DNA of 64,000 nucleotides from Pseudobacter ginsenosidimutans. Its GTDB lineage: Bacteria > Bacteroidota > Bacteroidia > Chitinophagales > Chitinophagaceae. The stretch is from assembly GCF_007970185.1 (NCBI RefSeq), contig NZ_CP042431.1:3162001-3226000 (forward strand). The letters run 5' to 3'. Of this stretch, positions 1 through 64,000 are shown piece after piece; position 1 is the first letter of the stretch; each line of letters opens with the position of its first letter. The notes under the pieces are model-generated. The model made no database searches. It worked only from the letters and a program-made list of their open reading frames with translations, and was not told the origin of the DNA. A program made the position numbers and the translations under genes.

Positions 1-458
1 AAGTTTGTTCCACTATTCTCAAACTTTATAACGAAGATGCGATTGTGGTAGAGCCCGCAGGAGCACTCAGCATTGCTGCGCTGGACGACTATGCTGCACA
101 GATCAAAGGGAAGACCGTGGTTTGCGTAGTGAGTGGCAGCAACAATGATATCGACCGCATGCAGGAGATCAAGGAACGCAGCCTTCAGTACGAAGGACTG
201 AAACATTATTTCCTCATCCGGTTTGCCCAAAGGCCCGGCGCGCTGAAAGAATTTGTGAATCATGTACTGGGACAAGAAGACGATATCACCAGGTTTGAAT
301 ATTATCAGAAACACAATAAGGAAACCGGACCTGCTTTGGTTGGGATCGAGCTCCGGAAGCGGGAAGATTATGATGCATTGCTGAAGAACATGCAGCAATA
401 CCAGATCAATTACACTGAGCTGAACAAAGACGATACGCTCTTCGGATATCTGGTGTAA
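1..458 (+). CDS. ilvA: Threonine dehydratase, C-terminal part (5' end outside window)
   Basis: This is the last ~150 codons of a PLP-dependent threonine ammonia-lyase, which makes 2-oxobutanoate from threonine in isoleucine synthesis. The frame is open from position 3, before the first in-frame GTG at 45, so the gene starts upstream of the window. The segment holds the end of the catalytic domain (EPAGALSIAAL, the conserved stretch near its C-terminus) and then one ACT-like regulatory domain starting at KHYFLIRFAQRPGALKEF and ending LFGYLV. A single ACT-like domain fits the short IlvA form rather than the two-domain E. coli enzyme. In the family this domain binds isoleucine as feedback inhibitor; that role is inferred here. 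Confidence 0.93.
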   Translation, partial: VCSTILKLYNEDAIVVEPAGALSIAALDDYAAQIKGKTVVCVVSGSNNDIDRMQEIKERSLQYEGLKHYFLIRFAQRPGALKEFVNHVLGQEDDITRFEYYQKHNKETGPALVGIELRKREDYDALLKNMQQYQINYTELNKDDTLFGYLV

Positions 459-525
459 CAGGTTCTCTGGATAAAGGCAGGATTTAGTGTTGTAATAACA
501 CAATAAAAAAATTTTCGGGAAGTAT

Positions 526-555
526 ATGAATCCACGAGATTCATGTATATATTTG
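526..555 (+). promoter_or_regulatory. Promoter -7 element and overlapping dyad upstream of the SAM riboswitch
   Basis: TATATTTG at 548-555 matches the Bacteroidota -7 consensus TAnnTTTG and would start transcription about 10 bases before the riboswitch aptamer. Just upstream is a perfect inverted repeat ATGAATC-cacga-GATTCAT (526-544). No clear TTTG -33 element was found at the usual spacing. The dyad could be an operator; that is inference. Confidence 0.5.
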
Positions 556-572
556 CCACGTTCTAAGGAATA

Positions 573-715
573 ACTTATCAAGAAAGGCAGAGGGAAACGG
601 GCCCGATGACGCCTTGACAACCTTCCAACAGAGCAGACATAGTGCATCGTCGTTTGTATAACTGTTGGAAAAGGTGCCAATTCCTACCCCCTGCCATGAT
701 GGGGGAAAGATAAGT
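573..715 (+). promoter_or_regulatory. SAM-I (S-box) riboswitch aptamer
   Basis: The sequence follows the SAM-I layout. The P1 5' strand ACTTATC (573-579) is followed by AGAAAGGCAGAGGGAAACGG and GGCCCGATGACGCC (kink-turn region), then CCTTCCAACAG, GGTGCCAATTCC at 673-684, and the P1 3' strand GATAAGT (709-715), complementary to the start. Binding of S-adenosylmethionine would stabilise P1. The expression platform downstream has an antiterminator pairing: AGTCAGA (713-719, overlapping P1) is complementary to TCTGACT (777-783, overlapping the terminator 5' arm). This is the architecture of a SAM-induced OFF switch. The nearest downstream gene encodes an RteC-like protein, not a methionine gene, and two terminators intervene. 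Confidence 0.92.
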
Positions 716-770
716 CAGAGTATAGCTTTGAATGGTGAATATGCCTGTATGGGCATTCCTATATAATTGA

Positions 771-804
771 AGCTCGTCTGACTATATATCAGATGAGCTT
801 TTTT
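771..804 (+). terminator. Rho-independent terminator of the SAM riboswitch
   Basis: AGCTCGTCTGA (771-781) pairs over 11 positions, one a G-U pair, with TCAGATGAGCT (789-799). A run of five T follows. The 5' arm overlaps the segment that can instead pair with 713-719, so terminator and antiterminator are mutually exclusive. Confidence 0.9.
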
Positions 805-892
805 GTTTGCGCCTCCTCTGAAACCCAGTACCGGGCGCTTACATGTACGTTTGTTTAATAGTAGATTTTCTCATGTGACCGTTTGGTCTAAC

Positions 893-925
893 CAGGGATT
901 GTTTTTACTTTCCCTGCTTTTTTTT
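893..925 (+). terminator. Second rho-independent terminator before the RteC-like gene
   Basis: CAGGGA (893-898) pairs with TCCCTG (911-916) across a 12-base loop, followed by C and eight T (918-925). It would stop transcripts that escape the riboswitch terminator. Nothing gene-like lies between the two terminators, and I see no further feature in 926-1037. Confidence 0.6.
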
Positions 926-1037
926 AGAACCGCATTCACGTAGGGACAGTTGTAACAGGTTATTACACTTTGGTCAGGGTAATACGATGTTTCAAAGCGA
1001 AACAAAGGGCAAGTACTTTGCTTTAACTGTCTGAGCT

Positions 1038-1613
1038 ATGAGAGAACAATATCGTCAACTGTATGAAAAAATGCTGGTTGAGATGGAAGACTGCGGTAAA
1101 CGGTATGCCACTGAGAAAGAACAGATCGAATGCTGCTTTCAAACTTGCGAACGTAACTGGAATGCCTTACTGCAACTGCTGGATCATCGCCAGTTCCGCA
1201 CCATCAATGATGAGATCTGGTTCTTCAAAACAGTGAAGCCGGCCTTTACCGGAATGCTGGAATACTTTGCACTGGTGTATAAAGCTGCGTTGTTCCACCC
1301 GGAATCAGGCAGCGATGTACAGGAGATCAGTAATTTCTGGAGAAAAGAGCTACGCCACGCCGAAAAATTCCTCGAAGAGAACGAACAATTCTATCACTAT
1401 TACAAGACGGGCAGAACTGAAATGGACGAAGTTTATTTTGTCCGTACAGTCCATCCGCAAGATCCCTCTGTGCCCGTTGCATACAGAAGTCATCACGGGA
1501 CCATCTCCTTTCACAACAACTCTTCCCACGACGGCCTGTTCGCCGCCATCCAGGCCCGCGACAAATACCTCAGCTACGTAAAACGAAAAATTCAAACGGT
1601 TGAATCACAGTAA
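1038..1613 (+). CDS. RteC-domain protein
   Basis: This 191-residue protein resembles the RteC family, known from Bacteroides conjugative transposons, where RteC links tetracycline sensing to excision; many chromosomal homologues have no known role. The recognisable core is the stretch EIWFFKTVKPAFTGMLEY (residues ~59-76), with the typical F-F-K...P...G...Y pattern. No signal peptide or membrane segment is visible, so it is probably cytoplasmic. No integrase, transposase or conjugation gene is nearby, so a role in element mobility is not supported by context. It stands alone, 424 bases before the next start. Confidence 0.6.
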   Translation: MREQYRQLYEKMLVEMEDCGKRYATEKEQIECCFQTCERNWNALLQLLDHRQFRTINDEIWFFKTVKPAFTGMLEYFALVYKAALFHPESGSDVQEISNFWRKELRHAEKFLEENEQFYHYYKTGRTEMDEVYFVRTVHPQDPSVPVAYRSHHGTISFHNNSSHDGLFAAIQARDKYLSYVKRKIQTVESQ

Positions 1614-1717
1614 GTTTGATGTTGTGCCGCTATTTTTTTAGTTAAACCTGCATACTGCCATAGGGGTAAGCCATTTTCCGGTTGTCATATTAATAAAGGT
1701 CAATTGGGCGAAGCAGT

Positions 1718-1725
1718 TATCTTTG
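1718..1725 (+). promoter_or_regulatory. Promoter -7 element of the first ECF sigma gene
   Basis: TATCTTTG matches TAnnTTTG exactly. It predicts a transcript start near 1732, which would exclude the in-frame TTG at 1704 and support the ATG at 1749 as the sigma factor start. Confidence 0.55.
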
Positions 1726-1748
1726 GCGCCAGATTTCAAAATCTACGA

Positions 1749-2309
1749 ATGGCAGTATCGGAAGCAGGGAGTACACACTTGCTGGGCACAGCATTTGAGA
1801 ATGTTTTTAAAAGTCATTTTAAGAGCCTTCACTCCTATGCATATACGATAGTTAAAGATGATATGGTTGCTGAAGAGATGGTCCAGAACGTATTCTGCAA
1901 GATCTGGGAAAAGAAAGGACATCTCGAGATTGAAACTTCGCTCACCGCTTATCTGTACAGGGCCGTTTACAACGAAAGCCTGAATCACATCAAACATCAG
2001 AAAGTAAGATTGGCCTATCAGGCGCATGCCTCTTATCAAATGAAAGAGCAGACTGATTCTGCTTCAAAAAAAGTATTGTTGAGCGACCTTGAACAAAAGT
2101 TGCGGAAAGCCATGAGCGAGCTTCCGGAACAATGCCGCACCATTTTCCAGATGAGCCGTTTTGAAGAACTCAAATACCAGGAGATTGCCGACCGGCTGGG
2201 CATCTCCATCAAAACCGTAGAAAACCAGATGGGGAAGGCACTCAAATTGCTGCGAAGCAAATTGATAGACTTCCTGCCACTGTTATTGATAATCCTGACC
2301 AACCTCTAA
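1749..2309 (+). CDS. ECF-type RNA polymerase sigma factor (FecI-like)
   Basis: A 186-residue extracytoplasmic-function sigma factor that would direct RNA polymerase to target promoters when released by its anti-sigma partner. Sigma region 2 is seen around FKSHFKSLHSYAYTIVKD and AEEMVQNVFCKIWEKK, and region 4 around ELPEQCRTIFQMSRFEELKY with helix-turn-helix EIADRLGISIKTVENQMGKA. The C-terminus is a short hydrophobic tail (FLPLLLIIL), common in Bacteroidota FecI-like factors. The ATG at 1749 is preferred because a -7 promoter element lies at 1718-1725. It is followed after 12 bases by a FecR-type gene and then an STN-domain outer-membrane protein, so the three probably form one cell-surface signalling module. 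Confidence 0.9.
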   Translation: MAVSEAGSTHLLGTAFENVFKSHFKSLHSYAYTIVKDDMVAEEMVQNVFCKIWEKKGHLEIETSLTAYLYRAVYNESLNHIKHQKVRLAYQAHASYQMKEQTDSASKKVLLSDLEQKLRKAMSELPEQCRTIFQMSRFEELKYQEIADRLGISIKTVENQMGKALKLLRSKLIDFLPLLLIILTNL

Positions 2310-2321
2310 AACGAAAACTGA

Positions 2322-3326
2322 TTGAATGCCGAATTTTACAATATAAGTGATGACCTGCTGGTGAAATACCTGTTGGGTGAGGCGTCTGCCGGTGAACGGA
2401 AAGAGGTGGAGCAATGGATCGATGCCAACCCTGACCATCAGCGTTATTATGAGCAGTTCAAATTCATCTGGGACGAAAGCCAGGAACTGGCAGCCAAAAG
2501 TTCCGTGAATGAGAACGATGCCTGGAAAAGATTCCAGCAGCGGATCAGTGGCGAAGAAACCCGCCCCGTAATGACCGTGGTGGAACCCGCACGCACAAAA
2601 TGGTACGATACGCGCATAGCCGCCGCCGTTATCATGCTGGTGGGAGTGGCCGCCCTGCTCTTTTTTATTCTTGTGCCATTCAAGTCCAATAAACAAGTAG
2701 TGCTGGCCACGCAAACCCAGTCAAAGGCCGAAACACTGCCCGATGGTTCGGTTGTTACCCTCAATAAGAATTCCACCATCTCCTATGCAGATGCTTTCAG
2801 GGGAAAGGACAGATCTGTGAAACTCAATGGCGAAGCCTTCTTTCAGGTGAAAGCAGATAAAGCGAAACCATTCATCGTTACCATCAATGATGTTACCATT
2901 ACTGTTCTGGGTACTTCCTTCAATGTAAAAAGCAATAAAGGGAAAACGGAAGTGGTGGTGGAAAGCGGAATGGTGAAAGTGGAGCACGCTGCAAAGTCCG
3001 TGCAGCTGAAGCAAAAAGAAAAACTGGAGATCGAAACCGGTGATACGGTTCTGGTGAAGGAACCTGTAACAGATCAGTTCTATAAATTCTACCGGACACG
3101 CGAATTTGTTTGCGATGATACTCCGCTCTGGAAGTTAGTACAGGCAATGAACGAATCCTACAATGTGAATATCCGGATCGAAAATCCTTCATTCAGGAAT
3201 ATACAGTTCACGGGAACTTATTACAATATGTCGTTGCAGGAATTGCTCGATATGATCGTAGAAACTTCCTATCCATTATATGAGATCACCGTGGAAAGAA
3301 AGGATTCCCTCATCATACTGAAATAG
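2322..3326 (+). CDS. FecR-family anti-sigma factor / transmembrane regulator
   Basis: This 334-residue protein would hold the neighbouring ECF sigma factor at the inner membrane and receive a signal from an outer-membrane STN protein. The cytoplasmic N-terminal domain contains DLLVKYLLGEASAGERKEVE. A single membrane segment lies at ~99-119 (IAAAVIMLVGVAALLFFILV). The periplasmic FecR domain includes LPDGSVVTLNKNSTISY and LNGEAFFQVKADKAKPFIV, followed by a DUF4974-like C-terminus. No ATG is available near the N-terminus, so the start appears to be TTG at 2322. The other FecR gene in this window also seems to start with TTG. Confidence 0.9.
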   Translation: MNAEFYNISDDLLVKYLLGEASAGERKEVEQWIDANPDHQRYYEQFKFIWDESQELAAKSSVNENDAWKRFQQRISGEETRPVMTVVEPARTKWYDTRIAAAVIMLVGVAALLFFILVPFKSNKQVVLATQTQSKAETLPDGSVVTLNKNSTISYADAFRGKDRSVKLNGEAFFQVKADKAKPFIVTINDVTITVLGTSFNVKSNKGKTEVVVESGMVKVEHAAKSVQLKQKEKLEIETGDTVLVKEPVTDQFYKFYRTREFVCDDTPLWKLVQAMNESYNVNIRIENPSFRNIQFTGTYYNMSLQELLDMIVETSYPLYEITVERKDSLIILK

Positions 3327-3341
3327 GCATAGTACAGCAGC

Positions 3342-5393
3342 ATGAGAACAATAATCAATGTGAAAAAGACGGGCCTTTGCGCTTTGCTCTCCTTACTATT
3401 CTTTTTCCTTTATCAAACCGGTAAGGGACAAACGCCGTTGAACCGCACGGTAACGCTGGAAGTGAATCGCCAGCAACTGGCCCATGTACTGGAGATCCTC
3501 AGTAACAAGGCTAATTTCTATTTTTCCTACAACAGCAATATCGTTCGTAAAGACAGTCTGGTTTCACTTAATGTGCAGAGCAGGTCTGTAGGCTATATCC
3601 TCCGCTTGCTTTTCAATGAAGGCTATGAGTTCAAGGAGAGTGGCAACTATATCATCATCCGCCGCAGGCCCATCCAGGTGCCGCTGATCACCACACAGGC
3701 CGCAAGTGAAGAAAACCTTTACTATGTTTCCGGTTATATTTTCGATGACCAGACCGGTGACCGGGTAGTGAATGCGAGCGTTTTTGAAAAAGACCAGCTG
3801 GCCTATGCGCAAACCAATACAGAAGGTTTTTTCAAACTGAAGCTGAAGAGCCGATATAAGCAGGCGAGCATCACCGTTAGTAAGCAATATTATGCCGATA
3901 CCACGGTTACCATTCGTCCAAAATTCAACCAGGAACTTTCCATCACCATCATGCCGGTGGAGATCTCCGATCAGACCACCATCATTGGTCCATATACCTT
4001 CCAGGCGCCTGATTCCATCGTGATCGCCGTCCGTAGTCCGGACAGTACGCACTGGCTCTACACTTACCGGAAGACTGATTCCGTGATGGTGGAAAAAACT
4101 GCCATGGGAAAATTCCTGGTGAGCACCATGCAGCAGATCCAAAGTATCAACCTCAGCAAATTCTTTACTGTTCGCCCTTACCAGGTATCGCTGGTGCCAG
4201 GGATCAGTTCGAATGGAAAACTGAACAGCCAGGTGATCAACAATTTTTCATTCAATATCCTCGGTGGTTACTCCGGTGGTGTGAATGGATTTGAGTTGGG
4301 TGGCCTGTTCAATATCAATAAGAAAGATGTACGTTTTGTGCAGATCGGTGGTTTGCTCAATGTGGATGGTAAGAGTTTTACCGGTGTGCAGATTGCAGGT
4401 ATACACAATACTGTTCTCGATAGTGTGAATGGCTGGCAGATTGGTGGTATCGGCAACTTCGTGAAGCGCAATGTGAATGGCTGGCAAATCGGTGGTATTT
4501 ACAATCATACGGGAGGCACATTCAAAGGTGTACAACTGAGTGGTATTGCCAATTTTGCCGGAAAAGAATTCAAGGGGTTGCAGGGTAGTGGCAATTACAA
4601 TGTGGCGGGTAATGCATTTGTTGGCGCACAGATCGCTGGCACCATCAACTTTGCGCGAGGCAATACCCTGGGAGCGCAACTCGCCGGGAATGGGAATATC
4701 AACTGGAAGGATTTCGAAGGCGCGCAGATCAGCGGCCTGGCGAACCTGAATGGAAGACATATGAATGGCGCGCAGATCGCGGGTTTGGGCAATATCAACG
4801 GAGGAGAAATGAGAGGCGCACAGATCTCGAGTTTGCTGAACTATACAAAAAAACTCAGGGGTGTTCAGATCGGTCTGGTGAATATTGCCGATACTTCCGA
4901 TGGTTACAGTATCGGTTTGATCAATATCATTTTCAAAGGTTATCATAAGCTCAGTTTGTATACCAATGATGTGCTGCCTTTCAATGGCGCATTCAAAACC
5001 GGTAACAGTAAATTGTACAGCATCCTGCTGGCTGGTGTGAGTGTGGGTTATGGCAATGATACAATTGACAAAGCGTGGAGCTTCGGTTATGGTATTGGCC
5101 GCGAATGGCCGGTAGCAAAGAAATGGGCGCTGAATACGGAACTTACTTCGCAACATATCTACCTGGGCGACTGGGATCATATCAATCTCCTGAACCGTGT
5201 GAACGTCAACGCGTATTTCAAGATCAACAAGCTGATCAGTGTTTTTGCCGGCCCGGCTTTCTCTGTTTATTATTCAGACCAGACCATCAAGAAAGATGGA
5301 TTCAAGCTGGACATGGCGCCTGATAGTCATTTCAAATTCAGCGACCGCGTGAAAGCCTGGTTCGGATTCAGCGCTGGTATCGATTTCTTCTAA
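3342..5393 (+). CDS. Outer-membrane STN-domain protein with GxQxxGxxN repeats
   Basis: This 683-residue exported protein is probably the sensor of the upstream ECF sigma/FecR pair. After a signal peptide (ALLSLLFFFLYQTGKGQ) comes a secretin/TonB short N-terminal (STN) domain at ~33-107 (VTLEVNRQQLAHVLEILSNK), the domain that contacts FecR in FecA-type receptors. A carboxypeptidase-regulatory-like beta domain follows at ~130-205. Residues ~314-529 hold 14 short repeats such as GVQIAGIHN and GWQIGGIGN, resembling the LA_2272-type surface repeat. The end looks like beta-strands of a small barrel. There is no TonB plug and no SusC-sized barrel, so this is not a normal TonB receptor. Function unknown; signalling is inferred from the STN domain and operon. 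Confidence 0.7.
   Translation: MRTIINVKKTGLCALLSLLFFFLYQTGKGQTPLNRTVTLEVNRQQLAHVLEILSNKANFYFSYNSNIVRKDSLVSLNVQSRSVGYILRLLFNEGYEFKESGNYIIIRRRPIQVPLITTQAASEENLYYVSGYIFDDQTGDRVVNASVFEKDQLAYAQTNTEGFFKLKLKSRYKQASITVSKQYYADTTVTIRPKFNQELSITIMPVEISDQTTIIGPYTFQAPDSIVIAVRSPDSTHWLYTYRKTDSVMVEKTAMGKFLVSTMQQIQSINLSKFFTVRPYQVSLVPGISSNGKLNSQVINNFSFNILGGYSGGVNGFELGGLFNINKKDVRFVQIGGLLNVDGKSFTGVQIAGIHNTVLDSVNGWQIGGIGNFVKRNVNGWQIGGIYNHTGGTFKGVQLSGIANFAGKEFKGLQGSGNYNVAGNAFVGAQIAGTINFARGNTLGAQLAGNGNINWKDFEGAQISGLANLNGRHMNGAQIAGLGNINGGEMRGAQISSLLNYTKKLRGVQIGLVNIADTSDGYSIGLINIIFKGYHKLSLYTNDVLPFNGAFKTGNSKLYSILLAGVSVGYGNDTIDKAWSFGYGIGREWPVAKKWALNTELTSQHIYLGDWDHINLLNRVNVNAYFKINKLISVFAGPAFSVYYSDQTIKKDGFKLDMAPDSHFKFSDRVKAWFGFSAGIDFF
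4281..4929 (+). repeat. Protein-coding repeat array, 14 copies of a ~15-18 residue unit
   Basis: Within the STN protein the pattern G-x-Q-[IL]-x-G-x-x-N recurs about every 15-18 residues. Examples are NGFELGGLFN, TGVQIAGIHN, NGWQIGGIYN, EGAQISGLAN and RGVQIGLVN. The DNA copies are diverged, so the array is old rather than a recent tandem duplication. The regular spacing suggests a beta-solenoid or repeated beta-hairpins. Confidence 0.8.
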
Positions 5394-5449
5394 CCTGTTT
5401 CGGTCAGGGCAATAATCACTAACCAAACATTAACAATTCGATTGTTTGA

Positions 5450-5467
5450 ATTCCATAATTTTGGAAT
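5450..5467 (+). promoter_or_regulatory. Dyad with embedded promoter-like element before the AraC gene
   Basis: ATTCCA (5450-5455) and TGGAAT (5462-5467) form an inverted repeat immediately before the ATG at 5468. TAATTTTG (5456-5463), an exact TAnnTTTG match, lies within it. If used as a promoter, the transcript would be almost leaderless. The arrangement could allow autoregulation by the AraC protein; that is speculative. Confidence 0.35.
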
Positions 5468-6388
5468 ATGGCCAAAAGTGAATCGATCCAGGAATTCCAC
5501 CAACGCAATAATCTTGCTTTCACGCCTGCAGCATGGGGCAGCGGACCACCGCGTCATGCACTTGGGCAGATCAATGTATTCCGTCGTCAGGATCTTGGTT
5601 GTAAAGCTGCTACGCCCTACAATCGCCGCGATTATTACAAGATCTCGCTGGTGATCGGACAGGGCGTATTGCATTATGCAGACAAGAGCATATTGATTGA
5701 TAAAGATGCCTTGTTGTTCTCCAATCCTAATATCCCTTACAGTTGGGAAGCCCTTTCCGAAAAGCAATGCGGCTTCTTCACTTTGTTCACCCAGGATTTT
5801 ATTTCGAGAACAGACAGCCTGCAGGATTCAACATTGTTCAGGATCGGGAGCGAGCCCGTGATGTTCGTTGATGAAACACAGAAATCCTTCTATCATGATA
5901 TCTTCACCAGGATGCTGGCTGAGATTGAATCTGAGTATGTTCATAAATATGATGTACTGCGGAATTATGTGAACCTCATTCTGCATGAGGCCATGAAAAC
6001 GCAGCGGGGAAGTATCACTTACTCACATCCCAATGCGGCCACCCGTATTGCTGCGTTGTTCATCGAATTGCTGGAACGACAATTCCCCATCGATACACAG
6101 GATCATGTGCTTTGTTTAAAGACGGCCAGTGATTACGCGAAGCATATGAATATTCACGCAAACCACCTCAATCGCGCAGTGAAAGAGGTTACCGGAAAGA
6201 CCACTACCGAGCATATTGCGGAACGTATAACAAAGGAAGCTAAAGCGTTGTTAATGCATACCAAATGGAATGTTTCCGAGGTTGCCTATAGTCTGGGATA
6301 TGAACATCCTGCATATTTTACTAATTTCTTCAAAAAACAAACAGGTTCCAGCCCCAATAATTTCAGGGCTGAACAGGCTGTTGTTTGA
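5468..6388 (+). CDS. AraC-family transcriptional regulator
   Basis: A 306-residue cytoplasmic regulator with an N-terminal cupin-like sensing domain (e.g. YKISLVIGQGVLHYADKS, residues ~57-74) and a C-terminal AraC DNA-binding domain with two helix-turn-helix motifs. The second of these is seen in WNVSEVAYSLGYEHPAYFTN and ends with the family-typical FFKKQTGSSPNNFR. It lies directly upstream of, and in the same direction as, the TolC/RND/adaptor/aldo-keto reductase genes, so it is a good candidate for their regulator. The inducer is unknown. A dyad with a promoter-like element abuts its start codon. Confidence 0.88.
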   Translation: MAKSESIQEFHQRNNLAFTPAAWGSGPPRHALGQINVFRRQDLGCKAATPYNRRDYYKISLVIGQGVLHYADKSILIDKDALLFSNPNIPYSWEALSEKQCGFFTLFTQDFISRTDSLQDSTLFRIGSEPVMFVDETQKSFYHDIFTRMLAEIESEYVHKYDVLRNYVNLILHEAMKTQRGSITYSHPNAATRIAALFIELLERQFPIDTQDHVLCLKTASDYAKHMNIHANHLNRAVKEVTGKTTTEHIAERITKEAKALLMHTKWNVSEVAYSLGYEHPAYFTNFFKKQTGSSPNNFRAEQAVV

Positions 6389-6675
6389 TTTTTATAAGTT
6401 ATTGTTTGAAAAGTTCAACTGAAAAGAACTGCATCCTTCTTACTTTTACTTTTTAAAACACGCCGGCGCCACACACCGCTATTGCAGTTTCCTGATTCCT
6501 TCTGAAGCAGGCACCCAGCGCAACTGCAGCGAAAAGGCGGGTTAAGAGCATCTTGCCATCTTGCATCCATTCTTAAAGTGTAAACAAAAACACGATCCTG
6601 ACGGATCAGTGGATTGTATTGCCCTGACTATACAAGCCGCTGCCTGCAGATCTTCACAACCAATTGTTTCAATGC
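6389..6675 (+). other. Intergenic leader upstream of the efflux operon
   Basis: These 287 bases hold no gene. The only small structure I can point to is GATCC-TGAC-GGATC (6594-6607). No exact TAnnTTTG promoter element was found, but the region must carry either the efflux operon's promoter and AraC binding sites or a read-through leader. Confidence 0.4.
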
Positions 6676-8076
6676 ATGTCAGCTAAACACATGAAGAACC
6701 TGGCCGGAGTTGCCCTGTTGCTTTTTAGCGCAACGCATACGATGGCGCAGACGCTTACGCTCAAAGACGCTGTGCAGACAGCCATGAAGAATTACGGCAC
6801 CATCAGGGCGAAGGAACAGTATGCGAAAGCTTCCGGAGCCTCGGTGCAACAGTCGAAAAAAGAATATCTGCCAGACCTGAATCTCAGCTGGCAACAGGAT
6901 TACGGAACCGTGAACGGACAAACAGGTCCCTTGTATGGCTACCGGGGAGGCGCAGTTGCTTCTGCCGGACCTGCGCTTTCATCGCAGAATTACAATGCTG
7001 CTTTCGGCGCATTGTACCTCGCCAACGTGAGCTGGGATTTTTTCAGTTTTGGAAAGGCAAAGGAAAAGATCGAAGTATCCAAAGCCACACTGGCCCGTGA
7101 TGAAAGCGATTTCCACCAGGAACAGTTCCAGCACAGCATCCGCGTAGCCGGAGCTTACCTGAACCTGCTGGCGGCTCAACGATTATCAGGTTCCTGGCAA
7201 CGCAACCTGGAACGCGCCCTGCAGATCCGCGAAGTGGTACTGGTAAGGGCGCGTAACGGACTGAATGCCGGAGTGGATTCCTCACTCGCCAATGCAGAAG
7301 TGAGCAATGCGCGGATGGCGCTTACCCGCGCAAAGGATTATGAACAGGAGCAGGGTAATATCCTGTCGCGATACCTGGGTGTTCCTGCACAGGATTTCCA
7401 GCTGGATACCTTGTTCATCGCGCGTATTCCCGGAGCATTGCAGGATCAGCCATCCACGCAATTGCACCCGCTGCTTGACTTTTATCGCAAGCGCATCGAT
7501 CTCAGCAATGAACAGCAGGTATACCTGAAGAAATTCAATTACCCCACATTCACACTCTTCGGTGTTTTCCAGGGAAGAGGTTCCGGATTCCATAACAATT
7601 ACGGCATCCTTGATCAGAACCTCGATGCCTATACGAAGGATTATTTCAAGGGAGTAGAGCCAAACCGCTACAATTATCTCCTGGGTGTGGGGATGATCTG
7701 GAACCTGACCACACCATTGCGCATACACCAGCAGGTTAGTTCACAGAAATTCATTTCGCAGGCATTGCAGAGTGAGTATGAACTGGCCGATCAGCAACTG
7801 AAGGCGCAACTGGCATTGTCTGCCACACGCATCAGTAATTCGCTGGACAATTACAAGGAAGTTCCCGTGCAGCTGAAAGCTGCCGGTGATGCATACCTGC
7901 AGAAATCCGTGTTGTACAGGAATGGCCTTACCAATATGGTGGATGTAACGCAGGCATTGTATGCGCTGAACCGTGCGGAAACAGACAGGGATATCGCCTA
8001 CAGCAATGTATGGCAGGCGCTGTTGCTGAAAGCAGCCGCCAGTGGCGACCTGAACCTGTTCATGAATGAATTCTAA
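6676..8076 (+). CDS. TolC-family outer-membrane efflux protein
   Basis: The outer-membrane channel of a tripartite pump, ~466 residues. A signal peptide ends at THTMAQ and is followed by the typical TolC opening TLTLKDAVQTAMKNYGTIRA. Two outer-membrane-efflux repeats of long helices follow, for example GVDSSLANAEVSNARMALTR and YRNGLTNMVDVTQALYALNR. Possible starts are ATG 6676 and ATG 6691; the latter gives a cleaner signal peptide (MKNLAGVALLLFSATHTMAQ). The RND permease gene follows 28 bases later, then the adaptor. Having the channel gene first is the reverse of the common adaptor-pump-channel order. Confidence 0.92.
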   Translation: MSAKHMKNLAGVALLLFSATHTMAQTLTLKDAVQTAMKNYGTIRAKEQYAKASGASVQQSKKEYLPDLNLSWQQDYGTVNGQTGPLYGYRGGAVASAGPALSSQNYNAAFGALYLANVSWDFFSFGKAKEKIEVSKATLARDESDFHQEQFQHSIRVAGAYLNLLAAQRLSGSWQRNLERALQIREVVLVRARNGLNAGVDSSLANAEVSNARMALTRAKDYEQEQGNILSRYLGVPAQDFQLDTLFIARIPGALQDQPSTQLHPLLDFYRKRIDLSNEQQVYLKKFNYPTFTLFGVFQGRGSGFHNNYGILDQNLDAYTKDYFKGVEPNRYNYLLGVGMIWNLTTPLRIHQQVSSQKFISQALQSEYELADQQLKAQLALSATRISNSLDNYKEVPVQLKAAGDAYLQKSVLYRNGLTNMVDVTQALYALNRAETDRDIAYSNVWQALLLKAAASGDLNLFMNEF

Positions 8077-8104
8077 TAGACAAGCTGATCAATAAAAAAA
8101 TATT

Positions 8105-11100
8105 ATGGGCTTAATCAGAAGCGGTTTAAGAAAACCAATCTCGGTACTGGTGATCGTTGCAGGATTACTGTTCTTCGGGATCAGCGCTGTGAATAAGATC
8201 AAGGTAGACATCTTCCCGAATATGAACCTACCCGTGATCTATTTGTCGCACCCCTACGGAGGTTTCACGCCTGCGCAGATGGAGGCATATTTTGGAAAAC
8301 AATACATCAATATCCTGCTGTATGTGAACGGTGTGAAATCCATCGAAACAAAAAACGTACAGGGGCTCACCCTGATGAAGATCTCTTTCTATCCCGGCAC
8401 CAATATGGCGCAGGCGGCGGCAGAGCTGAGTGCATTCAGCAACCGCGCGCAGGCCATCTTTCCACCGGGATCGCAGCCTCCTTTCATCATGCGTTTCGAT
8501 GCCAGTACATTGCCCGTAGGGCAATTGGTATTGCGCAGCGATGTAAGAAGCAATAATGAACTGATGGATATGGCCAACGTGTACGTGCGTTCAGCATTCA
8601 CATCTATTCCCGGCCTGGTTGGCTCACCGCCCTTTGGTGGAAATATCAGGACCATCGTTATCAAAGCTGATCCTGAGTTGATGCGTTCGCACAATTTGAC
8701 CCCTGACCAGTTGGTGGAATCAGTTCGTCTCAATAACCAGGCAACGCCATCCGGTAACGTTCGGATAGGAGATTACAACTATCTCACACCAAGCAATACC
8801 ACCATAAAGAATGTAAAGGATTTCGAGAATATTCCCTTGTATAAAGGAGGCGCACATAATTTATACCTGCGTGATGTAGCCACTGTGGAAGATGGAGCAG
8901 ATGTTACAGTGGGGTACGCGATGGTGAATGGCAAAAGATCCGTGTACCTCAGTGTGGGAAAATCAGCTGATGCCAGTACCTGGGAAGTGGTGCAGAAATT
9001 GAAAGCAGCGCTGCCGAAGTTCCAGGCGCAGTTGCCCGAGGATGTGCATCTTACCTATGAATTCGATCAGAGCGTGTATGTGATCAATGCCGTGAAGAGC
9101 CTGATCAGTGAAGGCATCATCGGCGCCATACTCACCGGCCTGATGGTATTGTTGTTCCTGGGCGATACGCGTGGAGCCCTGATCGTTATACTCACCATTC
9201 CCACGTCCATTATTTCAGGTGTATTGTTTTTGCAGTTGTTCGGACAAACCATCAATATCATGACGCTGAGCGGCCTCTCGCTGGCCATCGGTATCCTGGT
9301 GGATGAGAGTACCGTGACGATAGAGAATATACACCAGCACCTGGATATGGGCAAGCCGAAAGCGCTGGCCATCTGGGATGCCTGTAAGGAGATCGCATTC
9401 CCGAAACTGTTGATCCTGCTCTGTATCCTGGCAGTGTTTGCACCAGCATTGAGCATGGAAGGTATTCCGGGATCATTGTTCCTGCCGCTTTCACTGGCCA
9501 TCGGCTTCTCGATGATCACCAGTTATATTCTGAGTCAGACATTCGTACCTGTAATGGCCAACTGGCTGATGAAAGGGCATAAACATAAAAAGAAGAAAAA
9601 AGAACAAACAGAAGATGAAGCAGCATTCGCAGCATCGGAATTATCGCCCGCATCTGAATCAGACACATGGGACCAGAAAAAAGTGTTGGTAGAAAGGGAA
9701 GACAGTAATCGCGATGGTAAGATCAGTGGTTTTGAAAGATTCCGTGCGCGGTTCCTTCGCTTCCTGGAAAGGTTATTACCTGTGAGAAAACCCGTGGTGG
9801 CCCTGTATGTAGTGCTGGTGCTGGGTGGCGCCTGGCTGATGTTGAACAGTATCGGAAGGGATGTATTACCGAAAGTGAATGGCAATCAATTCCAGGTGAG
9901 ACTGAGAGCCCCGGATGGAACGAGGATCGAAAGAACGGAGGACAAGATGATCCGGGTAACGAAGATCGTTGAAGATCTGGTAGGCAAGGAGAATATCGGT
10001 ATTACATCGGCGTATATCGGCCAGCACCCCGGCCAGTTCTCTATCAGTCCTATTTACCTCTTCATGAGTGGTCCGCATGAAGCAGTATTGCAGGTGAGTT
10101 TGAAAGAGGAGTATCACACGAACATGGATCAGATCAAGGAAAAGATGCGTGCAAAGATCAGTGAAGAGATACCTGACCTGCGCATGTCCTTTGAGCCGAT
10201 CGAGCTTACAGACAAGATCCTGAGCCAGGGATCGCCCACGCCGATCGAAGTGAGATTATCGGGAAGAAATAAAAAAGTGAACGAAGAGTACGCGGAAAAA
10301 GTAATCGAAAAACTGAAAGCCATTCCTTACCTGCGTGATGTGCAACTGGCGCAGAGCATCAAGTATCCTGCGTTGAAGGTGAATATCGACCGGGTACGTG
10401 CCGCACAGCTGGGAGTGGATGTGAACGATGTGAGCAGGTCCCTGACCACCAGCACTTCTTCCAGCCGGTATACCGACAAGAATGTTTGGCTGGACGAACG
10501 CAGCGGGCTGAGCTATGCCGTTCAGGTGCAGGTACCTGAGAATAAGATGACCGAAGTGAACAGTATCGGTGAAATACCTGTTCTGAGAAATACGCCCCGT
10601 CCTATTCTTAGCGATGTGGCCACAATCGAGCCGGACACTACTTACGGCGAAGCCGATAACCTCGGTGCGATGCCCATCATTTCCGTGACTGCCAATATCA
10701 ACGGAAAAGACCTCGGCACTGCCACCAAAGATGTGAAAGCAGCTTTAACTACATTGGGCGAGCTGCCCCGTGGTCTGATAGTGGAACCGATCGGATTGAG
10801 TACGGTGCTTACTGAAACGCTGGATAACCTGGAATCAGGATTGCTGGTAGCGATCATCGTGATCTTCCTGATGCTGGCCGCCAATTACCAGAGTTTCAAA
10901 GTGTCGCTGGTTGTACTCACTACAGTGCCGGCCGTATTGTTAGGTGCACTGGGAATGTTGCTGCTGACAGGATCTACGCTTAACCTTCAGAGTTATATGG
11001 GTATCATCATGTCGGTAGGCGTAAGTATCGCCAATGCCGTATTGCTGATTACCAATGCAGAACATTTGCGCAGGCATAGCGGCGATGCGCTGGGAGCAGC

Positions 11101-11392
11101 CAGGGAAGCGGCGGCGCTTCGTCTTCGTCCTATCCTCATGACCTCCGTGGCCATGGTAGCCGGTATGATCCCCATGGCAACTGGCTGGGGTGAAGGTGGT
11201 GAACAAACGGCACCGTTAGCGAGGGCAGTGATAGGGGGACTGATCGCTTCCACTGTTGCAGCGCTGGTGATGCTGCCGCTGGTATTCGCCTGGCTGATGA
11301 AGAAGACCAACACACAATCCGTATCTCTCGACCCAACTGATAAAGAAAGTAAACATTTTATATCGTCTTTGTATGAAAGCAATCAACCATAA
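8105..11392 (+). CDS. RND-family efflux permease (AcrB/CzcA superfamily) with EF-hand-like insert
   Basis: The 1095-residue inner-membrane pump of the operon, powered by proton movement in the family. TM1 is RKPISVLVIVAGLLFFGISA. The TM4 region has GILVDESTVTIENIHQ, where D400 and E401 sit at the place of the AcrB Asp pair (D407/D408). The TM10 motif reads GVSIANAVLL, so the Lys of AcrB (GLSAKNAIL) is replaced by Ala. Between TM6 and TM7 is a charged insert (MKGHKHKKKKKEQTEDE...) followed by DSNRDGKISGFE (residues 533-544), an exact match to the EF-hand calcium-loop pattern. Substrate unknown; the pump could export hydrophobic compounds or metals. The last 20 bases overlap the adaptor gene. 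Confidence 0.93.
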   Translation: MGLIRSGLRKPISVLVIVAGLLFFGISAVNKIKVDIFPNMNLPVIYLSHPYGGFTPAQMEAYFGKQYINILLYVNGVKSIETKNVQGLTLMKISFYPGTNMAQAAAELSAFSNRAQAIFPPGSQPPFIMRFDASTLPVGQLVLRSDVRSNNELMDMANVYVRSAFTSIPGLVGSPPFGGNIRTIVIKADPELMRSHNLTPDQLVESVRLNNQATPSGNVRIGDYNYLTPSNTTIKNVKDFENIPLYKGGAHNLYLRDVATVEDGADVTVGYAMVNGKRSVYLSVGKSADASTWEVVQKLKAALPKFQAQLPEDVHLTYEFDQSVYVINAVKSLISEGIIGAILTGLMVLLFLGDTRGALIVILTIPTSIISGVLFLQLFGQTINIMTLSGLSLAIGILVDESTVTIENIHQHLDMGKPKALAIWDACKEIAFPKLLILLCILAVFAPALSMEGIPGSLFLPLSLAIGFSMITSYILSQTFVPVMANWLMKGHKHKKKKKEQTEDEAAFAASELSPASESDTWDQKKVLVEREDSNRDGKISGFERFRARFLRFLERLLPVRKPVVALYVVLVLGGAWLMLNSIGRDVLPKVNGNQFQVRLRAPDGTRIERTEDKMIRVTKIVEDLVGKENIGITSAYIGQHPGQFSISPIYLFMSGPHEAVLQVSLKEEYHTNMDQIKEKMRAKISEEIPDLRMSFEPIELTDKILSQGSPTPIEVRLSGRNKKVNEEYAEKVIEKLKAIPYLRDVQLAQSIKYPALKVNIDRVRAAQLGVDVNDVSRSLTTSTSSSRYTDKNVWLDERSGLSYAVQVQVPENKMTEVNSIGEIPVLRNTPRPILSDVATIEPDTTYGEADNLGAMPIISVTANINGKDLGTATKDVKAALTTLGELPRGLIVEPIGLSTVLTETLDNLESGLLVAIIVIFLMLAANYQSFKVSLVVLTTVPAVLLGALGMLLLTGSTLNLQSYMGIIMSVGVSIANAVLLITNAEHLRRHSGDALGAAREAAALRLRPILMTSVAMVAGMIPMATGWGEGGEQTAPLARAVIGGLIASTVAALVMLPLVFAWLMKKTNTQSVSLDPTDKESKHFISSLYESNQP

Positions 11393-12503
11393 CCATTTGT
11401 TCATTGCAGGCTCATTGCTGCTGGGAGCCATCACTATCAGCAGTTGTAATTCAACGGAAGGTAAAACGGCTGAAAAGCCCGTTGCTGCTGCCATTGCAGC
11501 TACTCCTGCCACTGAAGTGTTTGCATTGGAACGCGGACAACTATCCACTTCCCTTCAACTCCCCGGCGAGCTCACTGCTTTCCAGCAGGCAGACCTGTAT
11601 GCAAAGGAGAACAGCTATGTAAGAAAGATCTATGCAGATATCGGTTCAACGGTGAGCCAGGGACAATTGCTGGCATCGCTCGATGCGCCTGAATTGAATT
11701 CCCGTCTGGCTGCTGCAGCCAGCAGGTTGAAAAGCCAGGAAGCATTGTACACCGCCAGCAACGCACTGTACAAGCGACTCTTTGAAACCAGTAAAACGCC
11801 GGGCACCATTTCTCCGAACGATCTGGAGCAGGCCGAAGCAAAACGTGATGCCGATCTCGCACAACTCGAAGCCGCCAAAGCAGCTTACAAAGAAGTGACC
11901 GTGATGCGCGATTACCTGGAGATCCGTGCTCCATTCGCTGGTGTGGTGAGCGCGCGTAATGTGAATACCGGCGCCTATGTTGGTCCGAACGGGAAAACAG
12001 TATTGCCCTTGTTCACTTTACAGGAGCAGAAACATCTGCGTTTGGCAGTAGCCATTCCGGAAGCCTACACTGGTTTCATCCAGAAGCAACATGATGTGAA
12101 ATTCCAGGTGAAGGCACTGCCCGGCAGGATCTTTACGGCAAGCATCAAAAGGCAGGCCGGCGCGCTGGACGACAGGCTGCGTGCAGAACGCGTGGAGATG
12201 GACGTGTACAACAACGATCTGAAATTATTACCCGGAATGATCGCGGAAGTGAAGATCCCATTCCCCGGAAAGGATAGTACCTTTATTGCTCCCAAATCCG
12301 CCGTGGTCAATTCCCCTGAACGCGTATTCGTGATCCGTATCGAAAATGGAAAAGCCGTTTGGGTAGATGTACAGAAAGGCCGGGAAGCCGATGGAAAAGT
12401 AGAGATCTTCGGTTCACTTCAGCCCGGCGACCAACTGGTAAAGACTGGTAGTGAAGAAATCCGCAATGGTTCTGATGTTAAAAATACAAAGACGGCTCAG
12501 TAA
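11373..12503 (+). CDS. RND efflux periplasmic adaptor (membrane fusion protein), lipoprotein
   Basis: A 376-residue adaptor linking the RND pump to the TolC channel. A lipobox TISSC (Cys25) predicts a lipid anchor on the periplasmic side. The order is the biotinyl-lipoyl-like half-motif ([20 protein letters not shown]), a helical hairpin (~100-165), the second lipoyl half ([20 protein letters not shown]), and a beta-barrel and membrane-proximal domain ending in [21 protein letters not shown]. The start codon lies inside the end of the pump gene, indicating translational coupling. Confidence 0.92.
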
Positions 12504-12535
12504 GGTTTGTATTCAGTAACAACAAAAACAATTTT

Positions 12536-13522
12536 ATGAAGTATCGTGCATTGGGAAAAACTGGCGAGCAGCTTTCTGCCATCGGCCTTGGTTGTATGGG
12601 GATGAGCTTCGCATATGGACCGCGCAATGATGATGAAAGCATCCTTACGCTGGAAAAAGCATTGGAGATCGGGATCAATTTCTGGGATACAGCCGATATG
12701 TACGGTGCTGGTCATAATGAAGAGCTGATCTCGAAAGTATTGGTGCCGAACAGGAAAAAGATCTTCATCGCCACCAAATTCGGATTCCGGTACAGACCTG
12801 ATAACAGTACCTATTTCGATGGCTCGCCTGCTTATTTGAAACAGGCTGTGGAAGCGAGTTTGAAAAGATTGAAGACAGATGTGATAGACCTGTATTATGC
12901 GCATCGCGTTGATGTGAATGTGCCCGTGGAAGAAATGGTAGGAGCGATGGCGGAGCTGGTGAAAGAAGGAAAAGTGAAATACCTCGGATTGTCTGAAGCA
13001 TCTCCTGCTTCCATCAGAAAGGCGCATGCTGTACATCCGATCACAGCCCTGCAAAGTGAGTATAGCATTCTAACCAGGGATGTTGAAAACAATGATGTGT
13101 TGAAAACTGTGCGGGAACTCGGCATCACTTTCGTGCCTTACAGCCCGCTGGCGCGTGGACTGGTGACTGCCACTTTACCACCGGCCTCACAGTTAGGCGC
13201 AGACGATTTCCGCAAGACCCTGCCGAGGTTTGGCGATCAGTATGCAGAGAACAATAATAAACTGGTAGATAAATTTGCTGCACTGGCAGCCGCTAAGAAT
13301 ATCACACCTGCACAGTTATCACTGGCATGGGTACTCGCACAGGGCGACGATATCATTCCGATCCCCGGCACCAAGCAAAGGAAATACCTGCTGGAAAATG
13401 CAGGAGCAGTGGATGTACAACTGACGAAAGAAGATTTGGAGGCGATAGATGCACTGGTGAAGGAGTTTCCGGATACCGGTGCGCGGTACAGTGAAGGAGC
13501 GATGAAGCTGGTGAACAAGTAA
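12536..13522 (+). CDS. Aldo/keto reductase
   Basis: A 328-residue NADPH-type aldo/keto reductase, cytoplasmic. The catalytic tetrad is intact: D51 and Y56 in [10 protein letters not shown]81 in FIATKFGF and H123 in DLYYAHRVD. The cofactor-binding end is seen at [20 protein letters not shown]. It starts 32 bases after the efflux adaptor and ends just before a terminator, so it is probably the last gene of the efflux operon. This suggests the pump and the reductase respond to the same toxic carbonyl or quinone compound. Substrate unknown. Confidence 0.9.
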
Positions 13523-13526
13523 AATG

Positions 13527-13551
13527 AAAAAGGGGCTTTCGCCCCTTTTTT
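13527..13551. terminator. Bidirectional terminator between efflux operon and murQ
   Basis: AAAAAGGGGC-tttc-GCCCCTTTTTT gives a perfect stem with A-tract and T-tract on either side, so it can end both the plus-strand aldo/keto reductase transcript and the minus-strand murQ transcript. Confidence 0.92.
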
Positions 13552-13555
13552 CTTC

Positions 13556-14368
13556 TCATGCATTATCGATGGCCCGCTTAACGCTGCCGTTTTTCAGCAG
13601 CAATGCTTTTGCTTTTTCGTAATCGCTCCACTTCAATTTATCCATGATCATTTTCGTTCCCCTGTCAACGAGTTTTTCGTTGGTCAGCTGCATGTTCACC
13701 ATTTTATTGTCTTCCACACGTCCGAGCTGGATCATCACAGTAGTAGAGATCATATTGAGGATGAGTTTCTGGGAAGTACCGCTCTTCATGCGCGTGCTGC
13801 CGGTAACAAACTCAGGACCCACTTCGCATTCAACCGGAAAATCAGCTACCAGGCTGAGTGGTGAACCCGGATTGTTGGTGATGGAGCCCGTAATGATACC
13901 GTGTTCGCGGCAGGTCTTCAGCGCTTCGATCACATAAGGCGTGGTGCCGCTGGCTGCGATACCAACCACTACGTCGTTCTCATTCACGTTATGCGCCTGG
14001 AGATCCATCCAGCCCTGCGTTTTGCTGTCTTCCGCATTTTCAACAGCCTGGAGAATGGCGGGAGCGCCACCGGCAATGATACCTACCACCAGACCCTGAG
14101 GAACGCCGAAAGAAGGAGGGCATTCACTTGCATCAACCACACCCAAACGGCCACTGGTGCCTGCTCCGATGTAGAACAATCTTCCGCCTGCCAGCATTTT
14201 GTCAGCGATCGCTTCAACCAGTTTTCTGATCTGGGGGATCGATTTTTCAACTGCTGCCGGTACTGTTTTATCCTCATCGTTAATATGTCCCAGAATTTCA
14301 TTGATAGACATTTCCTCCAGGTGATGATACTTACTGCTTGACTCTGTAACTTTCAAAAATTCTGACAT
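13556..14368 (-). CDS. murQ: N-acetylmuramic acid 6-phosphate etherase
   Basis: This 270-residue SIS-fold enzyme cleaves the lactyl ether of MurNAc-6-phosphate to give GlcNAc-6-phosphate and D-lactate in peptidoglycan recycling or scavenging. The family signature is complete: FYIGAGTSGRLGVVDASECP (~65-84), GIIAGGAPAILQAVENAEDS, GIAASGTTPYVIEAL and FVTGSTRMKSGTSQKLILNM. Length matches the family. It lies downstream of a SusD gene on the same strand, with a 142-base gap holding a long inverted repeat. No MurNAc kinase or permease gene is adjacent, so the source of the phosphorylated substrate is not visible here. Confidence 0.96.
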   Translation of the reverse strand: MSEFLKVTESSSKYHHLEEMSINEILGHINDEDKTVPAAVEKSIPQIRKLVEAIADKMLAGGRLFYIGAGTSGRLGVVDASECPPSFGVPQGLVVGIIAGGAPAILQAVENAEDSKTQGWMDLQAHNVNENDVVVGIAASGTTPYVIEALKTCREHGIITGSITNNPGSPLSLVADFPVECEVGPEFVTGSTRMKSGTSQKLILNMISTTVMIQLGRVEDNKMVNMQLTNEKLVDRGTKMIMDKLKWSDYEKAKALLLKNGSVKRAIDNA

Positions 14369-14436
14369 GGGTAAACGGGATTTGAAATAATTGAAGGTTG
14401 TTTAATGGTTAGTGTCGAAAATTTAGAGCGAATGTT

Positions 14437-14502
14437 TCAGGCAAAGGCGCAAAACAACCAAAACCAAAACCTAACAAACAGATCGTTTGCGCCTTTGCCT
14501 GA
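14437..14502. repeat. 17-bp perfect inverted repeat between susD and murQ
   Basis: TCAGGCAAAGGCGCAAA (14437-14453) is exactly complementary to TTTGCGCCTTTGCCTGA (14486-14502). The 32-base loop is rich in A and C on the plus strand. It begins 8 bases after the susD stop codon. No T-tract follows on either strand, so it is not a standard terminator; mRNA stabilisation or attenuation between susD and murQ is possible. Confidence 0.85.
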
Positions 14503-14510
14503 TGAATTAT

Positions 14511-15848
14511 TTAGAATGGAGGATCGTTGGGTGTATTCGGATTGTTATCCTTTTCAGTGAAAGGATAAGGCATGAAATTGCGTTTGCGTGTGACCAGAGT
14601 TTCATCCAGCACATCCTCGAATCGGCGCAGGTCTTCCAGTTTCATACCACTCATGTACAATTCAATACAACGGTTGCGATAGATCTGCACCAGCAGATCA
14701 TTTTTGGCCATGGCTCCAAGCGCAGGCAGATCTGCTCCCACACCGTAGATATCTCCGGCAGGTTTTTTAGTTACCACTTTATTCAATTCTATTAAAGCCT
14801 GTCCAAGATCAGGAGTAGCTTTTCTTGCGTAAGCTTCTGCTTTGATCAGCATGATCTCGCCTGGAGTATAAACAGGGATCGCAGTATTGAGTGCAGCATA
14901 AAAACCATTGATCCTGAATCTTGGATTTGACTCTTGCGGAGTCTTGATCCTGGTATGGAAAAGGATACGTCCGTCAGTTTTTTCAGGAGCAATTGCTTCA
15001 GGCAGGCCAAGAGTGGAATCAATGGGTTGGAAGAAGTTAGTGTTGCTGGTAGCAGATTCATACACGGGGTTCATCACCTGTGCGTTGAAATCAAGTACCA
15101 CTTTTTTGGAAAGATCCACTTTCTCTGCTGCTGCCAGGGCAGCATCGTAGTCGCCACTGAACAAAGCGTATCTCGCTTTCAATGCATAGAGGGCATTGAT
15201 CATTCCATTGTTGGCAACTCCGGCGGTGAGCCTGCCAATTACTGTAGCATTCGGATTGTTGGCTTCATACGCAACGATGGCATTATCCAATACTCTGATA
15301 GCTTTCTTATAACCATCCATGCGATCTATGAAAGTCACCGGGGTACCGATTGTTCCGATAGTGTCGGGAACTTTTTCCCAGAACATAGACAAGTTGCCCA
15401 ATGCCAGCGCTTTGAAGATCGATGCGTAGCTGATCAATCCGGCGCCATAAGGCTTATCGGTAGTTTGCTCTCCATACCTGATCACATTATTGGCATCGAA
15501 GATCATCTTGTTGCCGTTGGTCCAGATATTGGTGAGCACGTTATTGGTGCCGTCTACATTTATACCGCCTTTGCTGAATTGGTTTTCCCCCACGTTCCCC
15601 GGATTCAACAAAATCAGCTCGTTTGTGGTAAGGCCATTTGCATCTATCGCTGCAAAAAAGGTGCTTGCCTGTCCCGCAGTGTAGGTGCGTTGAATGCCTA
15701 CAGCTGCACTGGCTGCAGTGATGGGATTTTTAAAAACGACATCACTCGGCGTTTCATTGGGATTGGTGAAATCCTTCTTGCATCCGGTGGCAGCCACAAC
15801 CAGCAGTGCCAGGGCGTATGTTTTATTATTGAATATTAGCTTCTTCAT
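14511..15848 (-). CDS. SusD/RagB-family outer-membrane lipoprotein
   Basis: A 445-residue surface lipoprotein that would bind substrate and cap the neighbouring SusC channel. The signal peptide ends in the lipobox ATGC followed by KKD. The C-terminal SusD domain is clear in TPGEIMLIKAEAYARKATPD and VQIYRNRCIELYMSGMKLED. The ATG at 15848 is chosen because it gives MKKLIFNNKTYALALLVVAA; an upstream in-frame start would put 24 unlikely residues before it. It follows its SusC gene by 16 bases. Nutrient class cannot be deduced from the protein; the downstream murQ hints at amino sugars. Confidence 0.93.
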   Translation of the reverse strand: MKKLIFNNKTYALALLVVAATGCKKDFTNPNETPSDVVFKNPITAASAAVGIQRTYTAGQASTFFAAIDANGLTTNELILLNPGNVGENQFSKGGINVDGTNNVLTNIWTNGNKMIFDANNVIRYGEQTTDKPYGAGLISYASIFKALALGNLSMFWEKVPDTIGTIGTPVTFIDRMDGYKKAIRVLDNAIVAYEANNPNATVIGRLTAGVANNGMINALYALKARYALFSGDYDAALAAAEKVDLSKKVVLDFNAQVMNPVYESATSNTNFFQPIDSTLGLPEAIAPEKTDGRILFHTRIKTPQESNPRFRINGFYAALNTAIPVYTPGEIMLIKAEAYARKATPDLGQALIELNKVVTKKPAGDIYGVGADLPALGAMAKNDLLVQIYRNRCIELYMSGMKLEDLRRFEDVLDETLVTRKRNFMPYPFTEKDNNPNTPNDPPF

Positions 15849-15864
15849 AAAATGTTTTTGTTGG

Positions 15865-18800
15865 TTAGAATTTAGCCTGGATTCCCAAACTGAAAGTCCT
15901 TGGAATAGGAACAGCGCCAAAATCTATTCCTCTGAGAATGGTGCTTTGTCCACCAGCATTCACTTCAGGGTCATATCCTTTGTAATTGTCGAATGAGATC
16001 AGGTTGCGACCGCTGAGGCTTACTGCCAGATCGCTCAGACCCTTAATCTTGCCGAAACGATAAGTGATAGCAACTTCACGCAGTTTCACGAAGGAACCGT
16101 CATCGATCCTCCATTCATTCACGTCATAAGCACCTGCAACGTATCCGCGGGGAAGTTTGCCCATTTGTTCATCCTGAGCCACCAGGCCTCCGCCTACACC
16201 CTGACGTGTACGCCAGTCTGCATTCCACACATCCACACCCTGAACGGCATCGAGCTGAACGCGGAGTGCGAATTTTTTGTAGCTCACTTCGTTCACGAGA
16301 GTACCGGTCCAGTCTGGGTTGGGATCGCCTATTACCTTGCGCAGCAGATCACCGGTAGGAGCACCGTTTTCGCGGCGGGTTTCATAGCTGGTTAAAGTTG
16401 TTTGTGTTCCTCGTTCAAATTGAAGTATGCCGGCAGCGTTCTTAAACAGCTGGCCGTTATCTCTCGCGAAGAAAGTTCCGTAGAATACGCCGATCGGTTG
16501 TCCTTCAATGATAGACACCGGCGCACCTGAGTTGGTAGAAGGAGCAAAGCGGGGCTGACCAAGGTGGGTAACCACATTCCTGTTTCGGTTGAAGATAGCC
16601 GTGATATCCCAGGTGATGTCGCTTTTCCTTACAGGTGTTACATTTAACACGATCTCAAAGCCTTTGTTTTCAAGGTTACCCACATTACCAAGATAGCTGG
16701 TGTATCCGTAAGTAGGAGCAATTACCCTGGAGAACAGGAGGTCTTTCACTTTCTTGTAATAGTAGTTCGCCTGCAGACCGATCCTGTTGTTCAGGAAAGC
16801 CAGGTCCATACCGAACTCGATCTCATCCTGGCGTTCTGGTTTGATATTTTCATCCACTAAAACTCCTTTGGAGTTCATTGCCAGCTTACCGACGAAGGCA
16901 TTGCTGGTATAAGTGTTAGAACCGGCGAAAGCACCGATGCCTGTTAAGTTACCCGACTGGCCATAAGCCATACGGAATTTCAGGAGGTCCCACCAATTGT
17001 CTACATTCAGTTTGCTCCAATAATCAGTGCTGGAGACCACGTAGCTGCCGCTCGCTTTTGCATAGACCTGGTTGCGTTGATCCTTTCCGAATACAGAAGA
17101 ACCATCCAGGCGTACAGCTCCTGTTACGAAGAAATGATTCTTATAACGGAAATTCTGTTGAACATAGCCACCGGAAACAGAGAGCTCGCTTCTTTCATCG
17201 GCCGAAGGAAGTTGCGTAATGGCAGACTTCACAACAGAAATATAAGGACTCATACCACGTCCCTGCGCTAGCAGATAATCGTTCTTTTCATATTGAACGG
17301 AGTAACCCACCTGGGTAGTTGATCCAAGGTCATCAGAGATATTGGCGGTATAAGTGGCGTTCAGCTCATGGTTGATCTGGAAGAAAGTATTGGTAGCTGC
17401 ACTGGCATAACCATTCAGATCATCACTACCTCCAAAATAGCCAGGATTTACCGTGTAAGCATACGGAGGAATGAAAGTTGTTCCGTTCTGAGCATAGTTA
17501 TCGATACCCATTGTGTAATCGATAGTAAGGTTCTTCACGGGCTTCAGTTTCACACCCAGACTGGCCAGTACGCGGCTGGTGGTCTGTTGTTGTTTCATGT
17601 CCTCAATTACAGAAACCGGGTTTACACGACTGAAGTTGCCCACTTTCAACAAATTGCCGGATGCATCACGTTTCCAGATATCATGGTAGTTCCCAATGAT
17701 GTTGATGGAACCAACAGGAGAAAAGAAAGAGTTGCCATCAGGCTTTTCATTGGCCTTGCTGTTGACATAGTTAAGACCCATATTCACACTGAGCCATTTG
17801 TTGAAGGTTTGATCAACGTTGGCCCTGAAACTGTAACGCTGGAAGTCTGTGTTCTTTACAATACCCTGGTTGAAGAAATAAGAACCGGAAACGAAGTACT
17901 TAGTCTTATCGTTACCACCACTAACAGAAACGTTATTGTCAGTTCCTGTACCGGTGCGGAAAACATAGTCCTGGTAATCGTAACGGTTTACAGGAGAGGT
18001 TGTAGTTACTAAATCCCCATTAACACGTGCGATCACATCATGGGTAAAATCGTCTACGCTACCACCAAACTTCACGGGCGACTGGTTCATGTCAAGTTTC
18101 TTCCTGAGCTGGTTCATCAGGAAACTGGAAGAGAAGCTTACCTGAGGAGCTCCGGCCTTACCACGTTTTGTGAAGATCTGCACTACACCTGCGTTTGCGC
18201 GTGAACCGTAAATGGCTGCAGCAGCTGCACCGTTCAGCACTTCCACTCTTTCGATATCTGCCGGGTTGATATCCACCATCCTGTTTTGACCGATAGTACC
18301 TACAGTGTTGGCGCCGTCATAGCCGGAAGATGTATTGGTAACCCTGTTGGTAGCGTTGTTGATGATCACACCATCCACAATATAAAGAGGCTCTGAAGAA
18401 GAGTTGATGGAGCTGATACCCCGAAGCCTAACCGAAATACCACCGGCAGGATCACCGGAGTTCTGACTGATCTGCGCACCTGCAGTTTTACCCTGCAATG
18501 CTGCCAGTACGTTTCCGGTGGCGCCTTTGTTGAGGTCTTCCGCTTTCACGGTGCTTACATAGTTACCTAACTGCTTACGGGTAGTTCCTGCACTGGTACC
18601 GGTTACGATCACTTCGTCCATACCAATGGCATCAGGTGTAAGTTCTGCATCAAGTGTGTACTTGCTTTCAGATCCCACCTGTAATGTTTTTGTTACAGCC
18701 TTGAAACCAATTCCGGAAAATTCCACCGTGTAAGAACCAGGCTTCAGATTAGCCTGCATGGTGTATGCGCCAGTTGCGTCAGAGGAAGTGCCGTACGAGG

Positions 18801-18966
18801 TATTCTTCACTTGAATAGAAATACCTGGAACAGCTTCTTTTTTTGCATCAGTCACTTTACCGCTGATCGTCACCTGCGCACCAGCAAAGTAACCTGCAAA
18901 AATCAGGCAAAGCAGGAAAGGAATTTTTTTCCATCTGATTCCTGCCTGCATCGTTAGATTGTCCAT
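15865..18966 (-). CDS. SusC/RagA-family TonB-dependent outer-membrane transporter
   Basis: A 1033-residue TonB-dependent channel for oligomer uptake. A signal peptide (FLLCLIFAGYFAGAQ) is followed by a carboxypeptidase-regulatory-like domain at ~32-115 (VTISGKVTDAKKEAVPGISI). The TonB-box region is MDEVIVTGTSAGTTRKQLG. The plug has the SusC signature SSEPLYIVDGVIINN and VEVLNGAAAAAIYGSRANAG, and the 22-strand barrel ends at RTFSLGIQAKF. Start ATG 18966; ATG 18951 is possible. Its SusD partner follows directly, and a SusR-like regulator is divergently transcribed from the other side of the upstream gap. Confidence 0.95.
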   Translation of the reverse strand: MDNLTMQAGIRWKKIPFLLCLIFAGYFAGAQVTISGKVTDAKKEAVPGISIQVKNTSYGTSSDATGAYTMQANLKPGSYTVEFSGIGFKAVTKTLQVGSESKYTLDAELTPDAIGMDEVIVTGTSAGTTRKQLGNYVSTVKAEDLNKGATGNVLAALQGKTAGAQISQNSGDPAGGISVRLRGISSINSSSEPLYIVDGVIINNATNRVTNTSSGYDGANTVGTIGQNRMVDINPADIERVEVLNGAAAAAIYGSRANAGVVQIFTKRGKAGAPQVSFSSSFLMNQLRKKLDMNQSPVKFGGSVDDFTHDVIARVNGDLVTTTSPVNRYDYQDYVFRTGTGTDNNVSVSGGNDKTKYFVSGSYFFNQGIVKNTDFQRYSFRANVDQTFNKWLSVNMGLNYVNSKANEKPDGNSFFSPVGSINIIGNYHDIWKRDASGNLLKVGNFSRVNPVSVIEDMKQQQTTSRVLASLGVKLKPVKNLTIDYTMGIDNYAQNGTTFIPPYAYTVNPGYFGGSDDLNGYASAATNTFFQINHELNATYTANISDDLGSTTQVGYSVQYEKNDYLLAQGRGMSPYISVVKSAITQLPSADERSELSVSGGYVQQNFRYKNHFFVTGAVRLDGSSVFGKDQRNQVYAKASGSYVVSSTDYWSKLNVDNWWDLLKFRMAYGQSGNLTGIGAFAGSNTYTSNAFVGKLAMNSKGVLVDENIKPERQDEIEFGMDLAFLNNRIGLQANYYYKKVKDLLFSRVIAPTYGYTSYLGNVGNLENKGFEIVLNVTPVRKSDITWDITAIFNRNRNVVTHLGQPRFAPSTNSGAPVSIIEGQPIGVFYGTFFARDNGQLFKNAAGILQFERGTQTTLTSYETRRENGAPTGDLLRKVIGDPNPDWTGTLVNEVSYKKFALRVQLDAVQGVDVWNADWRTRQGVGGGLVAQDEQMGKLPRGYVAGAYDVNEWRIDDGSFVKLREVAITYRFGKIKGLSDLAVSLSGRNLISFDNYKGYDPEVNAGGQSTILRGIDFGAVPIPRTFSLGIQAKF

Positions 18967-19294
18967 AAAGCAGCTTTAAATTAATGTTGTTAAAGAATAG
19001 TACTCAGTTCCCATAGGGTCAGGTAAATGAAAATGCAATAACCGGGAGGGATAAGTTATATAGGGTACGGAAATAAAAACATGCACTTTCACGGAGTAAA
19101 TTTGGAGAAAAATATTGAATTCCTGCAAAAAAACGCAAATAATTTGTTTGTTTTTGCAGGTTTGTGCGGGTAGAGGGGTTCTGAAACCGCAGTATGAGAA
19201 ATTCAACCGCTTTACCTTGCAATGATGGATTTGTTGCCGCTTCGGCCTATCTTCGTTTCAGTAAGCTGAAAGACTTACTGCTACTGCTTTGTAT
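18967..19294. other. Divergent intergenic region between SusC and the SusR-like regulator
   Basis: 328 bases without a credible gene. TAAATTTG at 19097-19104 matches TAnnTTTG on the plus strand but lies ~190 bases before the regulator start. TATCTTCG at 19248-19255 is a one-mismatch match ~40 bases before it and is the likelier promoter. No exact -7 match was found on the minus strand for SusC. Confidence 0.4.
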
Positions 19295-20881
19295 ATGAAA
19301 TCATTCCTGACCTGCCTGCTAACCCTTACCTTTTTACAAAACCTGTTCAGCCAGGACCATCAGCAATTACTGGAAGAGCTCAATAAGGTCATCAACGAAT
19401 CTGCGGGGTACGATGCCCGAAAACAGGAAGATATACGCGCCATCCATTTTTACGAAGATGCCGGAACGCCACAGCTGGAGTTCAATCGCTATCACCAATT
19501 GTTTGAAGCCTATAAGGTGTATAAATATGACTCTGCCTATTTCTACGCCCGCAAACAGTTTCACATCGCGAAGTCGCTCAGTAATGATACCCTCATCAAT
19601 ATGGCGCGCATCAACCTGAGCTTCTCACTCCTTTCAGCAGGGATGTATAAAGAAACACAGGAAACACTGGACTCGGTGGATATCCACACACTAACTGATG
19701 AAGCCAAAGCCAGGTATTACTCTTTACTGGGTCGCTTTTATTATGATCTCGGGGATTTCGATAAAGATGTGAACTATACGCCCGACTATACGCTCAAGGG
19801 AAATACCTTTATGGATTCCACCATTGCACTGACACCTCCCAACTCTTTCAATCATCTCTATTACCAGGGATTGAAAGATATCAAGTCGGGGAACAACGAC
19901 AGGGCCCGCGAACTATTCCGTCAGCTCCTCAACCTGGATTCGCTTACAGATCACCAGGTGGCGGTGACCGCTTCTACGCTCAGTGATATCTATATCCAGC
20001 GCAACATGGATGATTCCGCCATCACACTCCTGATACAATCAGCCATTGCAGATATCAAATCATCTACCCGCGAAACCTCTGCCATCTTCAATCTGGCGGC
20101 ATTACTGTACAAAAAGGGAGATGTGAAAAATGCCTATACCTGCATTCAGCGCGCAATTGCCGATGCCACTTTCTATGGCGCCCGCCAAAGGAAAGTACAG
20201 GTGAGCGCCATCCTCCCACTGATCGAAGGAGAGCGGGTGAACATTGCCGAGAAACAGAAGAACAAACTCATTGCCTATGCTGCCGTGGTGACTTTGCTGC
20301 TGCTGGCAGTGATCGGTCTGGCCATCGCCCTCATGAAACAGATCCGCAAGGTGAAACTGGCGCAACAGGCGCTCATGGAAGCGCATGATCGCCTCCAGGT
20401 GGCCAATGAAAAACTGATGGAGAGCAATACCATCAAAGAAGAATATATTGGATATTTCTTTAATTACAACTCCGACTTCTTCTCCCGGATCGAAAGGTTC
20501 AAAAGATCGCTGGACCAGAAGATCATGGAAAGAAAACTGGAAGAAGTAAAATTCCTAGTCAATAATATCAACCTTAAAAGAGAGAAGGAAGACCTGCTCA
20601 AAAGTTTCGACAAGGTTTTTCTCACCCTCTTTCCCGGATTCGTGGACGGCTTCAATGCACTTTTCAAACCGGAAGACCAGATCCATCTCAAAGACAATGA
20701 GCTCCTCAATACCGACCTCCGAATCTTCGCACTCATCCGGATGGGCATCAGCGACAATGAAAAGATCGCCCATATCCTGGAGTATTCGGTGAACACCATT
20801 TATACTTATAAGACCAAGATCAAAAACAAAAGTCTTCTCCCCAATGAAGACTTCGAGCAGGCCATTATGAACATAAAATAG
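19295..20881 (+). CDS. SusR-like membrane regulator with TPR sensor and HTH output (DUF6377 type)
   Basis: A ~528-residue regulator. After a signal peptide (MKSFLTCLLTLTFLQNLFSQ), the periplasmic part is built of TPR-like helical repeats, e.g. INLSFSLLSAGMYKETQETL. One membrane segment lies at ~322-345 (LIAYAAVVTLLLLAVIGLAI), then a coiled coil. The cytoplasmic C-terminus resembles a LuxR-like helix-turn-helix: MGISDNEKIAHILEYSVNTI followed by YTYKTKIKNKS. SusR-type proteins sense oligosaccharides and activate SusC/D genes. This gene sits between a divergent SusC-SusD pair and a co-directional SusC-SusD-GH97 set, and could control either or both. Start ATG 19295 is preferred over the in-frame TTG at 19289. 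Confidence 0.8.
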   Translation: MKSFLTCLLTLTFLQNLFSQDHQQLLEELNKVINESAGYDARKQEDIRAIHFYEDAGTPQLEFNRYHQLFEAYKVYKYDSAYFYARKQFHIAKSLSNDTLINMARINLSFSLLSAGMYKETQETLDSVDIHTLTDEAKARYYSLLGRFYYDLGDFDKDVNYTPDYTLKGNTFMDSTIALTPPNSFNHLYYQGLKDIKSGNNDRARELFRQLLNLDSLTDHQVAVTASTLSDIYIQRNMDDSAITLLIQSAIADIKSSTRETSAIFNLAALLYKKGDVKNAYTCIQRAIADATFYGARQRKVQVSAILPLIEGERVNIAEKQKNKLIAYAAVVTLLLLAVIGLAIALMKQIRKVKLAQQALMEAHDRLQVANEKLMESNTIKEEYIGYFFNYNSDFFSRIERFKRSLDQKIMERKLEEVKFLVNNINLKREKEDLLKSFDKVFLTLFPGFVDGFNALFKPEDQIHLKDNELLNTDLRIFALIRMGISDNEKIAHILEYSVNTIYTYKTKIKNKSLLPNEDFEQAIMNIK

Positions 20882-21019
20882 GCCTGAAAATCTTCCATAT
20901 TTCTACTTAAAATCGTCATATATTGTATTGTTTAATATGTTTTTAAATAATTTGTAATCAATCTATTAATGATTATAATCAGCCCTTAAAACCCTTTATT
21001 TTCTATACTTCATCCATAT

Positions 21020-21044
21020 AAGTTGAAATCAGCTCAACTTGAGC
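21020..21044. promoter_or_regulatory. Overlapping dyads upstream of the second SusC gene
   Basis: AAGTTGA (21020-21026) pairs with TCAACTT (21034-21040), and GCTCAA-C-TTGAGC (21032-21044) is a perfect 13-base palindrome overlapping it. They lie ~85-110 bases before the SusC start in a 247-base gap that holds no gene. A binding site for the upstream regulator is plausible. Confidence 0.4.
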
Positions 21045-21128
21045 CTTTCTTTGATTTCAGGTAAGCAGAAAGTTGTTGCCATTGCAACGGATCGCTTTCT
21101 CCATTAACCTTAAAAAACTGCCGTTTTT

Positions 21129-24100
21129 ATGATTAAATCACGATTGCTGCCTGAAGCATTTATCTGCTTTTTGATGGCCATGCTATTTGCAGGAACTGCC
21201 CTTGCGCAGACCCGGACTGTAACAGGAAAAGTAACAGACAACAAAAGCAGTCCGGTGGTTGGAGCCACCGTTCAGGTGAAGGGAGGCGCCGGTGTAAGCA
21301 CCAATGAAGCCGGTGAGTTCCGCATCAATCTTTCTTCTGCAGCAGATTCCCTTATCTTCTCACACGTAGAATTTGAAACCCGCGCTGTTGCCGTTCGCAA
21401 CAGGTCAACCTTCAACATTTCATTGCAACCTAAAGACATGGGGCTGGATGCCGTGGTGGTAGTGGGTTATGGTACCCAGAAACGCCGCGATGTTACCGGG
21501 GCTATCGGTTCCGTGAAAGGTGATGCGATCAGGAATATGCCGGTGACCGATGTTGCTGCCGCTCTCCAGGGCCGCGTGGCTGGTGTGGAAGTAGTGAAAT
21601 CTTCCGGTGAGCCCGGTGCCCCCACACAGATCACTATCCGCGGTGTGGCTTCTCTCAGTCAGCCACAACCGCTTTATATCGTTGATGGCGTACGCCAGGA
21701 TGGTAATAATATCAATATGGCGGATGTTGCCAGCTTCGATGTATTGAAAGATGCGAGCGCCGCCTCTATATATGGTGCGGCAGCTGCGGGCGGTGTGATC
21801 ATCGTTACCACTAAAAAAGGAACAGGGGCCAAGCCCACCGTGAATTTCAATGCGCGTTACGGTGTTACTACGCCACGTATGATGGAACTCCTGCGTCGCG
21901 ATGAATTCATCCGCTTTCGCAAACTGATCAACGATCCGGTGTATGGTCCGCAAAGTCAGACAGACACCCTTCCCGATACCGACTGGGCAGGCGCCCTCTT
22001 CGATAACGGAACAGAAGAGAACTACAACCTCTCCATTTCCGGATCATCTCCCAATACCAATTATTTCGTATCCGGTATTTATAATAATCAGAAAGGTGTA
22101 TTCAGAAAGAATTCATCCGGTATGTACGGTTTCCGTTTGAATACGGATATCAGGGTTACCGATAATATCAAAATTGGTGAGCAGCTCTATGTTTGGCAAA
22201 GAAATACCACGCCACCAACAGGAGTAAGTATCAATCCGCCATTCCGCACCATTCCTACAATGGGCATCTACGGTAATTCTCCGGAGAACCCCTGGGCCAA
22301 ATCGCCTCCCGGATTTGCAGGACCTAACCTGGTTGCGCAGATCGAGACTGCTCACAGGCAGTTCACCCAGGCCAATTTCCAGGGTAATGCTTATGCGGAG
22401 ATCAAACTGCCGTTCTACCTTACTTTCAAAACAACACTGGGTTATACCTATTATAATGAGGAGCTGAACTATTACCAGGAGGCTTACAATGCCGGTCCGG
22501 TTTCAGTGAATGCCACCAGTCTGGCGAAGAACAATGCCAGCACCAGGAGCATCTTCACCAACTATGTACTGAGCTTTGATCATGCATTTGGCGAACACTC
22601 CATCAATGCGCTTGCCGGTTACGAACAGATCAGCGGCATCACCAACGGTGCACAGATCGGTGCCACTTCAGTAGGAGGTACTTCTTATGCTTTCCTGCTG
22701 ACTTCCGATTCACGCATCAACCTGGCCAATGGCGGTTATGATGATAATGCGCTGATCAAATCCATGTTCGGCCGCGTGAGCTACGACTTCGCCAAAAAAT
22801 ACTTCGCAACCTTCTCTATCCGCCGCGATGGTAATTTCCAGAAGTTCGGTCCCAATAATCGTTACGGTGTGTTCCCCGCAGGTTCTGTGGGCTGGCGTAT
22901 CAGCGATGAGCCTTTCATGAAGCAATTACTGCCGCAGGCCAATCTGCTGAAATTGCGTGGTAGCTATGGCGTACTCGGTAACAGCAATATTCCATCTTAT
23001 GTGTTCCTCTCCACATTCGACCTGGTGAGCGCACAGAATTTTGCGCCCGGTGTTGTGCCCGTGCTCAATTACACACAACAGAATATCCCTAACCCGAATA
23101 TCAAGTGGGAAAGCATGTATGAGGCCAATATCGGTCTGGATGCAGAATTCATGAATGGCAAACTGTATGCAAGTGTTGACTGGTACGATAAAACGACCAA
23201 AGACATGCTGTACAACCTGCCCATTCCTACAAGCGCCGGTATGCCCGTGAGCATCTTCATCACCAATATCGGGTCTGTGCGCAACAGGGGTATTGAATTC
23301 TCAGCCGGATATCGCAGCAATATTGGAGAGTTCTCTTACAATGTTGGCGTAACAGGCGCTTTCAACAAGAACAAAGTACTGAATCTCGATAATATCAATA
23401 ACAACGCCATCCTTGCCGGCGATAACAACTATGGTTCTCCGAGCTTCGGAATCTGGACTGGTCAGCAACTCGCTTCAACCAAAGCCGGTGCCCCATTCGG
23501 ACAATTCTGGGGATACAAAGTGATTGGCATGTATCAATCTGATGATGAATGGAAGAACCATCCGCAGCAGGAAGGAAAGCAGGCGAAAAAAGGCGATCTC
23601 ATTTTTGCTGATATCGACGATAATAAAAAGATAGATGAAAAAGACAGGACCGTTATCGGCAGCCCATACCCTGATTTCGTATATGGTATCACGTTAAACC
23701 TCGCTTACAAAGGATTCGATATTCAGGCGCTGTTCAGTGGTGTGGCTGGGGTAGACATCTTCAACGGTGTAGCTCCGTACGCGATGAGCCCGTTTGCAGA
23801 CGGTAACACTACCAACAAAGTGTTCGGCGCTTCCATGCTGGACGGGGATTACCTGACCTCACAGCCACGTATAGGTGAAAAAACGCAAACTGGTTTCATT
23901 CAGGATCCCAACCATAACTATACATGGGCCAATAGCTATTTCGTGGAGAACGGCAGCTATCTCAAGCTGAAACAATTACAGATCGGCTACAACCTGCCTG
24001 CCAATATCCTGCAGAAGGTGAAAATGAAAAATGCCCGTTTGTATGTGATGGGATACAACCTGTTCTGTCTTACCAAATACAATGGTATCGATCCTGAACT

Positions 24101-24191
24101 TGGTGGTGCTGTAACTACAAGGGGAATCGATGTTCCTTACAGGTATCCGAATTCAAGGATCTATTCACTGGGACTCGACATCACCTTCTAA
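21129..24191 (+). CDS. SusC/RagA-family TonB-dependent outer-membrane transporter
   Basis: A 1020-residue SusC-like channel. Signal peptide ends at AGTALAQ; a carboxypeptidase-regulatory-like domain follows at ~28-100 (RTVTGKVTDNKSSPVVGATV). The TonB-box region is LDAVVVVGYGTQKRRDVTGA. SusC plug signatures are QPLYIVDGVRQDG and FDVLKDASAASIYGAAAAGG. The barrel runs to YSLGLDITF. It precedes its SusD partner by 9 bases, with a GH97 glycosidase after that. By analogy with the starch utilisation system (SusB is GH97), alpha-glucan or related oligosaccharide uptake is a reasonable but unproven substrate guess. Confidence 0.95.
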   Translation: MIKSRLLPEAFICFLMAMLFAGTALAQTRTVTGKVTDNKSSPVVGATVQVKGGAGVSTNEAGEFRINLSSAADSLIFSHVEFETRAVAVRNRSTFNISLQPKDMGLDAVVVVGYGTQKRRDVTGAIGSVKGDAIRNMPVTDVAAALQGRVAGVEVVKSSGEPGAPTQITIRGVASLSQPQPLYIVDGVRQDGNNINMADVASFDVLKDASAASIYGAAAAGGVIIVTTKKGTGAKPTVNFNARYGVTTPRMMELLRRDEFIRFRKLINDPVYGPQSQTDTLPDTDWAGALFDNGTEENYNLSISGSSPNTNYFVSGIYNNQKGVFRKNSSGMYGFRLNTDIRVTDNIKIGEQLYVWQRNTTPPTGVSINPPFRTIPTMGIYGNSPENPWAKSPPGFAGPNLVAQIETAHRQFTQANFQGNAYAEIKLPFYLTFKTTLGYTYYNEELNYYQEAYNAGPVSVNATSLAKNNASTRSIFTNYVLSFDHAFGEHSINALAGYEQISGITNGAQIGATSVGGTSYAFLLTSDSRINLANGGYDDNALIKSMFGRVSYDFAKKYFATFSIRRDGNFQKFGPNNRYGVFPAGSVGWRISDEPFMKQLLPQANLLKLRGSYGVLGNSNIPSYVFLSTFDLVSAQNFAPGVVPVLNYTQQNIPNPNIKWESMYEANIGLDAEFMNGKLYASVDWYDKTTKDMLYNLPIPTSAGMPVSIFITNIGSVRNRGIEFSAGYRSNIGEFSYNVGVTGAFNKNKVLNLDNINNNAILAGDNNYGSPSFGIWTGQQLASTKAGAPFGQFWGYKVIGMYQSDDEWKNHPQQEGKQAKKGDLIFADIDDNKKIDEKDRTVIGSPYPDFVYGITLNLAYKGFDIQALFSGVAGVDIFNGVAPYAMSPFADGNTTNKVFGASMLDGDYLTSQPRIGEKTQTGFIQDPNHNYTWANSYFVENGSYLKLKQLQIGYNLPANILQKVKMKNARLYVMGYNLFCLTKYNGIDPELGGAVTTRGIDVPYRYPNSRIYSLGLDITF

Positions 24192-24200
24192 CCAATTAAA

Positions 24201-26027
24201 ATGATTGCCATGTTTAAGAAATTATTGATCATAGCAGCCTGCTCACTTTCTCTGGCAGCCTGCAAGAAAGACCCCGATAATGTGAGCCTGCGCGGCGCCT
24301 ACAGCAGCGGTGAGTTCCCGAAAAATATCAACGACCTTCTGGGTGTGCTCGGCGCCGGTTATGCGCAATGGAGGGCCGAACACCTGGCCGGCTTCAATCT
24401 CATGACCAAGGTACAGGCCTGTAGTGAACATGCCGCCGACCTGGCTTATGGCGGAGACCTCAGCTGGACCGAGCTCGCAGCCAATGAGCTCAGCGTTTCC
24501 AACACTTATGCCAATGGCCTCTGGGCGCAATTGTATGTGGGTGTGAAAACGATGAATGCCTTCCTGGACCGTGCCGATTTCTATGAGCAGAAATATATGG
24601 TGGCTTCCGAACAGCAGATGGTGAACTATATGCGTGGCGAAGCTTATTTCCTCCGCGCATGGTATTACTTCAACCTGGAATGTTTCTTCGGTGAAGCCTA
24701 TGTTGGCGCCAACGGAGCCAATGATGATAAACTGGGTGTGCCTATCTATACAAGCATTCCAACCAATGTTGCCGAAACACAGCAACCGCGCAAGAAGGCC
24801 CGCGAAGTTTGGAACTTCATCATCGAAGACCTGAAGAAATCTGCTGAGCTGCTCAAGGGTGCACAATGGACAGGCACTATGCGCGGCCGCGCTACTGAAT
24901 GGAGCGCCAAGGCCCTGCTGGGAAAAGCGTATGTATTCACACAGGACTGGCCCAATGCAAAAACCACCTTGCTGGATGTGATCCAGAACAGTGGAAAATC
25001 GTTGATGCCTTTCAGTAAGTACAAGGAAGCGTTCAACGACAAACCGGAGAATGAGTTCAATGAAGAATCGCTCTTCGAGATCAATATAGACAGAACGCCT
25101 GCCAACTATGGGATCTTCGCAGACTTTCCGCCCAACAAGAACCTGACTTCCAGCCAGGGCCTGCTCTGGAGCCCCAGTTGTCTGGGGGATGATGGCATCG
25201 AAGGCGGACCGAACAATAACCTCGGTTATTGCAACCAGTTTGTGCACGACAAAAATCTGCGCCGCTTTGGTTTTGATCTGCCGATCTATAACCTTGTGGA
25301 GAACCCGGCCTACGTACCACCCACCAATACGCTGACCAATCAGAAATATATCCTGGATCCTGCGTATCGCGCGGCTTCCGAAGCCATGCGCACCAATAAA
25401 ACAGTGGACCCACGTTTATATGTATGCGCATTACAACCCTGGGTAGATAATGTTAAGAACAATGACATCGTAAAACCTGTTGGTAAATGCGTGGGCATTG
25501 GCGGAGGTATCCAGCAATATTTCCATGGATGGAGCTTCAAGAAGTTCACTACTATGGATAATAATCTCTGGGCAAAATCGAATGCAGCTGATGGTGCCAA
25601 TTATTACCTGCTCCGCCTGGCTGATATTTTTCTGCTCTATGCAGAAGCCTGCATCAATTCAGGTGAGGCTGAAACCGGCAGGGAATATATCAACAAAGTT
25701 CACAGAAGGGCGTATGGCGTAGCCAACTACAATGCACCATCTCCTTATGACTATGCAACATTGACTTCCGCCACCATGGCCAATGATCCCAACCTGGCCA
25801 ATAACCCGCTGCGCTATGAGCGTTATGCCGAGTTGTTTGCAGAAGGTCACTGGTGGTTTGATGTATGCCGCTGGCGCATCGGAAAAGCAGAAGCCACTTA
25901 CTATGGCATCTACCTTCCGGCAGGTGCACCGATCCCATGGAGTGACGACAGGTCTTATGCCTTCCCCATTCCGAGTGATGAGATCAATACCAATACCAAT
26001 ATCGGAAATCAGAATGGCGGTTACTAA
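24201..26027 (+). CDS. SusD/RagB-family outer-membrane lipoprotein
   Basis: A 608-residue surface glycan-binding partner of the preceding SusC. The lipobox is LAAC followed by KKDPD. SusD-type helices are seen at MNYMRGEAYFLRAWYYFNLE-like segments (~145-165), and the C-terminal motif is NYYLLRLADIFLLYAEACIN, followed by NPLRYERYAELFAEGHWWFD. Start is ATG 24201 or ATG 24210, which changes only three residues. A terminator lies between it and the GH97 gene. Confidence 0.94.
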   Translation: MIAMFKKLLIIAACSLSLAACKKDPDNVSLRGAYSSGEFPKNINDLLGVLGAGYAQWRAEHLAGFNLMTKVQACSEHAADLAYGGDLSWTELAANELSVSNTYANGLWAQLYVGVKTMNAFLDRADFYEQKYMVASEQQMVNYMRGEAYFLRAWYYFNLECFFGEAYVGANGANDDKLGVPIYTSIPTNVAETQQPRKKAREVWNFIIEDLKKSAELLKGAQWTGTMRGRATEWSAKALLGKAYVFTQDWPNAKTTLLDVIQNSGKSLMPFSKYKEAFNDKPENEFNEESLFEINIDRTPANYGIFADFPPNKNLTSSQGLLWSPSCLGDDGIEGGPNNNLGYCNQFVHDKNLRRFGFDLPIYNLVENPAYVPPTNTLTNQKYILDPAYRAASEAMRTNKTVDPRLYVCALQPWVDNVKNNDIVKPVGKCVGIGGGIQQYFHGWSFKKFTTMDNNLWAKSNAADGANYYLLRLADIFLLYAEACINSGEAETGREYINKVHRRAYGVANYNAPSPYDYATLTSATMANDPNLANNPLRYERYAELFAEGHWWFDVCRWRIGKAEATYYGIYLPAGAPIPWSDDRSYAFPIPSDEINTNTNIGNQNGGY

Positions 26028-26058
26028 CCGCTTTGATATAGGGTCATCTGCAATGCGA

Positions 26059-26094
26059 AAGGCCGCTGTTATTTCAGCAGCGGCCTTCGTTTTA
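26059..26094 (+). terminator. Terminator after the second SusD gene
   Basis: AAGGCCGCTG (26059-26068) pairs with CAGCGGCCTT (26078-26087) over a 9-base loop, followed by CGTTTT. The T-tract is short, so partial read-through into the GH97 gene is possible. Confidence 0.75.
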
Positions 26095-26151
26095 CTGCAT
26101 CAGACCAGTACTGTTCTCTCTTTTTTATTTTTTCAGTTTAAAGAAAGGCTT

Positions 26152-28299
26152 ATGAAGCAACAGCTAGTTGTGTGGGGGATCTTACTATTATCAACAATAT
26201 CGGTTAAGGCACAACAGCAACAGCTGAACCTGGCAATGGGGAAACTGTCGCTGCAATTCCGCTTGAATGATGATGGCGCTCCTGAGTATGCAGTCAACTA
26301 CAATCAGCAGCCAGTGGTGAAACCATCTGCCATGGGATTTATTTTGAAAGAAGCCGACAGCATTTTCTACAAGGATTTTGTAGTACGAGGAGTAGACTCC
26401 CTGCTGAAGGACGAGGCCTGGCAGCCGGTTTGGGGTGAAGTGAGATCCATCCGGAATCATTACAGGCAAGTGACCGTTCACCTGCAACAGAAGAATTATC
26501 CCTTCAGGTTATTGGATATCGAGTTCCGTGTATTTGAAGATGGTGTGGGATTCCGTTATCGTTTTCCACAGCAATCACAATTGAAATACTTCATCGTAAC
26601 GAAGGAGCTGACAGCCTTCCGGCTCACCGGCGATCACAAAGCTTTCTGGATCCCCGGCGACTATGATTCCAACGAATATCTCTACAACACTACACGCATC
26701 AGTGAAATAGACAATCGCAAGGCAGTAGCAGCAGCCACTGATATTGCTGTGCGTACAGCGCCCGATCCCTTTGCCGTGCAAACTCCCCTGATGCTGAAAA
26801 CAGCCGAAGGTTTGTACATCAACATTCATGAAGCGGCATTGCTGAATTATTCATCCATGCAACTGCATGCAGACAGAACTTCTTTTGCCCTCTCGGCCAG
26901 CCTGGTGCCTGATGCGGTAGGCAATATGGCCTACCTGCATGCACCGGCAAGCACGCCCTGGAGAACGATACTGGTAAGTGATAAAGCTGCCGATATCCTC
27001 AATTCCAAAATGGTGCTCAACCTGAACGAACCCAATGTGCTCCCCACTACTGACTGGATCAAACCCATGAAGTTTGCCGGCGTATGGTGGGAAATGCAGG
27101 TGGGTAAAAGCACCTGGAGCATTTCCGATCGTGCAGATACCACAAGCGGTGATGGCGATCTGATCCCCAATGGAAGACATGGAGCAAATACGGTTAATGT
27201 TAAACGTTATATCGACTTCGCTTCCAAAAACGGGATCCGCGGTGTGCTGGTGGAAGGATGGAATACAGGATGGGAAGACTGGTTCGGTAACTGGAAAGAA
27301 GAAGTGTTCGACTTCGTTACGCCATATCCTGATTTCGATCTGAAAGAACTGAACCGCTATGCTGCATCAAAGGGCGTGGAGCTGATCATGCACCATGAGA
27401 CCAGCGGCTCCGCTACCAACTACGACCGCCGGATGGACAGCGCCTTCCGATTCATGAAAGCCCACGGATACCAGTCAGTAAAAACAGGTTATGTAGGCCG
27501 CATCATTCCCCGCGGCGAAGCGCACGACGGACAATGGATGGTGAACCATTTTGAAAGGATGGCGCGCAAAGCCGCCAGCTACCAGATCAGTTTCGATGCG
27601 CATGAGGCGATGCGCCCAACAGGATTACACCGCACTTTTCCCAACTGGATGGCCAGCGAAGCAGGAAGAGGCAATGAATACAATGCATTCAGCACCGGCA
27701 GTCCTCCCGAGCATGAGACCATCCTGCCATTCACTAGACTGATCGGAGGACCGATGGATTACACACCGGGCATCTTTAAAATGAAAGGTTATTGCGGCTA
27801 TGCGCCGGACAGGCAAATGCATACCACACTGGTAAAGCAGCTGGCCCTCTACGTTACCATCTACAGTCCGCTGCAAATGGTAGCCGACTTCCCAGAACAT
27901 TATGAAGCGCATGATGATGCATTTCAGTTCATCCGTGATGTGCCGGTTGACTGGGATGATACCAGGGTGATTGCCGCAGAGCCGGGAGATTATGTAGCTT
28001 ATGCAAGAAAAGAAAAAGGAAAAGAGAACTGGTTCATCGGAGCCGTCACTGATGAAGAAAAAAGAAAAATGAATGCGCCGTTGAATTTTCTCGAAAAAGG
28101 AAAACAGTACCTGGCCACTGTATATGCCGATGCGCCGGATGCAGATTGGAAAACCAATCCGGAATCCTATGTGATCAAACAATATGTTGTGGACCAGAAT
28201 ACGGTGCTGAAACTGGATCTAGCTCCGGGTGGCGGCGCAGCCGTCAGCATCAAGCCTTTGACAGCGCCGGCGCCCAAAACGGTTTCTAAATACAAATAG
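26152..28299 (+). CDS. Glycoside hydrolase family 97, SusB-like (predicted inverting alpha-glucosidase type)
   Basis: A 715-residue exported glycosidase. Signal peptide WGILLLSTISVKAQ, N-terminal beta-super-sandwich (~25-270), a (beta/alpha)8 barrel carrying GVLVEGWNTGWEDWFGNW, and a C-terminal beta domain. Three Glu residues fit the inverting SusB type: E416 (HHETSG), E485 (DAHEAM) and E509 (RGNEYNAF). Their spacing of 69 and 24 equals that of SusB E439, E508 and E532 as I recall them. Retaining GH97 enzymes use an Asp nucleophile instead. A much longer open frame extends back into susD, but only the ATG at 26152 gives a signal peptide. It probably trims alpha-linked oligosaccharides taken up by the preceding SusC/D. 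Confidence 0.93.
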   Translation: MKQQLVVWGILLLSTISVKAQQQQLNLAMGKLSLQFRLNDDGAPEYAVNYNQQPVVKPSAMGFILKEADSIFYKDFVVRGVDSLLKDEAWQPVWGEVRSIRNHYRQVTVHLQQKNYPFRLLDIEFRVFEDGVGFRYRFPQQSQLKYFIVTKELTAFRLTGDHKAFWIPGDYDSNEYLYNTTRISEIDNRKAVAAATDIAVRTAPDPFAVQTPLMLKTAEGLYINIHEAALLNYSSMQLHADRTSFALSASLVPDAVGNMAYLHAPASTPWRTILVSDKAADILNSKMVLNLNEPNVLPTTDWIKPMKFAGVWWEMQVGKSTWSISDRADTTSGDGDLIPNGRHGANTVNVKRYIDFASKNGIRGVLVEGWNTGWEDWFGNWKEEVFDFVTPYPDFDLKELNRYAASKGVELIMHHETSGSATNYDRRMDSAFRFMKAHGYQSVKTGYVGRIIPRGEAHDGQWMVNHFERMARKAASYQISFDAHEAMRPTGLHRTFPNWMASEAGRGNEYNAFSTGSPPEHETILPFTRLIGGPMDYTPGIFKMKGYCGYAPDRQMHTTLVKQLALYVTIYSPLQMVADFPEHYEAHDDAFQFIRDVPVDWDDTRVIAAEPGDYVAYARKEKGKENWFIGAVTDEEKRKMNAPLNFLEKGKQYLATVYADAPDADWKTNPESYVIKQYVVDQNTVLKLDLAPGGGAAVSIKPLTAPAPKTVSKYK

Positions 28300-28325
28300 A
28301 TCTTTTCAAAAGAGGAATAGGAAGA

Positions 28326-28826
28326 TCATTCGCAGAGTTGGATGGTATCTGTGCCGTAAGTGCTGAATTGGATCTTCTTTACCTTATTGTCCGCTCCATA
28401 ATACAGCACGAGGCAGCCGTAACCGGTCTGGTAAGCGTCCCAAGTAGCATCCTTGATCTTAGGCGTACCCAGCACTTTATTCAGGCTGCCTCTTTTTGTG
28501 CCCAGCATCGTGATGCTCATCTTGCCCTTGAAGGCCGGGCCGATCTCCACGTAATTCCTGCCTGTAAAAAATGTAATGTCTTTGTCTTTGTACACGATCA
28601 TGCCTCCGCATTTCGAACTTGAATTTTCATCAGTCTTACTGGTATAGCAGGGAAATTTTCCCGTGATCTCATTGGAGGTGCGGTCTGGTTTCAGTCCGCT
28701 TACCTTGCCATTGAGAATATCCACTTCGAAAGCCGGACAGCTGACTTTGGAGGATTTTAATTGTGCGAAAGCGGTTGTTGTAAGGGCGAAAGAGATAAAA
28801 AATAATACGAATGCGTAGCATCTCAT
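28326..28826 (-). CDS. Secreted hypothetical protein
   Basis: A 166-residue protein of unknown function. ATG 28826 is chosen because it gives a clear signal peptide (MRCYAFVLFFISFALTTTAF, then AQ); an upstream in-frame start would add 20 residues. The mature part has five Cys (SCPAF, FPCYT, SKCGG, YGCLV, LCE), compatible with disulfides in the periplasm or outside the cell. It is transcribed alone, divergent from the M1 peptidase and convergent with the GH97 gene. The C-terminal half has alternating hydrophobic residues suggestive of beta-sheet. Confidence 0.7.
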   Translation of the reverse strand: MRCYAFVLFFISFALTTTAFAQLKSSKVSCPAFEVDILNGKVSGLKPDRTSNEITGKFPCYTSKTDENSSSKCGGMIVYKDKDITFFTGRNYVEIGPAFKGKMSITMLGTKRGSLNKVLGTPKIKDATWDAYQTGYGCLVLYYGADNKVKKIQFSTYGTDTIQLCE

Positions 28827-28972
28827 AGGTGAACTTTTCCTTTCTAATACAAATTCCTTGCTAAATTTTATTTCGATGTGCTGCACTCTGTGATCAATTT
28901 GACCGGTGGTAACACTGAGTTGGTGAATTCCATTATCTTTAAACCTTTTCTATCCAATAAAATCAAGGAGTT

Positions 28973-30928
28973 ATGAATTTAGTGACCAGATTATTTGCAG
29001 GAGCCTGCCTGTCGGCCATCAGCCTGGGCGCTGTTGCACAAACAAACTCGGTCTATGATCAGCACGAAACCTTTGCGCCATTGTTCTATCCGGCCTTTGG
29101 CGATGAAGTGCGTGCGGCCGATGGTACCCCCGGACCCCGTTACTGGCAGAACAGGGCTGATTACAAGATCGAAGCTACGCTGGACGACCAGGCACATGGC
29201 GTTTCAGGTAATGTAGTGATCACCTACACCAATAACAGCCCGCAGAACCTCAGCTTCGTGTGGCTGCAGCTCGATCAGAACATTTACAGCCAGGAATCCC
29301 GCGGTGTTGCAGCAACTGCCACTACAGGCGGACGCTGGGCCAACCGTAAGGCTTTCGATGGCGGCTACAATATCGCTTCCGTAACCCTGATCCAGGATGG
29401 TAAAGAAACTCCTGCTTCCTACACTGTAACCGATACAAGGATGCAGATCAGGCTGCCCAAAGAACTGAAAGCTAAAGGCGGCGCTGTACAGTTCAGGATC
29501 CATTATGCTTTTCCTGTTCCTGAATATGGTACAGACCGTATGGGAAGACAGGAATCCAAAAATGGCTGGATCTATGAAATAGCACAATGGTTCCCACGTT
29601 TATGCGTATACGATAATGTGAATGGATGGAACACGCTCCCTTATCTCGGTCAGGGCGAGTTCTACCTGGAATATGGCGATATCAACTACAGCATCACGGC
29701 GCCTGCGGGTCATGTGGTAGTAGGTTCCGGAGAATTGCTCAATCCCAAAGAAGTGCTTACTGCCGAACAACAGAAGCGCTGGAATGATGCATCCAACAGC
29801 GACAAAACTGTAATGCTGCGTACTGCTGCTGAAGCTGGTTCTGCTAAATCCGCTACCGGCAAACCTCTTACCTGGAAATTCAAATGCACCAATACACGGG
29901 ACGTTGCCTGGGCTGCTTCCAAAGCATTCATCTGGGATGCAGCGAAGATCAACCTCCCAGGTGGAAAGAAATCACTCGCCATGAGTGTGTACCCTGTTGA
30001 AAGCGATGGCAACAACGCCTGGGGCCGCTCTACAGAATATGTAAAAGGATGTATCGAATTCTATTCCAAATACCTCTATCCCTACACTTACCCAATGGCG
30101 GTGAATGTGGCCGGTATTGTAGGTGGAATGGAATATCCCGGTATCGTATTCTGCTCTTCACGCGCAACACGCAATGGCCTCTGGGGTGTAACCAATCACG
30201 AGTTCGGTCATAACTGGTTCCCCATGATCGTGGGCAGCGACGAACGCCGCTTCCCCTGGATGGACGAAGGTTTCAACACATTCATCAACGGCCTCGCTGA
30301 TGCTGATTTCAATAACGGAGAATACAATGGCAACCGAGCCATCAATCCCGAAATGGCCGCCAGCTCTTTCTTTGGCGACAGGGCTGAAGCCATCCTCACT
30401 GTTCCTGACGTAACACAACAATACAATCTCGGAACTGTGGCCTACTACAAGCCCGGTTTCGGATTGAAACTGCTGCGCGAGAACATTCTCGGAAAAGAAA
30501 GATTCGATTCCGCTTTCCGCTACTATGTTCACCAGTGGGCTTTCAAACATCCTACTCCCTGGGATTTCTTCCATTGCATCGAGAATGCTGCCGGTGAAAA
30601 TCTGGAATGGTTCTGGCGCGGATGGTTCATGAACAAATGGAAGATCGATCTGGCTGTAACAGATGTTGCCGCTATTCAAAACGATCCTTCCAAAGGAAGC
30701 TCCATCACCATCGCAACACTGGAGAAACTGCCGATGCCTGTTACTATCGAGGTCAAAGAAGCAAATGGAAAAACAGGACGCATTACGCTCCCTGTTGAAG
30801 TTTGGCAACATGGCGCAGTTTGGAAATTCAACTACGCCAGCACAGATAAAGTGGTGTCCGTAGTGGTGGATCCGGACAAAACCATTCCTGATGTGAATCT
30901 CAAGAACAATACCTGGACAGCTCCATAA
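28973..30928 (+). CDS. M1-family zinc metallopeptidase, secreted
   Basis: A 651-residue aminopeptidase-type enzyme with a signal peptide ending GAVAQ. The zinc site is complete: H409-E-F-G-H413, 18 residues, then E432 in WMDEGFNTF (HExxH-x18-E). The exopeptidase motif is [11 protein letters not shown], a variant of GAMEN. The N-terminal beta domain (~55-240) and C-terminal segment match M1 organisation. AAGGAG lies only two bases from the start codon, too close for an ideal ribosome site. TATCTTTA (28934-28941), one mismatch from TAnnTTTG, may be its promoter. Likely role: trimming peptides in the periplasm or outside the cell. Confidence 0.93.
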
Positions 30929-30952
30929 GCTGATCCCATAAGAAATTGCTAC

Positions 30953-30982
30953 AGCCCGCATCGATCGATGCGGGCTTTTTTT
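30953..30982 (+). terminator. Terminator after the M1 peptidase
   Basis: AGCCCGCATCGA (30953-30964) and TCGATGCGGGCT (30965-30976) form a perfect 24-base palindrome followed by a T-tract. Confidence 0.93.
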
Positions 30983-31082
30983 GTCCTGAAAAATTGCAGC
31001 ACTTCAGCCACTCTTTTCCGCAGTTGGCGGTGAGCTATATACCCTGCATCCCTAAACGCTAGAAGGTCCTGCGACGGAAAAG

Positions 31083-31090
31083 TATTTTTG
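31083..31090 (+). promoter_or_regulatory. Promoter -7 element of the NHL-repeat gene
   Basis: TATTTTTG matches TAnnTTTG and lies 33 bases before the ATG at 31124. That position argues against an in-frame start at 31088, which would fall inside the promoter. No -33 TTTG was seen at the expected spacing. Confidence 0.55.
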
Positions 31091-31123
31091 ATTGTCATTG
31101 ATGGCAACCATTCAATCCTTAGT

Positions 31124-32461
31124 ATGAAAAAGTTTTTTGTAGTAGTTAGTTTGTTGGGAATATTGAGTTGCAGTAAGTCAGGGGACGATGCCGACCCTGG
31201 CGGGAATCCCAATCCCAACCCTGATCCTGGCGGTGGCAACAATTCGGAATTGACCATCACCACCATCACACCGAACAGTGCGGAAAGAGTTCCTGTTACC
31301 ATTAATGGCACAGGTTTCCATACCACCGCCAATCAAAACCTGGTACATATCAGCGGCCTGCCAGCCACCGTAACGAAAGCTACGGCCACATCACTGGAAA
31401 TTACATTGCCCGATAATCTCGCGGCAGGTGATCATGATGTAATGATCACAACCAAAGGAAAACAAGTGACTAAGGTAAAAGGCTTCCACCTCATCGGCTG
31501 GATCGTGAGCAATTTTGTTGGTTCCGGCGCTTCAGGCAATGCAGATGGTGCTGGTAATGTTGCGAGTTTCCAGCAAATGGTAGGACTGACAACTGATGCC
31601 GCAGGCAATTTTTATTTATCCGATCTCAACAGGATCAGGAAGATCACGCCACAGGGTGTGGTGAGCACTTTTGCCGGAAGCGTATCAGGTCATGCCGATG
31701 GTACGGGAGCCAATGCGAGGTTCAGTCTGCCCGCCAGCATCGCCATCGACAATGCGGGTAATCTCTATGTGGCGGACCGTTTCAATCATATGATCAGGAA
31801 GATCACACCCGCACAGGAAGTTACTACCATCGCAGGCACAGGCGAACTCGGAAATGTGAATGGTGCAGGGAATATTGCAAAGTTCAGTATGCCTTATGGT
31901 ATTGCTGTAAACCCTGCCGGCACTCATTTGTTCGTAGGCGATGAAGGGAACGATGCTATCCGGAAGATCGATCTTGCCACCAATATAGTGACAACTGTTG
32001 CAGGTAATGGAACCAGTACGAGAAAAGATGATGTAGGGATACTGGCCGGCATTCCTTCTCCCGGTAACCTGGCATTTGATGCAGACGGAAATCTTATCAT
32101 CACAGAAAAGGGAGCAGGTATGATCAGAAAGATGGCGCCCGATGGAAGAGTAACCACTCTCGGAGGTTTCGATCCACGGCAGGATGTGAACATACAACCT
32201 ACGCATCTTTCTTTCGACAGTGAGAAAAATATCTATGTCGTATTCAGTGGCGGAAGAGAGATAAAAAAATATACACCGGCCGGAGCATCCAGCTTCTTTG
32301 CCGGAGCCTGGATGGGGCCTGACCTGGAAGATGGCGCTGCCAGCGTTATCCAGTTCAAGCGGCCTGAAGGCATTGTGGTGAAGGAAGATGGACAGGGAAA
32401 CAAAACGATCTACGTGGTAGATCAATTGAGAAAGAAGATCAAAAAGATCACGAAACAATAA
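31124..32461 (+). CDS. IPT/TIG-domain and NHL-repeat lipoprotein
   Basis: A 445-residue lipoprotein (lipobox ILSC, Cys16) followed by a Pro/Gly/Asn-rich linker. Then comes an IPT/TIG immunoglobulin-like domain (~42-120, TITTITPNSAERVPVTINGT) and a six-bladed-type NHL propeller (~130-445). Propeller repeats include IAIDNAGNLYVADRFNHMIR, IAVNPAGTHLFVGDEGNDAI and LAFDADGNLIITEKGAGMIR. Such proteins are common cell-surface binding proteins in Bacteroidota; the ligand is unknown. It is a single gene with its own promoter and terminator. Confidence 0.88.
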   Translation: MKKFFVVVSLLGILSCSKSGDDADPGGNPNPNPDPGGGNNSELTITTITPNSAERVPVTINGTGFHTTANQNLVHISGLPATVTKATATSLEITLPDNLAAGDHDVMITTKGKQVTKVKGFHLIGWIVSNFVGSGASGNADGAGNVASFQQMVGLTTDAAGNFYLSDLNRIRKITPQGVVSTFAGSVSGHADGTGANARFSLPASIAIDNAGNLYVADRFNHMIRKITPAQEVTTIAGTGELGNVNGAGNIAKFSMPYGIAVNPAGTHLFVGDEGNDAIRKIDLATNIVTTVAGNGTSTRKDDVGILAGIPSPGNLAFDADGNLIITEKGAGMIRKMAPDGRVTTLGGFDPRQDVNIQPTHLSFDSEKNIYVVFSGGREIKKYTPAGASSFFAGAWMGPDLEDGAASVIQFKRPEGIVVKEDGQGNKTIYVVDQLRKKIKKITKQ

Positions 32462-32489
32462 TCCGACGGCAAATGTGGTTGTAACAGAG

Positions 32490-32514
32490 AGGGCCTGCAT
32501 ATGCAGGCCCTTTA
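32490..32514. terminator. Bidirectional terminator
   Basis: AGGGCCTGCAT (32490-32500) and ATGCAGGCCCT (32501-32511) form a perfect palindrome followed by TTA. It lies between the convergent NHL gene and the minus-strand beta-barrel pair. Confidence 0.85.
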
Positions 32515-32534
32515 TTATAGTGTGAAGGACCCCG

Positions 32535-33116
32535 TTAGAATATAAATGATAAACCACCACTCGCTACCACGAGTTTGGCATCAGCCGAACCAAATGGATT
32601 GTCGATCCCCTTGGCATACCTGAAATCGATACCCAGCCCGTTCTTCATGCGATAACCAAATCCAAAGGCGACGGTTGTGCCTATTTTTGTCAATTGATCT
32701 TTTGTATCCATTTCTTCTTTTGTTTCCACATTGGTGGCTTTATTTGTGATCATGAAGCCAGGCTGCAGGCCCGCTTCCACATGAAGGCCACTGATATGCT
32801 GGTATTGGAAAAGCAATGGCAGCCGCACATAGTTCAACTCCATTTTCGTTCCTGCTACTTTGGCGCCTTCTCCTGAGTAGATCAGCTCAGATTGAATATT
32901 GAAATTTTTAGAAACAGGGAACACCGCAATACCGCCTGCATAAAATGATTGTACTCCTGATACCTCCAGACCTTCGTGTTTCCAGTTGAAGCTGGAACTG
33001 TTTACGCCAGCCTTAACGCCGAAGCGTACACGAGTTTTTGTTGGTGTGGTTGTTTCCTGTGCAGTCACTGAATACGCAGCAGATGCCAAAAGAATTAAGG
33101 CAAATATTTTTTTCAT
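32535..33116 (-). CDS. Small outer-membrane beta-barrel protein (PorT/OmpW-like fold)
   Basis: A 193-residue exported protein; the signal peptide ends SVTAQ. Barrel-type alternation starts at RVRFGVKAGVNSSSFNW and ends in the aromatic C-terminus GGLSFIF typical of outer-membrane barrels. It is a diverged paralogue of the preceding gene (shared FGVKAGVN/YGLKAGLN, FNIQSELIYS/FAFQPELIYS and LNYVRLPLLFQ/YDFARMPLTFQ), from which it is separated by 21 bases, so the two are probably co-transcribed. Function unknown. Confidence 0.82.
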   Translation of the reverse strand: MKKIFALILLASAAYSVTAQETTTPTKTRVRFGVKAGVNSSSFNWKHEGLEVSGVQSFYAGGIAVFPVSKNFNIQSELIYSGEGAKVAGTKMELNYVRLPLLFQYQHISGLHVEAGLQPGFMITNKATNVETKEEMDTKDQLTKIGTTVAFGFGYRMKNGLGIDFRYAKGIDNPFGSADAKLVVASGGLSFIF

Positions 33117-33137
33117 GATAAATGTTTTAATATGGTT

Positions 33138-33707
33138 TTACTTTTTTCCTTCGAGTGAGAAAGACAATCCGATACTGAGCGTGGTGAGTTTTCCATCCAG
33201 TTCCTTGCCAACATTGGAAAGACTGGATGCATAGCGGACATTGGCGCCGATACCGGATGGATGACGATAACCAGCACCCATGATCAATCCTGTATTGAAT
33301 GTTTCCATATCCGGGATGTCCATTTTCTGATCGATCACAAAAGCATCTGCTGTTGCTTTGATCATCACACCCACCTGTGCGCCAAACTCTGCGTACACAC
33401 CGGTGTGATGGCGTAATTGAAATGTGAGCGGCATTCTCGCAAAATCATACATATACTTCACGCCAGGTGCTCTGAATCCTTCTTTTGAATAAATGAGTTC
33501 TGGTTGAAATGCAAACACTTTGCTGAAGGGCAGGGTCGCTTGCACCCCTGCATACCAGGAGTTGAGATTATGCGTGGCGCCTGCTTCTTTTCCGGTGAGG
33601 CCCGATACATTCAGACCTGCTTTCAATCCGTATTGAACATTGGTTGATTGTGCATTTGACAAAAACGCAAGGGCAAGAATCAAAGCCATAAGGGTTGTTT
33701 GTTTCAT
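33138..33707 (-). CDS. Small outer-membrane beta-barrel protein, paralogue of the next gene
   Basis: A 189-residue exported protein (MKQTTLMALILALAFLSNAQ) with the barrel opening VQYGLKAGLNVSG. The ATG at 33707 is chosen over an in-frame start 27 bases upstream because it gives a clean signal peptide. It resembles the downstream paralogue across its length. Its promoter must lie in the gap shared with the divergent phosphodiesterase gene, where a palindrome (33789-33803) sits 82 bases before its start. Function unknown. Confidence 0.8.
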   Translation of the reverse strand: MKQTTLMALILALAFLSNAQSTNVQYGLKAGLNVSGLTGKEAGATHNLNSWYAGVQATLPFSKVFAFQPELIYSKEGFRAPGVKYMYDFARMPLTFQLRHHTGVYAEFGAQVGVMIKATADAFVIDQKMDIPDMETFNTGLIMGAGYRHPSGIGANVRYASSLSNVGKELDGKLTTLSIGLSFSLEGKK

Positions 33708-33788
33708 CGGTAATTTTTTTAGTTGATGGAACAAATTTGAAGCGATACAGACAGTCCAGGAAGGCTCACTTAATGGATGAGATGTTCT

Positions 33789-33803
33789 GTTTAACGGTTA
33801 AAC
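33789..33803. promoter_or_regulatory. Palindrome resembling a LacI-family operator (variant spacing)
   Basis: GTTTAAC-G-GTTAAAC is a perfect palindrome with an odd centre. The arms match those of the two sites at 33906 and 34866, but the centre is one base shorter. It lies between the beta-barrel pair and the first GDPD gene. It may be a weaker site or belong to another regulator. Confidence 0.4.
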
Positions 33804-33844
33804 CAGATTAATGATTTGGTAATATGTGCGCATCTCTTTTCGTC

Positions 33845-33852
33845 TATTTTTG
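33845..33852 (+). promoter_or_regulatory. Promoter -7 element for the first GDPD gene
   Basis: TATTTTTG matches TAnnTTTG. Transcription would start near 33860, placing the operator at 33906-33921 within the leader, where a bound repressor would act as a roadblock. Confidence 0.5.
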
Positions 33853-33905
33853 CAAAAATTATTTTTCGATTCACAAAAAGTTTTACTTTTAACCTAATGA
33901 ACAAT

Positions 33906-33921
33906 GTTTAATCGATTAAAC
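33906..33921. promoter_or_regulatory. LacI-family operator upstream of the first GDPD gene
   Basis: GTTTAATCGATTAAAC is a perfect 16-base palindrome with the central CG typical of LacI/GalR operators. It shares the core TTTAAnCGATTAAA with the site just before lacI (34868-34881). It ends 30 bases before the ATG at 33952. Confidence 0.75.
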
Positions 33922-33951
33922 ACGTATTTTACGATTGCTTATTGAAGTTTT

Positions 33952-34812
33952 ATGATTGCCAAACTGAAATTAACAGCCATATTTTCCGCTACCGCTTTAT
34001 TGTTGAGCTGCTCAAAAGGCGGCGATAATAAAACCGAGAATCCGGACCCGGGAACAAATCCTCCCACCACCTACGTTCCAGACAACCGCGTTGTTGCACA
34101 CAGGGGCGCATTCAAAGAATTCAGTCTTCCCGAAAATTCTATCGCATCACTCGAAAAAGCCATGGAGCTTTCCTGCTATGCTTCCGAATGCGATCTCGCC
34201 ATGACCAAAGACAAACAGGTAGTGATCTGGCATGATGAGAAGATCAATGGACAATACGTGAAAGATATTAACTACGCAGACATTCAAAGTACTACTTTGT
34301 CGAATAACGAAAAGATCCCGACCCTGGCAGCATACCTCGATAAGGTAGTGGCCAATAAGAAGATCATTTTGTGGATGGATGTGAAATCACTCTCCGACGC
34401 AGCCGGCGGCAACGAATGGAGCAGCCAGACCGCAGAAGCTGCAGCAGCATTGGTTCGCAGCAAGCAGGCCCAGAAATACGTCTGCTTCATCGTTGGGCGC
34501 AAAGCGGTGCTAGACAGAAGTCTCACCGCCGCAAAAGGCGAATGGCCTTCCGGTTATATGAACGTAGATTACACTCCTGCACAATTCCAGTCAGCAGGAT
34601 ACACCTGGGCCAATTTCGATTATTCAAAATTCTACACCAACAGCACCAGCCAGAATACAAGCCTGATAGCCGACTACAAAGCCAAACAGATCAAACTCTC
34701 TGTTTACACCGTTGATGATGAAGATGCCATGAACTGGTTTGCTGCTAATAAGAATATAGACGCAATCTCAACGAATTACCCTTTCAAATTGCTGCAGAAG
34801 GTCAGAAAGTAA
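33952..34812 (+). CDS. Glycerophosphodiester phosphodiesterase-family lipoprotein (first of three)
   Basis: A 286-residue GDPD-family protein with a lipobox (LLSC, then SKGG), so probably anchored in a membrane. The active-site motifs are present: VVAHRGAF and LPENSIASL, the metal pair in ASECDLAMTKD and the second His in VIWHDE. At the place of the usual E-I-K metal motif it has LWMDVKS, with Asp for Glu. The family splits glycerophosphodiesters into glycerol-3-phosphate and an alcohol; here the true substrate may differ. It has its own promoter and a LacI-type operator and sits just upstream of the lacI-led operon that encodes two more GDPDs. Confidence 0.9.
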   Translation: MIAKLKLTAIFSATALLLSCSKGGDNKTENPDPGTNPPTTYVPDNRVVAHRGAFKEFSLPENSIASLEKAMELSCYASECDLAMTKDKQVVIWHDEKINGQYVKDINYADIQSTTLSNNEKIPTLAAYLDKVVANKKIILWMDVKSLSDAAGGNEWSSQTAEAAAALVRSKQAQKYVCFIVGRKAVLDRSLTAAKGEWPSGYMNVDYTPAQFQSAGYTWANFDYSKFYTNSTSQNTSLIADYKAKQIKLSVYTVDDEDAMNWFAANKNIDAISTNYPFKLLQKVRK

Positions 34813-34865
34813 GTTTCACTGAAAGGATAATTGATCCAACACCTTATCGCATTTTTTTACACCTG

Positions 34866-34883
34866 GATTTAAACGATTAAATC
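34866..34883. promoter_or_regulatory. LacI-family operator upstream of lacI
   Basis: GATTTAAACGATTAAATC is palindromic except at one central pair and holds the core TTTAAACGATTAAA, matching the operator at 33906-33921 in all but one base. It ends 20 bases before the regulator's ATG, suggesting autoregulation and control of the whole downstream operon. Confidence 0.7.
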
Positions 34884-34902
34884 AAGCCGGGCCGGGAAAG
34901 CC

Positions 34903-35955
34903 ATGCCTGATCATTATGTTGCCATAAACTCATTCAATGTGAGAAGAAAAGTTTCACTGAAAGACATCGCCAAACAACTCAATGTATCCACTGCATTGGT
35001 GTCTTATGTGCTGAACGACAAGTTCACAGATCGCATCCATCCGGAAACGGCCAGGAAGATCAAAGCATTGGCAGAAGAGCTGCAATATCATCCGAACCAG
35101 ATCGCCAAGAGCCTGAAGAATAATCAGACACTCACCATTGGGTTGATCATCGCTGATATCTCCAACCTTTTCTATTCTTCCATCGCCCGCGTGATAGAAG
35201 ACGCGGCCAAAGCACATAAATACAATGTGATCTTCGGCAGTGCAGATGAAAAACCGGAAAAATTCCGCGAACTGGTGCAGGTGTTCGAAAGCAGGCAGGT
35301 GGATGGCATCATCCTGGCAGCCCCCGCAGGCAGCGAGGAAATGCTCGACTACCTGAAGAGAAGGAATATTCCGTTTGTGCTGATTGACCGCGACTTCCCT
35401 GACCTGGAACAGATCAATTCCATTACCATCGATAATTACAAAGCTTCATGGAATGTTGTGGCGCATCTGAAAAAGAATGGCTTCAAAAAACCGGCCATGA
35501 TCTCACTGGCTACAGACCTGCACCATCTGCAGGAAAGAAGCAGGGGATTCCGCGAAGCCGCATCCAAACTAATGAACATCAAAACCCCGGCGCTGATTGA
35601 AGAGAGTGAAGAACACCTTTCAGAAAAAATGGAAACAGTTTTACTGAAACTAATGAATGGAAAAGAGAAATACGATGCTGTCTATTTTTCCACCAACAAA
35701 ATTGCTGTGGATGGGCTGGTGGTATTGGCCAGGCATAAAGTGGAAGTGCCAAAAAAGATCGGTGTGGTATGTTTTGATGAAGCGGAAGCCTACAGCATTT
35801 TCAATACCAGCATCACCTATGTAAAGCAGCCACTGGCCGATATCGGCGGGCAGGCAGTTGAACTCCTGCTGAAAAAGATGAAACAGGACGGGCCAGCCAA
35901 ACGCATCGTGCTGAACACTTCACTGATAGAAGGAAACTCAAGTTTACTTAAATGA
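34903..35955 (+). CDS. LacI/GalR-family transcriptional regulator
   Basis: A 350-residue DNA-binding repressor or activator. The helix-turn-helix is at ~18-45 (SLKDIAKQLNVSTALVSYVL), the hinge helix at PNQIAKSLKN, and a periplasmic-binding-protein-like sensor domain from ~75 (LTIGLIIADISNLFYSSIAR) to the end. Sensor landmarks are VDGIILAAPAG, FVLIDRDFP and IGVVCFDEAEAY. It heads the 11-gene operon with 46 bases before SusC. Two CG-centred palindromes in front of it and in front of the upstream GDPD are its likely binding sites. The effector is probably the imported sugar or polyol. Confidence 0.93.
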   Translation: MPDHYVAINSFNVRRKVSLKDIAKQLNVSTALVSYVLNDKFTDRIHPETARKIKALAEELQYHPNQIAKSLKNNQTLTIGLIIADISNLFYSSIARVIEDAAKAHKYNVIFGSADEKPEKFRELVQVFESRQVDGIILAAPAGSEEMLDYLKRRNIPFVLIDRDFPDLEQINSITIDNYKASWNVVAHLKKNGFKKPAMISLATDLHHLQERSRGFREAASKLMNIKTPALIEESEEHLSEKMETVLLKLMNGKEKYDAVYFSTNKIAVDGLVVLARHKVEVPKKIGVVCFDEAEAYSIFNTSITYVKQPLADIGGQAVELLLKKMKQDGPAKRIVLNTSLIEGNSSLLK

Positions 35956-36001
35956 TAAATGATGAAAAACATTTCTAAAAATTTTACCCCCACCATTCGT
36001 T

Positions 36002-39000
36002 ATGAAAAGTAAAAGAAATACAATCCTGCAGGCCGGCTCATGCAGCGCCCTGCTATTGATATTGCTTTGCCATAAAGCAATTGGCGCAGCACCACCTGCT
36101 GCTGCATTCGAAATGCACCTGAACGATATTACGTCCGTACTCTATGAAAGCCCTTTCCAGCAACAACAAATATCCGGTGTTGTGGCAGATGCAGACGGAA
36201 AGGGAATACCCAATGTTACCATTTACTTCAAAAGCAATCCGCAGAAACAATTCATGGCGGATGCCGATGGCGTTTTCAAAGCAACTCTGCCGCAGGAAAA
36301 TGATGTGTTGATTTTTGAATCGGTTGGCTATATGAAGAAAGAAGTAAAAGTATCTGCATCCTCCCAGAACATCAAGGTTACCATGGAGAAGAAAGACAAG
36401 TCCATGGACGAAGTGGTGGTGATCGGTTACGGAACACAGGAACGCAAGAAAGTGACTTCTTCCGTTGCCAAACTCGATGGAAAGAAACTGGAAAGTCTTC
36501 CCGTGAACTCCCTCGGTGATGGATTGAAAGGCAAGATCGCTGGTCTTCGTGTATACACTACCGATAACCAGCCGGGAGAGAATCCTACTTTCCGCATCCG
36601 CGGTGGTTCCTCCATCAATAACAGTGATGCCCCCATCATTGTGGTGGATGGAGTGGTGAGAGATCTTTCTGGGATTAATCCTAACGACATTGAATCTGTA
36701 GAAGTATTGAAAGATGCCGCCGCCGCCGCGATCTATGGAGCCCGCGCTTCCAATGGTATCGTGATGGTGACCACTAAGAAAGGATCCAATAAAAAGCCAA
36801 CGATCCTCTTTGAAGCCAGCGGAGCAGAGCAATCCCCTGCACAGGCCTTCGATCTGATGAATGCAAGAGACTATCTCTCTTATATGCGTCCTGCCATCAA
36901 GGAAGGTAAATTCCCTGCCAGGAATTTCTCCAATGGATTCTCGGCCAGCTCTTCCAATTTAGAAACTTCCATGTGGACGCCCCGCTACCTCGCCGATGGT
37001 GAAGCCGTTCCCGATGGCTGGCAGAACATGATCGATCCCATCGATCCAACCAAAACACTCATCTTCCAGGATGTGGATTATCAGAAGCGTTTCTTCCGCA
37101 ATTCTCAATGGCAGAACTATTATGTAGGTGTGAACGGTGGAACTGACGGTGTGAGATACTCGGCTTCTGCAGGCTACGTGAAAGATGGCGGTATCGGCAT
37201 CAACACTGCGTATGACCGTTTCACTATGCGCGGACTGATTGATTTCAAGATCACCGATAAACTCACTTTCACCGGTAACTATGATATGGCGCGCACCAAT
37301 ATGGATGATTATCCGGATAACAAGCGCGATGTGGTACAAAGAGGTTTGTCTACTCCCGCAACACACAGACTCTACAATACTGCAACAGGACTTCCTGAAA
37401 AAGGTTACAACGCTGCAACGCCTGCTCCTGACTGGTACGAGTATTACTACGACAGAGGCCAGGTAACAAAAAGGAATACCGTTGCCGGTAAACTGAAATA
37501 CGATTTCAGCAAGGACCTTTCCTTTACCACCATGCTGACCAATTTCAACCGCCATACACGCGCCAGCAGTTTTATCAAGGCGAATGAATACAATGGACTT
37601 CGCAATACTACTGAGTCTTTCAGCGAAACACAGAGACTCAACTGGCAGGCTTATGGTAATTACAAAAAATCAATCGGTGAACATGATTTCGATGTAACGC
37701 TGGGTACGGAATACATGCGGGATGACCTTAATGGTTTCAACGCTTCTGTTACCGGCGCATCTACCGATAATGTACCCACGCTAACAGCAGGCGCTATCGC
37801 AGGCAACCCTACCAGCACAAAGACCCGTGAAGTATTGATCAGCTATTTCGGTCGTGTTAACTATAGCTATCTGGACAGGTACCTGCTAGGTTTCACCATG
37901 CGTACCGATGGTTCTTCCAAATTCGGCAAGAACAATAAATGGGGCTACTTCCCCGGCGCTTCTGCGGGCTGGATCGTATCTGAAGAAAAGTTCTGGAAAG
38001 CTTCAGATTGGTTCAGCAACCTGAAAGTACGTGCCAGCTATGGTCTTACCGGAAACAATGCCATCGGCCTCTTCGATGTGGGCGGCGCATACAGCACCAG
38101 CGGCAAATACAATAACAATGCATCTATTACCACCTCTGTTCTCGGTAACCCTGATCTGAGATGGGAAAGTACCAGGCAGTTGGATATCGGTGTGAATGCA
38201 GGTTTCCTCAACAACAGGATCCAGTTCAGTGTGGATTATTTCAACAAGGTTACACATGATCTCCTGTTCGATGTTCCCCTTCCCAATACTGCCGGTTATG
38301 CCAACGTGCAAAAGAATATTGGAAAAGTGAAATTCTATGGCCTCGATCTTCAGATCTCGTCTACCAATATCCGAAACAAGAATTTCAGCTGGACAACAGA
38401 TTTCACCTACAGCTATATCATGAACAAAGTGCTGGAACTGCCAGACAATGGCAGGGCTGGCAATCGCATCGGTGGTATTCTTCTGCCCGATGGCTCAGGC
38501 TTTGGTGGCATCGCAGAAGGTGAAAGGCTTTACCGCATCTATGGTTATGTAACCAACGGCATCCTTGAAACACAGGCTGCAGCCAATGCTGCCATGTATG
38601 ATGCCAACTCGAATGGTTTTAGCCCAATCGATGGGAAAACTATAGCTGGTCGTAAGAACGTAGGTGATTATGAATGGCTGAACAGGCCCGGAAGCTCCCT
38701 GCGCAACGGAGAAGATCAGATCAACTCTGAAGACCAGTTCCTCCTGGGGTATACCATTCCGCATACAACTGGTGGTATCACCAATACCTTCACCTATAGG
38801 AATTTTACCCTGAATGTATTCATGGATTATGCACTCGGTCATACCGTGCAGAACTATCTCCAGGAAAGATATTTCATGGGCACTTTCAACTACAATTACA
38901 ACCTCACCAATGAAGTGAAGAAAGCCTGGACCAAACCCGGCGACGATACGAAGTATGCCAAATTCTTCGCGAACGATGCAGACGACGGTAGCAGGAACTA

Positions 39001-39265
39001 TTCAAGGGTACAGAATGTATTCAGCGAAAAAGGAGATTTCCTCTGCCTGCGTGAAGTAACACTGGCTTATAATCTTCCTGTTTCCCTGCTCGAAAAAACA
39101 AAGATCAAAAACCTGACAGTGTATGTGTCCGGCAACAACCTTTACTACTTCACAGCAGTGAACGGTGTGTCTCCCGAAAGAGGAACAGGATCAACCTACG
39201 ATACTGATTATAACCCTTACCCTGCTACGAGAAGAATGGCGGCAGGCATCAAACTCACTTTGTAA
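36002..39265 (+). CDS. SusC/RagA-family TonB-dependent transporter of the GDPD operon
   Basis: A 1087-residue SusC-like channel. After the signal region (ALLLILLCHKAIGA) there is a carboxypeptidase-regulatory-like domain at ~55-130 (QQISGVVADADGKGIPNVTI), then the TonB-box region MDEVVVIGYGTQERKKVTSS. Plug signatures are DAPIIVVDGVVRD and VEVLKDAAAAAIYGARASNG, and the barrel ends in RRMAAGIKLTL. There is no STN domain, consistent with control by the LacI regulator rather than by ECF sigma/FecR. Its SusD partner follows after 18 bases. The neighbours suggest it imports a phosphodiester-containing sugar or polyol polymer. Confidence 0.95.
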   Translation: MKSKRNTILQAGSCSALLLILLCHKAIGAAPPAAAFEMHLNDITSVLYESPFQQQQISGVVADADGKGIPNVTIYFKSNPQKQFMADADGVFKATLPQENDVLIFESVGYMKKEVKVSASSQNIKVTMEKKDKSMDEVVVIGYGTQERKKVTSSVAKLDGKKLESLPVNSLGDGLKGKIAGLRVYTTDNQPGENPTFRIRGGSSINNSDAPIIVVDGVVRDLSGINPNDIESVEVLKDAAAAAIYGARASNGIVMVTTKKGSNKKPTILFEASGAEQSPAQAFDLMNARDYLSYMRPAIKEGKFPARNFSNGFSASSSNLETSMWTPRYLADGEAVPDGWQNMIDPIDPTKTLIFQDVDYQKRFFRNSQWQNYYVGVNGGTDGVRYSASAGYVKDGGIGINTAYDRFTMRGLIDFKITDKLTFTGNYDMARTNMDDYPDNKRDVVQRGLSTPATHRLYNTATGLPEKGYNAATPAPDWYEYYYDRGQVTKRNTVAGKLKYDFSKDLSFTTMLTNFNRHTRASSFIKANEYNGLRNTTESFSETQRLNWQAYGNYKKSIGEHDFDVTLGTEYMRDDLNGFNASVTGASTDNVPTLTAGAIAGNPTSTKTREVLISYFGRVNYSYLDRYLLGFTMRTDGSSKFGKNNKWGYFPGASAGWIVSEEKFWKASDWFSNLKVRASYGLTGNNAIGLFDVGGAYSTSGKYNNNASITTSVLGNPDLRWESTRQLDIGVNAGFLNNRIQFSVDYFNKVTHDLLFDVPLPNTAGYANVQKNIGKVKFYGLDLQISSTNIRNKNFSWTTDFTYSYIMNKVLELPDNGRAGNRIGGILLPDGSGFGGIAEGERLYRIYGYVTNGILETQAAANAAMYDANSNGFSPIDGKTIAGRKNVGDYEWLNRPGSSLRNGEDQINSEDQFLLGYTIPHTTGGITNTFTYRNFTLNVFMDYALGHTVQNYLQERYFMGTFNYNYNLTNEVKKAWTKPGDDTKYAKFFANDADDGSRNYSRVQNVFSEKGDFLCLREVTLAYNLPVSLLEKTKIKNLTVYVSGNNLYYFTAVNGVSPERGTGSTYDTDYNPYPATRRMAAGIKLTL

Positions 39266-39283
39266 TCAATTAAAGAAAGCGCA

Positions 39284-40747
39284 ATGAAATCTAAATATTT
39301 TTTACCAGTGTTGGCTGCCCTGATGCTCACGGCATGTCATAAGGACCTGGACGTTATTCAAACAGATCAGATCACGGCATCGGGCATGTGGAAGTCTGAA
39401 GGCGATGCCAATTCCGCTATGTTCGGATCACATCAATTACTGAGAGCTGCATTCAGCCAGGGGCTTGTGTATTGGGGCGAATACCGTACCGGCCTCTGGG
39501 GACCAGGCAATCACAAGGGATTGTCGCAGACACCAAGAGACCAGGTATATCAAAGCTCCATGCCCAATACGCATGACTATGCAGATTGGGAGAATATTTA
39601 CAAGGTTATCAATAATGCAAATCTGCTGCTTAAATACACACCCAATATTTCTTTCGCCAATGCAGACAAGAAGAAGGAAGTACTGGCGAATGGTTACTTC
39701 GTGAGAGCGGTTTGTTATTACTGGATCGCCAGGATCTGGGGCAATGCACCGCTTGTACTCGAGGCGGTTGAGTCTCCTTCGCAGGAGCTGCTTCCACAAC
39801 GTTCATCTGTAACCGATATCCTGGCACAGGTTGAACAGGATATCGATGCTGCCCTGAGCAATATGCCTGCCTCTGTTACTGCAAAGAAGACTGCTTCACT
39901 GGCTTCCTTGAATATGTTGAAAGCAGACTTTTCCCTTTGGATGTACAAAGTGAAAAATGCAGGCAATACTTATCTCGATAAAGCTGAAACGGCTGTTGCG
40001 GCAGTATTGGGAAATTCAGCGCTCGGACTGGAAACAAATTATGCATCCATTTTCGCAACTGCATCTGAATCCGGTAAGGAAGTGATCTATTCCTGGAATT
40101 ATGCACAGGATGAATACACCGGCGGTTATGCAGCCGATTACCAGTTCAACTCTGCTACTGTTACTCCTGCGTATCATTTCAATCCTGTTGCAGTAGGTGG
40201 CAATCAGCAATGGTGTTTCTATACAGATGACTATGTAAATGTACTCACACAGAATGCTGCTGATACAAGACTTGCTACCAACTACCAGGTATTCTTCGAT
40301 AACCAGATGAACCAGACCTTCCACTGGACGAATAAATACAAGGGAACCTGGCTGAACAAGACTTTGATTCTTGATGCAGATATCATTCTTTATCGTCTTG
40401 CAGATGCCTATATGTTCAATGCTGAGATCAAGTACTACAGGAACGACGCCACCGGTGCGGTACAGGAAGTGAACAAGCTGGTAAAACGTGCATATGGCGT
40501 GGATGCTTATTATTCCACTTCTTCCACATTGCCACAGGCGCATGATATCATCGTGAAAGAGAGGATGCGTGAGTTCCCGGCAGAAGGAAAACTCTGGTGG
40601 GATTTCATCAGGCTCGGCGTTGCGTTCGATTGGAACAGCTTCCTCGCTGCCAAACAGAACCAGCAGAATATCCTGCTCTGGCCCATCAGTGATAATTCCA
40701 TCAATGATAACCCAAATCTCGGAGGACAAACACCGGGCTGGCAGTAA
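39284..40747 (+). CDS. SusD/RagB-family lipoprotein of the GDPD operon
   Basis: A 487-residue surface lipoprotein (lipobox LTAC, then HKDLD). SusD features include VLANGYFVRAVCYYWIARIW (~128-147), the C-terminal DIILYRLADAYMFNAEIKYY, and IVKERMREFPAEGKLWWDFI. It pairs with the preceding SusC and is followed after 32 bases by the BACON/FGE-like lipoprotein, which may be a second surface-exposed binding protein. Confidence 0.94.
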   Translation: MKSKYFLPVLAALMLTACHKDLDVIQTDQITASGMWKSEGDANSAMFGSHQLLRAAFSQGLVYWGEYRTGLWGPGNHKGLSQTPRDQVYQSSMPNTHDYADWENIYKVINNANLLLKYTPNISFANADKKKEVLANGYFVRAVCYYWIARIWGNAPLVLEAVESPSQELLPQRSSVTDILAQVEQDIDAALSNMPASVTAKKTASLASLNMLKADFSLWMYKVKNAGNTYLDKAETAVAAVLGNSALGLETNYASIFATASESGKEVIYSWNYAQDEYTGGYAADYQFNSATVTPAYHFNPVAVGGNQQWCFYTDDYVNVLTQNAADTRLATNYQVFFDNQMNQTFHWTNKYKGTWLNKTLILDADIILYRLADAYMFNAEIKYYRNDATGAVQEVNKLVKRAYGVDAYYSTSSTLPQAHDIIVKERMREFPAEGKLWWDFIRLGVAFDWNSFLAAKQNQQNILLWPISDNSINDNPNLGGQTPGWQ

Positions 40748-40779
40748 ACTCTTTATTTCAAACAACGATCTTTCTAATC

Positions 40780-42204
40780 ATGAAACATATTTTCAAATAT
40801 TGCCTGGCTGTTTCGTTGCTGGTAACGGCAATGCTGGTCAATCACTCCTGCAACAAAGTAGACGCATCAGATGAATACGGGGATTTTTTACAACCCGATC
40901 GTATCGGTCTGCTGAATACCAGCGTGAATCTGAATGTACAGGGTGAAGGAGCACAAAATATCATAGCTATTACCGGCCCCCATTCCGGTTGGACGGTCAC
41001 TTCTTCCGAAAGCTGGCTCACCGTTGAAAAAGGAACAACCTCAGAAAATGGAAAAGAGGAACCGGTGGTTAAGCTCTCCGCTGCTACCAATACAGGTTAT
41101 TCCAGGAAGGCCACAGTAACCATTAAACTGGAAGGAACAGAAAAAGAAGTTACCAAAACCTTTACCGTTACACAGGCTTCTGCATTGCCCGAGCCCGCAG
41201 TGAGCCTGCCGGCCACCACCTTGAATTTTACAGCAACTGCTGAAAATAAAACAGTCACCCTTACCACCAATCAAACCGAATGGACAGCAACCAGTGATGC
41301 TACCTGGTTCACTATTTCAAAAAATGGAAAAGACCTGATCATCGCCGTTACTGCCAATACCGGCAATGCACCACGCGAAGCAGTGGTGAATATCGTAGCA
41401 GGCGTAGCGCCCAATACAGCCAAGGCCACCTTGCGTGTAGTACAGGCGAAGGCCGATGATATAAACAATATCACCGTGAGCGGCATCGAGCTGGTGAGAG
41501 TGGAAGCAGGTACATTCAAAATGGGCGCCCAGAATACTGATGCTACTGCCGCCAATTATGGTGTGATCGCAACGGGTTCAGGATATGCCGCCAACCAGGG
41601 ACCAATTCATAACGTGACGCTCTCTGAATTTTATATCGGAAAGTATTTGATCACACAGGCGCAGTGGGTAGATGTGATGGGCACCAATCCTTCAAAGAAC
41701 ATTGGCAACAACAATCCGGTGGAATATGTGAACTGGACCATGGCTGCCGATTTCGTGGCTAAGCTCAGTCTGAAGACCGGCAAAACCTTCCGCCTTCCAA
41801 CAGAAGCTGAGTGGGAGTACGCAGCGAGAGGCGGTAAAAACAGCAATGGCTATGTTTTCTCCGGTGGCAATGCCAGTGCGGTGGTAGCCAATTTTGTTGC
41901 GAATACTGCTGACCGTGATAATAGTAGAACCACACCCGGCGGAACCTTCCTGCCTAATGAGCTCGGCATCTATGATATGAGCGGAAACCTCTATCAGTGG
42001 TGCAGTGATTATTTCGCAGCTTATACTGCGGATGACCAGGTGAACCCCACTGGCCCTGCTACCGGCACCAACAAGGTGATGAGGGGCGGAAGCTGGTGGC
42101 ACCTGCAAACCACCGTGTATTATCGCGGCAACAATACAGTTACCTATACCGGAACCCATGCCAATGCTGGTCTTACCGGATTACGTGTTGTATATGTACC
42201 ATAA
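40780..42204 (+). CDS. Lipoprotein with two BACON domains and an FGE/sulfatase-modifying-factor-like domain
   Basis: A 474-residue lipoprotein (NHSC lipobox). Two BACON-type beta-sandwich domains lie at ~45-130 (SGWTVTSSESWLTVEKG) and ~140-225 (TEWTATSDATWFTISKNG); such domains often bind carbohydrate or act as spacers on surface proteins. A C-terminal FGE-sulfatase-like (C-lectin fold) domain spans ~235-474, with LVRVEAGTFKMGAQ, FRLPTEAEWEYAARGG, MSGNLYQWCSDYF and VMRGGSWW. The Cys pair of true formylglycine-generating enzymes is absent in the segment after RGGSWW, so it is probably a binding rather than a sulfatase-activating protein. No sulfatase is encoded nearby. It lies in the SusC/D operon as a likely surface accessory. 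Confidence 0.85.
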   Translation: MKHIFKYCLAVSLLVTAMLVNHSCNKVDASDEYGDFLQPDRIGLLNTSVNLNVQGEGAQNIIAITGPHSGWTVTSSESWLTVEKGTTSENGKEEPVVKLSAATNTGYSRKATVTIKLEGTEKEVTKTFTVTQASALPEPAVSLPATTLNFTATAENKTVTLTTNQTEWTATSDATWFTISKNGKDLIIAVTANTGNAPREAVVNIVAGVAPNTAKATLRVVQAKADDINNITVSGIELVRVEAGTFKMGAQNTDATAANYGVIATGSGYAANQGPIHNVTLSEFYIGKYLITQAQWVDVMGTNPSKNIGNNNPVEYVNWTMAADFVAKLSLKTGKTFRLPTEAEWEYAARGGKNSNGYVFSGGNASAVVANFVANTADRDNSRTTPGGTFLPNELGIYDMSGNLYQWCSDYFAAYTADDQVNPTGPATGTNKVMRGGSWWHLQTTVYYRGNNTVTYTGTHANAGLTGLRVVYVP

Positions 42205-42207
42205 AAA

Positions 42208-43002
42208 ATGAACATGAAACACATACAATTATTGTTGATAGCCTGCATCATTGGGATGCAGGCTTTTGCGCAATTCAATTTCAACGGTATTGTGGCGCAT
42301 CGTTGTGGTATTTACAATGATCCTGCTAAACCTGAGAACTCCATAGCTGCCTTGCAGGAAGCGATGAAGCTTGACTGTTATGCTGCCGAAATGGATGTGC
42401 ATCTTACCAGGGATCATGTGCCCATCGTTTTGCATGATCATGATATAGAAGGACTGGACGTTGAGAAAACAGATTTCAAAGACCTCGGAAAAGTTCGTCT
42501 GTCAAATGGCGAGCTGATTCCAACGCTGGACCAGTTCATCAAAGCTACATTGCAGCATCCGCGGATCAAGCTCTGGCTTGATCTCAAAAGGTCCAGGGTC
42601 AGCAAAGCGCGGGATGTATTGCTGGCTGAGTTTGTGGCCGATGTGATCGATGCCAATCACGCAGCGGGCAGGATGGAAGCCATCACGCCTTCCTTCGATG
42701 CGCTGATGAAATTGAAAATGCGGGTACCTGCCATGAAACTTCATTATATTGGTACCGATAAAACCCCTGAAACCCTCCGCTACCTGGGCATCGACGGTGT
42801 GAACCTGCAATATCAACGCTACGAAAAAGAATACAACAGGAACGAAGCCCGGGAACAGGGATTGCTGGTAGGTGCTTATGTGATAGACGATCCCGCAGAA
42901 ATGAAACATCAGCTTGATCTTGGCGTGAGCTTTATCACCACCAACAAACCGGCCCTGCTCAAAGAATTGCTGAAAACCTATAAAAACTCACCGGCTAAAT
43001 GA
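42208..43002 (+). CDS. Glycerophosphodiester phosphodiesterase-family protein (second of three)
   Basis: A 264-residue GDPD-family protein with a cleavable signal peptide ending GMQAFAQ, so probably periplasmic. Motifs: IVAHRCGI (Cys where most have Gly or Ala), KPENSIAAL, AAEMDVHLTRD and VLHDHD. The third metal motif reads LWLDLKR, again Asp in place of Glu. It is shorter than the other two. It starts 3 bases after the BACON/FGE gene, and its end overlaps the next start by 4 bases (ATGA), so it is translationally coupled to the sugar-binding lipoprotein. That supports a link between cleavage and import of the product. Confidence 0.9.
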   Translation: MNMKHIQLLLIACIIGMQAFAQFNFNGIVAHRCGIYNDPAKPENSIAALQEAMKLDCYAAEMDVHLTRDHVPIVLHDHDIEGLDVEKTDFKDLGKVRLSNGELIPTLDQFIKATLQHPRIKLWLDLKRSRVSKARDVLLAEFVADVIDANHAAGRMEAITPSFDALMKLKMRVPAMKLHYIGTDKTPETLRYLGIDGVNLQYQRYEKEYNRNEAREQGLLVGAYVIDDPAEMKHQLDLGVSFITTNKPALLKELLKTYKNSPAK

Positions 43003-44021
43003 AATCAACATTGAAACTGACGATGCTCGTGGCGATTGTATCGCTGCTGTTTGGATGCATTCCAAAGAACAAACAGCAGGCTGCCGATTCAAAAACTAGC
43101 GCTAATGGATATGCGAGTGCTGCTGATCTTTCCTCATTCACAGTGGGCTATTGCACACCAACACTGGATGCTCCATTTTATGTGGCGTTGGAAAGAGCGG
43201 TAAAGGAAAAAGTGGAAAGTTATGGGATGAAATACCTCTCCACTGATGGGCAGGCTGATATCGCTAAACAGGTGATGGCTGTGGAAGACCTGCTCACCAA
43301 AGGAGTGAATGTGCTTATCATCAATCCAATCGATCCCAAAGCCCTGGTGCCCGTAGTGAAAGCTGCCAAACAACAGGGCGTGATGGTATTTGTGCTGGAC
43401 AGCTATATCGATGATGAAGCGCCCTATGAAGCTGCCGTGTTTGCCGACAATGAAAAGAACGGAGAGATCCTGGGCGAATGGGTAGTGCAGAATTTCACGC
43501 AGAAAGAAATGAATATCGCCATCATCAGCGGCAACCAGGGCAATCCTGTTGGCCGTGAAAAAAGATTGGGTTTCATCAAAGGCATTGCCGATGCGCAATT
43601 GCATGCAAGCAGCAAAGCCAGTATCAAAGTAGTGGCGCAGGGCTGGGGAGCCTGGAACAATAACGGAGGATTGAAAGCAATGGAAGATATCCTGGTGGCG
43701 CATCCTTACGTGAATCTTTTGTTGGCGGAGAACGATGCCATGGCCATGGGAGCGCTCAAAGCGATTCGCGAAATGGGCATGCAGGATAAGATCACCATCC
43801 TTGGATACGATGCACAGAAAGAAGCTTTGCAGCTGATCAAATCAGGACAATATGCCGCTACTGCTCAGAACAGTCCTTCCATCCTTGGCAGTACCATGGT
43901 GGAAGTAGTGGCGCGCAGACTGAATAAAGACGAAACGCTGAAGCGTATCAACTATACGCCTTCTGTACTGATCGACAAATCCAATGTTGACCGCTTCTAC
44001 AACGTGAACGCATTATTTTGA
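42999..44021 (+). CDS. Sugar/polyol ABC transporter substrate-binding lipoprotein (RbsB-like)
   Basis: A 340-residue type-1 periplasmic binding protein, the ligand receptor of a CUT2-type importer. Lipobox LFGC (then IPKNK) predicts attachment to the membrane. Family landmarks are FTVGYCTPTLDAPFYVALER, GVNVLIINPIDPKALVPVVK, NIAIISGNQGNPVGREKR and NLLLAENDAMAMGALKAIRE. CUT2 binding proteins take monosaccharides or sugar alcohols (ribose, galactose, inositol, xylitol), which fits the polyol dehydrogenase downstream. It is followed by the ATPase after 21 bases. Confidence 0.93.
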   Translation: MKSTLKLTMLVAIVSLLFGCIPKNKQQAADSKTSANGYASAADLSSFTVGYCTPTLDAPFYVALERAVKEKVESYGMKYLSTDGQADIAKQVMAVEDLLTKGVNVLIINPIDPKALVPVVKAAKQQGVMVFVLDSYIDDEAPYEAAVFADNEKNGEILGEWVVQNFTQKEMNIAIISGNQGNPVGREKRLGFIKGIADAQLHASSKASIKVVAQGWGAWNNNGGLKAMEDILVAHPYVNLLLAENDAMAMGALKAIREMGMQDKITILGYDAQKEALQLIKSGQYAATAQNSPSILGSTMVEVVARRLNKDETLKRINYTPSVLIDKSNVDRFYNVNALF

Positions 44022-44042
44022 TACAACCTGAATCTTGCTGCT

Positions 44043-45542
44043 ATGATTGAAATAAAAAATGTATCGAAATCCTACGGAGGCGTGCAATCGCTGAAGGATG
44101 TGAACCTTCAGGTGAAGAAGGGAGAGATCCACGCGATACTCGGTGAGAACGGCGCAGGAAAATCCACCCTGATGAAGATCATCGCCGGCGCTGTTGAAAG
44201 GAACGGAGGAACCATCCTGCTGGATGGAAAGGAAGTGCATTTCAGCAATACGCACGCTGCAAAGAAAGCAGGTGTAGGGATCATCTACCAGGAATTTTCA
44301 CTGGTGCCTGCACTCTCCGTTGCTGAAAATATTTTCCTGCACAGGCTGAACGATAAGGCTGTGATCAACTGGAACTCACTCTATCGCTCAGCCGATGAGC
44401 TTATAAAAAATTTAGGCTTTCAGTTAAACGTTAAAACAGCTGTAGCTGCGTTGAGCATCTCACAGCAACAGGTAGTGGAGATCGCAAAAGCATTGACTGA
44501 AGATGTCAGGCTGTTGATCCTCGATGAACCCTCTGCTGTACTGGGACCTGCGGAAACACATAAGCTTTTCGCTACACTTCGATCTCTCAGGGATAAAGGA
44601 GTTGCCATCATTTACATCTCGCATCACCTGGATGAATTGTTCGAGCTCTGTGACCGTATCACTGTTTTGAAAGATGGTATCACGATCAAAACTTTTGAAA
44701 CGGCTGCTACTTCCAAAGATGCTTTGGTACAGGCAATGCTGGGACGAAGCCTGAGCGCAATGTTCCCGGACAGGTCCGCACGCAAGGAAATTCCCGATGC
44801 TGCTACTTATCATATGGGAAATATTGCAGTGCTGGGACAGTCGCCCTTCTCCGTTACCGTGCAATCTGGTGAAGTTTTAGGCATCGGTGGACTGGTAGGC
44901 AGTGGCAGAACAGAATTCCTTCGTGCTGTTTTTGGTGCGGATAAGCATCCTGAAAAGAAGATCCGTCGCAACCAGGAAGAACTTCATATCCATTCTCCCA
45001 AAGATGCCGTGAAAGCAGGTATTGGTATGGTACCGGAAGACAGGAAGCATCACGGCGGTTTGCTGAACCTCAGCATCCTGGAAAATATCTCCATCACCAA
45101 TTACAAAAAGATCACGCGCAAAGCCGGTTTCATAGATCAAAAAATGGAAAAGGAAACTGCTTCGATGTTCACCCAAAAAATGAACACCAAATTGTCGTCC
45201 CTGATGGCGCCGTTGAGTTCTTTGAGTGGCGGTAACCAGCAAAAAGTGATCCTGGCCAAATGGCTGAATGTGGATGCGGGTTTGCTATTGATTGACGAAC
45301 CAACAAGAGGGGTGGATGTGGGCGCACGTTCCGAGATCTACCAGATCATCCATGAATTGTCAGAAGCGGGGATGGCCATCATTATGGTGTCTTCCGACTG
45401 GGAAGAACTGATGGGGCTATCCGATCGCATCCTGGTGATGAAAAGCGGACAGGTGCAGGGCGAATTGAGTCGTTCTGAGTTTGCAGAAGAAAGTTTATTG
45501 AGATTAGCTATTGGAGCTGTTAACGAACAAAACAAAGCTTAA
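44043..45542 (+). CDS. Sugar ABC transporter ATP-binding protein, two-domain (RbsA/MglA-like)
   Basis: A 499-residue ATPase with two nucleotide-binding domains, the hallmark of CUT2 importers. Domain 1 has Walker A GENGAGKST (34-42), the signature region LSISQQQ and Walker B LLILDEPSAVL. Domain 2 (~250-499) has the degenerate Walker A GLVGSGRTEF usual for this family, a normal signature LSGGNQQK and LLLIDEPTRGVDVGA. Cytoplasmic, attached to the permease encoded immediately after its stop codon with no intervening base. Confidence 0.95.
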   Translation: MIEIKNVSKSYGGVQSLKDVNLQVKKGEIHAILGENGAGKSTLMKIIAGAVERNGGTILLDGKEVHFSNTHAAKKAGVGIIYQEFSLVPALSVAENIFLHRLNDKAVINWNSLYRSADELIKNLGFQLNVKTAVAALSISQQQVVEIAKALTEDVRLLILDEPSAVLGPAETHKLFATLRSLRDKGVAIIYISHHLDELFELCDRITVLKDGITIKTFETAATSKDALVQAMLGRSLSAMFPDRSARKEIPDAATYHMGNIAVLGQSPFSVTVQSGEVLGIGGLVGSGRTEFLRAVFGADKHPEKKIRRNQEELHIHSPKDAVKAGIGMVPEDRKHHGGLLNLSILENISITNYKKITRKAGFIDQKMEKETASMFTQKMNTKLSSLMAPLSSLSGGNQQKVILAKWLNVDAGLLLIDEPTRGVDVGARSEIYQIIHELSEAGMAIIMVSSDWEELMGLSDRILVMKSGQVQGELSRSEFAEESLLRLAIGAVNEQNKA

Positions 45543-46478
45543 ATGAAACTGAATATCAAACGTTGGTTGATAGAAAACAATACACTGATAATTTTTGTGT
45601 TGATGGTGATCTTTTCCGCCATCATTTCCGATTCTTTTTTCACTGCTAACAATATCTCCAACCTGCTCAGGCAAACAGCTCCAGTGGGTTTGATCAGCTT
45701 CGGAATGTTGCTGGTGATCCTCACCGGTGGTATCGATCTGTCTGTAGGTTCTGTGGTAGCGGCCATCGGCGTGAGTTTCGCGTTATTGTCGCACCAGGTG
45801 TATTTCCCCTGGGCATTATTGTTCTCAGTATTGATCGGTGCAGGTGTGGGCATGATCTCCGGATACCTGGTGGCCTATCAGCGTGTGGCGCCATTCATCG
45901 CTACACTGGCAATGATGACGGTGGTTCGTGGTACTGGCTACCTGATCTCGAAAGGCTCGCCCATTACCGTTGGTGAATACTCGAAATCCATTCTGTCATT
46001 CGGAAGTGGTGATTTTCTGGGCATTCCCTGGTCGGCCATCGTGCTGCTGATCGTATTTGCACTGGTATATCTCCTGCTCAAGTACAATGCGTTCGGGAGG
46101 ATGCTGATAGCAATTGGCAGCAATGAAGAAGCGGTTCGTTTATCAGGGATCTCTGTCAGCAAATATAAATTCTGGGTATATGTGATCATTGCCGTATTCT
46201 CTGCTATTGCAGCCCTGCTGATGGTTTCCAGAACAGGTGTGGGTACGCCCAATATCGGCGTGGGCATGGAGCTGGATGTGATAGCCGTAGTGGTGATCGG
46301 TGGCGCCAGTCTTTCAGGTGGAAAGGGGAGCGTGGTGAACACCCTGCTGGGTGCTTTCATCCTGGCTATGATCGGCAATGTGATGAACCTGCTGGATGTG
46401 GCCAGCTACCTGCAGCAGGTGATCAAGGGCGTTATAATTCTCATGGCTGTGATTGCTCAGCGTTATCAAAAAAACTAG
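45543..46478 (+). CDS. Sugar ABC transporter permease (RbsC-like)
   Basis: A 311-residue inner-membrane permease with ~8-10 hydrophobic segments. The family signature is GMLLVILTGGIDLSVGSVVA (~58-77), with later VIGGASLSGGKGSV. It begins on the base after the ATPase stop. Together with the preceding two genes it makes a complete CUT2 importer. The next gene starts 4 bases after its stop. Confidence 0.95.
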   Translation: MKLNIKRWLIENNTLIIFVLMVIFSAIISDSFFTANNISNLLRQTAPVGLISFGMLLVILTGGIDLSVGSVVAAIGVSFALLSHQVYFPWALLFSVLIGAGVGMISGYLVAYQRVAPFIATLAMMTVVRGTGYLISKGSPITVGEYSKSILSFGSGDFLGIPWSAIVLLIVFALVYLLLKYNAFGRMLIAIGSNEEAVRLSGISVSKYKFWVYVIIAVFSAIAALLMVSRTGVGTPNIGVGMELDVIAVVVIGGASLSGGKGSVVNTLLGAFILAMIGNVMNLLDVASYLQQVIKGVIILMAVIAQRYQKN

Positions 46479-46482
46479 TACG

Positions 46483-47961
46483 ATGTACCTCAACAAAGAA
46501 ACTGTTACAAAACTGCCTGATACTATAAAAAAGAACAAAGCTGTTCAGCGGCCGCCTGCGGCGGTGATGCATTTTGGTGTGGGTGGATTCCATCGTTCGC
46601 ACCAGGCTTATGCATTGCAGCAATTGCTCCAGCTGGATCCTGTGAAGTATGCGGAATGGAGCATCTGTGGTATTTGCATCATGCCTTCCGACAAAGCATT
46701 TGTTGAAAGGGTGAAGCAGCAGGATCTGCTTTATTCGCTTCGCATCTGTGCATCGGGAACAAAGGAAGAAGTGATGGTGGTGGATGCCATTACAGAATTA
46801 CTGTTCGGGCCGGAACAACAAAATGAAATTATACACAGGATCGCTGCTGCCTCAACAAAACTGATCAGCTTCACTATCACTGAAGGAGGCTACAATATTG
46901 ATGAAGCCAGTGGCGCATTCAATTTGCAACAGGCAGAGATCCTGAATGATCTCCAGCCAGCCAATGCGGCTAAAACTGTTTTCGGATTTCTTGCGAGAGG
47001 ATTACAAAAACGAATGAGTAGTGATGGGGGCCCCATTACATTATTGTCCTGCGATAATATCCAGGGCAATGGCGATGTGCTGAAACTGGCCCTGTACAGT
47101 TTTGTGAATGCATATGATGCTTCATTGATCACTTACCTGGATCAGCAGGTAAGCTTCCCGAATTGCATGGTAGACAGGATCACGCCGGTTACTACAGCTG
47201 CTGACCGGGCATTGCTGGAAACAGCATATGGTTATAAAGATGATTGCCTGGTGGTTTGTGAACCCTTCTTTCAATGGGTGATTGAAAAAGAGAAAAATGT
47301 ACAGCTTCCACCACTTGAGCTGGTGGGTGTGGATCTGGTAGAAGATGTAAAAGCTTATGAAAGCATGAAGCTGCGCATCCTCAATGGAGGACATAGTTTA
47401 ACCGGTCTTACCGGAAAAGCGATGGGCTACCAGTTCATTCATGATGCCGTGCAGGATCCCACTATTGCTGTTCTTTTTGATCTGTACAATGTAAAAGAAG
47501 TACATCCTTCCCTGGAGCCTTTGCCTGGCGTGGATTACGCAGCCTATGCCGCAAAAGTGAAATCAAGATTTGCCAATGCGCTGATCAACGATAGTACAGA
47601 CAGGATCATTTCAGGCTCCACTGCCAAGATCCCCAAGTTCGTATTGCCTGTGATCCAGCACCAGGTAAGCAAAGGCATCAAGCCTGTTACCGGTGCATTG
47701 ATCGTGGCAGCCTGGTGGCATTACCTGGATACGCAGATCGGTAGTGGTACAGCCATCGATGATCCGGCAGCTCCGGAATGGAAACAATTGTTCAGGGAAA
47801 ATGCAGACGATACGTTGTCAGCATTTTTAGGAAAACAGGATCTGTTCGGCGAGCTATCGCTCAACACCCTGTTTTGTGAACAGGTGCAGTTATTCGCTGC
47901 GTTGATCAGGAAGCATGATATGTTGTACGCCTGCGAGCAGGCCATTAAAAGTTTACAGTAA
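46483..47961 (+). CDS. Mannitol dehydrogenase-family polyol:NAD oxidoreductase
   Basis: A 492-residue polyol-specific long-chain dehydrogenase. The Rossmann motif is MHFGVGGFHRSHQAY (~27-41). The catalytic segment KLRILNGGHSLTG gives K296, N301 and H304, the same spacing as the Lys/Asn/His set of mannitol 2-dehydrogenase (K295, N300, H303 as I recall). The family interconverts polyols and ketoses (mannitol/fructose, arabinitol/xylulose) or uronate-derived ketoses. The ATG at 46483 is preferred; an in-frame start at 46453 would overlap the permease. Next to a CUT2 importer and a PfkB kinase, it probably oxidises the imported polyol to a ketose. The exact substrate cannot be read from sequence. 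Confidence 0.9.
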   Translation: MYLNKETVTKLPDTIKKNKAVQRPPAAVMHFGVGGFHRSHQAYALQQLLQLDPVKYAEWSICGICIMPSDKAFVERVKQQDLLYSLRICASGTKEEVMVVDAITELLFGPEQQNEIIHRIAAASTKLISFTITEGGYNIDEASGAFNLQQAEILNDLQPANAAKTVFGFLARGLQKRMSSDGGPITLLSCDNIQGNGDVLKLALYSFVNAYDASLITYLDQQVSFPNCMVDRITPVTTAADRALLETAYGYKDDCLVVCEPFFQWVIEKEKNVQLPPLELVGVDLVEDVKAYESMKLRILNGGHSLTGLTGKAMGYQFIHDAVQDPTIAVLFDLYNVKEVHPSLEPLPGVDYAAYAAKVKSRFANALINDSTDRIISGSTAKIPKFVLPVIQHQVSKGIKPVTGALIVAAWWHYLDTQIGSGTAIDDPAAPEWKQLFRENADDTLSAFLGKQDLFGELSLNTLFCEQVQLFAALIRKHDMLYACEQAIKSLQ

Positions 47962-47963
47962 AT

Positions 47964-48872
47964 ATGAAGCATACAAGAGTAGTTTGTTTTGGAGAAATAT
48001 TGTGGGATAATCTGAAGGAAGGAAGAAGACTGGGCGGCGCGCCGCTGAATGTTTGCTATCACCTTACCAAGTCGGGCATTGAAAGCAGTATCATCAGCCA
48101 GGTAGGTAATGACCAGAATGGTGAAGCTATTTTCACTGAACTGAAAAAGCTTGGGGTTGATACCAGGTTCTGCGCCATCAGCATGGAGAAGCCAACCAGC
48201 ACAGTGGAAGTTCATATGAACGGACAGGAACTGCGTTACGAGATCGTGGAAGATGTGGCCTGGGATTATATTGAAACCACTCCTGAAATGATTGAACTGG
48301 TGAAAGCCGCTGATGCACTGGTTTTTGGGAGCCTGGTCACCAGATCGGAGATCTCGAGAAAAACCTTGTTCCGCCTGATGGAAGAAAGCAGGTTCCTGGT
48401 ATTTGATATGAATCTGCGTGCGCCATTTTATGATCGGGATGGCATTTTTCGTCTGATGAATAAAACGGATCTGCTGAAATTGAATGAGGATGAGCTGGGC
48501 ATTGTGTCCGGATGGCTGGGAGAGAACAGCACAGAGAAACAGCAACAATTGCAGACCATCAGGAAACAGTTCCCGAATATCGCAGAGATCATACTCACGC
48601 TTGGAGCAGAAGGATCTGTCTATTTTTCCACTAATGAATTCGTGGAAAAGAAAGCCAATAAAGTTCGTGTGAAGGATACCGTTGGTAGCGGCGATTCTTT
48701 CCTGGCGGCCTTCCTCGCCAATAAGCTGAAAGGTAGCTCCATTGCCGATTCCCTGGATCGCGCCAGCCTTTTATCAGGATTCATCGCCACGCAGGCGGGC
48801 GCCTGTCCCGTTTACGATGAGAATGATCTCCTGCGTTTCAAACAATCGATCGACTTAATTCAGTACCAATAA
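47964..48872 (+). CDS. PfkB-family sugar kinase (fructokinase-like)
   Basis: A 302-residue cytoplasmic kinase. The N-terminal motif is GEILWDNLKEGRRLGGAPLN, typical of fructokinases of this family, and the C-terminal ATP/anion-hole motif is DTVGSGDSFLAAFLA with the catalytic Asp in GSGD. It starts 2 bases after the polyol dehydrogenase. The pair would turn a polyol into a ketose phosphate, for instance mannitol to fructose to fructose-6-phosphate. That pathway is inferred from family and order. Confidence 0.92.
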   Translation: MKHTRVVCFGEILWDNLKEGRRLGGAPLNVCYHLTKSGIESSIISQVGNDQNGEAIFTELKKLGVDTRFCAISMEKPTSTVEVHMNGQELRYEIVEDVAWDYIETTPEMIELVKAADALVFGSLVTRSEISRKTLFRLMEESRFLVFDMNLRAPFYDRDGIFRLMNKTDLLKLNEDELGIVSGWLGENSTEKQQQLQTIRKQFPNIAEIILTLGAEGSVYFSTNEFVEKKANKVRVKDTVGSGDSFLAAFLANKLKGSSIADSLDRASLLSGFIATQAGACPVYDENDLLRFKQSIDLIQYQ

Positions 48873-48882
48873 AATCACAGAT

Positions 48883-49755
48883 ATGATCAGTAAAAGAATA
48901 TTGTTAGGCTGTCTGATTTTTCAATCTGCTTTTTCATTTGCTCAGAAACCGATGCAGAAAGTGGTGGCCAATAATTTCAAGGAATTGCAGCAATACTTTA
49001 CCTACAAGGATTCCAAACCGGTGATCATTTCAGGTCATCGTGGTGGCATGCTGCCTTATTTCCCGGAGAACAGTATCGAAGCGATGGAAAAAACGCTGAC
49101 CATCCTCCCTTCTTTTTTCGAGATCGATCCAAGGCTCACCAAAGACAGTGTGCTGGTGCTGATGCATGATGCCACGCTCGACAGGACTACCACGCTCAAA
49201 GGAAAAGTATCCGACTACACATACGAAGAACTGAAGCAGGCGCGGCTGAAAGACCGTCAGGGTAACATAACTGATTTCAAGATCCCTACACTCATGGAAG
49301 CGCTGGAATGGGGAAAAGACAAAACCATTTTCAATCTCGATAACAAAGGCATTCCCTGGTCAAAGTATGTGGACATGCTGAAGGATAAGAAGTATGCGAA
49401 TATCCTGCTGAGCGTACGTTCCATGGAAGAAGCATCTTACTACTACACACACCTGAAAGAAGTGATGCTCTGTGTGGCCATCAGGAACCAAAGCGATCTG
49501 GATGCCTGGAAGAAAACCCGCATACCTTATAACAGGCTGGTGGCTTATGTTGGTTATACGATGGATCCCAAACACCAGGCAGTATATGATTTCCTGCGCA
49601 GCAAAGGTGTAATGATCTTCATTTCTATTCATCCTACACAGGACAAACTGAAAACAGATCTTGAAAAAGTGAAAGGTTATTCAGAAGAACTGATCAAGCG
49701 CCCGGATATCATTGAAACTGATTATCCCGCTTTGTTTGTGAACGAAAAACCATAA
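48883..49755 (+). CDS. Glycerophosphodiester phosphodiesterase-family protein (third of three)
   Basis: A 290-residue GDPD-family protein with a signal peptide (CLIFQSAFSFAQ). Motifs: IISGHRGGM, FPENSIEAM, FFEIDPRLTKD and VLMHDATLDRTT, and then IFNLDNKG where the canonical metal motif has Glu. This one has the longest family-like core of the three, including the KIPTLMEALEWGKD segment. It ends the operon; a terminator follows 27 bases after the stop. The three GDPDs differ markedly from each other, so they are not recent duplicates and may act on different linkages. Confidence 0.9.
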   Translation: MISKRILLGCLIFQSAFSFAQKPMQKVVANNFKELQQYFTYKDSKPVIISGHRGGMLPYFPENSIEAMEKTLTILPSFFEIDPRLTKDSVLVLMHDATLDRTTTLKGKVSDYTYEELKQARLKDRQGNITDFKIPTLMEALEWGKDKTIFNLDNKGIPWSKYVDMLKDKKYANILLSVRSMEEASYYYTHLKEVMLCVAIRNQSDLDAWKKTRIPYNRLVAYVGYTMDPKHQAVYDFLRSKGVMIFISIHPTQDKLKTDLEKVKGYSEELIKRPDIIETDYPALFVNEKP

Positions 49756-49782
49756 TGATAGTTTCATGGCAGGCATCTGAAG

Positions 49783-49809
49783 GGAGCGTCGAAAGCTGCT
49801 CCTTTTTTT
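49783..49809 (+). terminator. Terminator of the lacI-SusCD-ABC-GDPD operon
   Basis: GGAGC (49783-49787) pairs with GCTCC (49798-49802) over a 10-base loop, followed by seven T (49803-49809). Confidence 0.75.
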
Positions 49810-49838
49810 GTGTGCATGTAAATCCACATCCTTCAGCC

Positions 49839-49867
49839 TGTTATGCAGTGCGAAATCAGGCATAACA
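49839..49867. promoter_or_regulatory. Inverted repeat upstream of the Gfo/Idh/MocA gene
   Basis: TGTTATGC (49839-49846) and GCATAACA (49860-49867) are perfect 8-base arms with 13 bases between them, 32 bases before the ATG at 49900. It may be an operator; it does not match the LacI sites. Confidence 0.4.
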
Positions 49868-49899
49868 ATTGCGACTGTTGGCTTATAAAATCAGCCACC

Positions 49900-51072
49900 A
49901 TGGTACAATTCCGCAATACCCGAAGGGCCTTTATCAGAAGCGCCACACAGAAGATCAGCTTGCTGGCATTAGGCAGTCAGGCTATTCCTGCCCTCGCTGA
50001 AGAACTGGAGCCCGTGGAAGAATTGCTTCCGCCGGAAGGCATCTTGCTGGAACAACCGCTGGCAAAAGAGCAGATCATTGCTGCAAAAAAATTGGGAATA
50101 GCCCTGGTGGGCCTGGGCGGCTATGCCGGAGGCCAGCTGGCGCCTGCCTTACAGGAAACGGAACACTGTTACCTGGCCGGCATCGTAACAGGTACGCCAC
50201 AAAAAGCGGCTGACTGGAAAACGAAATACAATATTCCCGATAAGAATATTTACAATTACGAAAACTTTGATCAGATCATCGATAACAAGGATATCGATAT
50301 CGTTTACGTGGTACTGCCCAATGCGATGCACTGTGAATACGTTATCCGCGCAGCCAAAGCAGGAAAGCATGTGATCTGTGAAAAGCCGATGGCCATTACC
50401 GTGGAGGAATGCGACAGGATGATCGCTGCGTGTAAGGATGCCGGTAAGATGCTGTCCATCGGCTACCGCCTGCATTTTGAACCCTATAACCAGGAAATGA
50501 TGAGACTGGGGACAAAAAAAATCTTCGGTGAGATCAAAACCATTGAAGCGCATGATGGTATGGGTGATACCAATGGATGGAGGCTCGATAAAAAGCTGGC
50601 AGGCGGCGGCCCCTTGATGGATGTTGGCATCTACTGTGTACAGGGATGCCGCTATACTACAGGATTGGAGCCCATTGCCGTAACTGCTGTAGAAGGACCG
50701 AAAACGAAACCGGAAAAATTCAAAGACGTGGAGGAATCGCTTGACTGGACCCTGGAATTTCCAGGTGGTATCAAAGCACATTGCAAAACCAGTTATACAA
50801 AAAATATGAACCTTTTGCAGGCCAATGCAGAAAAAGGCTGGTTCAAATTATCACCTGCGTATCCTTACCGCGGACAGCAGGGCGAAACTTCAGAAGGAAA
50901 GATGAACTTCCCCTCCGTGAACCAGCAGGCCAGACAGATGGATGATTTTGCGCTGGCCATCCTGGAAGGAAGAGCCACACCTGTGCCCGGAGAAATGGGC
51001 AGACAGGATGTGAAAATTTTGCAAGCGATCTACAAAGCCATGGAAACAAAAAAACGCGTAGAGATAGTTTAG
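49900..51072 (+). CDS. Gfo/Idh/MocA-family oxidoreductase, Tat-exported
   Basis: A 390-residue NAD(P)-dependent sugar oxidoreductase of the glucose-fructose-oxidoreductase type. The N-terminus carries a twin-arginine signal (NTRRAFIRSATQKISLLALG), so the folded enzyme is probably exported with its cofactor. The Rossmann motif is ALVGLGGYAGGQL, the family motif is VICEKPMAITVEEC, and the C-terminal alpha/beta domain has GGGPLMDVGIYCVQGCRY. Start ATG 49900 is preferred because it places the twin-arginine motif near the N-terminus. It lies after the operon terminator and so is probably its own unit; whether it acts on the same sugars is unknown. Confidence 0.9.
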   Translation: MVQFRNTRRAFIRSATQKISLLALGSQAIPALAEELEPVEELLPPEGILLEQPLAKEQIIAAKKLGIALVGLGGYAGGQLAPALQETEHCYLAGIVTGTPQKAADWKTKYNIPDKNIYNYENFDQIIDNKDIDIVYVVLPNAMHCEYVIRAAKAGKHVICEKPMAITVEECDRMIAACKDAGKMLSIGYRLHFEPYNQEMMRLGTKKIFGEIKTIEAHDGMGDTNGWRLDKKLAGGGPLMDVGIYCVQGCRYTTGLEPIAVTAVEGPKTKPEKFKDVEESLDWTLEFPGGIKAHCKTSYTKNMNLLQANAEKGWFKLSPAYPYRGQQGETSEGKMNFPSVNQQARQMDDFALAILEGRATPVPGEMGRQDVKILQAIYKAMETKKRVEIV

Positions 51073-51135
51073 GAAATTTCAGCGTTGAAGGCGGAGGTAA
51101 TAATTAGGTAATCTTACCCAAACAACGATTTGCTA

Positions 51136-51143
51136 TACTTTTG
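51136..51143 (+). promoter_or_regulatory. Promoter -7 element of the second ECF sigma gene
   Basis: TACTTTTG matches TAnnTTTG and lies 41 bases before the ATG at 51185. No -33 element is evident at the usual spacing. Confidence 0.55.
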
Positions 51144-51184
51144 CGGTCATGCTGCTAAAGCCCTAAGGAGAGCAGGTACCCCGC

Positions 51185-51739
51185 ATGCAAAAGGCAAAAA
51201 TTCATAATTCACAGGATGAGGATCTGCTGTTGCTCTGGCAGAACGGCAATGCTAAAGCCTTTGATGAACTGTTCAGGCGGTATTTTCAACCTCTATGTCA
51301 ATATGCTTTCAATAACCTGCAGCAGTCTATGCTGGCGGAAGAACTGGTGATGGATGTGATGATGAGGATCTGGAAAACAAATGGACAGATCCATTGTCCC
51401 GCCGGTTTCAGGCCCTATATATTACGTGCATTGAAGAATGCTATCCTTAACCATTTCCGCTCCTCCCTTCCTGCCATTGTTTCCCTCGAAGATGTACCTG
51501 CCGGTGAAGAAATTCCCGCAGCTGTTTCCCCCGATCACAAATTGCTCCACGATGAAACCCGGGATCGTTATCTCGATGCCCTTTCTTCCTTATCGGATAA
51601 AAAACGGGAAGTGTTCATCCTCAGCCGCGAGGAAAGTCTTACCTATAAAGAGATCGCCCGCCAACTCAACATCTCTGTAAACACAGTGGAGAACTATATT
51701 TCAGCCTCCCTTTCCCATGTGAAAGAAAAGATGAAATAG
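51185..51739 (+). CDS. ECF-type RNA polymerase sigma factor (FecI-like)
   Basis: A 184-residue ECF sigma factor. Region 2 is seen in FDELFRRYFQPLCQYAFNNL and AEELVMDVMMRIWKTNG; region 4 in LSDKKREVFILSREESLTYK with helix-turn-helix EIARQLNISVNTVENYISAS. Followed after 134 bases by a FecR gene and then an STN-type TonB receptor, it is the output of a second surface-signalling module. The gap to fecR contains TATTTTTTAGGGTGG (from 51780), which might be an alternative promoter; this is a guess. Confidence 0.92.
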   Translation: MQKAKIHNSQDEDLLLLWQNGNAKAFDELFRRYFQPLCQYAFNNLQQSMLAEELVMDVMMRIWKTNGQIHCPAGFRPYILRALKNAILNHFRSSLPAIVSLEDVPAGEEIPAAVSPDHKLLHDETRDRYLDALSSLSDKKREVFILSREESLTYKEIARQLNISVNTVENYISASLSHVKEKMK

Positions 51740-51873
51740 TTTTTATTTTACCGCCTATGTTACCAAAATGTAAACTCCGTATTTTTTAGGGTGGTAGCTT
51801 TTCAATTCCGTGTTTATAGTAATGAGGCCGGTAAACACCGGCGTTTGCGTCAAAAAAATCAACAGCAACCAAC

Positions 51874-52944
51874 TTGAAAGATCTGCATCAGCAAAAGGAA
51901 TTGATCAAAAGAATGTTGTCCGGCAATATCAGCCAGGAGGAAAAACATCAGCTCAGTCAGTTGATGGCAGATCCTGCTTTCAGCTCACTGTTCAATACAC
52001 TACTGGATGAGCAGGGAGGGGAGCTGGTGATGGAGCAGGATGAACAGGCGCAATTGTTCACCAATGAAAAGCTGGACTGGTTCCATCAACAATTACCAGT
52101 AGAAGATTCAGAAGCACCTGTATTCAGCATACACAGGCCGTTATGGAAAAGGATACTGCCTTATGCTGCAGCTTTGATTACAGCAGCCAGCGGTCTGTTG
52201 TTCTGGTGGTCCAATTCAGCAAAAGAACATAATACTTCTGTAGCACAGGAGATCAATAAAAAAAACGAGTATCCGGTACCGGTAGAAGAACCCGTTCAGT
52301 ATACAGAGCATTTCAACCAGGGGAAGCGTCGTTTGAAAGTGAAGCTGGCTGATGGTTCTGTGGTTACTATCGGCAGGAAGGGAAAGATCAGGTACCCGGC
52401 AGGTTTTGAAGGAAATACCAGGGATGTTTACCTGGAAGGTGAAGCATTCTTTGAAGTAGCCAAAGACGTGAACAAGCCATTCACGGTTTTCTCAGGAGAT
52501 GTTCGTACTCAGGTTCTGGGCACATCCTTCAAAGTGTCTGCATTGCCGAAATCAGCCGTGGAAGTTGCTGTGGTCACAGGTAAAGTGAGGGTAAGTTATC
52601 ATAGTGGAAAAATAGAAAACGATCTGGCCACCATGTTGCCGGGAGATAAGATAAGCTGGAAGAACAGTCGTCTTACCAAATTGAAAATGGACCCGAAAGA
52701 TGTACTGGCCTGGAAGCATGAGATGATGGTATTCAGGAAGCAATCCCTGGATGATATTCTCGATGTGTTCCGCAGGCATTACGGAGTTAATATAACAGTG
52801 ATCAATAAAGGATTTTTACGCGAGAAGATTTCTCTCACACTGGACGAGAAAATGCCACTTGAAAAGGCGATGAATGTGCTGTCTGTGACAGCAGGGTTCG
52901 ATCATTCAATCGATTCATTATCCAGGACCGTTACCATCAGATAG
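51874..52944 (+). CDS. FecR-family anti-sigma factor / transmembrane regulator
   Basis: A 356-residue regulator. The N-terminal cytoplasmic domain has KRMLSGNISQEEKHQLSQLM, one membrane segment lies at ~92-111 (PYAAALITAASGLLFWW), and the periplasmic FecR domain includes LADGSVVTIGRKGKIRYPAG and YLEGEAFFEVAKDVNKPFTV. A DUF4974-like C-terminus follows (FRRHYGVNITVINKG). The start appears to be TTG at 51874; the first in-frame ATG (51913) would cut into the conserved N-terminal helix. It would pass the receptor's signal to the preceding sigma factor. Confidence 0.9.
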   Translation: MKDLHQQKELIKRMLSGNISQEEKHQLSQLMADPAFSSLFNTLLDEQGGELVMEQDEQAQLFTNEKLDWFHQQLPVEDSEAPVFSIHRPLWKRILPYAAALITAASGLLFWWSNSAKEHNTSVAQEINKKNEYPVPVEEPVQYTEHFNQGKRRLKVKLADGSVVTIGRKGKIRYPAGFEGNTRDVYLEGEAFFEVAKDVNKPFTVFSGDVRTQVLGTSFKVSALPKSAVEVAVVTGKVRVSYHSGKIENDLATMLPGDKISWKNSRLTKLKMDPKDVLAWKHEMMVFRKQSLDDILDVFRRHYGVNITVINKGFLREKISLTLDEKMPLEKAMNVLSVTAGFDHSIDSLSRTVTIR

Positions 52945-52983
52945 AAGGTAGCAAAATAATTAAGTCAAGACGGGAAAAAATTC

Positions 52984-53005
52984 CTGCCTGCCGGGCAGCA
53001 GGCAG
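52984..53005 (+). other. Hairpin between fecR and the TonB receptor
   Basis: CTGCCTG (52984-52990) pairs with CAGGCAG (52999-53005). No T-tract follows, so it is unlikely to be a full terminator; it may influence the amount of receptor relative to FecR. Confidence 0.45.
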
Positions 53006-53035
53006 TGCTATGCACAATAATCAACAATAAACGGT

Positions 53036-56000
53036 ATGCGAATCTGTACAAGATCATCTTTTTTAAACCGGTTTGTAAAACAACCAGGGCTCTGCTGTTT
53101 CTTTTTATTGCTATTGTCCACCGGTAGCTTATCCGCGCAGGACCTGAATAAAAGGATCATCCTGAGCCTGGACAGTGCAAGCCTGGAACAAAGTATTCAT
53201 GAGGTGGCCAAAAAAGCTGATCTCCGCCTGTCTATCAGGGAGAAGCTGTTGTCAGGCAGTACCAAACGCGTCTCAGTTGCTTCGCAAACGCTCACAACAG
53301 GCGAAGCGCTGACAATGGTATTGTCTGGCACCGGTCTTCGCTATCGTGTGGTGGAAGGATATATTGTAGTGGAAACAGCGCCGGTCCGCGGCAATGTTGC
53401 CGGCCGGGTATTCGATGCTGAAGGCCGCGCCCTCAGTGGTGTGTCTGTTCATATCAGGGGAACGAAGAATGGAGATATCACCGATGAGAATGGCGCCTTT
53501 TCTCTTCCCGTTCCTGAAAAAGGAGCCACGCTCGTATTCAGCATGGTTGGTTTTAAGGAAAGGGAAATGAAAGTAACGGGTGAGTCGCAGAACCTCCGCG
53601 TAGTTTTGCAATCAAATACCGCTTCGCTCGAATCTGTAACGGTGCAGGCCAGACGACGCACCAATACCTCCGCTTCTGTATTGAATGAAAGACGCCGGGC
53701 AGCCATCGTGCAGGATGCGATCTCTGCCGAACAGATCCTGAAAACGGGTTCCATCACCACCACACAGGCGCTTTCAAAAGTATCTGGCGTTACCATCACA
53801 GATGATAAATATGTGGCGGTTCGCGGATTGGGCGACAGATCGGTGATCGGGCAGCTCAACGGCGTGAGGCTGGCATCCTCGGATCCCGACAGGAGCTCCA
53901 TCCCTTTGGACCTGGTGCCGGCATCCCTGCTGGATAATATCACCATCTACAAAACAGTTACTCCGGATAAGCCCGCTGATGCTGCAGCGGGCATCGTGGA
54001 ACTGAAAACGAAATCAGTTCCGGAACAACAAACGCTGGAGTTCATTGCACAGACAGGATTCAATTCCAATATCGGCATAGGCGGTAAATACAATAGTTTC
54101 TGGAATAGTGAAATAGGCGCATTCGGAAACCAGATAAAAGACAAGAATCTTTCTTCCGATTTCAAGAACCTCGCCACACAGTATCCCGGCGGTTTGGGGG
54201 CGGTCCAGAAAATGATCGCCAACAGTAATTACAGTCCTGATGCCTACAAAGAAGTGAATCGCATCAACAATATCATGCGTGGCTTCGATCCCGTGATGAC
54301 CACTGAATACAAAAAAGCGCCACTGAATCAATTGTACTCCGTAACCTATGGAAATAGTTTCGACGTATTCAAAAAACACAAGCTGGGGTTGATACTGGGA
54401 GGGAACTACTACCGCCGTTATACTGATATCAGCGGTGGTGACCTTACCCAGTACAGCATTTACCAGGGTGTGGTAACAGGAAATCCGGATGTGTACAGCC
54501 CGCGGAACATTCCGAACTATATAACCCCTAACAGCCTGTTCATGGGAAAGTACCAGACCTACAAGGAGAATACTGGTGTGGAGACCCTGAACTACGGAAC
54601 GCTCGCGGGCGTCACATACCGTTTCAGCACCCTGCATGAGATCAGCATGCAATACCTCGGCAGCTGGGGTGGCGAGAACACGGCCACTAATCTCTATGGA
54701 AAGTATGAATATACCGGACTTCCCGGTGATGTATATACGACAACCTGGTCCCTGAAACAAACTTTCAGGAACCTGAACACTTTCAACCTGCAGGGAGAGC
54801 ATAAATTTTTCGATAAAGAATACTCTCCCCGCCTGAGCTACAACCTCGCATCCTCTTCCTCCAAACAGAATGATCCAGATTTTCGTTTCGTAAGTCTCAC
54901 GGATTACAGACCTCGCAATGGCGCTTATTATTTCAAGCCTGCTATCGGGGATATGAGCGGTGCAGGAAGTTATGTGTATACCGATCACCTGTATGCGCTC
55001 ACTTCAGGATATGTGAATGGCGTGGGCGCTATCGGACTGATGCAGGCCGAGCCGAATGGCCGTCGCTGGCGCAACCTGGATGAACAGAATTACAACTATA
55101 AAGCAGACCTTATCCTTCCTTTCAAACTCCTGGGCCAACGCCAGGAATTCAAGACCGGTGTGAACTATCTCTACCGTGATCGCAGCTTCACGGAGAACCA
55201 GCTCTTCCTGCCCGGTTCCAATTTCTCACCCAACAAAGCTGTAACCCTTTACGATGTTTATGGAAATCTGAACACATTGGTGAGTAATAAAGTGATCGGT
55301 CTCTTCCTGCCTTCCGGCAGTAATGGAGAGGGACAAATGCCATTGAATGGTTTTCTGTACAATAGCCAGAAATCTCCCAACAACTATACTGGTTATTATG
55401 AGACCAATGCCTTTTATGGCATGCTGGATCTTCGGTTGAATGATAAGTTCAGAATGACCGGCGGTGTGCGTTTCGAGATGACGGATATCGGCTCTTCCGT
55501 TGATACGGCCGGCGTTTTCCTGGATCCTTCACTCACCGTGAAAGGGCCCGATGGTTCTTCCGTACCCATCAATCCTATCAATCCCAATACTGTTTATAAA
55601 GCTGATTACAAACCTTATTATTCAGTGAATGCCACTTACACACTGAACAGTAATATGAATTTCCGTGCAGCTTTCAATACCACGCTGGCAAGACCTGAAT
55701 TGAGGGAGATCACCAACATCTTCGAATTCGATGCCTTCCAGATGGGCCTGGTGGTAGGTAATCCGAACCTCATCAACCAACAAACGAAGAACCTGGATTT
55801 CCGTTGGGAATGGTTCACAGGTAAAGGTGAAGTGATTGCCATCTCTGCATTTGGTAAGCAGATCGAAAACCAGCTGGTAAAAGTGTTCACGCTGAAAACG
55901 GATGGCCTTGCAGCCAAATATCCTGAGTTCCCCGTGATCCAGTTCCAGAACGATCCCAATACCGGTAAGGTATGGGGAATGGAATTCGAAGTGGTACAGA

Positions 56001-56497
56001 ATCTCGGCAGGCTTTGGAAACCGCTGAAAAAATTCTTCTTCGGATCCAACCTGCTGCTGGCTCAGAGCGAGATCAAAAAAACAACAGAGCGTTATGCCGC
56101 CAATAAATCGCTTGACAGACATACCCCGCAGAACAGTCCATTATTCGAGCAGGCTCCCTACAGCATCAATGCATGGCTCAACTATGAAAACAATAAAACA
56201 GGAACGGACATCACGCTAACCTTCAACATGGTGGGAGAGCGCCTGGTGCAGATCAATCTCACCGGTGAGCCTGACCTCTATACACAGCCTGTTCCTTTCC
56301 TGGACCTGGTGCTCAGCCAGCGCATCAGCAAGAGAGTGTTGTTCAAAGGTTATGCAAAGAATATCCTGAACCCTGCCATCAAAACCGTGTATGCCAATCC
56401 GCAAACCGGTGGTAAATGGTATGGCAACGAGTATATCAACCGCAGCTTCAAAAGAGGCGCAGAGATCATGTTCGGATTTACTTACAACCCATTCTGA
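53036..56497 (+). CDS. TonB-dependent receptor with STN signalling domain
   Basis: A 1153-residue outer-membrane receptor. Signal peptide ends TGSLSAQ. The STN domain (~38-115, IILSLDSASLEQSIHEVAKK) is the part that would contact FecR. A carboxypeptidase-regulatory-like domain spans ~128-200 (GNVAGRVFDAEGRALSGVSV). The plug has LSKVSGVTITDDKYVAVRGL and IPLDLVPASLLDNITIYKTV, closer to FecA/ferric-type receptors than to SusC. The barrel ends FGFTYNPF. It is followed by two lipoproteins and three FAS1 lipoproteins rather than a SusD. Ligand unknown. Confidence 0.93.
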   Translation: MRICTRSSFLNRFVKQPGLCCFFLLLLSTGSLSAQDLNKRIILSLDSASLEQSIHEVAKKADLRLSIREKLLSGSTKRVSVASQTLTTGEALTMVLSGTGLRYRVVEGYIVVETAPVRGNVAGRVFDAEGRALSGVSVHIRGTKNGDITDENGAFSLPVPEKGATLVFSMVGFKEREMKVTGESQNLRVVLQSNTASLESVTVQARRRTNTSASVLNERRRAAIVQDAISAEQILKTGSITTTQALSKVSGVTITDDKYVAVRGLGDRSVIGQLNGVRLASSDPDRSSIPLDLVPASLLDNITIYKTVTPDKPADAAAGIVELKTKSVPEQQTLEFIAQTGFNSNIGIGGKYNSFWNSEIGAFGNQIKDKNLSSDFKNLATQYPGGLGAVQKMIANSNYSPDAYKEVNRINNIMRGFDPVMTTEYKKAPLNQLYSVTYGNSFDVFKKHKLGLILGGNYYRRYTDISGGDLTQYSIYQGVVTGNPDVYSPRNIPNYITPNSLFMGKYQTYKENTGVETLNYGTLAGVTYRFSTLHEISMQYLGSWGGENTATNLYGKYEYTGLPGDVYTTTWSLKQTFRNLNTFNLQGEHKFFDKEYSPRLSYNLASSSSKQNDPDFRFVSLTDYRPRNGAYYFKPAIGDMSGAGSYVYTDHLYALTSGYVNGVGAIGLMQAEPNGRRWRNLDEQNYNYKADLILPFKLLGQRQEFKTGVNYLYRDRSFTENQLFLPGSNFSPNKAVTLYDVYGNLNTLVSNKVIGLFLPSGSNGEGQMPLNGFLYNSQKSPNNYTGYYETNAFYGMLDLRLNDKFRMTGGVRFEMTDIGSSVDTAGVFLDPSLTVKGPDGSSVPINPINPNTVYKADYKPYYSVNATYTLNSNMNFRAAFNTTLARPELREITNIFEFDAFQMGLVVGNPNLINQQTKNLDFRWEWFTGKGEVIAISAFGKQIENQLVKVFTLKTDGLAAKYPEFPVIQFQNDPNTGKVWGMEFEVVQNLGRLWKPLKKFFFGSNLLLAQSEIKKTTERYAANKSLDRHTPQNSPLFEQAPYSINAWLNYENNKTGTDITLTFNMVGERLVQINLTGEPDLYTQPVPFLDLVLSQRISKRVLFKGYAKNILNPAIKTVYANPQTGGKWYGNEYINRSFKRGAEIMFGFTYNPF

Positions 56498-56524
56498 GAA
56501 TAATCGAATTCAAAAGAACTACGA

Positions 56525-58222
56525 ATGTCAATACGTTTACAATACAGTTCAGGTCTGATGGCAACTTTGTTGCTGCTGGCCGCCTGTAAAAAAGATAAGT
56601 CTGATTTCGGATTCGATAACCGGCCGGTGATCGACAACCAGAAGAAATCGAATGTGCGCATCGTGAACCTCAGCGCTTACAACCAGGTAGTTGCCGATGG
56701 CGACAGTCTCACCAATTTTGTAGTGCGGGGCCCGAGCGATCCCATGACCGGCAGATATCCCGGTACTAAATATTTCCCTGCTGATGGCAGGCTGGGTAAG
56801 ATCTGGGAGATACCTATGGATCTTTTCGGCACCGGGGATAAAACGGAGCTGACCATTTCAGATAAAAGTTACAGTGGTTTCAATAGCAGCGTTGGCTTTA
56901 CTGCCGAAAACAGTTACAGCAATCCTACAGATTATATCCTGCTTCCCTTCGAATATTTTACCGGCCAGCCTAAGATAGTGCCGGTAACAAGAGGCGTAAC
57001 TGGTCCGTCCAAACCTGATCATATCAAGATCAGGATCATCAACCTCACAGGCAATATCAATAATCCTGTATTCACTGAATTTGGTACGCAGGAAACACTG
57101 AACGGCGCTGTTACCCTCGCCTATGCAGATGGAACACCGGTAAGCGATAAAACAAGCCATATCAGTACAACCGCCATGGTATCTGAATATGTGGAGGTCC
57201 CTTACGGTACTTACCAGTTCAGGGTGTTGACTGAAAATGGAAAACAGTTCCCTTCTCCATTTTCCGGACTCAATTACAGGATCATCGATCCGGTTACCTC
57301 CACTTATTCCGATGATTACGGATCCAGCTCCAATCTTGTGTTCAATCCCGTTGCCGTGTATCAGCCCGGTGGTGTGTATACGGTGATCGTAACGCCTCAG
57401 CGATTCAATTATCATATCAATGAAATGACGGAGGAATCATTCCTCTATCAGAATTCTATGCAGGTGATCACTGATATCAGTCCAGCTGCCAATGCTACTT
57501 ATTTCAGGATGCAGGCTGTGAATGCGCTGCGCGATGAGGAGATCAGTTTTGTTGCAAACAGCCAGGCAGTAGGCGGCGCATTGAAATTTGGCGAAGTTGG
57601 TACTTATGCCAACCTGATCAATGGCGCTTTCAAGGTGGAAGCGAAGAATGCAGCAGGACAGGTAATCGCAACTGCTGAGCAGGAATTGAGGGCCAATATG
57701 AATTATACAGCCTGGTTGTATCCTGCAGCAGATGGAGCGGCAAAACTCTTGATCGTTGCCAATGATCTGAGTGGCGTGCAATACGCCGGCGGATCGGAAG
57801 ATGGCACCTACGACAGGTTGAAGCATAGCTTCTTCCTCTTCAAACGCTTCCTGAATTTCTCTCCCGACAATCAATACATCACTTACACACTGGATAACGG
57901 ACAACCGATCAGCACCAATGGCAGCGTGAATCTGCAACCAGGCATTCCCGTTATAGTACAGCCTTACCTGGGCACAACAATCCATACGCCTTCCTACCAG
58001 ATCATGGCTTACCGCTCAGCGCCAGCTGTTGTTCCCGGTACCTGGGCAAATGATATACCTGTATTGCATTCGGAAGATTTCATCGCAAGAAAATCCCTGT
58101 ACAACAACGCCGGCAAGGCTTTGCCGGTACATGAGAACGGGATCTTCACGGTGGCGCTTATCGGAAGTGCCGGCAGCATTGCGCCCAAAGCGAAAATGAT
58201 GATCGTAAAACATAACAAATGA
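56525..58222 (+). CDS. Surface lipoprotein with DUF4397-like beta repeats
   Basis: A 565-residue lipoprotein (lipobox LAAC, then KKDKS). Repeated beta-sandwich-type segments resemble the DUF4397 pattern: SNVRIVNLSAYNQVVADGDS, IKIRIINLTGNINN with YVEVPYGTYQFRV, and YFRMQAVNALRDEEISFVAN. The domain name is a tentative match; no enzyme motif is visible. It begins 27 bases after the TonB receptor and overlaps the next gene by 4 bases, so it probably works with the receptor on the cell surface as a binding protein in the position of SusD. Confidence 0.7.
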   Translation: MSIRLQYSSGLMATLLLLAACKKDKSDFGFDNRPVIDNQKKSNVRIVNLSAYNQVVADGDSLTNFVVRGPSDPMTGRYPGTKYFPADGRLGKIWEIPMDLFGTGDKTELTISDKSYSGFNSSVGFTAENSYSNPTDYILLPFEYFTGQPKIVPVTRGVTGPSKPDHIKIRIINLTGNINNPVFTEFGTQETLNGAVTLAYADGTPVSDKTSHISTTAMVSEYVEVPYGTYQFRVLTENGKQFPSPFSGLNYRIIDPVTSTYSDDYGSSSNLVFNPVAVYQPGGVYTVIVTPQRFNYHINEMTEESFLYQNSMQVITDISPAANATYFRMQAVNALRDEEISFVANSQAVGGALKFGEVGTYANLINGAFKVEAKNAAGQVIATAEQELRANMNYTAWLYPAADGAAKLLIVANDLSGVQYAGGSEDGTYDRLKHSFFLFKRFLNFSPDNQYITYTLDNGQPISTNGSVNLQPGIPVIVQPYLGTTIHTPSYQIMAYRSAPAVVPGTWANDIPVLHSEDFIARKSLYNNAGKALPVHENGIFTVALIGSAGSIAPKAKMMIVKHNK

Positions 58223-59436
58223 TGACAATGCAACTGATAAAAAAGATACTCCTGCTCATCCTGGTGGTAAGTTGTGTTACCGGATGTACCAAGGTGGACT
58301 ATACGAAGATCGATGAGCCAGCTTACCTGCGCGTGTTCAATAATTTCAACTACGGCTTCAGCCTGGGCGATAAGGATAAGAAAGTACCCTTTCTCTGTAT
58401 GATCATCAATCCTACTTTCGATGCCGAAGGCAAGCCCAATGGCGGACAGATCGTGGGAGATTTCCTGGACGTTCGGGATTATTATGCGCCTCCTTATCCT
58501 TCACATGTTGGCTCCAGCACTTCCGTGAACAATCCGGAATATCCCGGCAAGGAAAACGTACTGGTTGGACCGATCGTGAATGGTTACGATCTCAGCAGCT
58601 GGGCGCAGATCCCGTCCGGAACGCATCGCTTCGTATTCTTTTACAGACCAAAGAACAGCGTGCCTTATTTTAAACTGGACCGCAACCTGATTGGTGATGT
58701 GATGAAGGACACCACCCTTACGCTTACTCACCATGAAGTGTATACGATGCACCTTCTGCAGAAAGATTATTTGACGAAAGAGAATGGTGTTCTCCTGAGA
58801 CAGGAAACCTTTCTCAAGCAGCCTCTGAGCGATTCCCTTGCTTACGTGAATTTCTATAATTACAGCGCCAGTGGCTTCCAGGAATCTTCCGATGATATTA
58901 AACCCGAAGTGTTCAAGATGGGCCAGTTCCAATATGGCATCAAAGACAAGATGGATATTTTCCTTACTATCTATTCCGACCAGGTGTCTGCCCTCACGGA
59001 TGGCGGCAGATACAGGTTCAACGCAATACCGGGATATAAGGGTAAATACTTTGCTTCCGTTGAACGTAATATCAGTTCTGCTGCCGTGGCCTCCTATCAT
59101 AGTTACCCTGTTTTTCCGAATCCCGCAGAGAATGGCAACGTTACACAAAGCTGGCAGATGTGGGACTTCTTAAGCCCTGGCATGAACCCGGCCAATAAAC
59201 CTTACCACGTAATGGATACTAAAACAGATGGCAACTGGGCTTCTCTGGCCTGCCTTAATCTTGGGCTGGAAAAACCCAGCCCTCACAATGGCGCCGTATT
59301 GCCCAATATGCTGGTGAATATCCATTCCGGTGTTCATAATCCCAGAACATTCGCCACGGTGAATACGATTGAAGTGATAAATGGCGGCGTATATCTCACC
59401 ACAATACAACGGAAATATCCGGCTCCGGTGTATTGA
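58219..59436 (+). CDS. Lipoprotein of unknown function in the FAS1 operon
   Basis: A 405-residue lipoprotein (VTGC lipobox). I do not recognise a defined family; segments such as PAYLRVFNNFNYGF, IPSGTHRFVFFYRP and LAYVNFYNYSASGFQ recall the beta-sandwich style of the preceding gene, so it may be a distant relative. No catalytic motif is visible. The start overlaps the end of the preceding gene (ATGATGACA at 58219), giving ATG 58219 or 58222, or the third in-frame ATG at 58228. Coupled translation suggests both proteins form part of one surface complex. Confidence 0.65.
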   Translation: MMTMQLIKKILLLILVVSCVTGCTKVDYTKIDEPAYLRVFNNFNYGFSLGDKDKKVPFLCMIINPTFDAEGKPNGGQIVGDFLDVRDYYAPPYPSHVGSSTSVNNPEYPGKENVLVGPIVNGYDLSSWAQIPSGTHRFVFFYRPKNSVPYFKLDRNLIGDVMKDTTLTLTHHEVYTMHLLQKDYLTKENGVLLRQETFLKQPLSDSLAYVNFYNYSASGFQESSDDIKPEVFKMGQFQYGIKDKMDIFLTIYSDQVSALTDGGRYRFNAIPGYKGKYFASVERNISSAAVASYHSYPVFPNPAENGNVTQSWQMWDFLSPGMNPANKPYHVMDTKTDGNWASLACLNLGLEKPSPHNGAVLPNMLVNIHSGVHNPRTFATVNTIEVINGGVYLTTIQRKYPAPVY

Positions 59437-59477
59437 TACCGGAAACGTATAACCGAATCTGAATATTAATTCTTTGT

Positions 59478-60560
59478 ATGAATACATTTTTCAAGTCACT
59501 CAAAATAGCTCTCGCGGCGGTAGTATTACTGAGTTCCTGTGAGCACGACAACCTGGAAGTGCCGAAGCCAAACGAGAATATCCGTCCTGCGGCTGACTTC
59601 ATCAGGAACAACTATGATTTCCGCTTATTCTATTCGGCCCTCGAATATACTGGCCTGGTGAACGAGCTCAACGCGCCGGGCCCTATTACGGTGCTGGCTG
59701 TGCCTGATAATGGCTGGAGTGCCATTGGAGTGAATACGGAACAACAGGTCCGCAGTTTGAATAAAGACAGTCTCCGTCATGCCCTGCAATACCATGTGTT
59801 GAAGAACAGGAGATGGATCACTACCGATTTCGCTACCAATGGGGTGGACGTTCGCCTCGAAACATTGGCCGGGGAAAGCGTGTATGTTTCTGCAGTAAAC
59901 AAGAACAACGATTATTTCTTCGGGGGCGCCAGGATCTCCCGCAAGGATATCATTCTCGCAAACGGAGTAATGCAGGTGATGAACAAATTCATGCAGTACC
60001 ATAAAGGGAAAACAGTGCAGGATCACCTCGCTGCAAAGCCTGAGTTCAGCCTGTTTGTAACCGGACTGAAGAAATTCGGAATCTGGGATGAACTGGCTAA
60101 CAAAGGTCCTTTTACCATTTTCGCGCCCGATAACGATGCGTTCGCCGCCAAAGGCATCACAGCTGAAACCATCAATAATCTCAATGTGGATCTGTTCCAT
60201 GCGCAACGTTTGTTCGGTGCTTATATCATATATCAAAGTCACTTCTTTGTATCTGATCAGCACGTGTTCAAATCTCTTGGGGCAGAATATTCCTATCCAT
60301 ACACGCTCAGGAATGATACCTGGTATGTGAACTTCGGAACAAGCCTGCTGCAGACCAATCCTTCCGATATATTCTTTACGCCCTATCCTGAATTGACATA
60401 CTTCAGACCAGTTCCGGGAGGATTGCCTGTGGTGATAGGAATGGTCACACAAAGCTCTTACAATTCGAAGCCCCTTGTATGGTATGACCATCTCTGTGAA
60501 AATGGGATCGTTCACCGCCTGCACGGACTGCTCGCGCTTCCTGCAGATGCCAGCAAATAA
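59478..60560 (+). CDS. Fasciclin (FAS1) domain lipoprotein, first of three
   Basis: A 360-residue lipoprotein (LSSC lipobox, then EHDN). Two FAS1 domains are seen: ~40-175, with GPITVLAVPDNGWSAIG and ALQYHVLKNRRWITTDF, and ~180-355, with GPFTIFAPDNDAFAAKGI and a final VHRLHGLLALP. FAS1 domains mediate adhesion or ligand binding; no enzyme activity is expected. It starts 41 bases after the previous gene. Confidence 0.9.
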   Translation: MNTFFKSLKIALAAVVLLSSCEHDNLEVPKPNENIRPAADFIRNNYDFRLFYSALEYTGLVNELNAPGPITVLAVPDNGWSAIGVNTEQQVRSLNKDSLRHALQYHVLKNRRWITTDFATNGVDVRLETLAGESVYVSAVNKNNDYFFGGARISRKDIILANGVMQVMNKFMQYHKGKTVQDHLAAKPEFSLFVTGLKKFGIWDELANKGPFTIFAPDNDAFAAKGITAETINNLNVDLFHAQRLFGAYIIYQSHFFVSDQHVFKSLGAEYSYPYTLRNDTWYVNFGTSLLQTNPSDIFFTPYPELTYFRPVPGGLPVVIGMVTQSSYNSKPLVWYDHLCENGIVHRLHGLLALPADASK

Positions 60561-60586
60561 TCGTTTTGAGTTAAAAAAGATTACAC

Positions 60587-61903
60587 ATGAAAACTTACAT
60601 ACAATACGGGTTCATTGCATTGATGCTCCTGGCATTGATCACAGGATGCAAAAAGGATGAATACATCCCGCCGCCCGAGGGAGAAAAGATCCCATACCAG
60701 GACCCCATGCACCAGCCTGTTGCTGAAATTTTGACGAACACTCCTTTGTTCCGCAAACTGATAGAACAAAGCAATATGGATTCCCTGCTAACTACAAAAA
60801 TGCCCCTCACCATCCTGGCTCCATCCGATGCCGCCATGCAGGCGGCAGGGTATACGGAAACAACCATAGCAGGTATGGCGGCTTTGGACGCGGATACCAT
60901 CGTAGCCCTTCACGTAGTAAGGAATACCATTACAAAGGATGAGTTGCTGCGTGTTGCAGGCAATTTGGAAACTGCCAGCCTGCTCAAAAAGAAAGGCCTC
61001 TATGTTCGGGGATACTATTACGGTGATGGACAGACGAACAATATTTCACGCGATGCATTTTGGTACAGGCAGATGCTGAAAGGTTTGGGTGATAAATTAT
61101 GGGTGAATGGTGTGCCTTCCGGAGACCTCAATAAAGCGAAGCCCGCTGAATATGGTTATGTATATGTGCTGGATAAAGTACAGGTAAGACCAGTGGGCCA
61201 ATCATTCTGGTCTTACCTGGAAACTGATCCCAGGTTCAGCATGTTCATTCAGCTGCAGAAGAAAGTAGACGAGCTGTTCGATCTCAAATACAGGAAAGTG
61301 TATGAAGAGAATACCGGCTGGGACCCCGGAGGCTGGGGCTGGGTAGATTCCAGGAGAACACAATATACACTGTACTATGATATTCAGGCTGACCCGTATG
61401 ACCCGAATGGCGATAGCTATACCGGTTTCAACACCATGTTTGCTCCAACCAATGATGCCTTTCATGCAGCCGGCTTCCAGACCATCGATGATGTGCTGGC
61501 TATGAATGAACAGCTCTTCAGGGAACCAGTATTCGACTTCAACACCTGGGAGATTTCTTCCTTTGGTTATGTGACCGATTCCATTTTTACCTACCACTGG
61601 GATTACGGATTGGACAACCAGCCTTATACAGGTCTTTATGGTAAGCGTGGGCCGGTAGCCAACCTGTTCTATGCGAACGATCTCAGGAATGAATACCTGG
61701 GAGATTTTATGATCAGTAGTTATGTGGGCTACTTCTACTATAGAATGCCTTTCAACTTCGGAGAGAAGGATGGTAAACCTACCGTGCAGGTAAAAGGTTC
61801 CACTGCAGAACCAGCCACTGTACTGGAAACCATCCCCACCCTGAGTGGGCCTCTGCACGTGGTTGACCGTTTACTGATTCCCAAAGACCTTAAAATGAAC
61901 TAA
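60587..61903 (+). CDS. Fasciclin (FAS1) domain lipoprotein, second of three
   Basis: A 438-residue lipoprotein (ITGC lipobox, then KKDEY). The first FAS1 domain (~45-205) contains MPLTILAPSDAAMQAAGY and DTIVALHVVRNTITKDEL. The second (~210-435) contains FNTMFAPTNDAFHAAGF and a final LHVVDRLLIPK, and is enlarged by a Trp/Tyr/Gly-rich insert near GWDPGGWGWVDS. The insert is absent from the neighbouring FAS1 proteins and could be a specific binding loop. One base separates its stop from the next start region, so the genes are coupled. Confidence 0.88.
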   Translation: MKTYIQYGFIALMLLALITGCKKDEYIPPPEGEKIPYQDPMHQPVAEILTNTPLFRKLIEQSNMDSLLTTKMPLTILAPSDAAMQAAGYTETTIAGMAALDADTIVALHVVRNTITKDELLRVAGNLETASLLKKKGLYVRGYYYGDGQTNNISRDAFWYRQMLKGLGDKLWVNGVPSGDLNKAKPAEYGYVYVLDKVQVRPVGQSFWSYLETDPRFSMFIQLQKKVDELFDLKYRKVYEENTGWDPGGWGWVDSRRTQYTLYYDIQADPYDPNGDSYTGFNTMFAPTNDAFHAAGFQTIDDVLAMNEQLFREPVFDFNTWEISSFGYVTDSIFTYHWDYGLDNQPYTGLYGKRGPVANLFYANDLRNEYLGDFMISSYVGYFYYRMPFNFGEKDGKPTVQVKGSTAEPATVLETIPTLSGPLHVVDRLLIPKDLKMN

Positions 61904-61904
61904 C

Positions 61905-62900
61905 ATGAAGCTGAAGAAAAAAATATATTTCTTTTCCTTGCTATCCATATTGGGAATGGGTTCCTGTGTAAAAGAAAATGACGAGCAACTGAGCAATTAC
62001 GATAACAACAAGATCAACCTGGTAGTGGCCGATAATTTCAATCTCTCTGCAATGAGCGCAACCCTGCGCCGTAGCGGCCTCGATAAACCGCTCCAGGATG
62101 GTGAGGGACCATTTACCTTACTGGCTCCTTCGGATCTTGCTTTCAATAATGCCGGTTACGGGAGTGCATTAGCGGTGCTTGGCGCCAAAGGGGATGTGAT
62201 TGCACGCATCGCGCAATATCATACCATGGATGGAAAGTATGAGCTCAGCAAACTGCCTTATCTCTTTAACCAGGAACTGCGTTCGCGTGGTGGAAAAATG
62301 TTTGCTACACACTGGATCAAGGGAAATGATACTGTGCTTACCATTAATGGCTCCCGGGTATTGGCTTCCAATATTCCTGCTTCCAACGGACTGATCCAGG
62401 TGATCAACCAGGTACTGGCGCCTTACACGCACGATCACCTGGGTGATGCTATTGCCGCTGAGAATGATATCACGCTTTTTTCACAGGCCCTGAAAACTTC
62501 CGGTGTGCTGGAAACCATCAACGGAACAGGCCCCTTCACCATATTCGCTCCCAACAATGCGGCCATGAAGGCAAGGGGCTATCAAACTGTACAACAGATA
62601 CTCGGGACCGATCCTCTGCAATTGAAAGCGCTGGTTGACTATCATGTGGTGCGCGACAGGCGATTCATTTATGATTATATCCTCAGCACCGGTTCTTCAA
62701 ACACTACAAAACAAGCCATGTTGAATGGCAATACGGTGGATATAAAACTGCTGGCAGACCCTCAGGCGCCGGGTAGCTTCAACAGCATTTCATTGCGGGG
62801 GATCGGTAATACCACTGATGTGGCATTGGTGAAAAGAGATGTGCTTACCGGTAACGGCGTATTACATGTGATCAATAATACACTTCGCATTACTCAATAG
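61905..62900 (+). CDS. Fasciclin (FAS1) domain lipoprotein, third of three
   Basis: A 331-residue lipoprotein (GMGSC lipobox). Two FAS1 domains: ~35-175 with GPFTLLAPSDLAFNNAGYGS and IARIAQYHTMDGKYELSKLP, and ~178-330 with GPFTIFAPNNAAMKARGYQT and GNGVLHVINNTLRI. It is the most regular of the three FAS1 proteins. A TonB receptor gene follows after 31 bases. Confidence 0.92.
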   Translation: MKLKKKIYFFSLLSILGMGSCVKENDEQLSNYDNNKINLVVADNFNLSAMSATLRRSGLDKPLQDGEGPFTLLAPSDLAFNNAGYGSALAVLGAKGDVIARIAQYHTMDGKYELSKLPYLFNQELRSRGGKMFATHWIKGNDTVLTINGSRVLASNIPASNGLIQVINQVLAPYTHDHLGDAIAAENDITLFSQALKTSGVLETINGTGPFTIFAPNNAAMKARGYQTVQQILGTDPLQLKALVDYHVVRDRRFIYDYILSTGSSNTTKQAMLNGNTVDIKLLADPQAPGSFNSISLRGIGNTTDVALVKRDVLTGNGVLHVINNTLRITQ

Positions 62901-62931
62901 TCTGCTTCAAAAAGATCGAAAAAAATAACTC

Positions 62932-64000
62932 ATGAAGAATATTGGAAAAGCCGGTTGTTTTCTTTTTTGCCTGGTAATGCTGCTGAGCCTTGCCGGCAAT
63001 GCGCAGGAAACTACCGGATCACTTAGCGGGAAGATAAAGGATACAGCAGGAAAGGTTGTGGCAGGAGCCAGCATCACCGCCATTCATACGGCATCGGGAA
63101 CAAAATATTCGGTAGCCACCGATGATAAGGGATTTTACTTCCTCAACAATATGCGTATCGGTAATGGATATAAGATCACAGTGTCTATGGTTGGTATGCA
63201 ACCCGAAACCAGGGAAAACGTGGATATCAGGCTGGGAGGTTCTCAGCAGCTCGATATCATCCTTACGACCGGCAGCCAGCAATTAAGCGCTGTAACCGTT
63301 TCCGCCAAAGGAAGAAAACTCAGTGCCCGTGCAGATACCTATGGAGCCGGAAAAAATATCAGTGCAGACCAGGTACGTAATATGCCCACCGTGAACAGGA
63401 GCATCACGGATATCACGAGACTAACGCCGCAGGGTAGTCGCGATAACAGTTTCGGAGGTTCTAATTTCCGTTACAATAACGTCACCATCGACGGCGCCAT
63501 CAACAATGACGCTATTGGTTTCAGTCCTTCACTCGGTGGCCAGACCGGCACTTCCGGAATGGCCGGCAGCAGCACCCGCACCAATCCTGTCTCTCTCGAT
63601 GCCATCGAGGATATGCAGGTGTATCTCGCGCCTTTCGATGTGAAGATCGGTAACTTCACAGGCGGTTCCGTGAATGCCGTTACCCGCAGCGGCACCAACA
63701 ATATTACCGGCTCTGTATATGGTTTCGGCAGATTTGCCGCCATCACGGGAAAGGACAAAGCAGGCAAACTGGGAAAGATGAACGATGATTTCTATGATTA
63801 CCAGGCCGGCTTCCGCCTCGGCTTCCCCATCATCAAAAACAAACTCTTCTTCTTCACCAACGAAGAGATCACAAAAAGACAGGATCCCACACAGCTTACT
63901 GTTGGTACGGAAGAGACCAGTCATATCCTTTCCGCTGCCGATGCTGACGCTATCAGCGGCGCGGTGAAAAATCGCTATGGCAATATCTTCGATGCCGGTA
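62932..64000 (+). CDS. Oar-like TonB-dependent receptor, N-terminal part (3' end outside window)
   Basis: The frame is open from ATG 62932 to the window end, giving ~356 residues. Signal peptide ends SLAGNAQ, followed by a carboxypeptidase-regulatory-like domain (~28-110: GSLSGKIKDTAGKVVAGASI). The plug has VRNMPTVNRSITDITRLTPQ, NVTIDGAINNDAIG and the Oar-type motif APFDVKIGNFTGGSVNAVTR, followed by LFFFTNEEITKRQ. Oar-like receptors lack a SusD partner and include protein exporters or peptide transporters. It has no STN domain, unlike the first receptor of this operon. Confidence 0.9.
   Translation, partial: MKNIGKAGCFLFCLVMLLSLAGNAQETTGSLSGKIKDTAGKVVAGASITAIHTASGTKYSVATDDKGFYFLNNMRIGNGYKITVSMVGMQPETRENVDIRLGGSQQLDIILTTGSQQLSAVTVSAKGRKLSARADTYGAGKNISADQVRNMPTVNRSITDITRLTPQGSRDNSFGGSNFRYNNVTIDGAINNDAIGFSPSLGGQTGTSGMAGSSTRTNPVSLDAIEDMQVYLAPFDVKIGNFTGGSVNAVTRSGTNNITGSVYGFGRFAAITGKDKAGKLGKMNDDFYDYQAGFRLGFPIIKNKLFFFTNEEITKRQDPTQLTVGTEETSHILSAADADAISGAVKNRYGNIFDAG

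Follow-up and report, generated by a model that had tools for sequence, protein, structure and literature searches.

Mannitol catabolic operons include those with a PTS (mtlA-mtlD) and those with mannitol 2-dehydrogenase and a fructokinase, and glycerophosphodiester phosphodiesterases (GDPDs) of the GlpQ/UgpQ type occur with GlpT. Sus-like PULs bring together SusC-SusD, surface lipoproteins, a local regulator, breakdown and import in one operon. In the PUS (PusCD) of Flavobacterium johnsoniae, a SusCD-like pair adjoins phosphodiesterases and is proposed to take up organic phosphorus; the available part of that report describes induction by phosphate depletion and makes no mention of sugar-alcohol catabolism (PMC8115612).

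The locus described here, from a 64,000-nucleotide stretch of Pseudobacter ginsenosidimutans DNA (the window), resembles a Sus-like PUL in that SusC adjoins SusD, yet its enzymes are GDPDs, and neither a glycoside hydrolase nor a polysaccharide lyase family was found in it (10 of the 12 products searched against Pfam, SusC and the ATPase against NCBIfam only). SusCD stands with phosphodiesterases as in a PUS, from which the locus differs by its LacI regulator, CUT2 importer and mannitol-type pathway, the alcohol half being the apparent prize. It shares the predicted course from mannitol to fructose and fructose-6-phosphate with mannitol operons, but joins to it outer-membrane uptake, phosphodiesterases and the CUT2 importer. 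As with GlpQ/UgpQ and GlpT, a GDPD is accompanied by an organophosphate antiporter in related loci; here, however, the alcohol apparently has a dedicated catabolic pathway, and the window genome has no close antiporter. No description of a locus of such composition was found in the literature searched, and, judged by its genes, it is a variant of SusCD (PUL/PUS-like) loci not found described before. With reasonable but limited confidence, we favour a role, under LacI control, in taking up and catabolizing a mannitol phosphodiester, in the simplest case glycerophosphomannitol.

Gene content and layout of the locus

Open reading frames and Pfam/NCBIfam profile searches gave 12 genes on the same strand between 33952 and 49755 (Table 1), with the domains named in a preliminary description of this DNA. 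That description had a GDPD gene followed by an 11-gene operon running from lacI to a GDPD on one strand, closed by a terminator. Frames, domains and gaps bear this out: the intergenic gaps from lacI onward are 46, 18, 32, 3, -4, 21, 0, 4, 2 and 10 bases. The dehydrogenase starts with ATG, and an in-frame TTG lies at 46453. The terminator-like stem directly 3' of GDPD3 is the longest in the scan list; as the scan returned 21 terminator-like sites against 15.5 (sd 3.9) in shuffles, the call by itself is weak evidence.

Table 1. Predicted genes and signals of the locus, in window coordinates
Feature	Position	Strand	Evidence
GDPD1, predicted lipoprotein glycerophosphodiester phosphodiesterase-like enzyme	33952-34812	+	PF03009 71.6 bits
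LacI-family regulator	34903-35955	+	PF00356 45.2 bits, PF13377 80.4 bits
SusC/RagA TonB-linked outer-membrane transporter	36002-39265	+	TIGR04056 764 bits (cut-off 368)
SusD-like surface lipoprotein	39284-40747	+	PF14322 54.7 bits, PF07980 52.7 bits; lipobox present
BACON + FGE-sulfatase-like domain protein	40780-42204	+	PF03781 130.1 bits, PF13004 57.5 bits
GDPD2, predicted exported phosphodiesterase	42208-43002	+	PF03009 77.6 bits
CUT2 periplasmic binding protein	42999-44021	+	PF13407 182.1 bits
CUT2 double ATPase subunit	44043-45542	+	NCBIfam AraG/XylG/RbsA models 435-531 bits, below their cut-offs
CUT2 permease	45543-46478	+	PF02653 139.4 bits
Polyol-specific long-chain dehydrogenase (Mannitol_dh family), probable mannitol 2-dehydrogenase	46483-47961	+	PF01232/PF08125
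PfkB-family kinase, probable fructokinase	47964-48872	+	PF00294 156.9 bits
GDPD3, conserved phosphodiesterase of the system	48883-49755	+	PF03009 78.0 bits; clade-specific mannitol-gene link
Operator-like perfect palindrome TGTTTAATCGATTAAACA, upstream of GDPD1	33905..33922	no strand	sequence
Further operator-like site TTTAAACGATTAAA, in the GDPD1-lacI interval	34868..34881	no strand	sequence
Intrinsic terminator-like 10-pair stem, then T run	49779..49813 (scan match 49779-49806)	+	stem/T-run scan

GDPD1, which lies 90 bases from lacI, had been set apart from the operon. It now appears to be part of the regulated unit, since the operator-like core TTTAANCGNTTAAA has exact matches at just 2 sites in the whole genome, one on each side of GDPD1 (expected number in the window, 0.03). 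An operator-like site occupies the same place, the GDPD1-lacI interval, in Gynurincola (L049 8324). LacI would bind these sites, which suggest sugar control rather than induction by phosphate depletion.

All three GDPDs score above the Pfam cut-off for PF03009 (23.6 bits), and three of the seven PF03009 proteins of the whole genome fall within these 16 kb. The family is marked by conserved His-Arg, Glu-x-Asp and His-Asp motifs. The GDPD1 residues H50 R51, E79 D81 and H94 D95 are invariant in an alignment of GDPD1, GDPD2, GDPD3 and the GDPD2 of L038, and GDPD3 H52 R53 E80 D82 H95 D96 are invariant across five aligned sequences. The enzymes are predicted to act on glycerophosphodiesters. The lipobox of GDPD1 (LLSC) ends at residue 20, and its Gynurincola and Sinomicrobium orthologues also have one. 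Judged by eye, GDPD2 has a signal-peptide-like N-terminus; a simple lipobox pattern matches it at residue 13 and is absent from the L051 and L053 orthologues. The same pattern gave no match in the BACON/FGE protein, from its SusE-like position a probable accessory binding protein. The model of the agrocinopine-type/AvrBs2 GDPD-like enzyme (NF041304) gave 23.6 bits for GDPD2 and 17.6 bits for GDPD3 (E 1.1e-5 and 7.2e-4), far below its cut-off of 1000; the agrocinopine parallel drawn earlier finds no backing beyond the common GDPD core.

Importer, dehydrogenase and kinase

Binding protein (PF13407), permease (PF02653) and double ATPase together give a CUT2 importer, with the ATPase aligning to the AraG/XylG/RbsA models over almost their full length. 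The nearest PDB entry of the binding protein is 4ry9 (255 bits; next 143), which we take to be a talitol complex. For the dehydrogenase, the nearest entries are mannitol and sorbitol dehydrogenases, 1lj8, the Pseudomonas fluorescens mannitol dehydrogenase, being the closest. In that enzyme, according to the available part of the report, mannitol is bound by K295, N300, H303, R373 and K381 (PMC6623548). These are invariant, with the same numbering and, over that part, no shift relative to 1lj8, in the dehydrogenase alignment; as active-site residues they are not mannitol-specific within the family and do not distinguish mannitol from arabinitol. The best NCBIfam model is D-arabinitol 4-dehydrogenase (NF043014; 325.6 bits, equivalog cut-off 600), and the uronate reductase models NF011611 and NF002969 score 241.6 and 143.2 bits (cut-offs 603 and 359). 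The kinase is nearest to the fructokinase 2qhp (174 bits; next 91) and scores 85.8 bits against the fructokinase model PRK09434 (NF006957; equivalog cut-off 450). We regard the two as a probable mannitol 2-dehydrogenase and a probable fructokinase; both stay below every NCBIfam equivalog cut-off, which counts against the mannitol phosphodiester reading.

Conservation and association with mannitol genes in relatives

Whether the gene set keeps together in relatives had been proposed as a check, and it does. All 12 genes are found in identical order in Gynurincola (G036, identical to L051), and SusCD, importer, dehydrogenase, PfkB and GDPD3 follow in order in Sinomicrobium (L052) and Sphingobacterium (L053), with small changes overall. 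As the set is present in other genomes, the arrangement is more than chance.

The clade that holds GDPD3 comprises 28 sequences; for 16 of them, that of the window among them, mannitol-type genes lie no more than 5 kb away. In the stretches compared, MDH, MtlD or MtlA genes occur in 15 of the 27 clade relatives and in 0 of 57 members of the sister clade; for loci from the GDPD3 scan only, the counts are 12/24 and 0/56 (Fisher 4.5e-8). In L071, as in L068, L045 and L048, the fructuronate reductase model scores nearly as high as the arabinitol dehydrogenase model. With this ambiguity and a PL8 lyase present, the mannitol label of L071 is doubtful; its removal leaves 11/24 (Fisher 2.4e-7). On the tree the label changes 5 times, compared with 12-16 in 200 shuffles. 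A mannitol gene is absent from 12 of the 27 clade loci, which counts against the favoured reading: six are Weeksellaceae loci with just a TonB-receptor-like gene beside GDPD3, four are Opitutaceae-type loci with GpsA-like genes instead, and two (L055 and L074) end at contig ends.

The mannitol route is swapped among members of the clade: it may consist of CUT2 with a mannitol-dehydrogenase-like enzyme and PfkB, of a mannitol PTS or of a version with a sodium symporter. MtlA exceeds the NCBIfam cut-offs in all 3 tested of 6 MtlA loci, and MtlD in all 3 tested of 5 MtlD loci; a search of 395 genomes sampled from the phylum gave no MtlA at E 1e-60. Relatives of both main SusCD types lie near CUT2 and near PTS versions. 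The second type accompanies CUT2 in G018 and L056, and in L054 the SusD of this type stands beside the PTS. L073 has a relative of the window SusCD on the downstream side of its mannitol PTS; being distant (SusD 36%, SusC 43-50% in two frames) and preceded by sigma-/anti-sigma-like genes, it may be a separate unit. Some relatives carry esterases and phosphoesterases, and some have alpha-L-rhamnosidases nearby.

We tentatively suggest, at slightly less than even odds, that environments do offer mannitol phosphodiesters as a nutrient, be it glycerophosphomannitol from phosphatidylmannitol or a related mannitol-phosphate polymer, and that in Bacteroidota several outer-membrane modules and at least 2-3 inner-membrane/catabolic modules, exchangeable with one another, have evolved around one GDPD clade dedicated to them. 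This would give a predicted, concrete class of substrates to a GDPD clade and to SusCD types for which searches yielded none. If true, mannitol phosphodiesters would be abundant enough somewhere to repay a dedicated outer-membrane system, an overlooked natural food molecule, and Sus-like nutrition would reach beyond glycans to polyol phosphodiesters, linking carbon and phosphorus acquisition.

Proposed substrate and alternatives

Gene content, conservation, operator-like sites and the clade-mannitol association come from the sequence; substrate, second half, localisation and enzyme activities are what we infer. The preliminary description had proposed phosphodiester-polyol use, and its core idea, that the compound is bound, split outside the cytoplasm, imported and its polyol catabolized, is supported and sharpened here to mannitol, which the evidence favours. 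The simplest substrate would be glycerophosphomannitol, the deacylated head of phosphatidylmannitol. SusCD and the BACON/FGE protein would bind the diester and carry it through the outer membrane. GDPD1, a lipoprotein probably at the surface, and the exported GDPD2 and GDPD3 would cleave the phosphodiester bonds to free mannitol and a phosphorylated partner, probably glycerol-3-phosphate. Mannitol would enter the cytoplasm through the CUT2 importer, and the dehydrogenase and the PfkB enzyme would convert it to fructose and on to fructose-6-phosphate. A natural source would be E. coli, which makes phosphatidylmannitol when grown with mannitol, as the available part of the report describes (PMC12221286); glycerophosphomannitol itself had no mention in the literature searched.

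Three GDPDs seem excessive for one small diester, which counts against this reading, and a polymer fits them better. The main rival, unlikely on balance, is a wall teichoic acid that contains mannitol phosphate, or a chain in which glycerol and mannitol phosphates are mixed; GDPD1 would cut it at the surface, the oligomers would be imported, and GDPD2 and GDPD3 would complete the breakdown in the periplasm. The PUL-like layout with one lipoprotein enzyme and two exported ones agrees with it, and the esterases, phosphoesterases and alpha-L-rhamnosidases near some relatives are what decorated polymers would need. The wall teichoic acids of Brevibacterium iodinum are poly(mannitol phosphate) with minor poly(glycerol phosphate), according to the part of that report available (PMC6801904). 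However, a mannitol-phosphate chain would give mannitol phosphate, yet the relatives' transporters (MtlA PTS) are for free mannitol, and no phosphomonoesterase or glycosidase family was found in the window locus (Pfam/NCBIfam). The teichoic acid named earlier is a possible substrate.

Less likely again is one regulon for two nutrients from the same source, e.g. fungal biomass, with the GDPDs stripping ordinary lipid head groups of phosphate or glycerol-phosphate and the importer, dehydrogenase and kinase using free mannitol. GDPD3 without mannitol genes in 12/27 clade loci would suit this, as would the Flavobacterium SusCD loci described for phosphodiester scavenging in the available part of that report (PMC8115612). 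Sister GDPDs would serve the same purpose, yet none of the 57 lies beside mannitol genes; the exchangeable mannitol routes remain tied to one GDPD clade, and the regulator is of the LacI family, with exact operator-like sites at just two places genome-wide.

We give still less weight to the same mechanism acting on another polyol (D-arabinitol, sorbitol or talitol) in the window version, towards which the arabinitol model, below its cut-off, and 4ry9 point. Against it, NCBIfam cut-offs mark the PTS relatives in the same GDPD clade as mannitol systems, the closest solved relative of the kinase is a fructokinase, and FGGY kinases are the usual enzymes for phosphorylating the xylulose that arabinitol yields. 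A uronate pathway, with the dehydrogenase as fructuronate or tagaturonate reductase, is very improbable: although the Pfam families are the same, both reductase models match and the fructuronate model approaches the arabinitol model in relatives, the latter scores higher in the window and every window-type relative tested, none reaches a uronate cut-off, a fully supported split in a tree sets 13 window-type enzymes apart from 22 weak matches to the family (3 of 3 tested among the latter exceed the tagaturonate cut-off), the nearest PDB entries are polyol enzymes, and no uronate isomerase, dehydratase or lyase family was found in the locus (Pfam/NCBIfam).

For the mannitol phosphodiester that we favour, a GlpT-like antiporter or GpsA-like enzyme in some relatives suggests glycerol-3-phosphate as the other half. 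GlpT-like antiporters occur in 7 of 27 GDPD3-clade loci, no more commonly than in the sister clade (20/57), and 5 of 27 carry GpsA-like genes; in the window genome the best match to an organophosphate antiporter was not a close one (E 1.7e-5), which counts against this reading. In L064, the gene order is GpsA-like, MtlA, PtsI, GDPD3, antiporter.

Gene content and distribution of the locus

The locus would encode LacI-controlled uptake and catabolism of a mannitol phosphodiester, in the simplest case glycerophosphomannitol, which would be cleaved to free mannitol and glycerol-3-phosphate. All 12 genes of the preliminary description were found on the + strand with the domains it had stated (Pfam and NCBIfam scans), and its tight packing was borne out, the row being almost gapless from lacI onward; a terminator-like stem lies 3' of the last gene, GDPD3. 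A downstream Gfo/Idh/MocA-type oxidoreductase gene was rejected as a member because it lies past this stem and has no homologue in the compared stretches of the Gynurincola (L051), Sinomicrobium (L052) and Sphingobacterium (L053) loci. The genome, a single contig of 7.8 Mb, encodes seven PF03009 proteins, three of them in the locus.

Of the 294 family genomes sampled, 176 had some match to the dehydrogenase, and identity reached at least 37% in only eight, the window's included; the remaining family matches listed were at most 34% identical, mostly 22-31%. The dehydrogenase adjoins GDPD3 in five of these eight genomes, and in Gynurincola endophyticus (G036, Chitinophagaceae according to NCBI) the whole set is present and collinear. 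Among the other three, at 37-40% identity, the stretches fetched from G277 and G067 contain no GDPD, and a 4.2-kb contig ends the view in G165. Five other genomes of the same genus among the matches listed gave weak dehydrogenase matches only (E 2e-17 to 9e-15), which makes the locus look accessory. Almost the entire set recurs in Sinomicrobium, without GDPD2, and in Sphingobacterium humi, without the BACON/FGE gene and with neither GDPD1 nor lacI seen in the stretch compared. GDPD3-like matches above 500 bits occurred in 4 of 396 order genomes and 2 of 395 phylum genomes, the two samples overlapping and these genomes all being rows of the query alignment. For another phylum-sample match to GDPD3 (G921, 334.7 bits), a sequence not included in the tree below, no mannitol genes were found within 20 kb.

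Mannitol genes beside one GDPD3 clade

A GTDB genome scan was performed with the GDPD3 alignment, and the best 80 of 144 relatives were kept. A tree of 85 GDPD3-like sequences (short search, no bootstrap) divides into the window's clade of 28 and a sister clade of 57, with an SH-aLRT of 100. In the window's clade, 15 of the 27 relatives have an MDH, MtlD or MtlA gene, always on the strand of GDPD3 and less than 5 kb away from it, vs 0 of 57 in the sister clade, where the flank was shorter than 5 kb in 19 loci (Fisher 1.2e-9, disregarding relatedness, as do the Fisher figures below). Three of the 15 had been found via the dehydrogenase itself; with scan-derived loci only, the counts are 12/24 vs 0/56 (p 4.5e-8), and 11/24 (p 2.4e-7) when L071 is also removed, a doubtful mannitol locus because its dehydrogenase stands beside a PL8 lyase. 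On the tree, the mannitol label requires 5 changes, vs 12 to 16 in 200 shuffles. The GDPD rows of L060 and L061 are identical, so these two loci are not independent; L061 lies on a contig titled Spirochaetia, L060 on a Proteiniphilum contig, and the Spirochaetia label is probably a binning error. The 12 clade relatives without mannitol genes comprise six Weeksellaceae loci, in which a gene resembling TonB receptors was recognised by eye, four of Opitutaceae type and two cut by contig ends (L055 and L074), the former retaining a PtsI fragment, GDPD3 and an antiporter.

Concerning the phosphorylated half, 7 of the 27 clade loci have a GlpT-like organophosphate antiporter close to GDPD3, and 5 have a GpsA-like gene there. 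PgtP and GlpT were the best models for the five antiporters scanned, without reaching cut-off, and the scores of three scanned GpsA-like genes fell far short of theirs. Both occur in L064, in the order GpsA-like, MtlA, PtsI, GDPD3, antiporter. The sister clade has antiporters just as often (20/57), which would fit a glycerol-3-phosphate-releasing activity shared by both clades, with the mannitol link particular to the window's. The window genome has no close organophosphate antiporter (best match E 1.7e-5) and therefore may handle glycerol-phosphate in another way.

The sister clade has a recurrent row of its own: a GDPD with two FGGY-like kinases and, in most cases, a phosphoglycerate-mutase-like gene (names by eye), in Chitinophaga, Pedobacter, Olivibacter and Flavisolibacter (L100, L101, L104, L107, L116, L121, L123, L124, L126 and L128). 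A GDPD paralogue of the window genome (C1:1798230) clusters with the Flavisolibacter member of this row.

Predicted enzymes and exchangeable import routes

GDPD3 has as its closest PDB entry 3mz2, a GDPD whose tabulated entry names no substrate. GDPD1 carries a lipobox, and GDPD2 and GDPD3 look exported by eye; a simple lipobox pattern also matches these two within the hydrophobic stretch (residues 13 and 10), matches that are absent in the L051 orthologues. The PDB name of the nearest solved relatives of GDPD1 and GDPD2, 'beta-1,3(4)-glucanase', was not adopted as a function, since the GH16 part occupies residues 240-459 and the match is to residues 4-236. In both entries, 7wwc and 7ww4, the matched part is the GDPD half of a two-domain GDPD-GH16 protein, a fusion that suggests GDPDs acting on phosphate-decorated glucans. 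The agrocinopine analogy raised for the GDPDs was likewise dropped, the match being confined to the shared GDPD core.

The binding protein is nearest to 4ry9, whose ligand we take to be talitol, both by sequence and by fold (pLDDT 83.8 from a five-row alignment vs 38 from the single sequence). For the PfkB kinase, the closest solved structure is the fructokinase 2qhp (174 bits; next 91). The closest PDB entry to the dehydrogenase is the Pseudomonas fluorescens mannitol dehydrogenase 1lj8 (306 bits). Its published mannitol-binding residues K295, N300, H303, R373 and K381 (PMC6623548), with the K-N-H motif also given in PMC5025769, are unchanged in an alignment of five relatives, numbered on the 491-residue query without its first Met. 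A role as a uronate reductase is disfavoured by model scores and by a tree of the dehydrogenases, in which 13 window-type sequences separate with a support of 100 from 22 weaker family matches; all three of the latter scanned exceeded the tagaturonate-reductase cut-off. The window's enzyme and nine scanned window-type relatives had arabinitol dehydrogenase as best NCBIfam model, below cut-off, with fructuronate reductase just 20-42 bits under that score in L068, L071, L045 and L048.

Within the window's clade, four mannitol routes accompany GDPD3 relatives. A CUT2 importer with a mannitol-dehydrogenase-like enzyme and PfkB occurs in the window, L051-L053, L056, G018 and G237, and without a PfkB match in G022. 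In L068 the dehydrogenase- and PfkB-type enzymes stand with a protein resembling sodium/solute symporters (168 bits vs a cut-off of 184), and in L071 a dehydrogenase stands with one resembling glucose/galactose MFS transporters (132 bits vs a cut-off of 202). The fourth is a mannitol PTS, with MtlA in L054, L059, L060, L061, L064 and L073 and MtlD in five of these six. All three MtlA scanned (475.6, 483.2 and 491; TIGR00851 cut-off 468.4) and all three MtlD scanned (423.6, 425.5 and 418.9; NF002646 cut-off 368) lie above cut-off. Elsewhere MtlA is rare: it was found in 0 of 395 phylum-sample genomes at E 1e-60 (3 of 14 control genomes were positive), so a reverse test by MtlA gives a base rate only.

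Window-type SusD relatives occur in L051, L052, L053 and L074, and a more distant one near the PTS in L073 (SusD 36%, SusC 43-50%), where genes that by eye resemble those for sigma and anti-sigma factors precede it. A second SusCD type with a MetallophosN/C phosphoesterase stands beside CUT2 in G018 and L056; in L054 the SusD end and phosphoesterase of this type accompany the PTS. With SusCD types beside both CUT2 and PTS, the outer-membrane parts seem to remain tied to mannitol use whatever the inner-membrane route. A SASA-family esterase gene is present in G018, G237 and L056 (Pfam for two, similarity for G018).

A third SusD type was seen in G277, L068 and L071. A metallo-beta-lactamase-like protein recurs in these and in L070, with DUF6772 in L068; window-type dehydrogenase genes lie nearby in three of the four loci.

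Putative control and native substrate

Two LacI-type palindrome-like sites flank GDPD1. Their common pattern TTTAANCGNTTAAA was observed twice in the window vs 0.03 expected, and exact copies occur at these two places only in the whole genome, from which the regulon may be limited to this locus. The positions of the sites, together with their occurrence in relatives, suggest that GDPD1 probably belongs to the regulated unit and that the LacI regulator would bind both. No copy of the operator core was seen upstream of lacI in L056 or L052, even when two mismatches were allowed.

Coordinates of sites, genes and matches in the window and in related loci
Feature	Stretch	Position	Remark
Site TTTAATCGATTAAA	window	33907	5' of GDPD1
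Site TTTAAACGATTAAA	window	34868	between GDPD1 and lacI
Pattern	L049 (Gynurincola)	7258, 8324	both equivalent positions
Pattern	L039 (G237)	6471	5' of lacI
Pattern	L039 (G237)	16016	5' of SusC gene following GDPD3
Pattern	L043 (G022)	7478	upstream of lacI
Pattern	L042 (G018)	3883	upstream of SusC gene opening the gene row
Pattern	L048 (G067)	11847	5' of dehydrogenase relative
Pattern	L048 (G067)	13615	3' end of that gene
7wwc match	window	33952-34812	GDPD1
7ww4 match	window	42208-43002	GDPD2
Gfo/Idh/MocA-type gene	window	49843-51072	rejected
SusCD-like pair, then GH97 glycoside hydrolase	window	21129-28299	
Sigma-factor-like and FecR-like genes, SusC-like gene, three fasciclin-domain proteins	window	51185-62900	first two by eye
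Rhamnosidase / FGGY-kinase feature	L054	12286-15132	
Rhamnosidase / FGGY-kinase feature	L040	6067-8901	
Rhamnosidase / FGGY-kinase feature	L061	2110-4926	
Rhamnosidase / FGGY-kinase feature	L059	1752-3128	
Third SusD / metallo-beta-lactamase	L045	6652-13591	
Third SusD / metallo-beta-lactamase	L068	602-8951	
Third SusD / metallo-beta-lactamase	L071	3847-20081	
Third SusD / metallo-beta-lactamase	L070	5911-8459	

The closest described systems are the Flavobacterium PUS loci (PMC8115612). Literature searches on GDPD with polysaccharide utilisation in Bacteroidetes, on glycerophosphomannitol, and on GDPD with mannitol in Bacteroidetes found no paper, most subscription journals lying outside the search, and we rate the locus a previously undescribed form of SusCD nutrient locus.

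As to sources of a mannitol phosphodiester, E. coli given mannitol is described as forming phosphatidylmannitol and diphosphatidylmannitol via cardiolipin synthase (PMC12221286), and a mannitol-rich setting could therefore supply phosphatidylmannitol. Alternatively, the native substrate may be a wall polymer, a mannitol-phosphate teichoic acid, as in Brevibacterium iodinum, whose teichoic acids are reported to be poly(mannitol phosphate) with minor poly(glycerol phosphate) (PMC6801904). The presence of three GDPDs, and of genes for rhamnosidases, esterases and phosphoesterases close to some of the relatives, would be compatible with such a polymer. Alpha-L-rhamnosidases lie near three clade loci (two GH106, one GH78-type), and a fourth has an FGGY kinase and an isomerase-like gene 5' of mtlD; these genes may hint that the native substrate is rhamnosylated.
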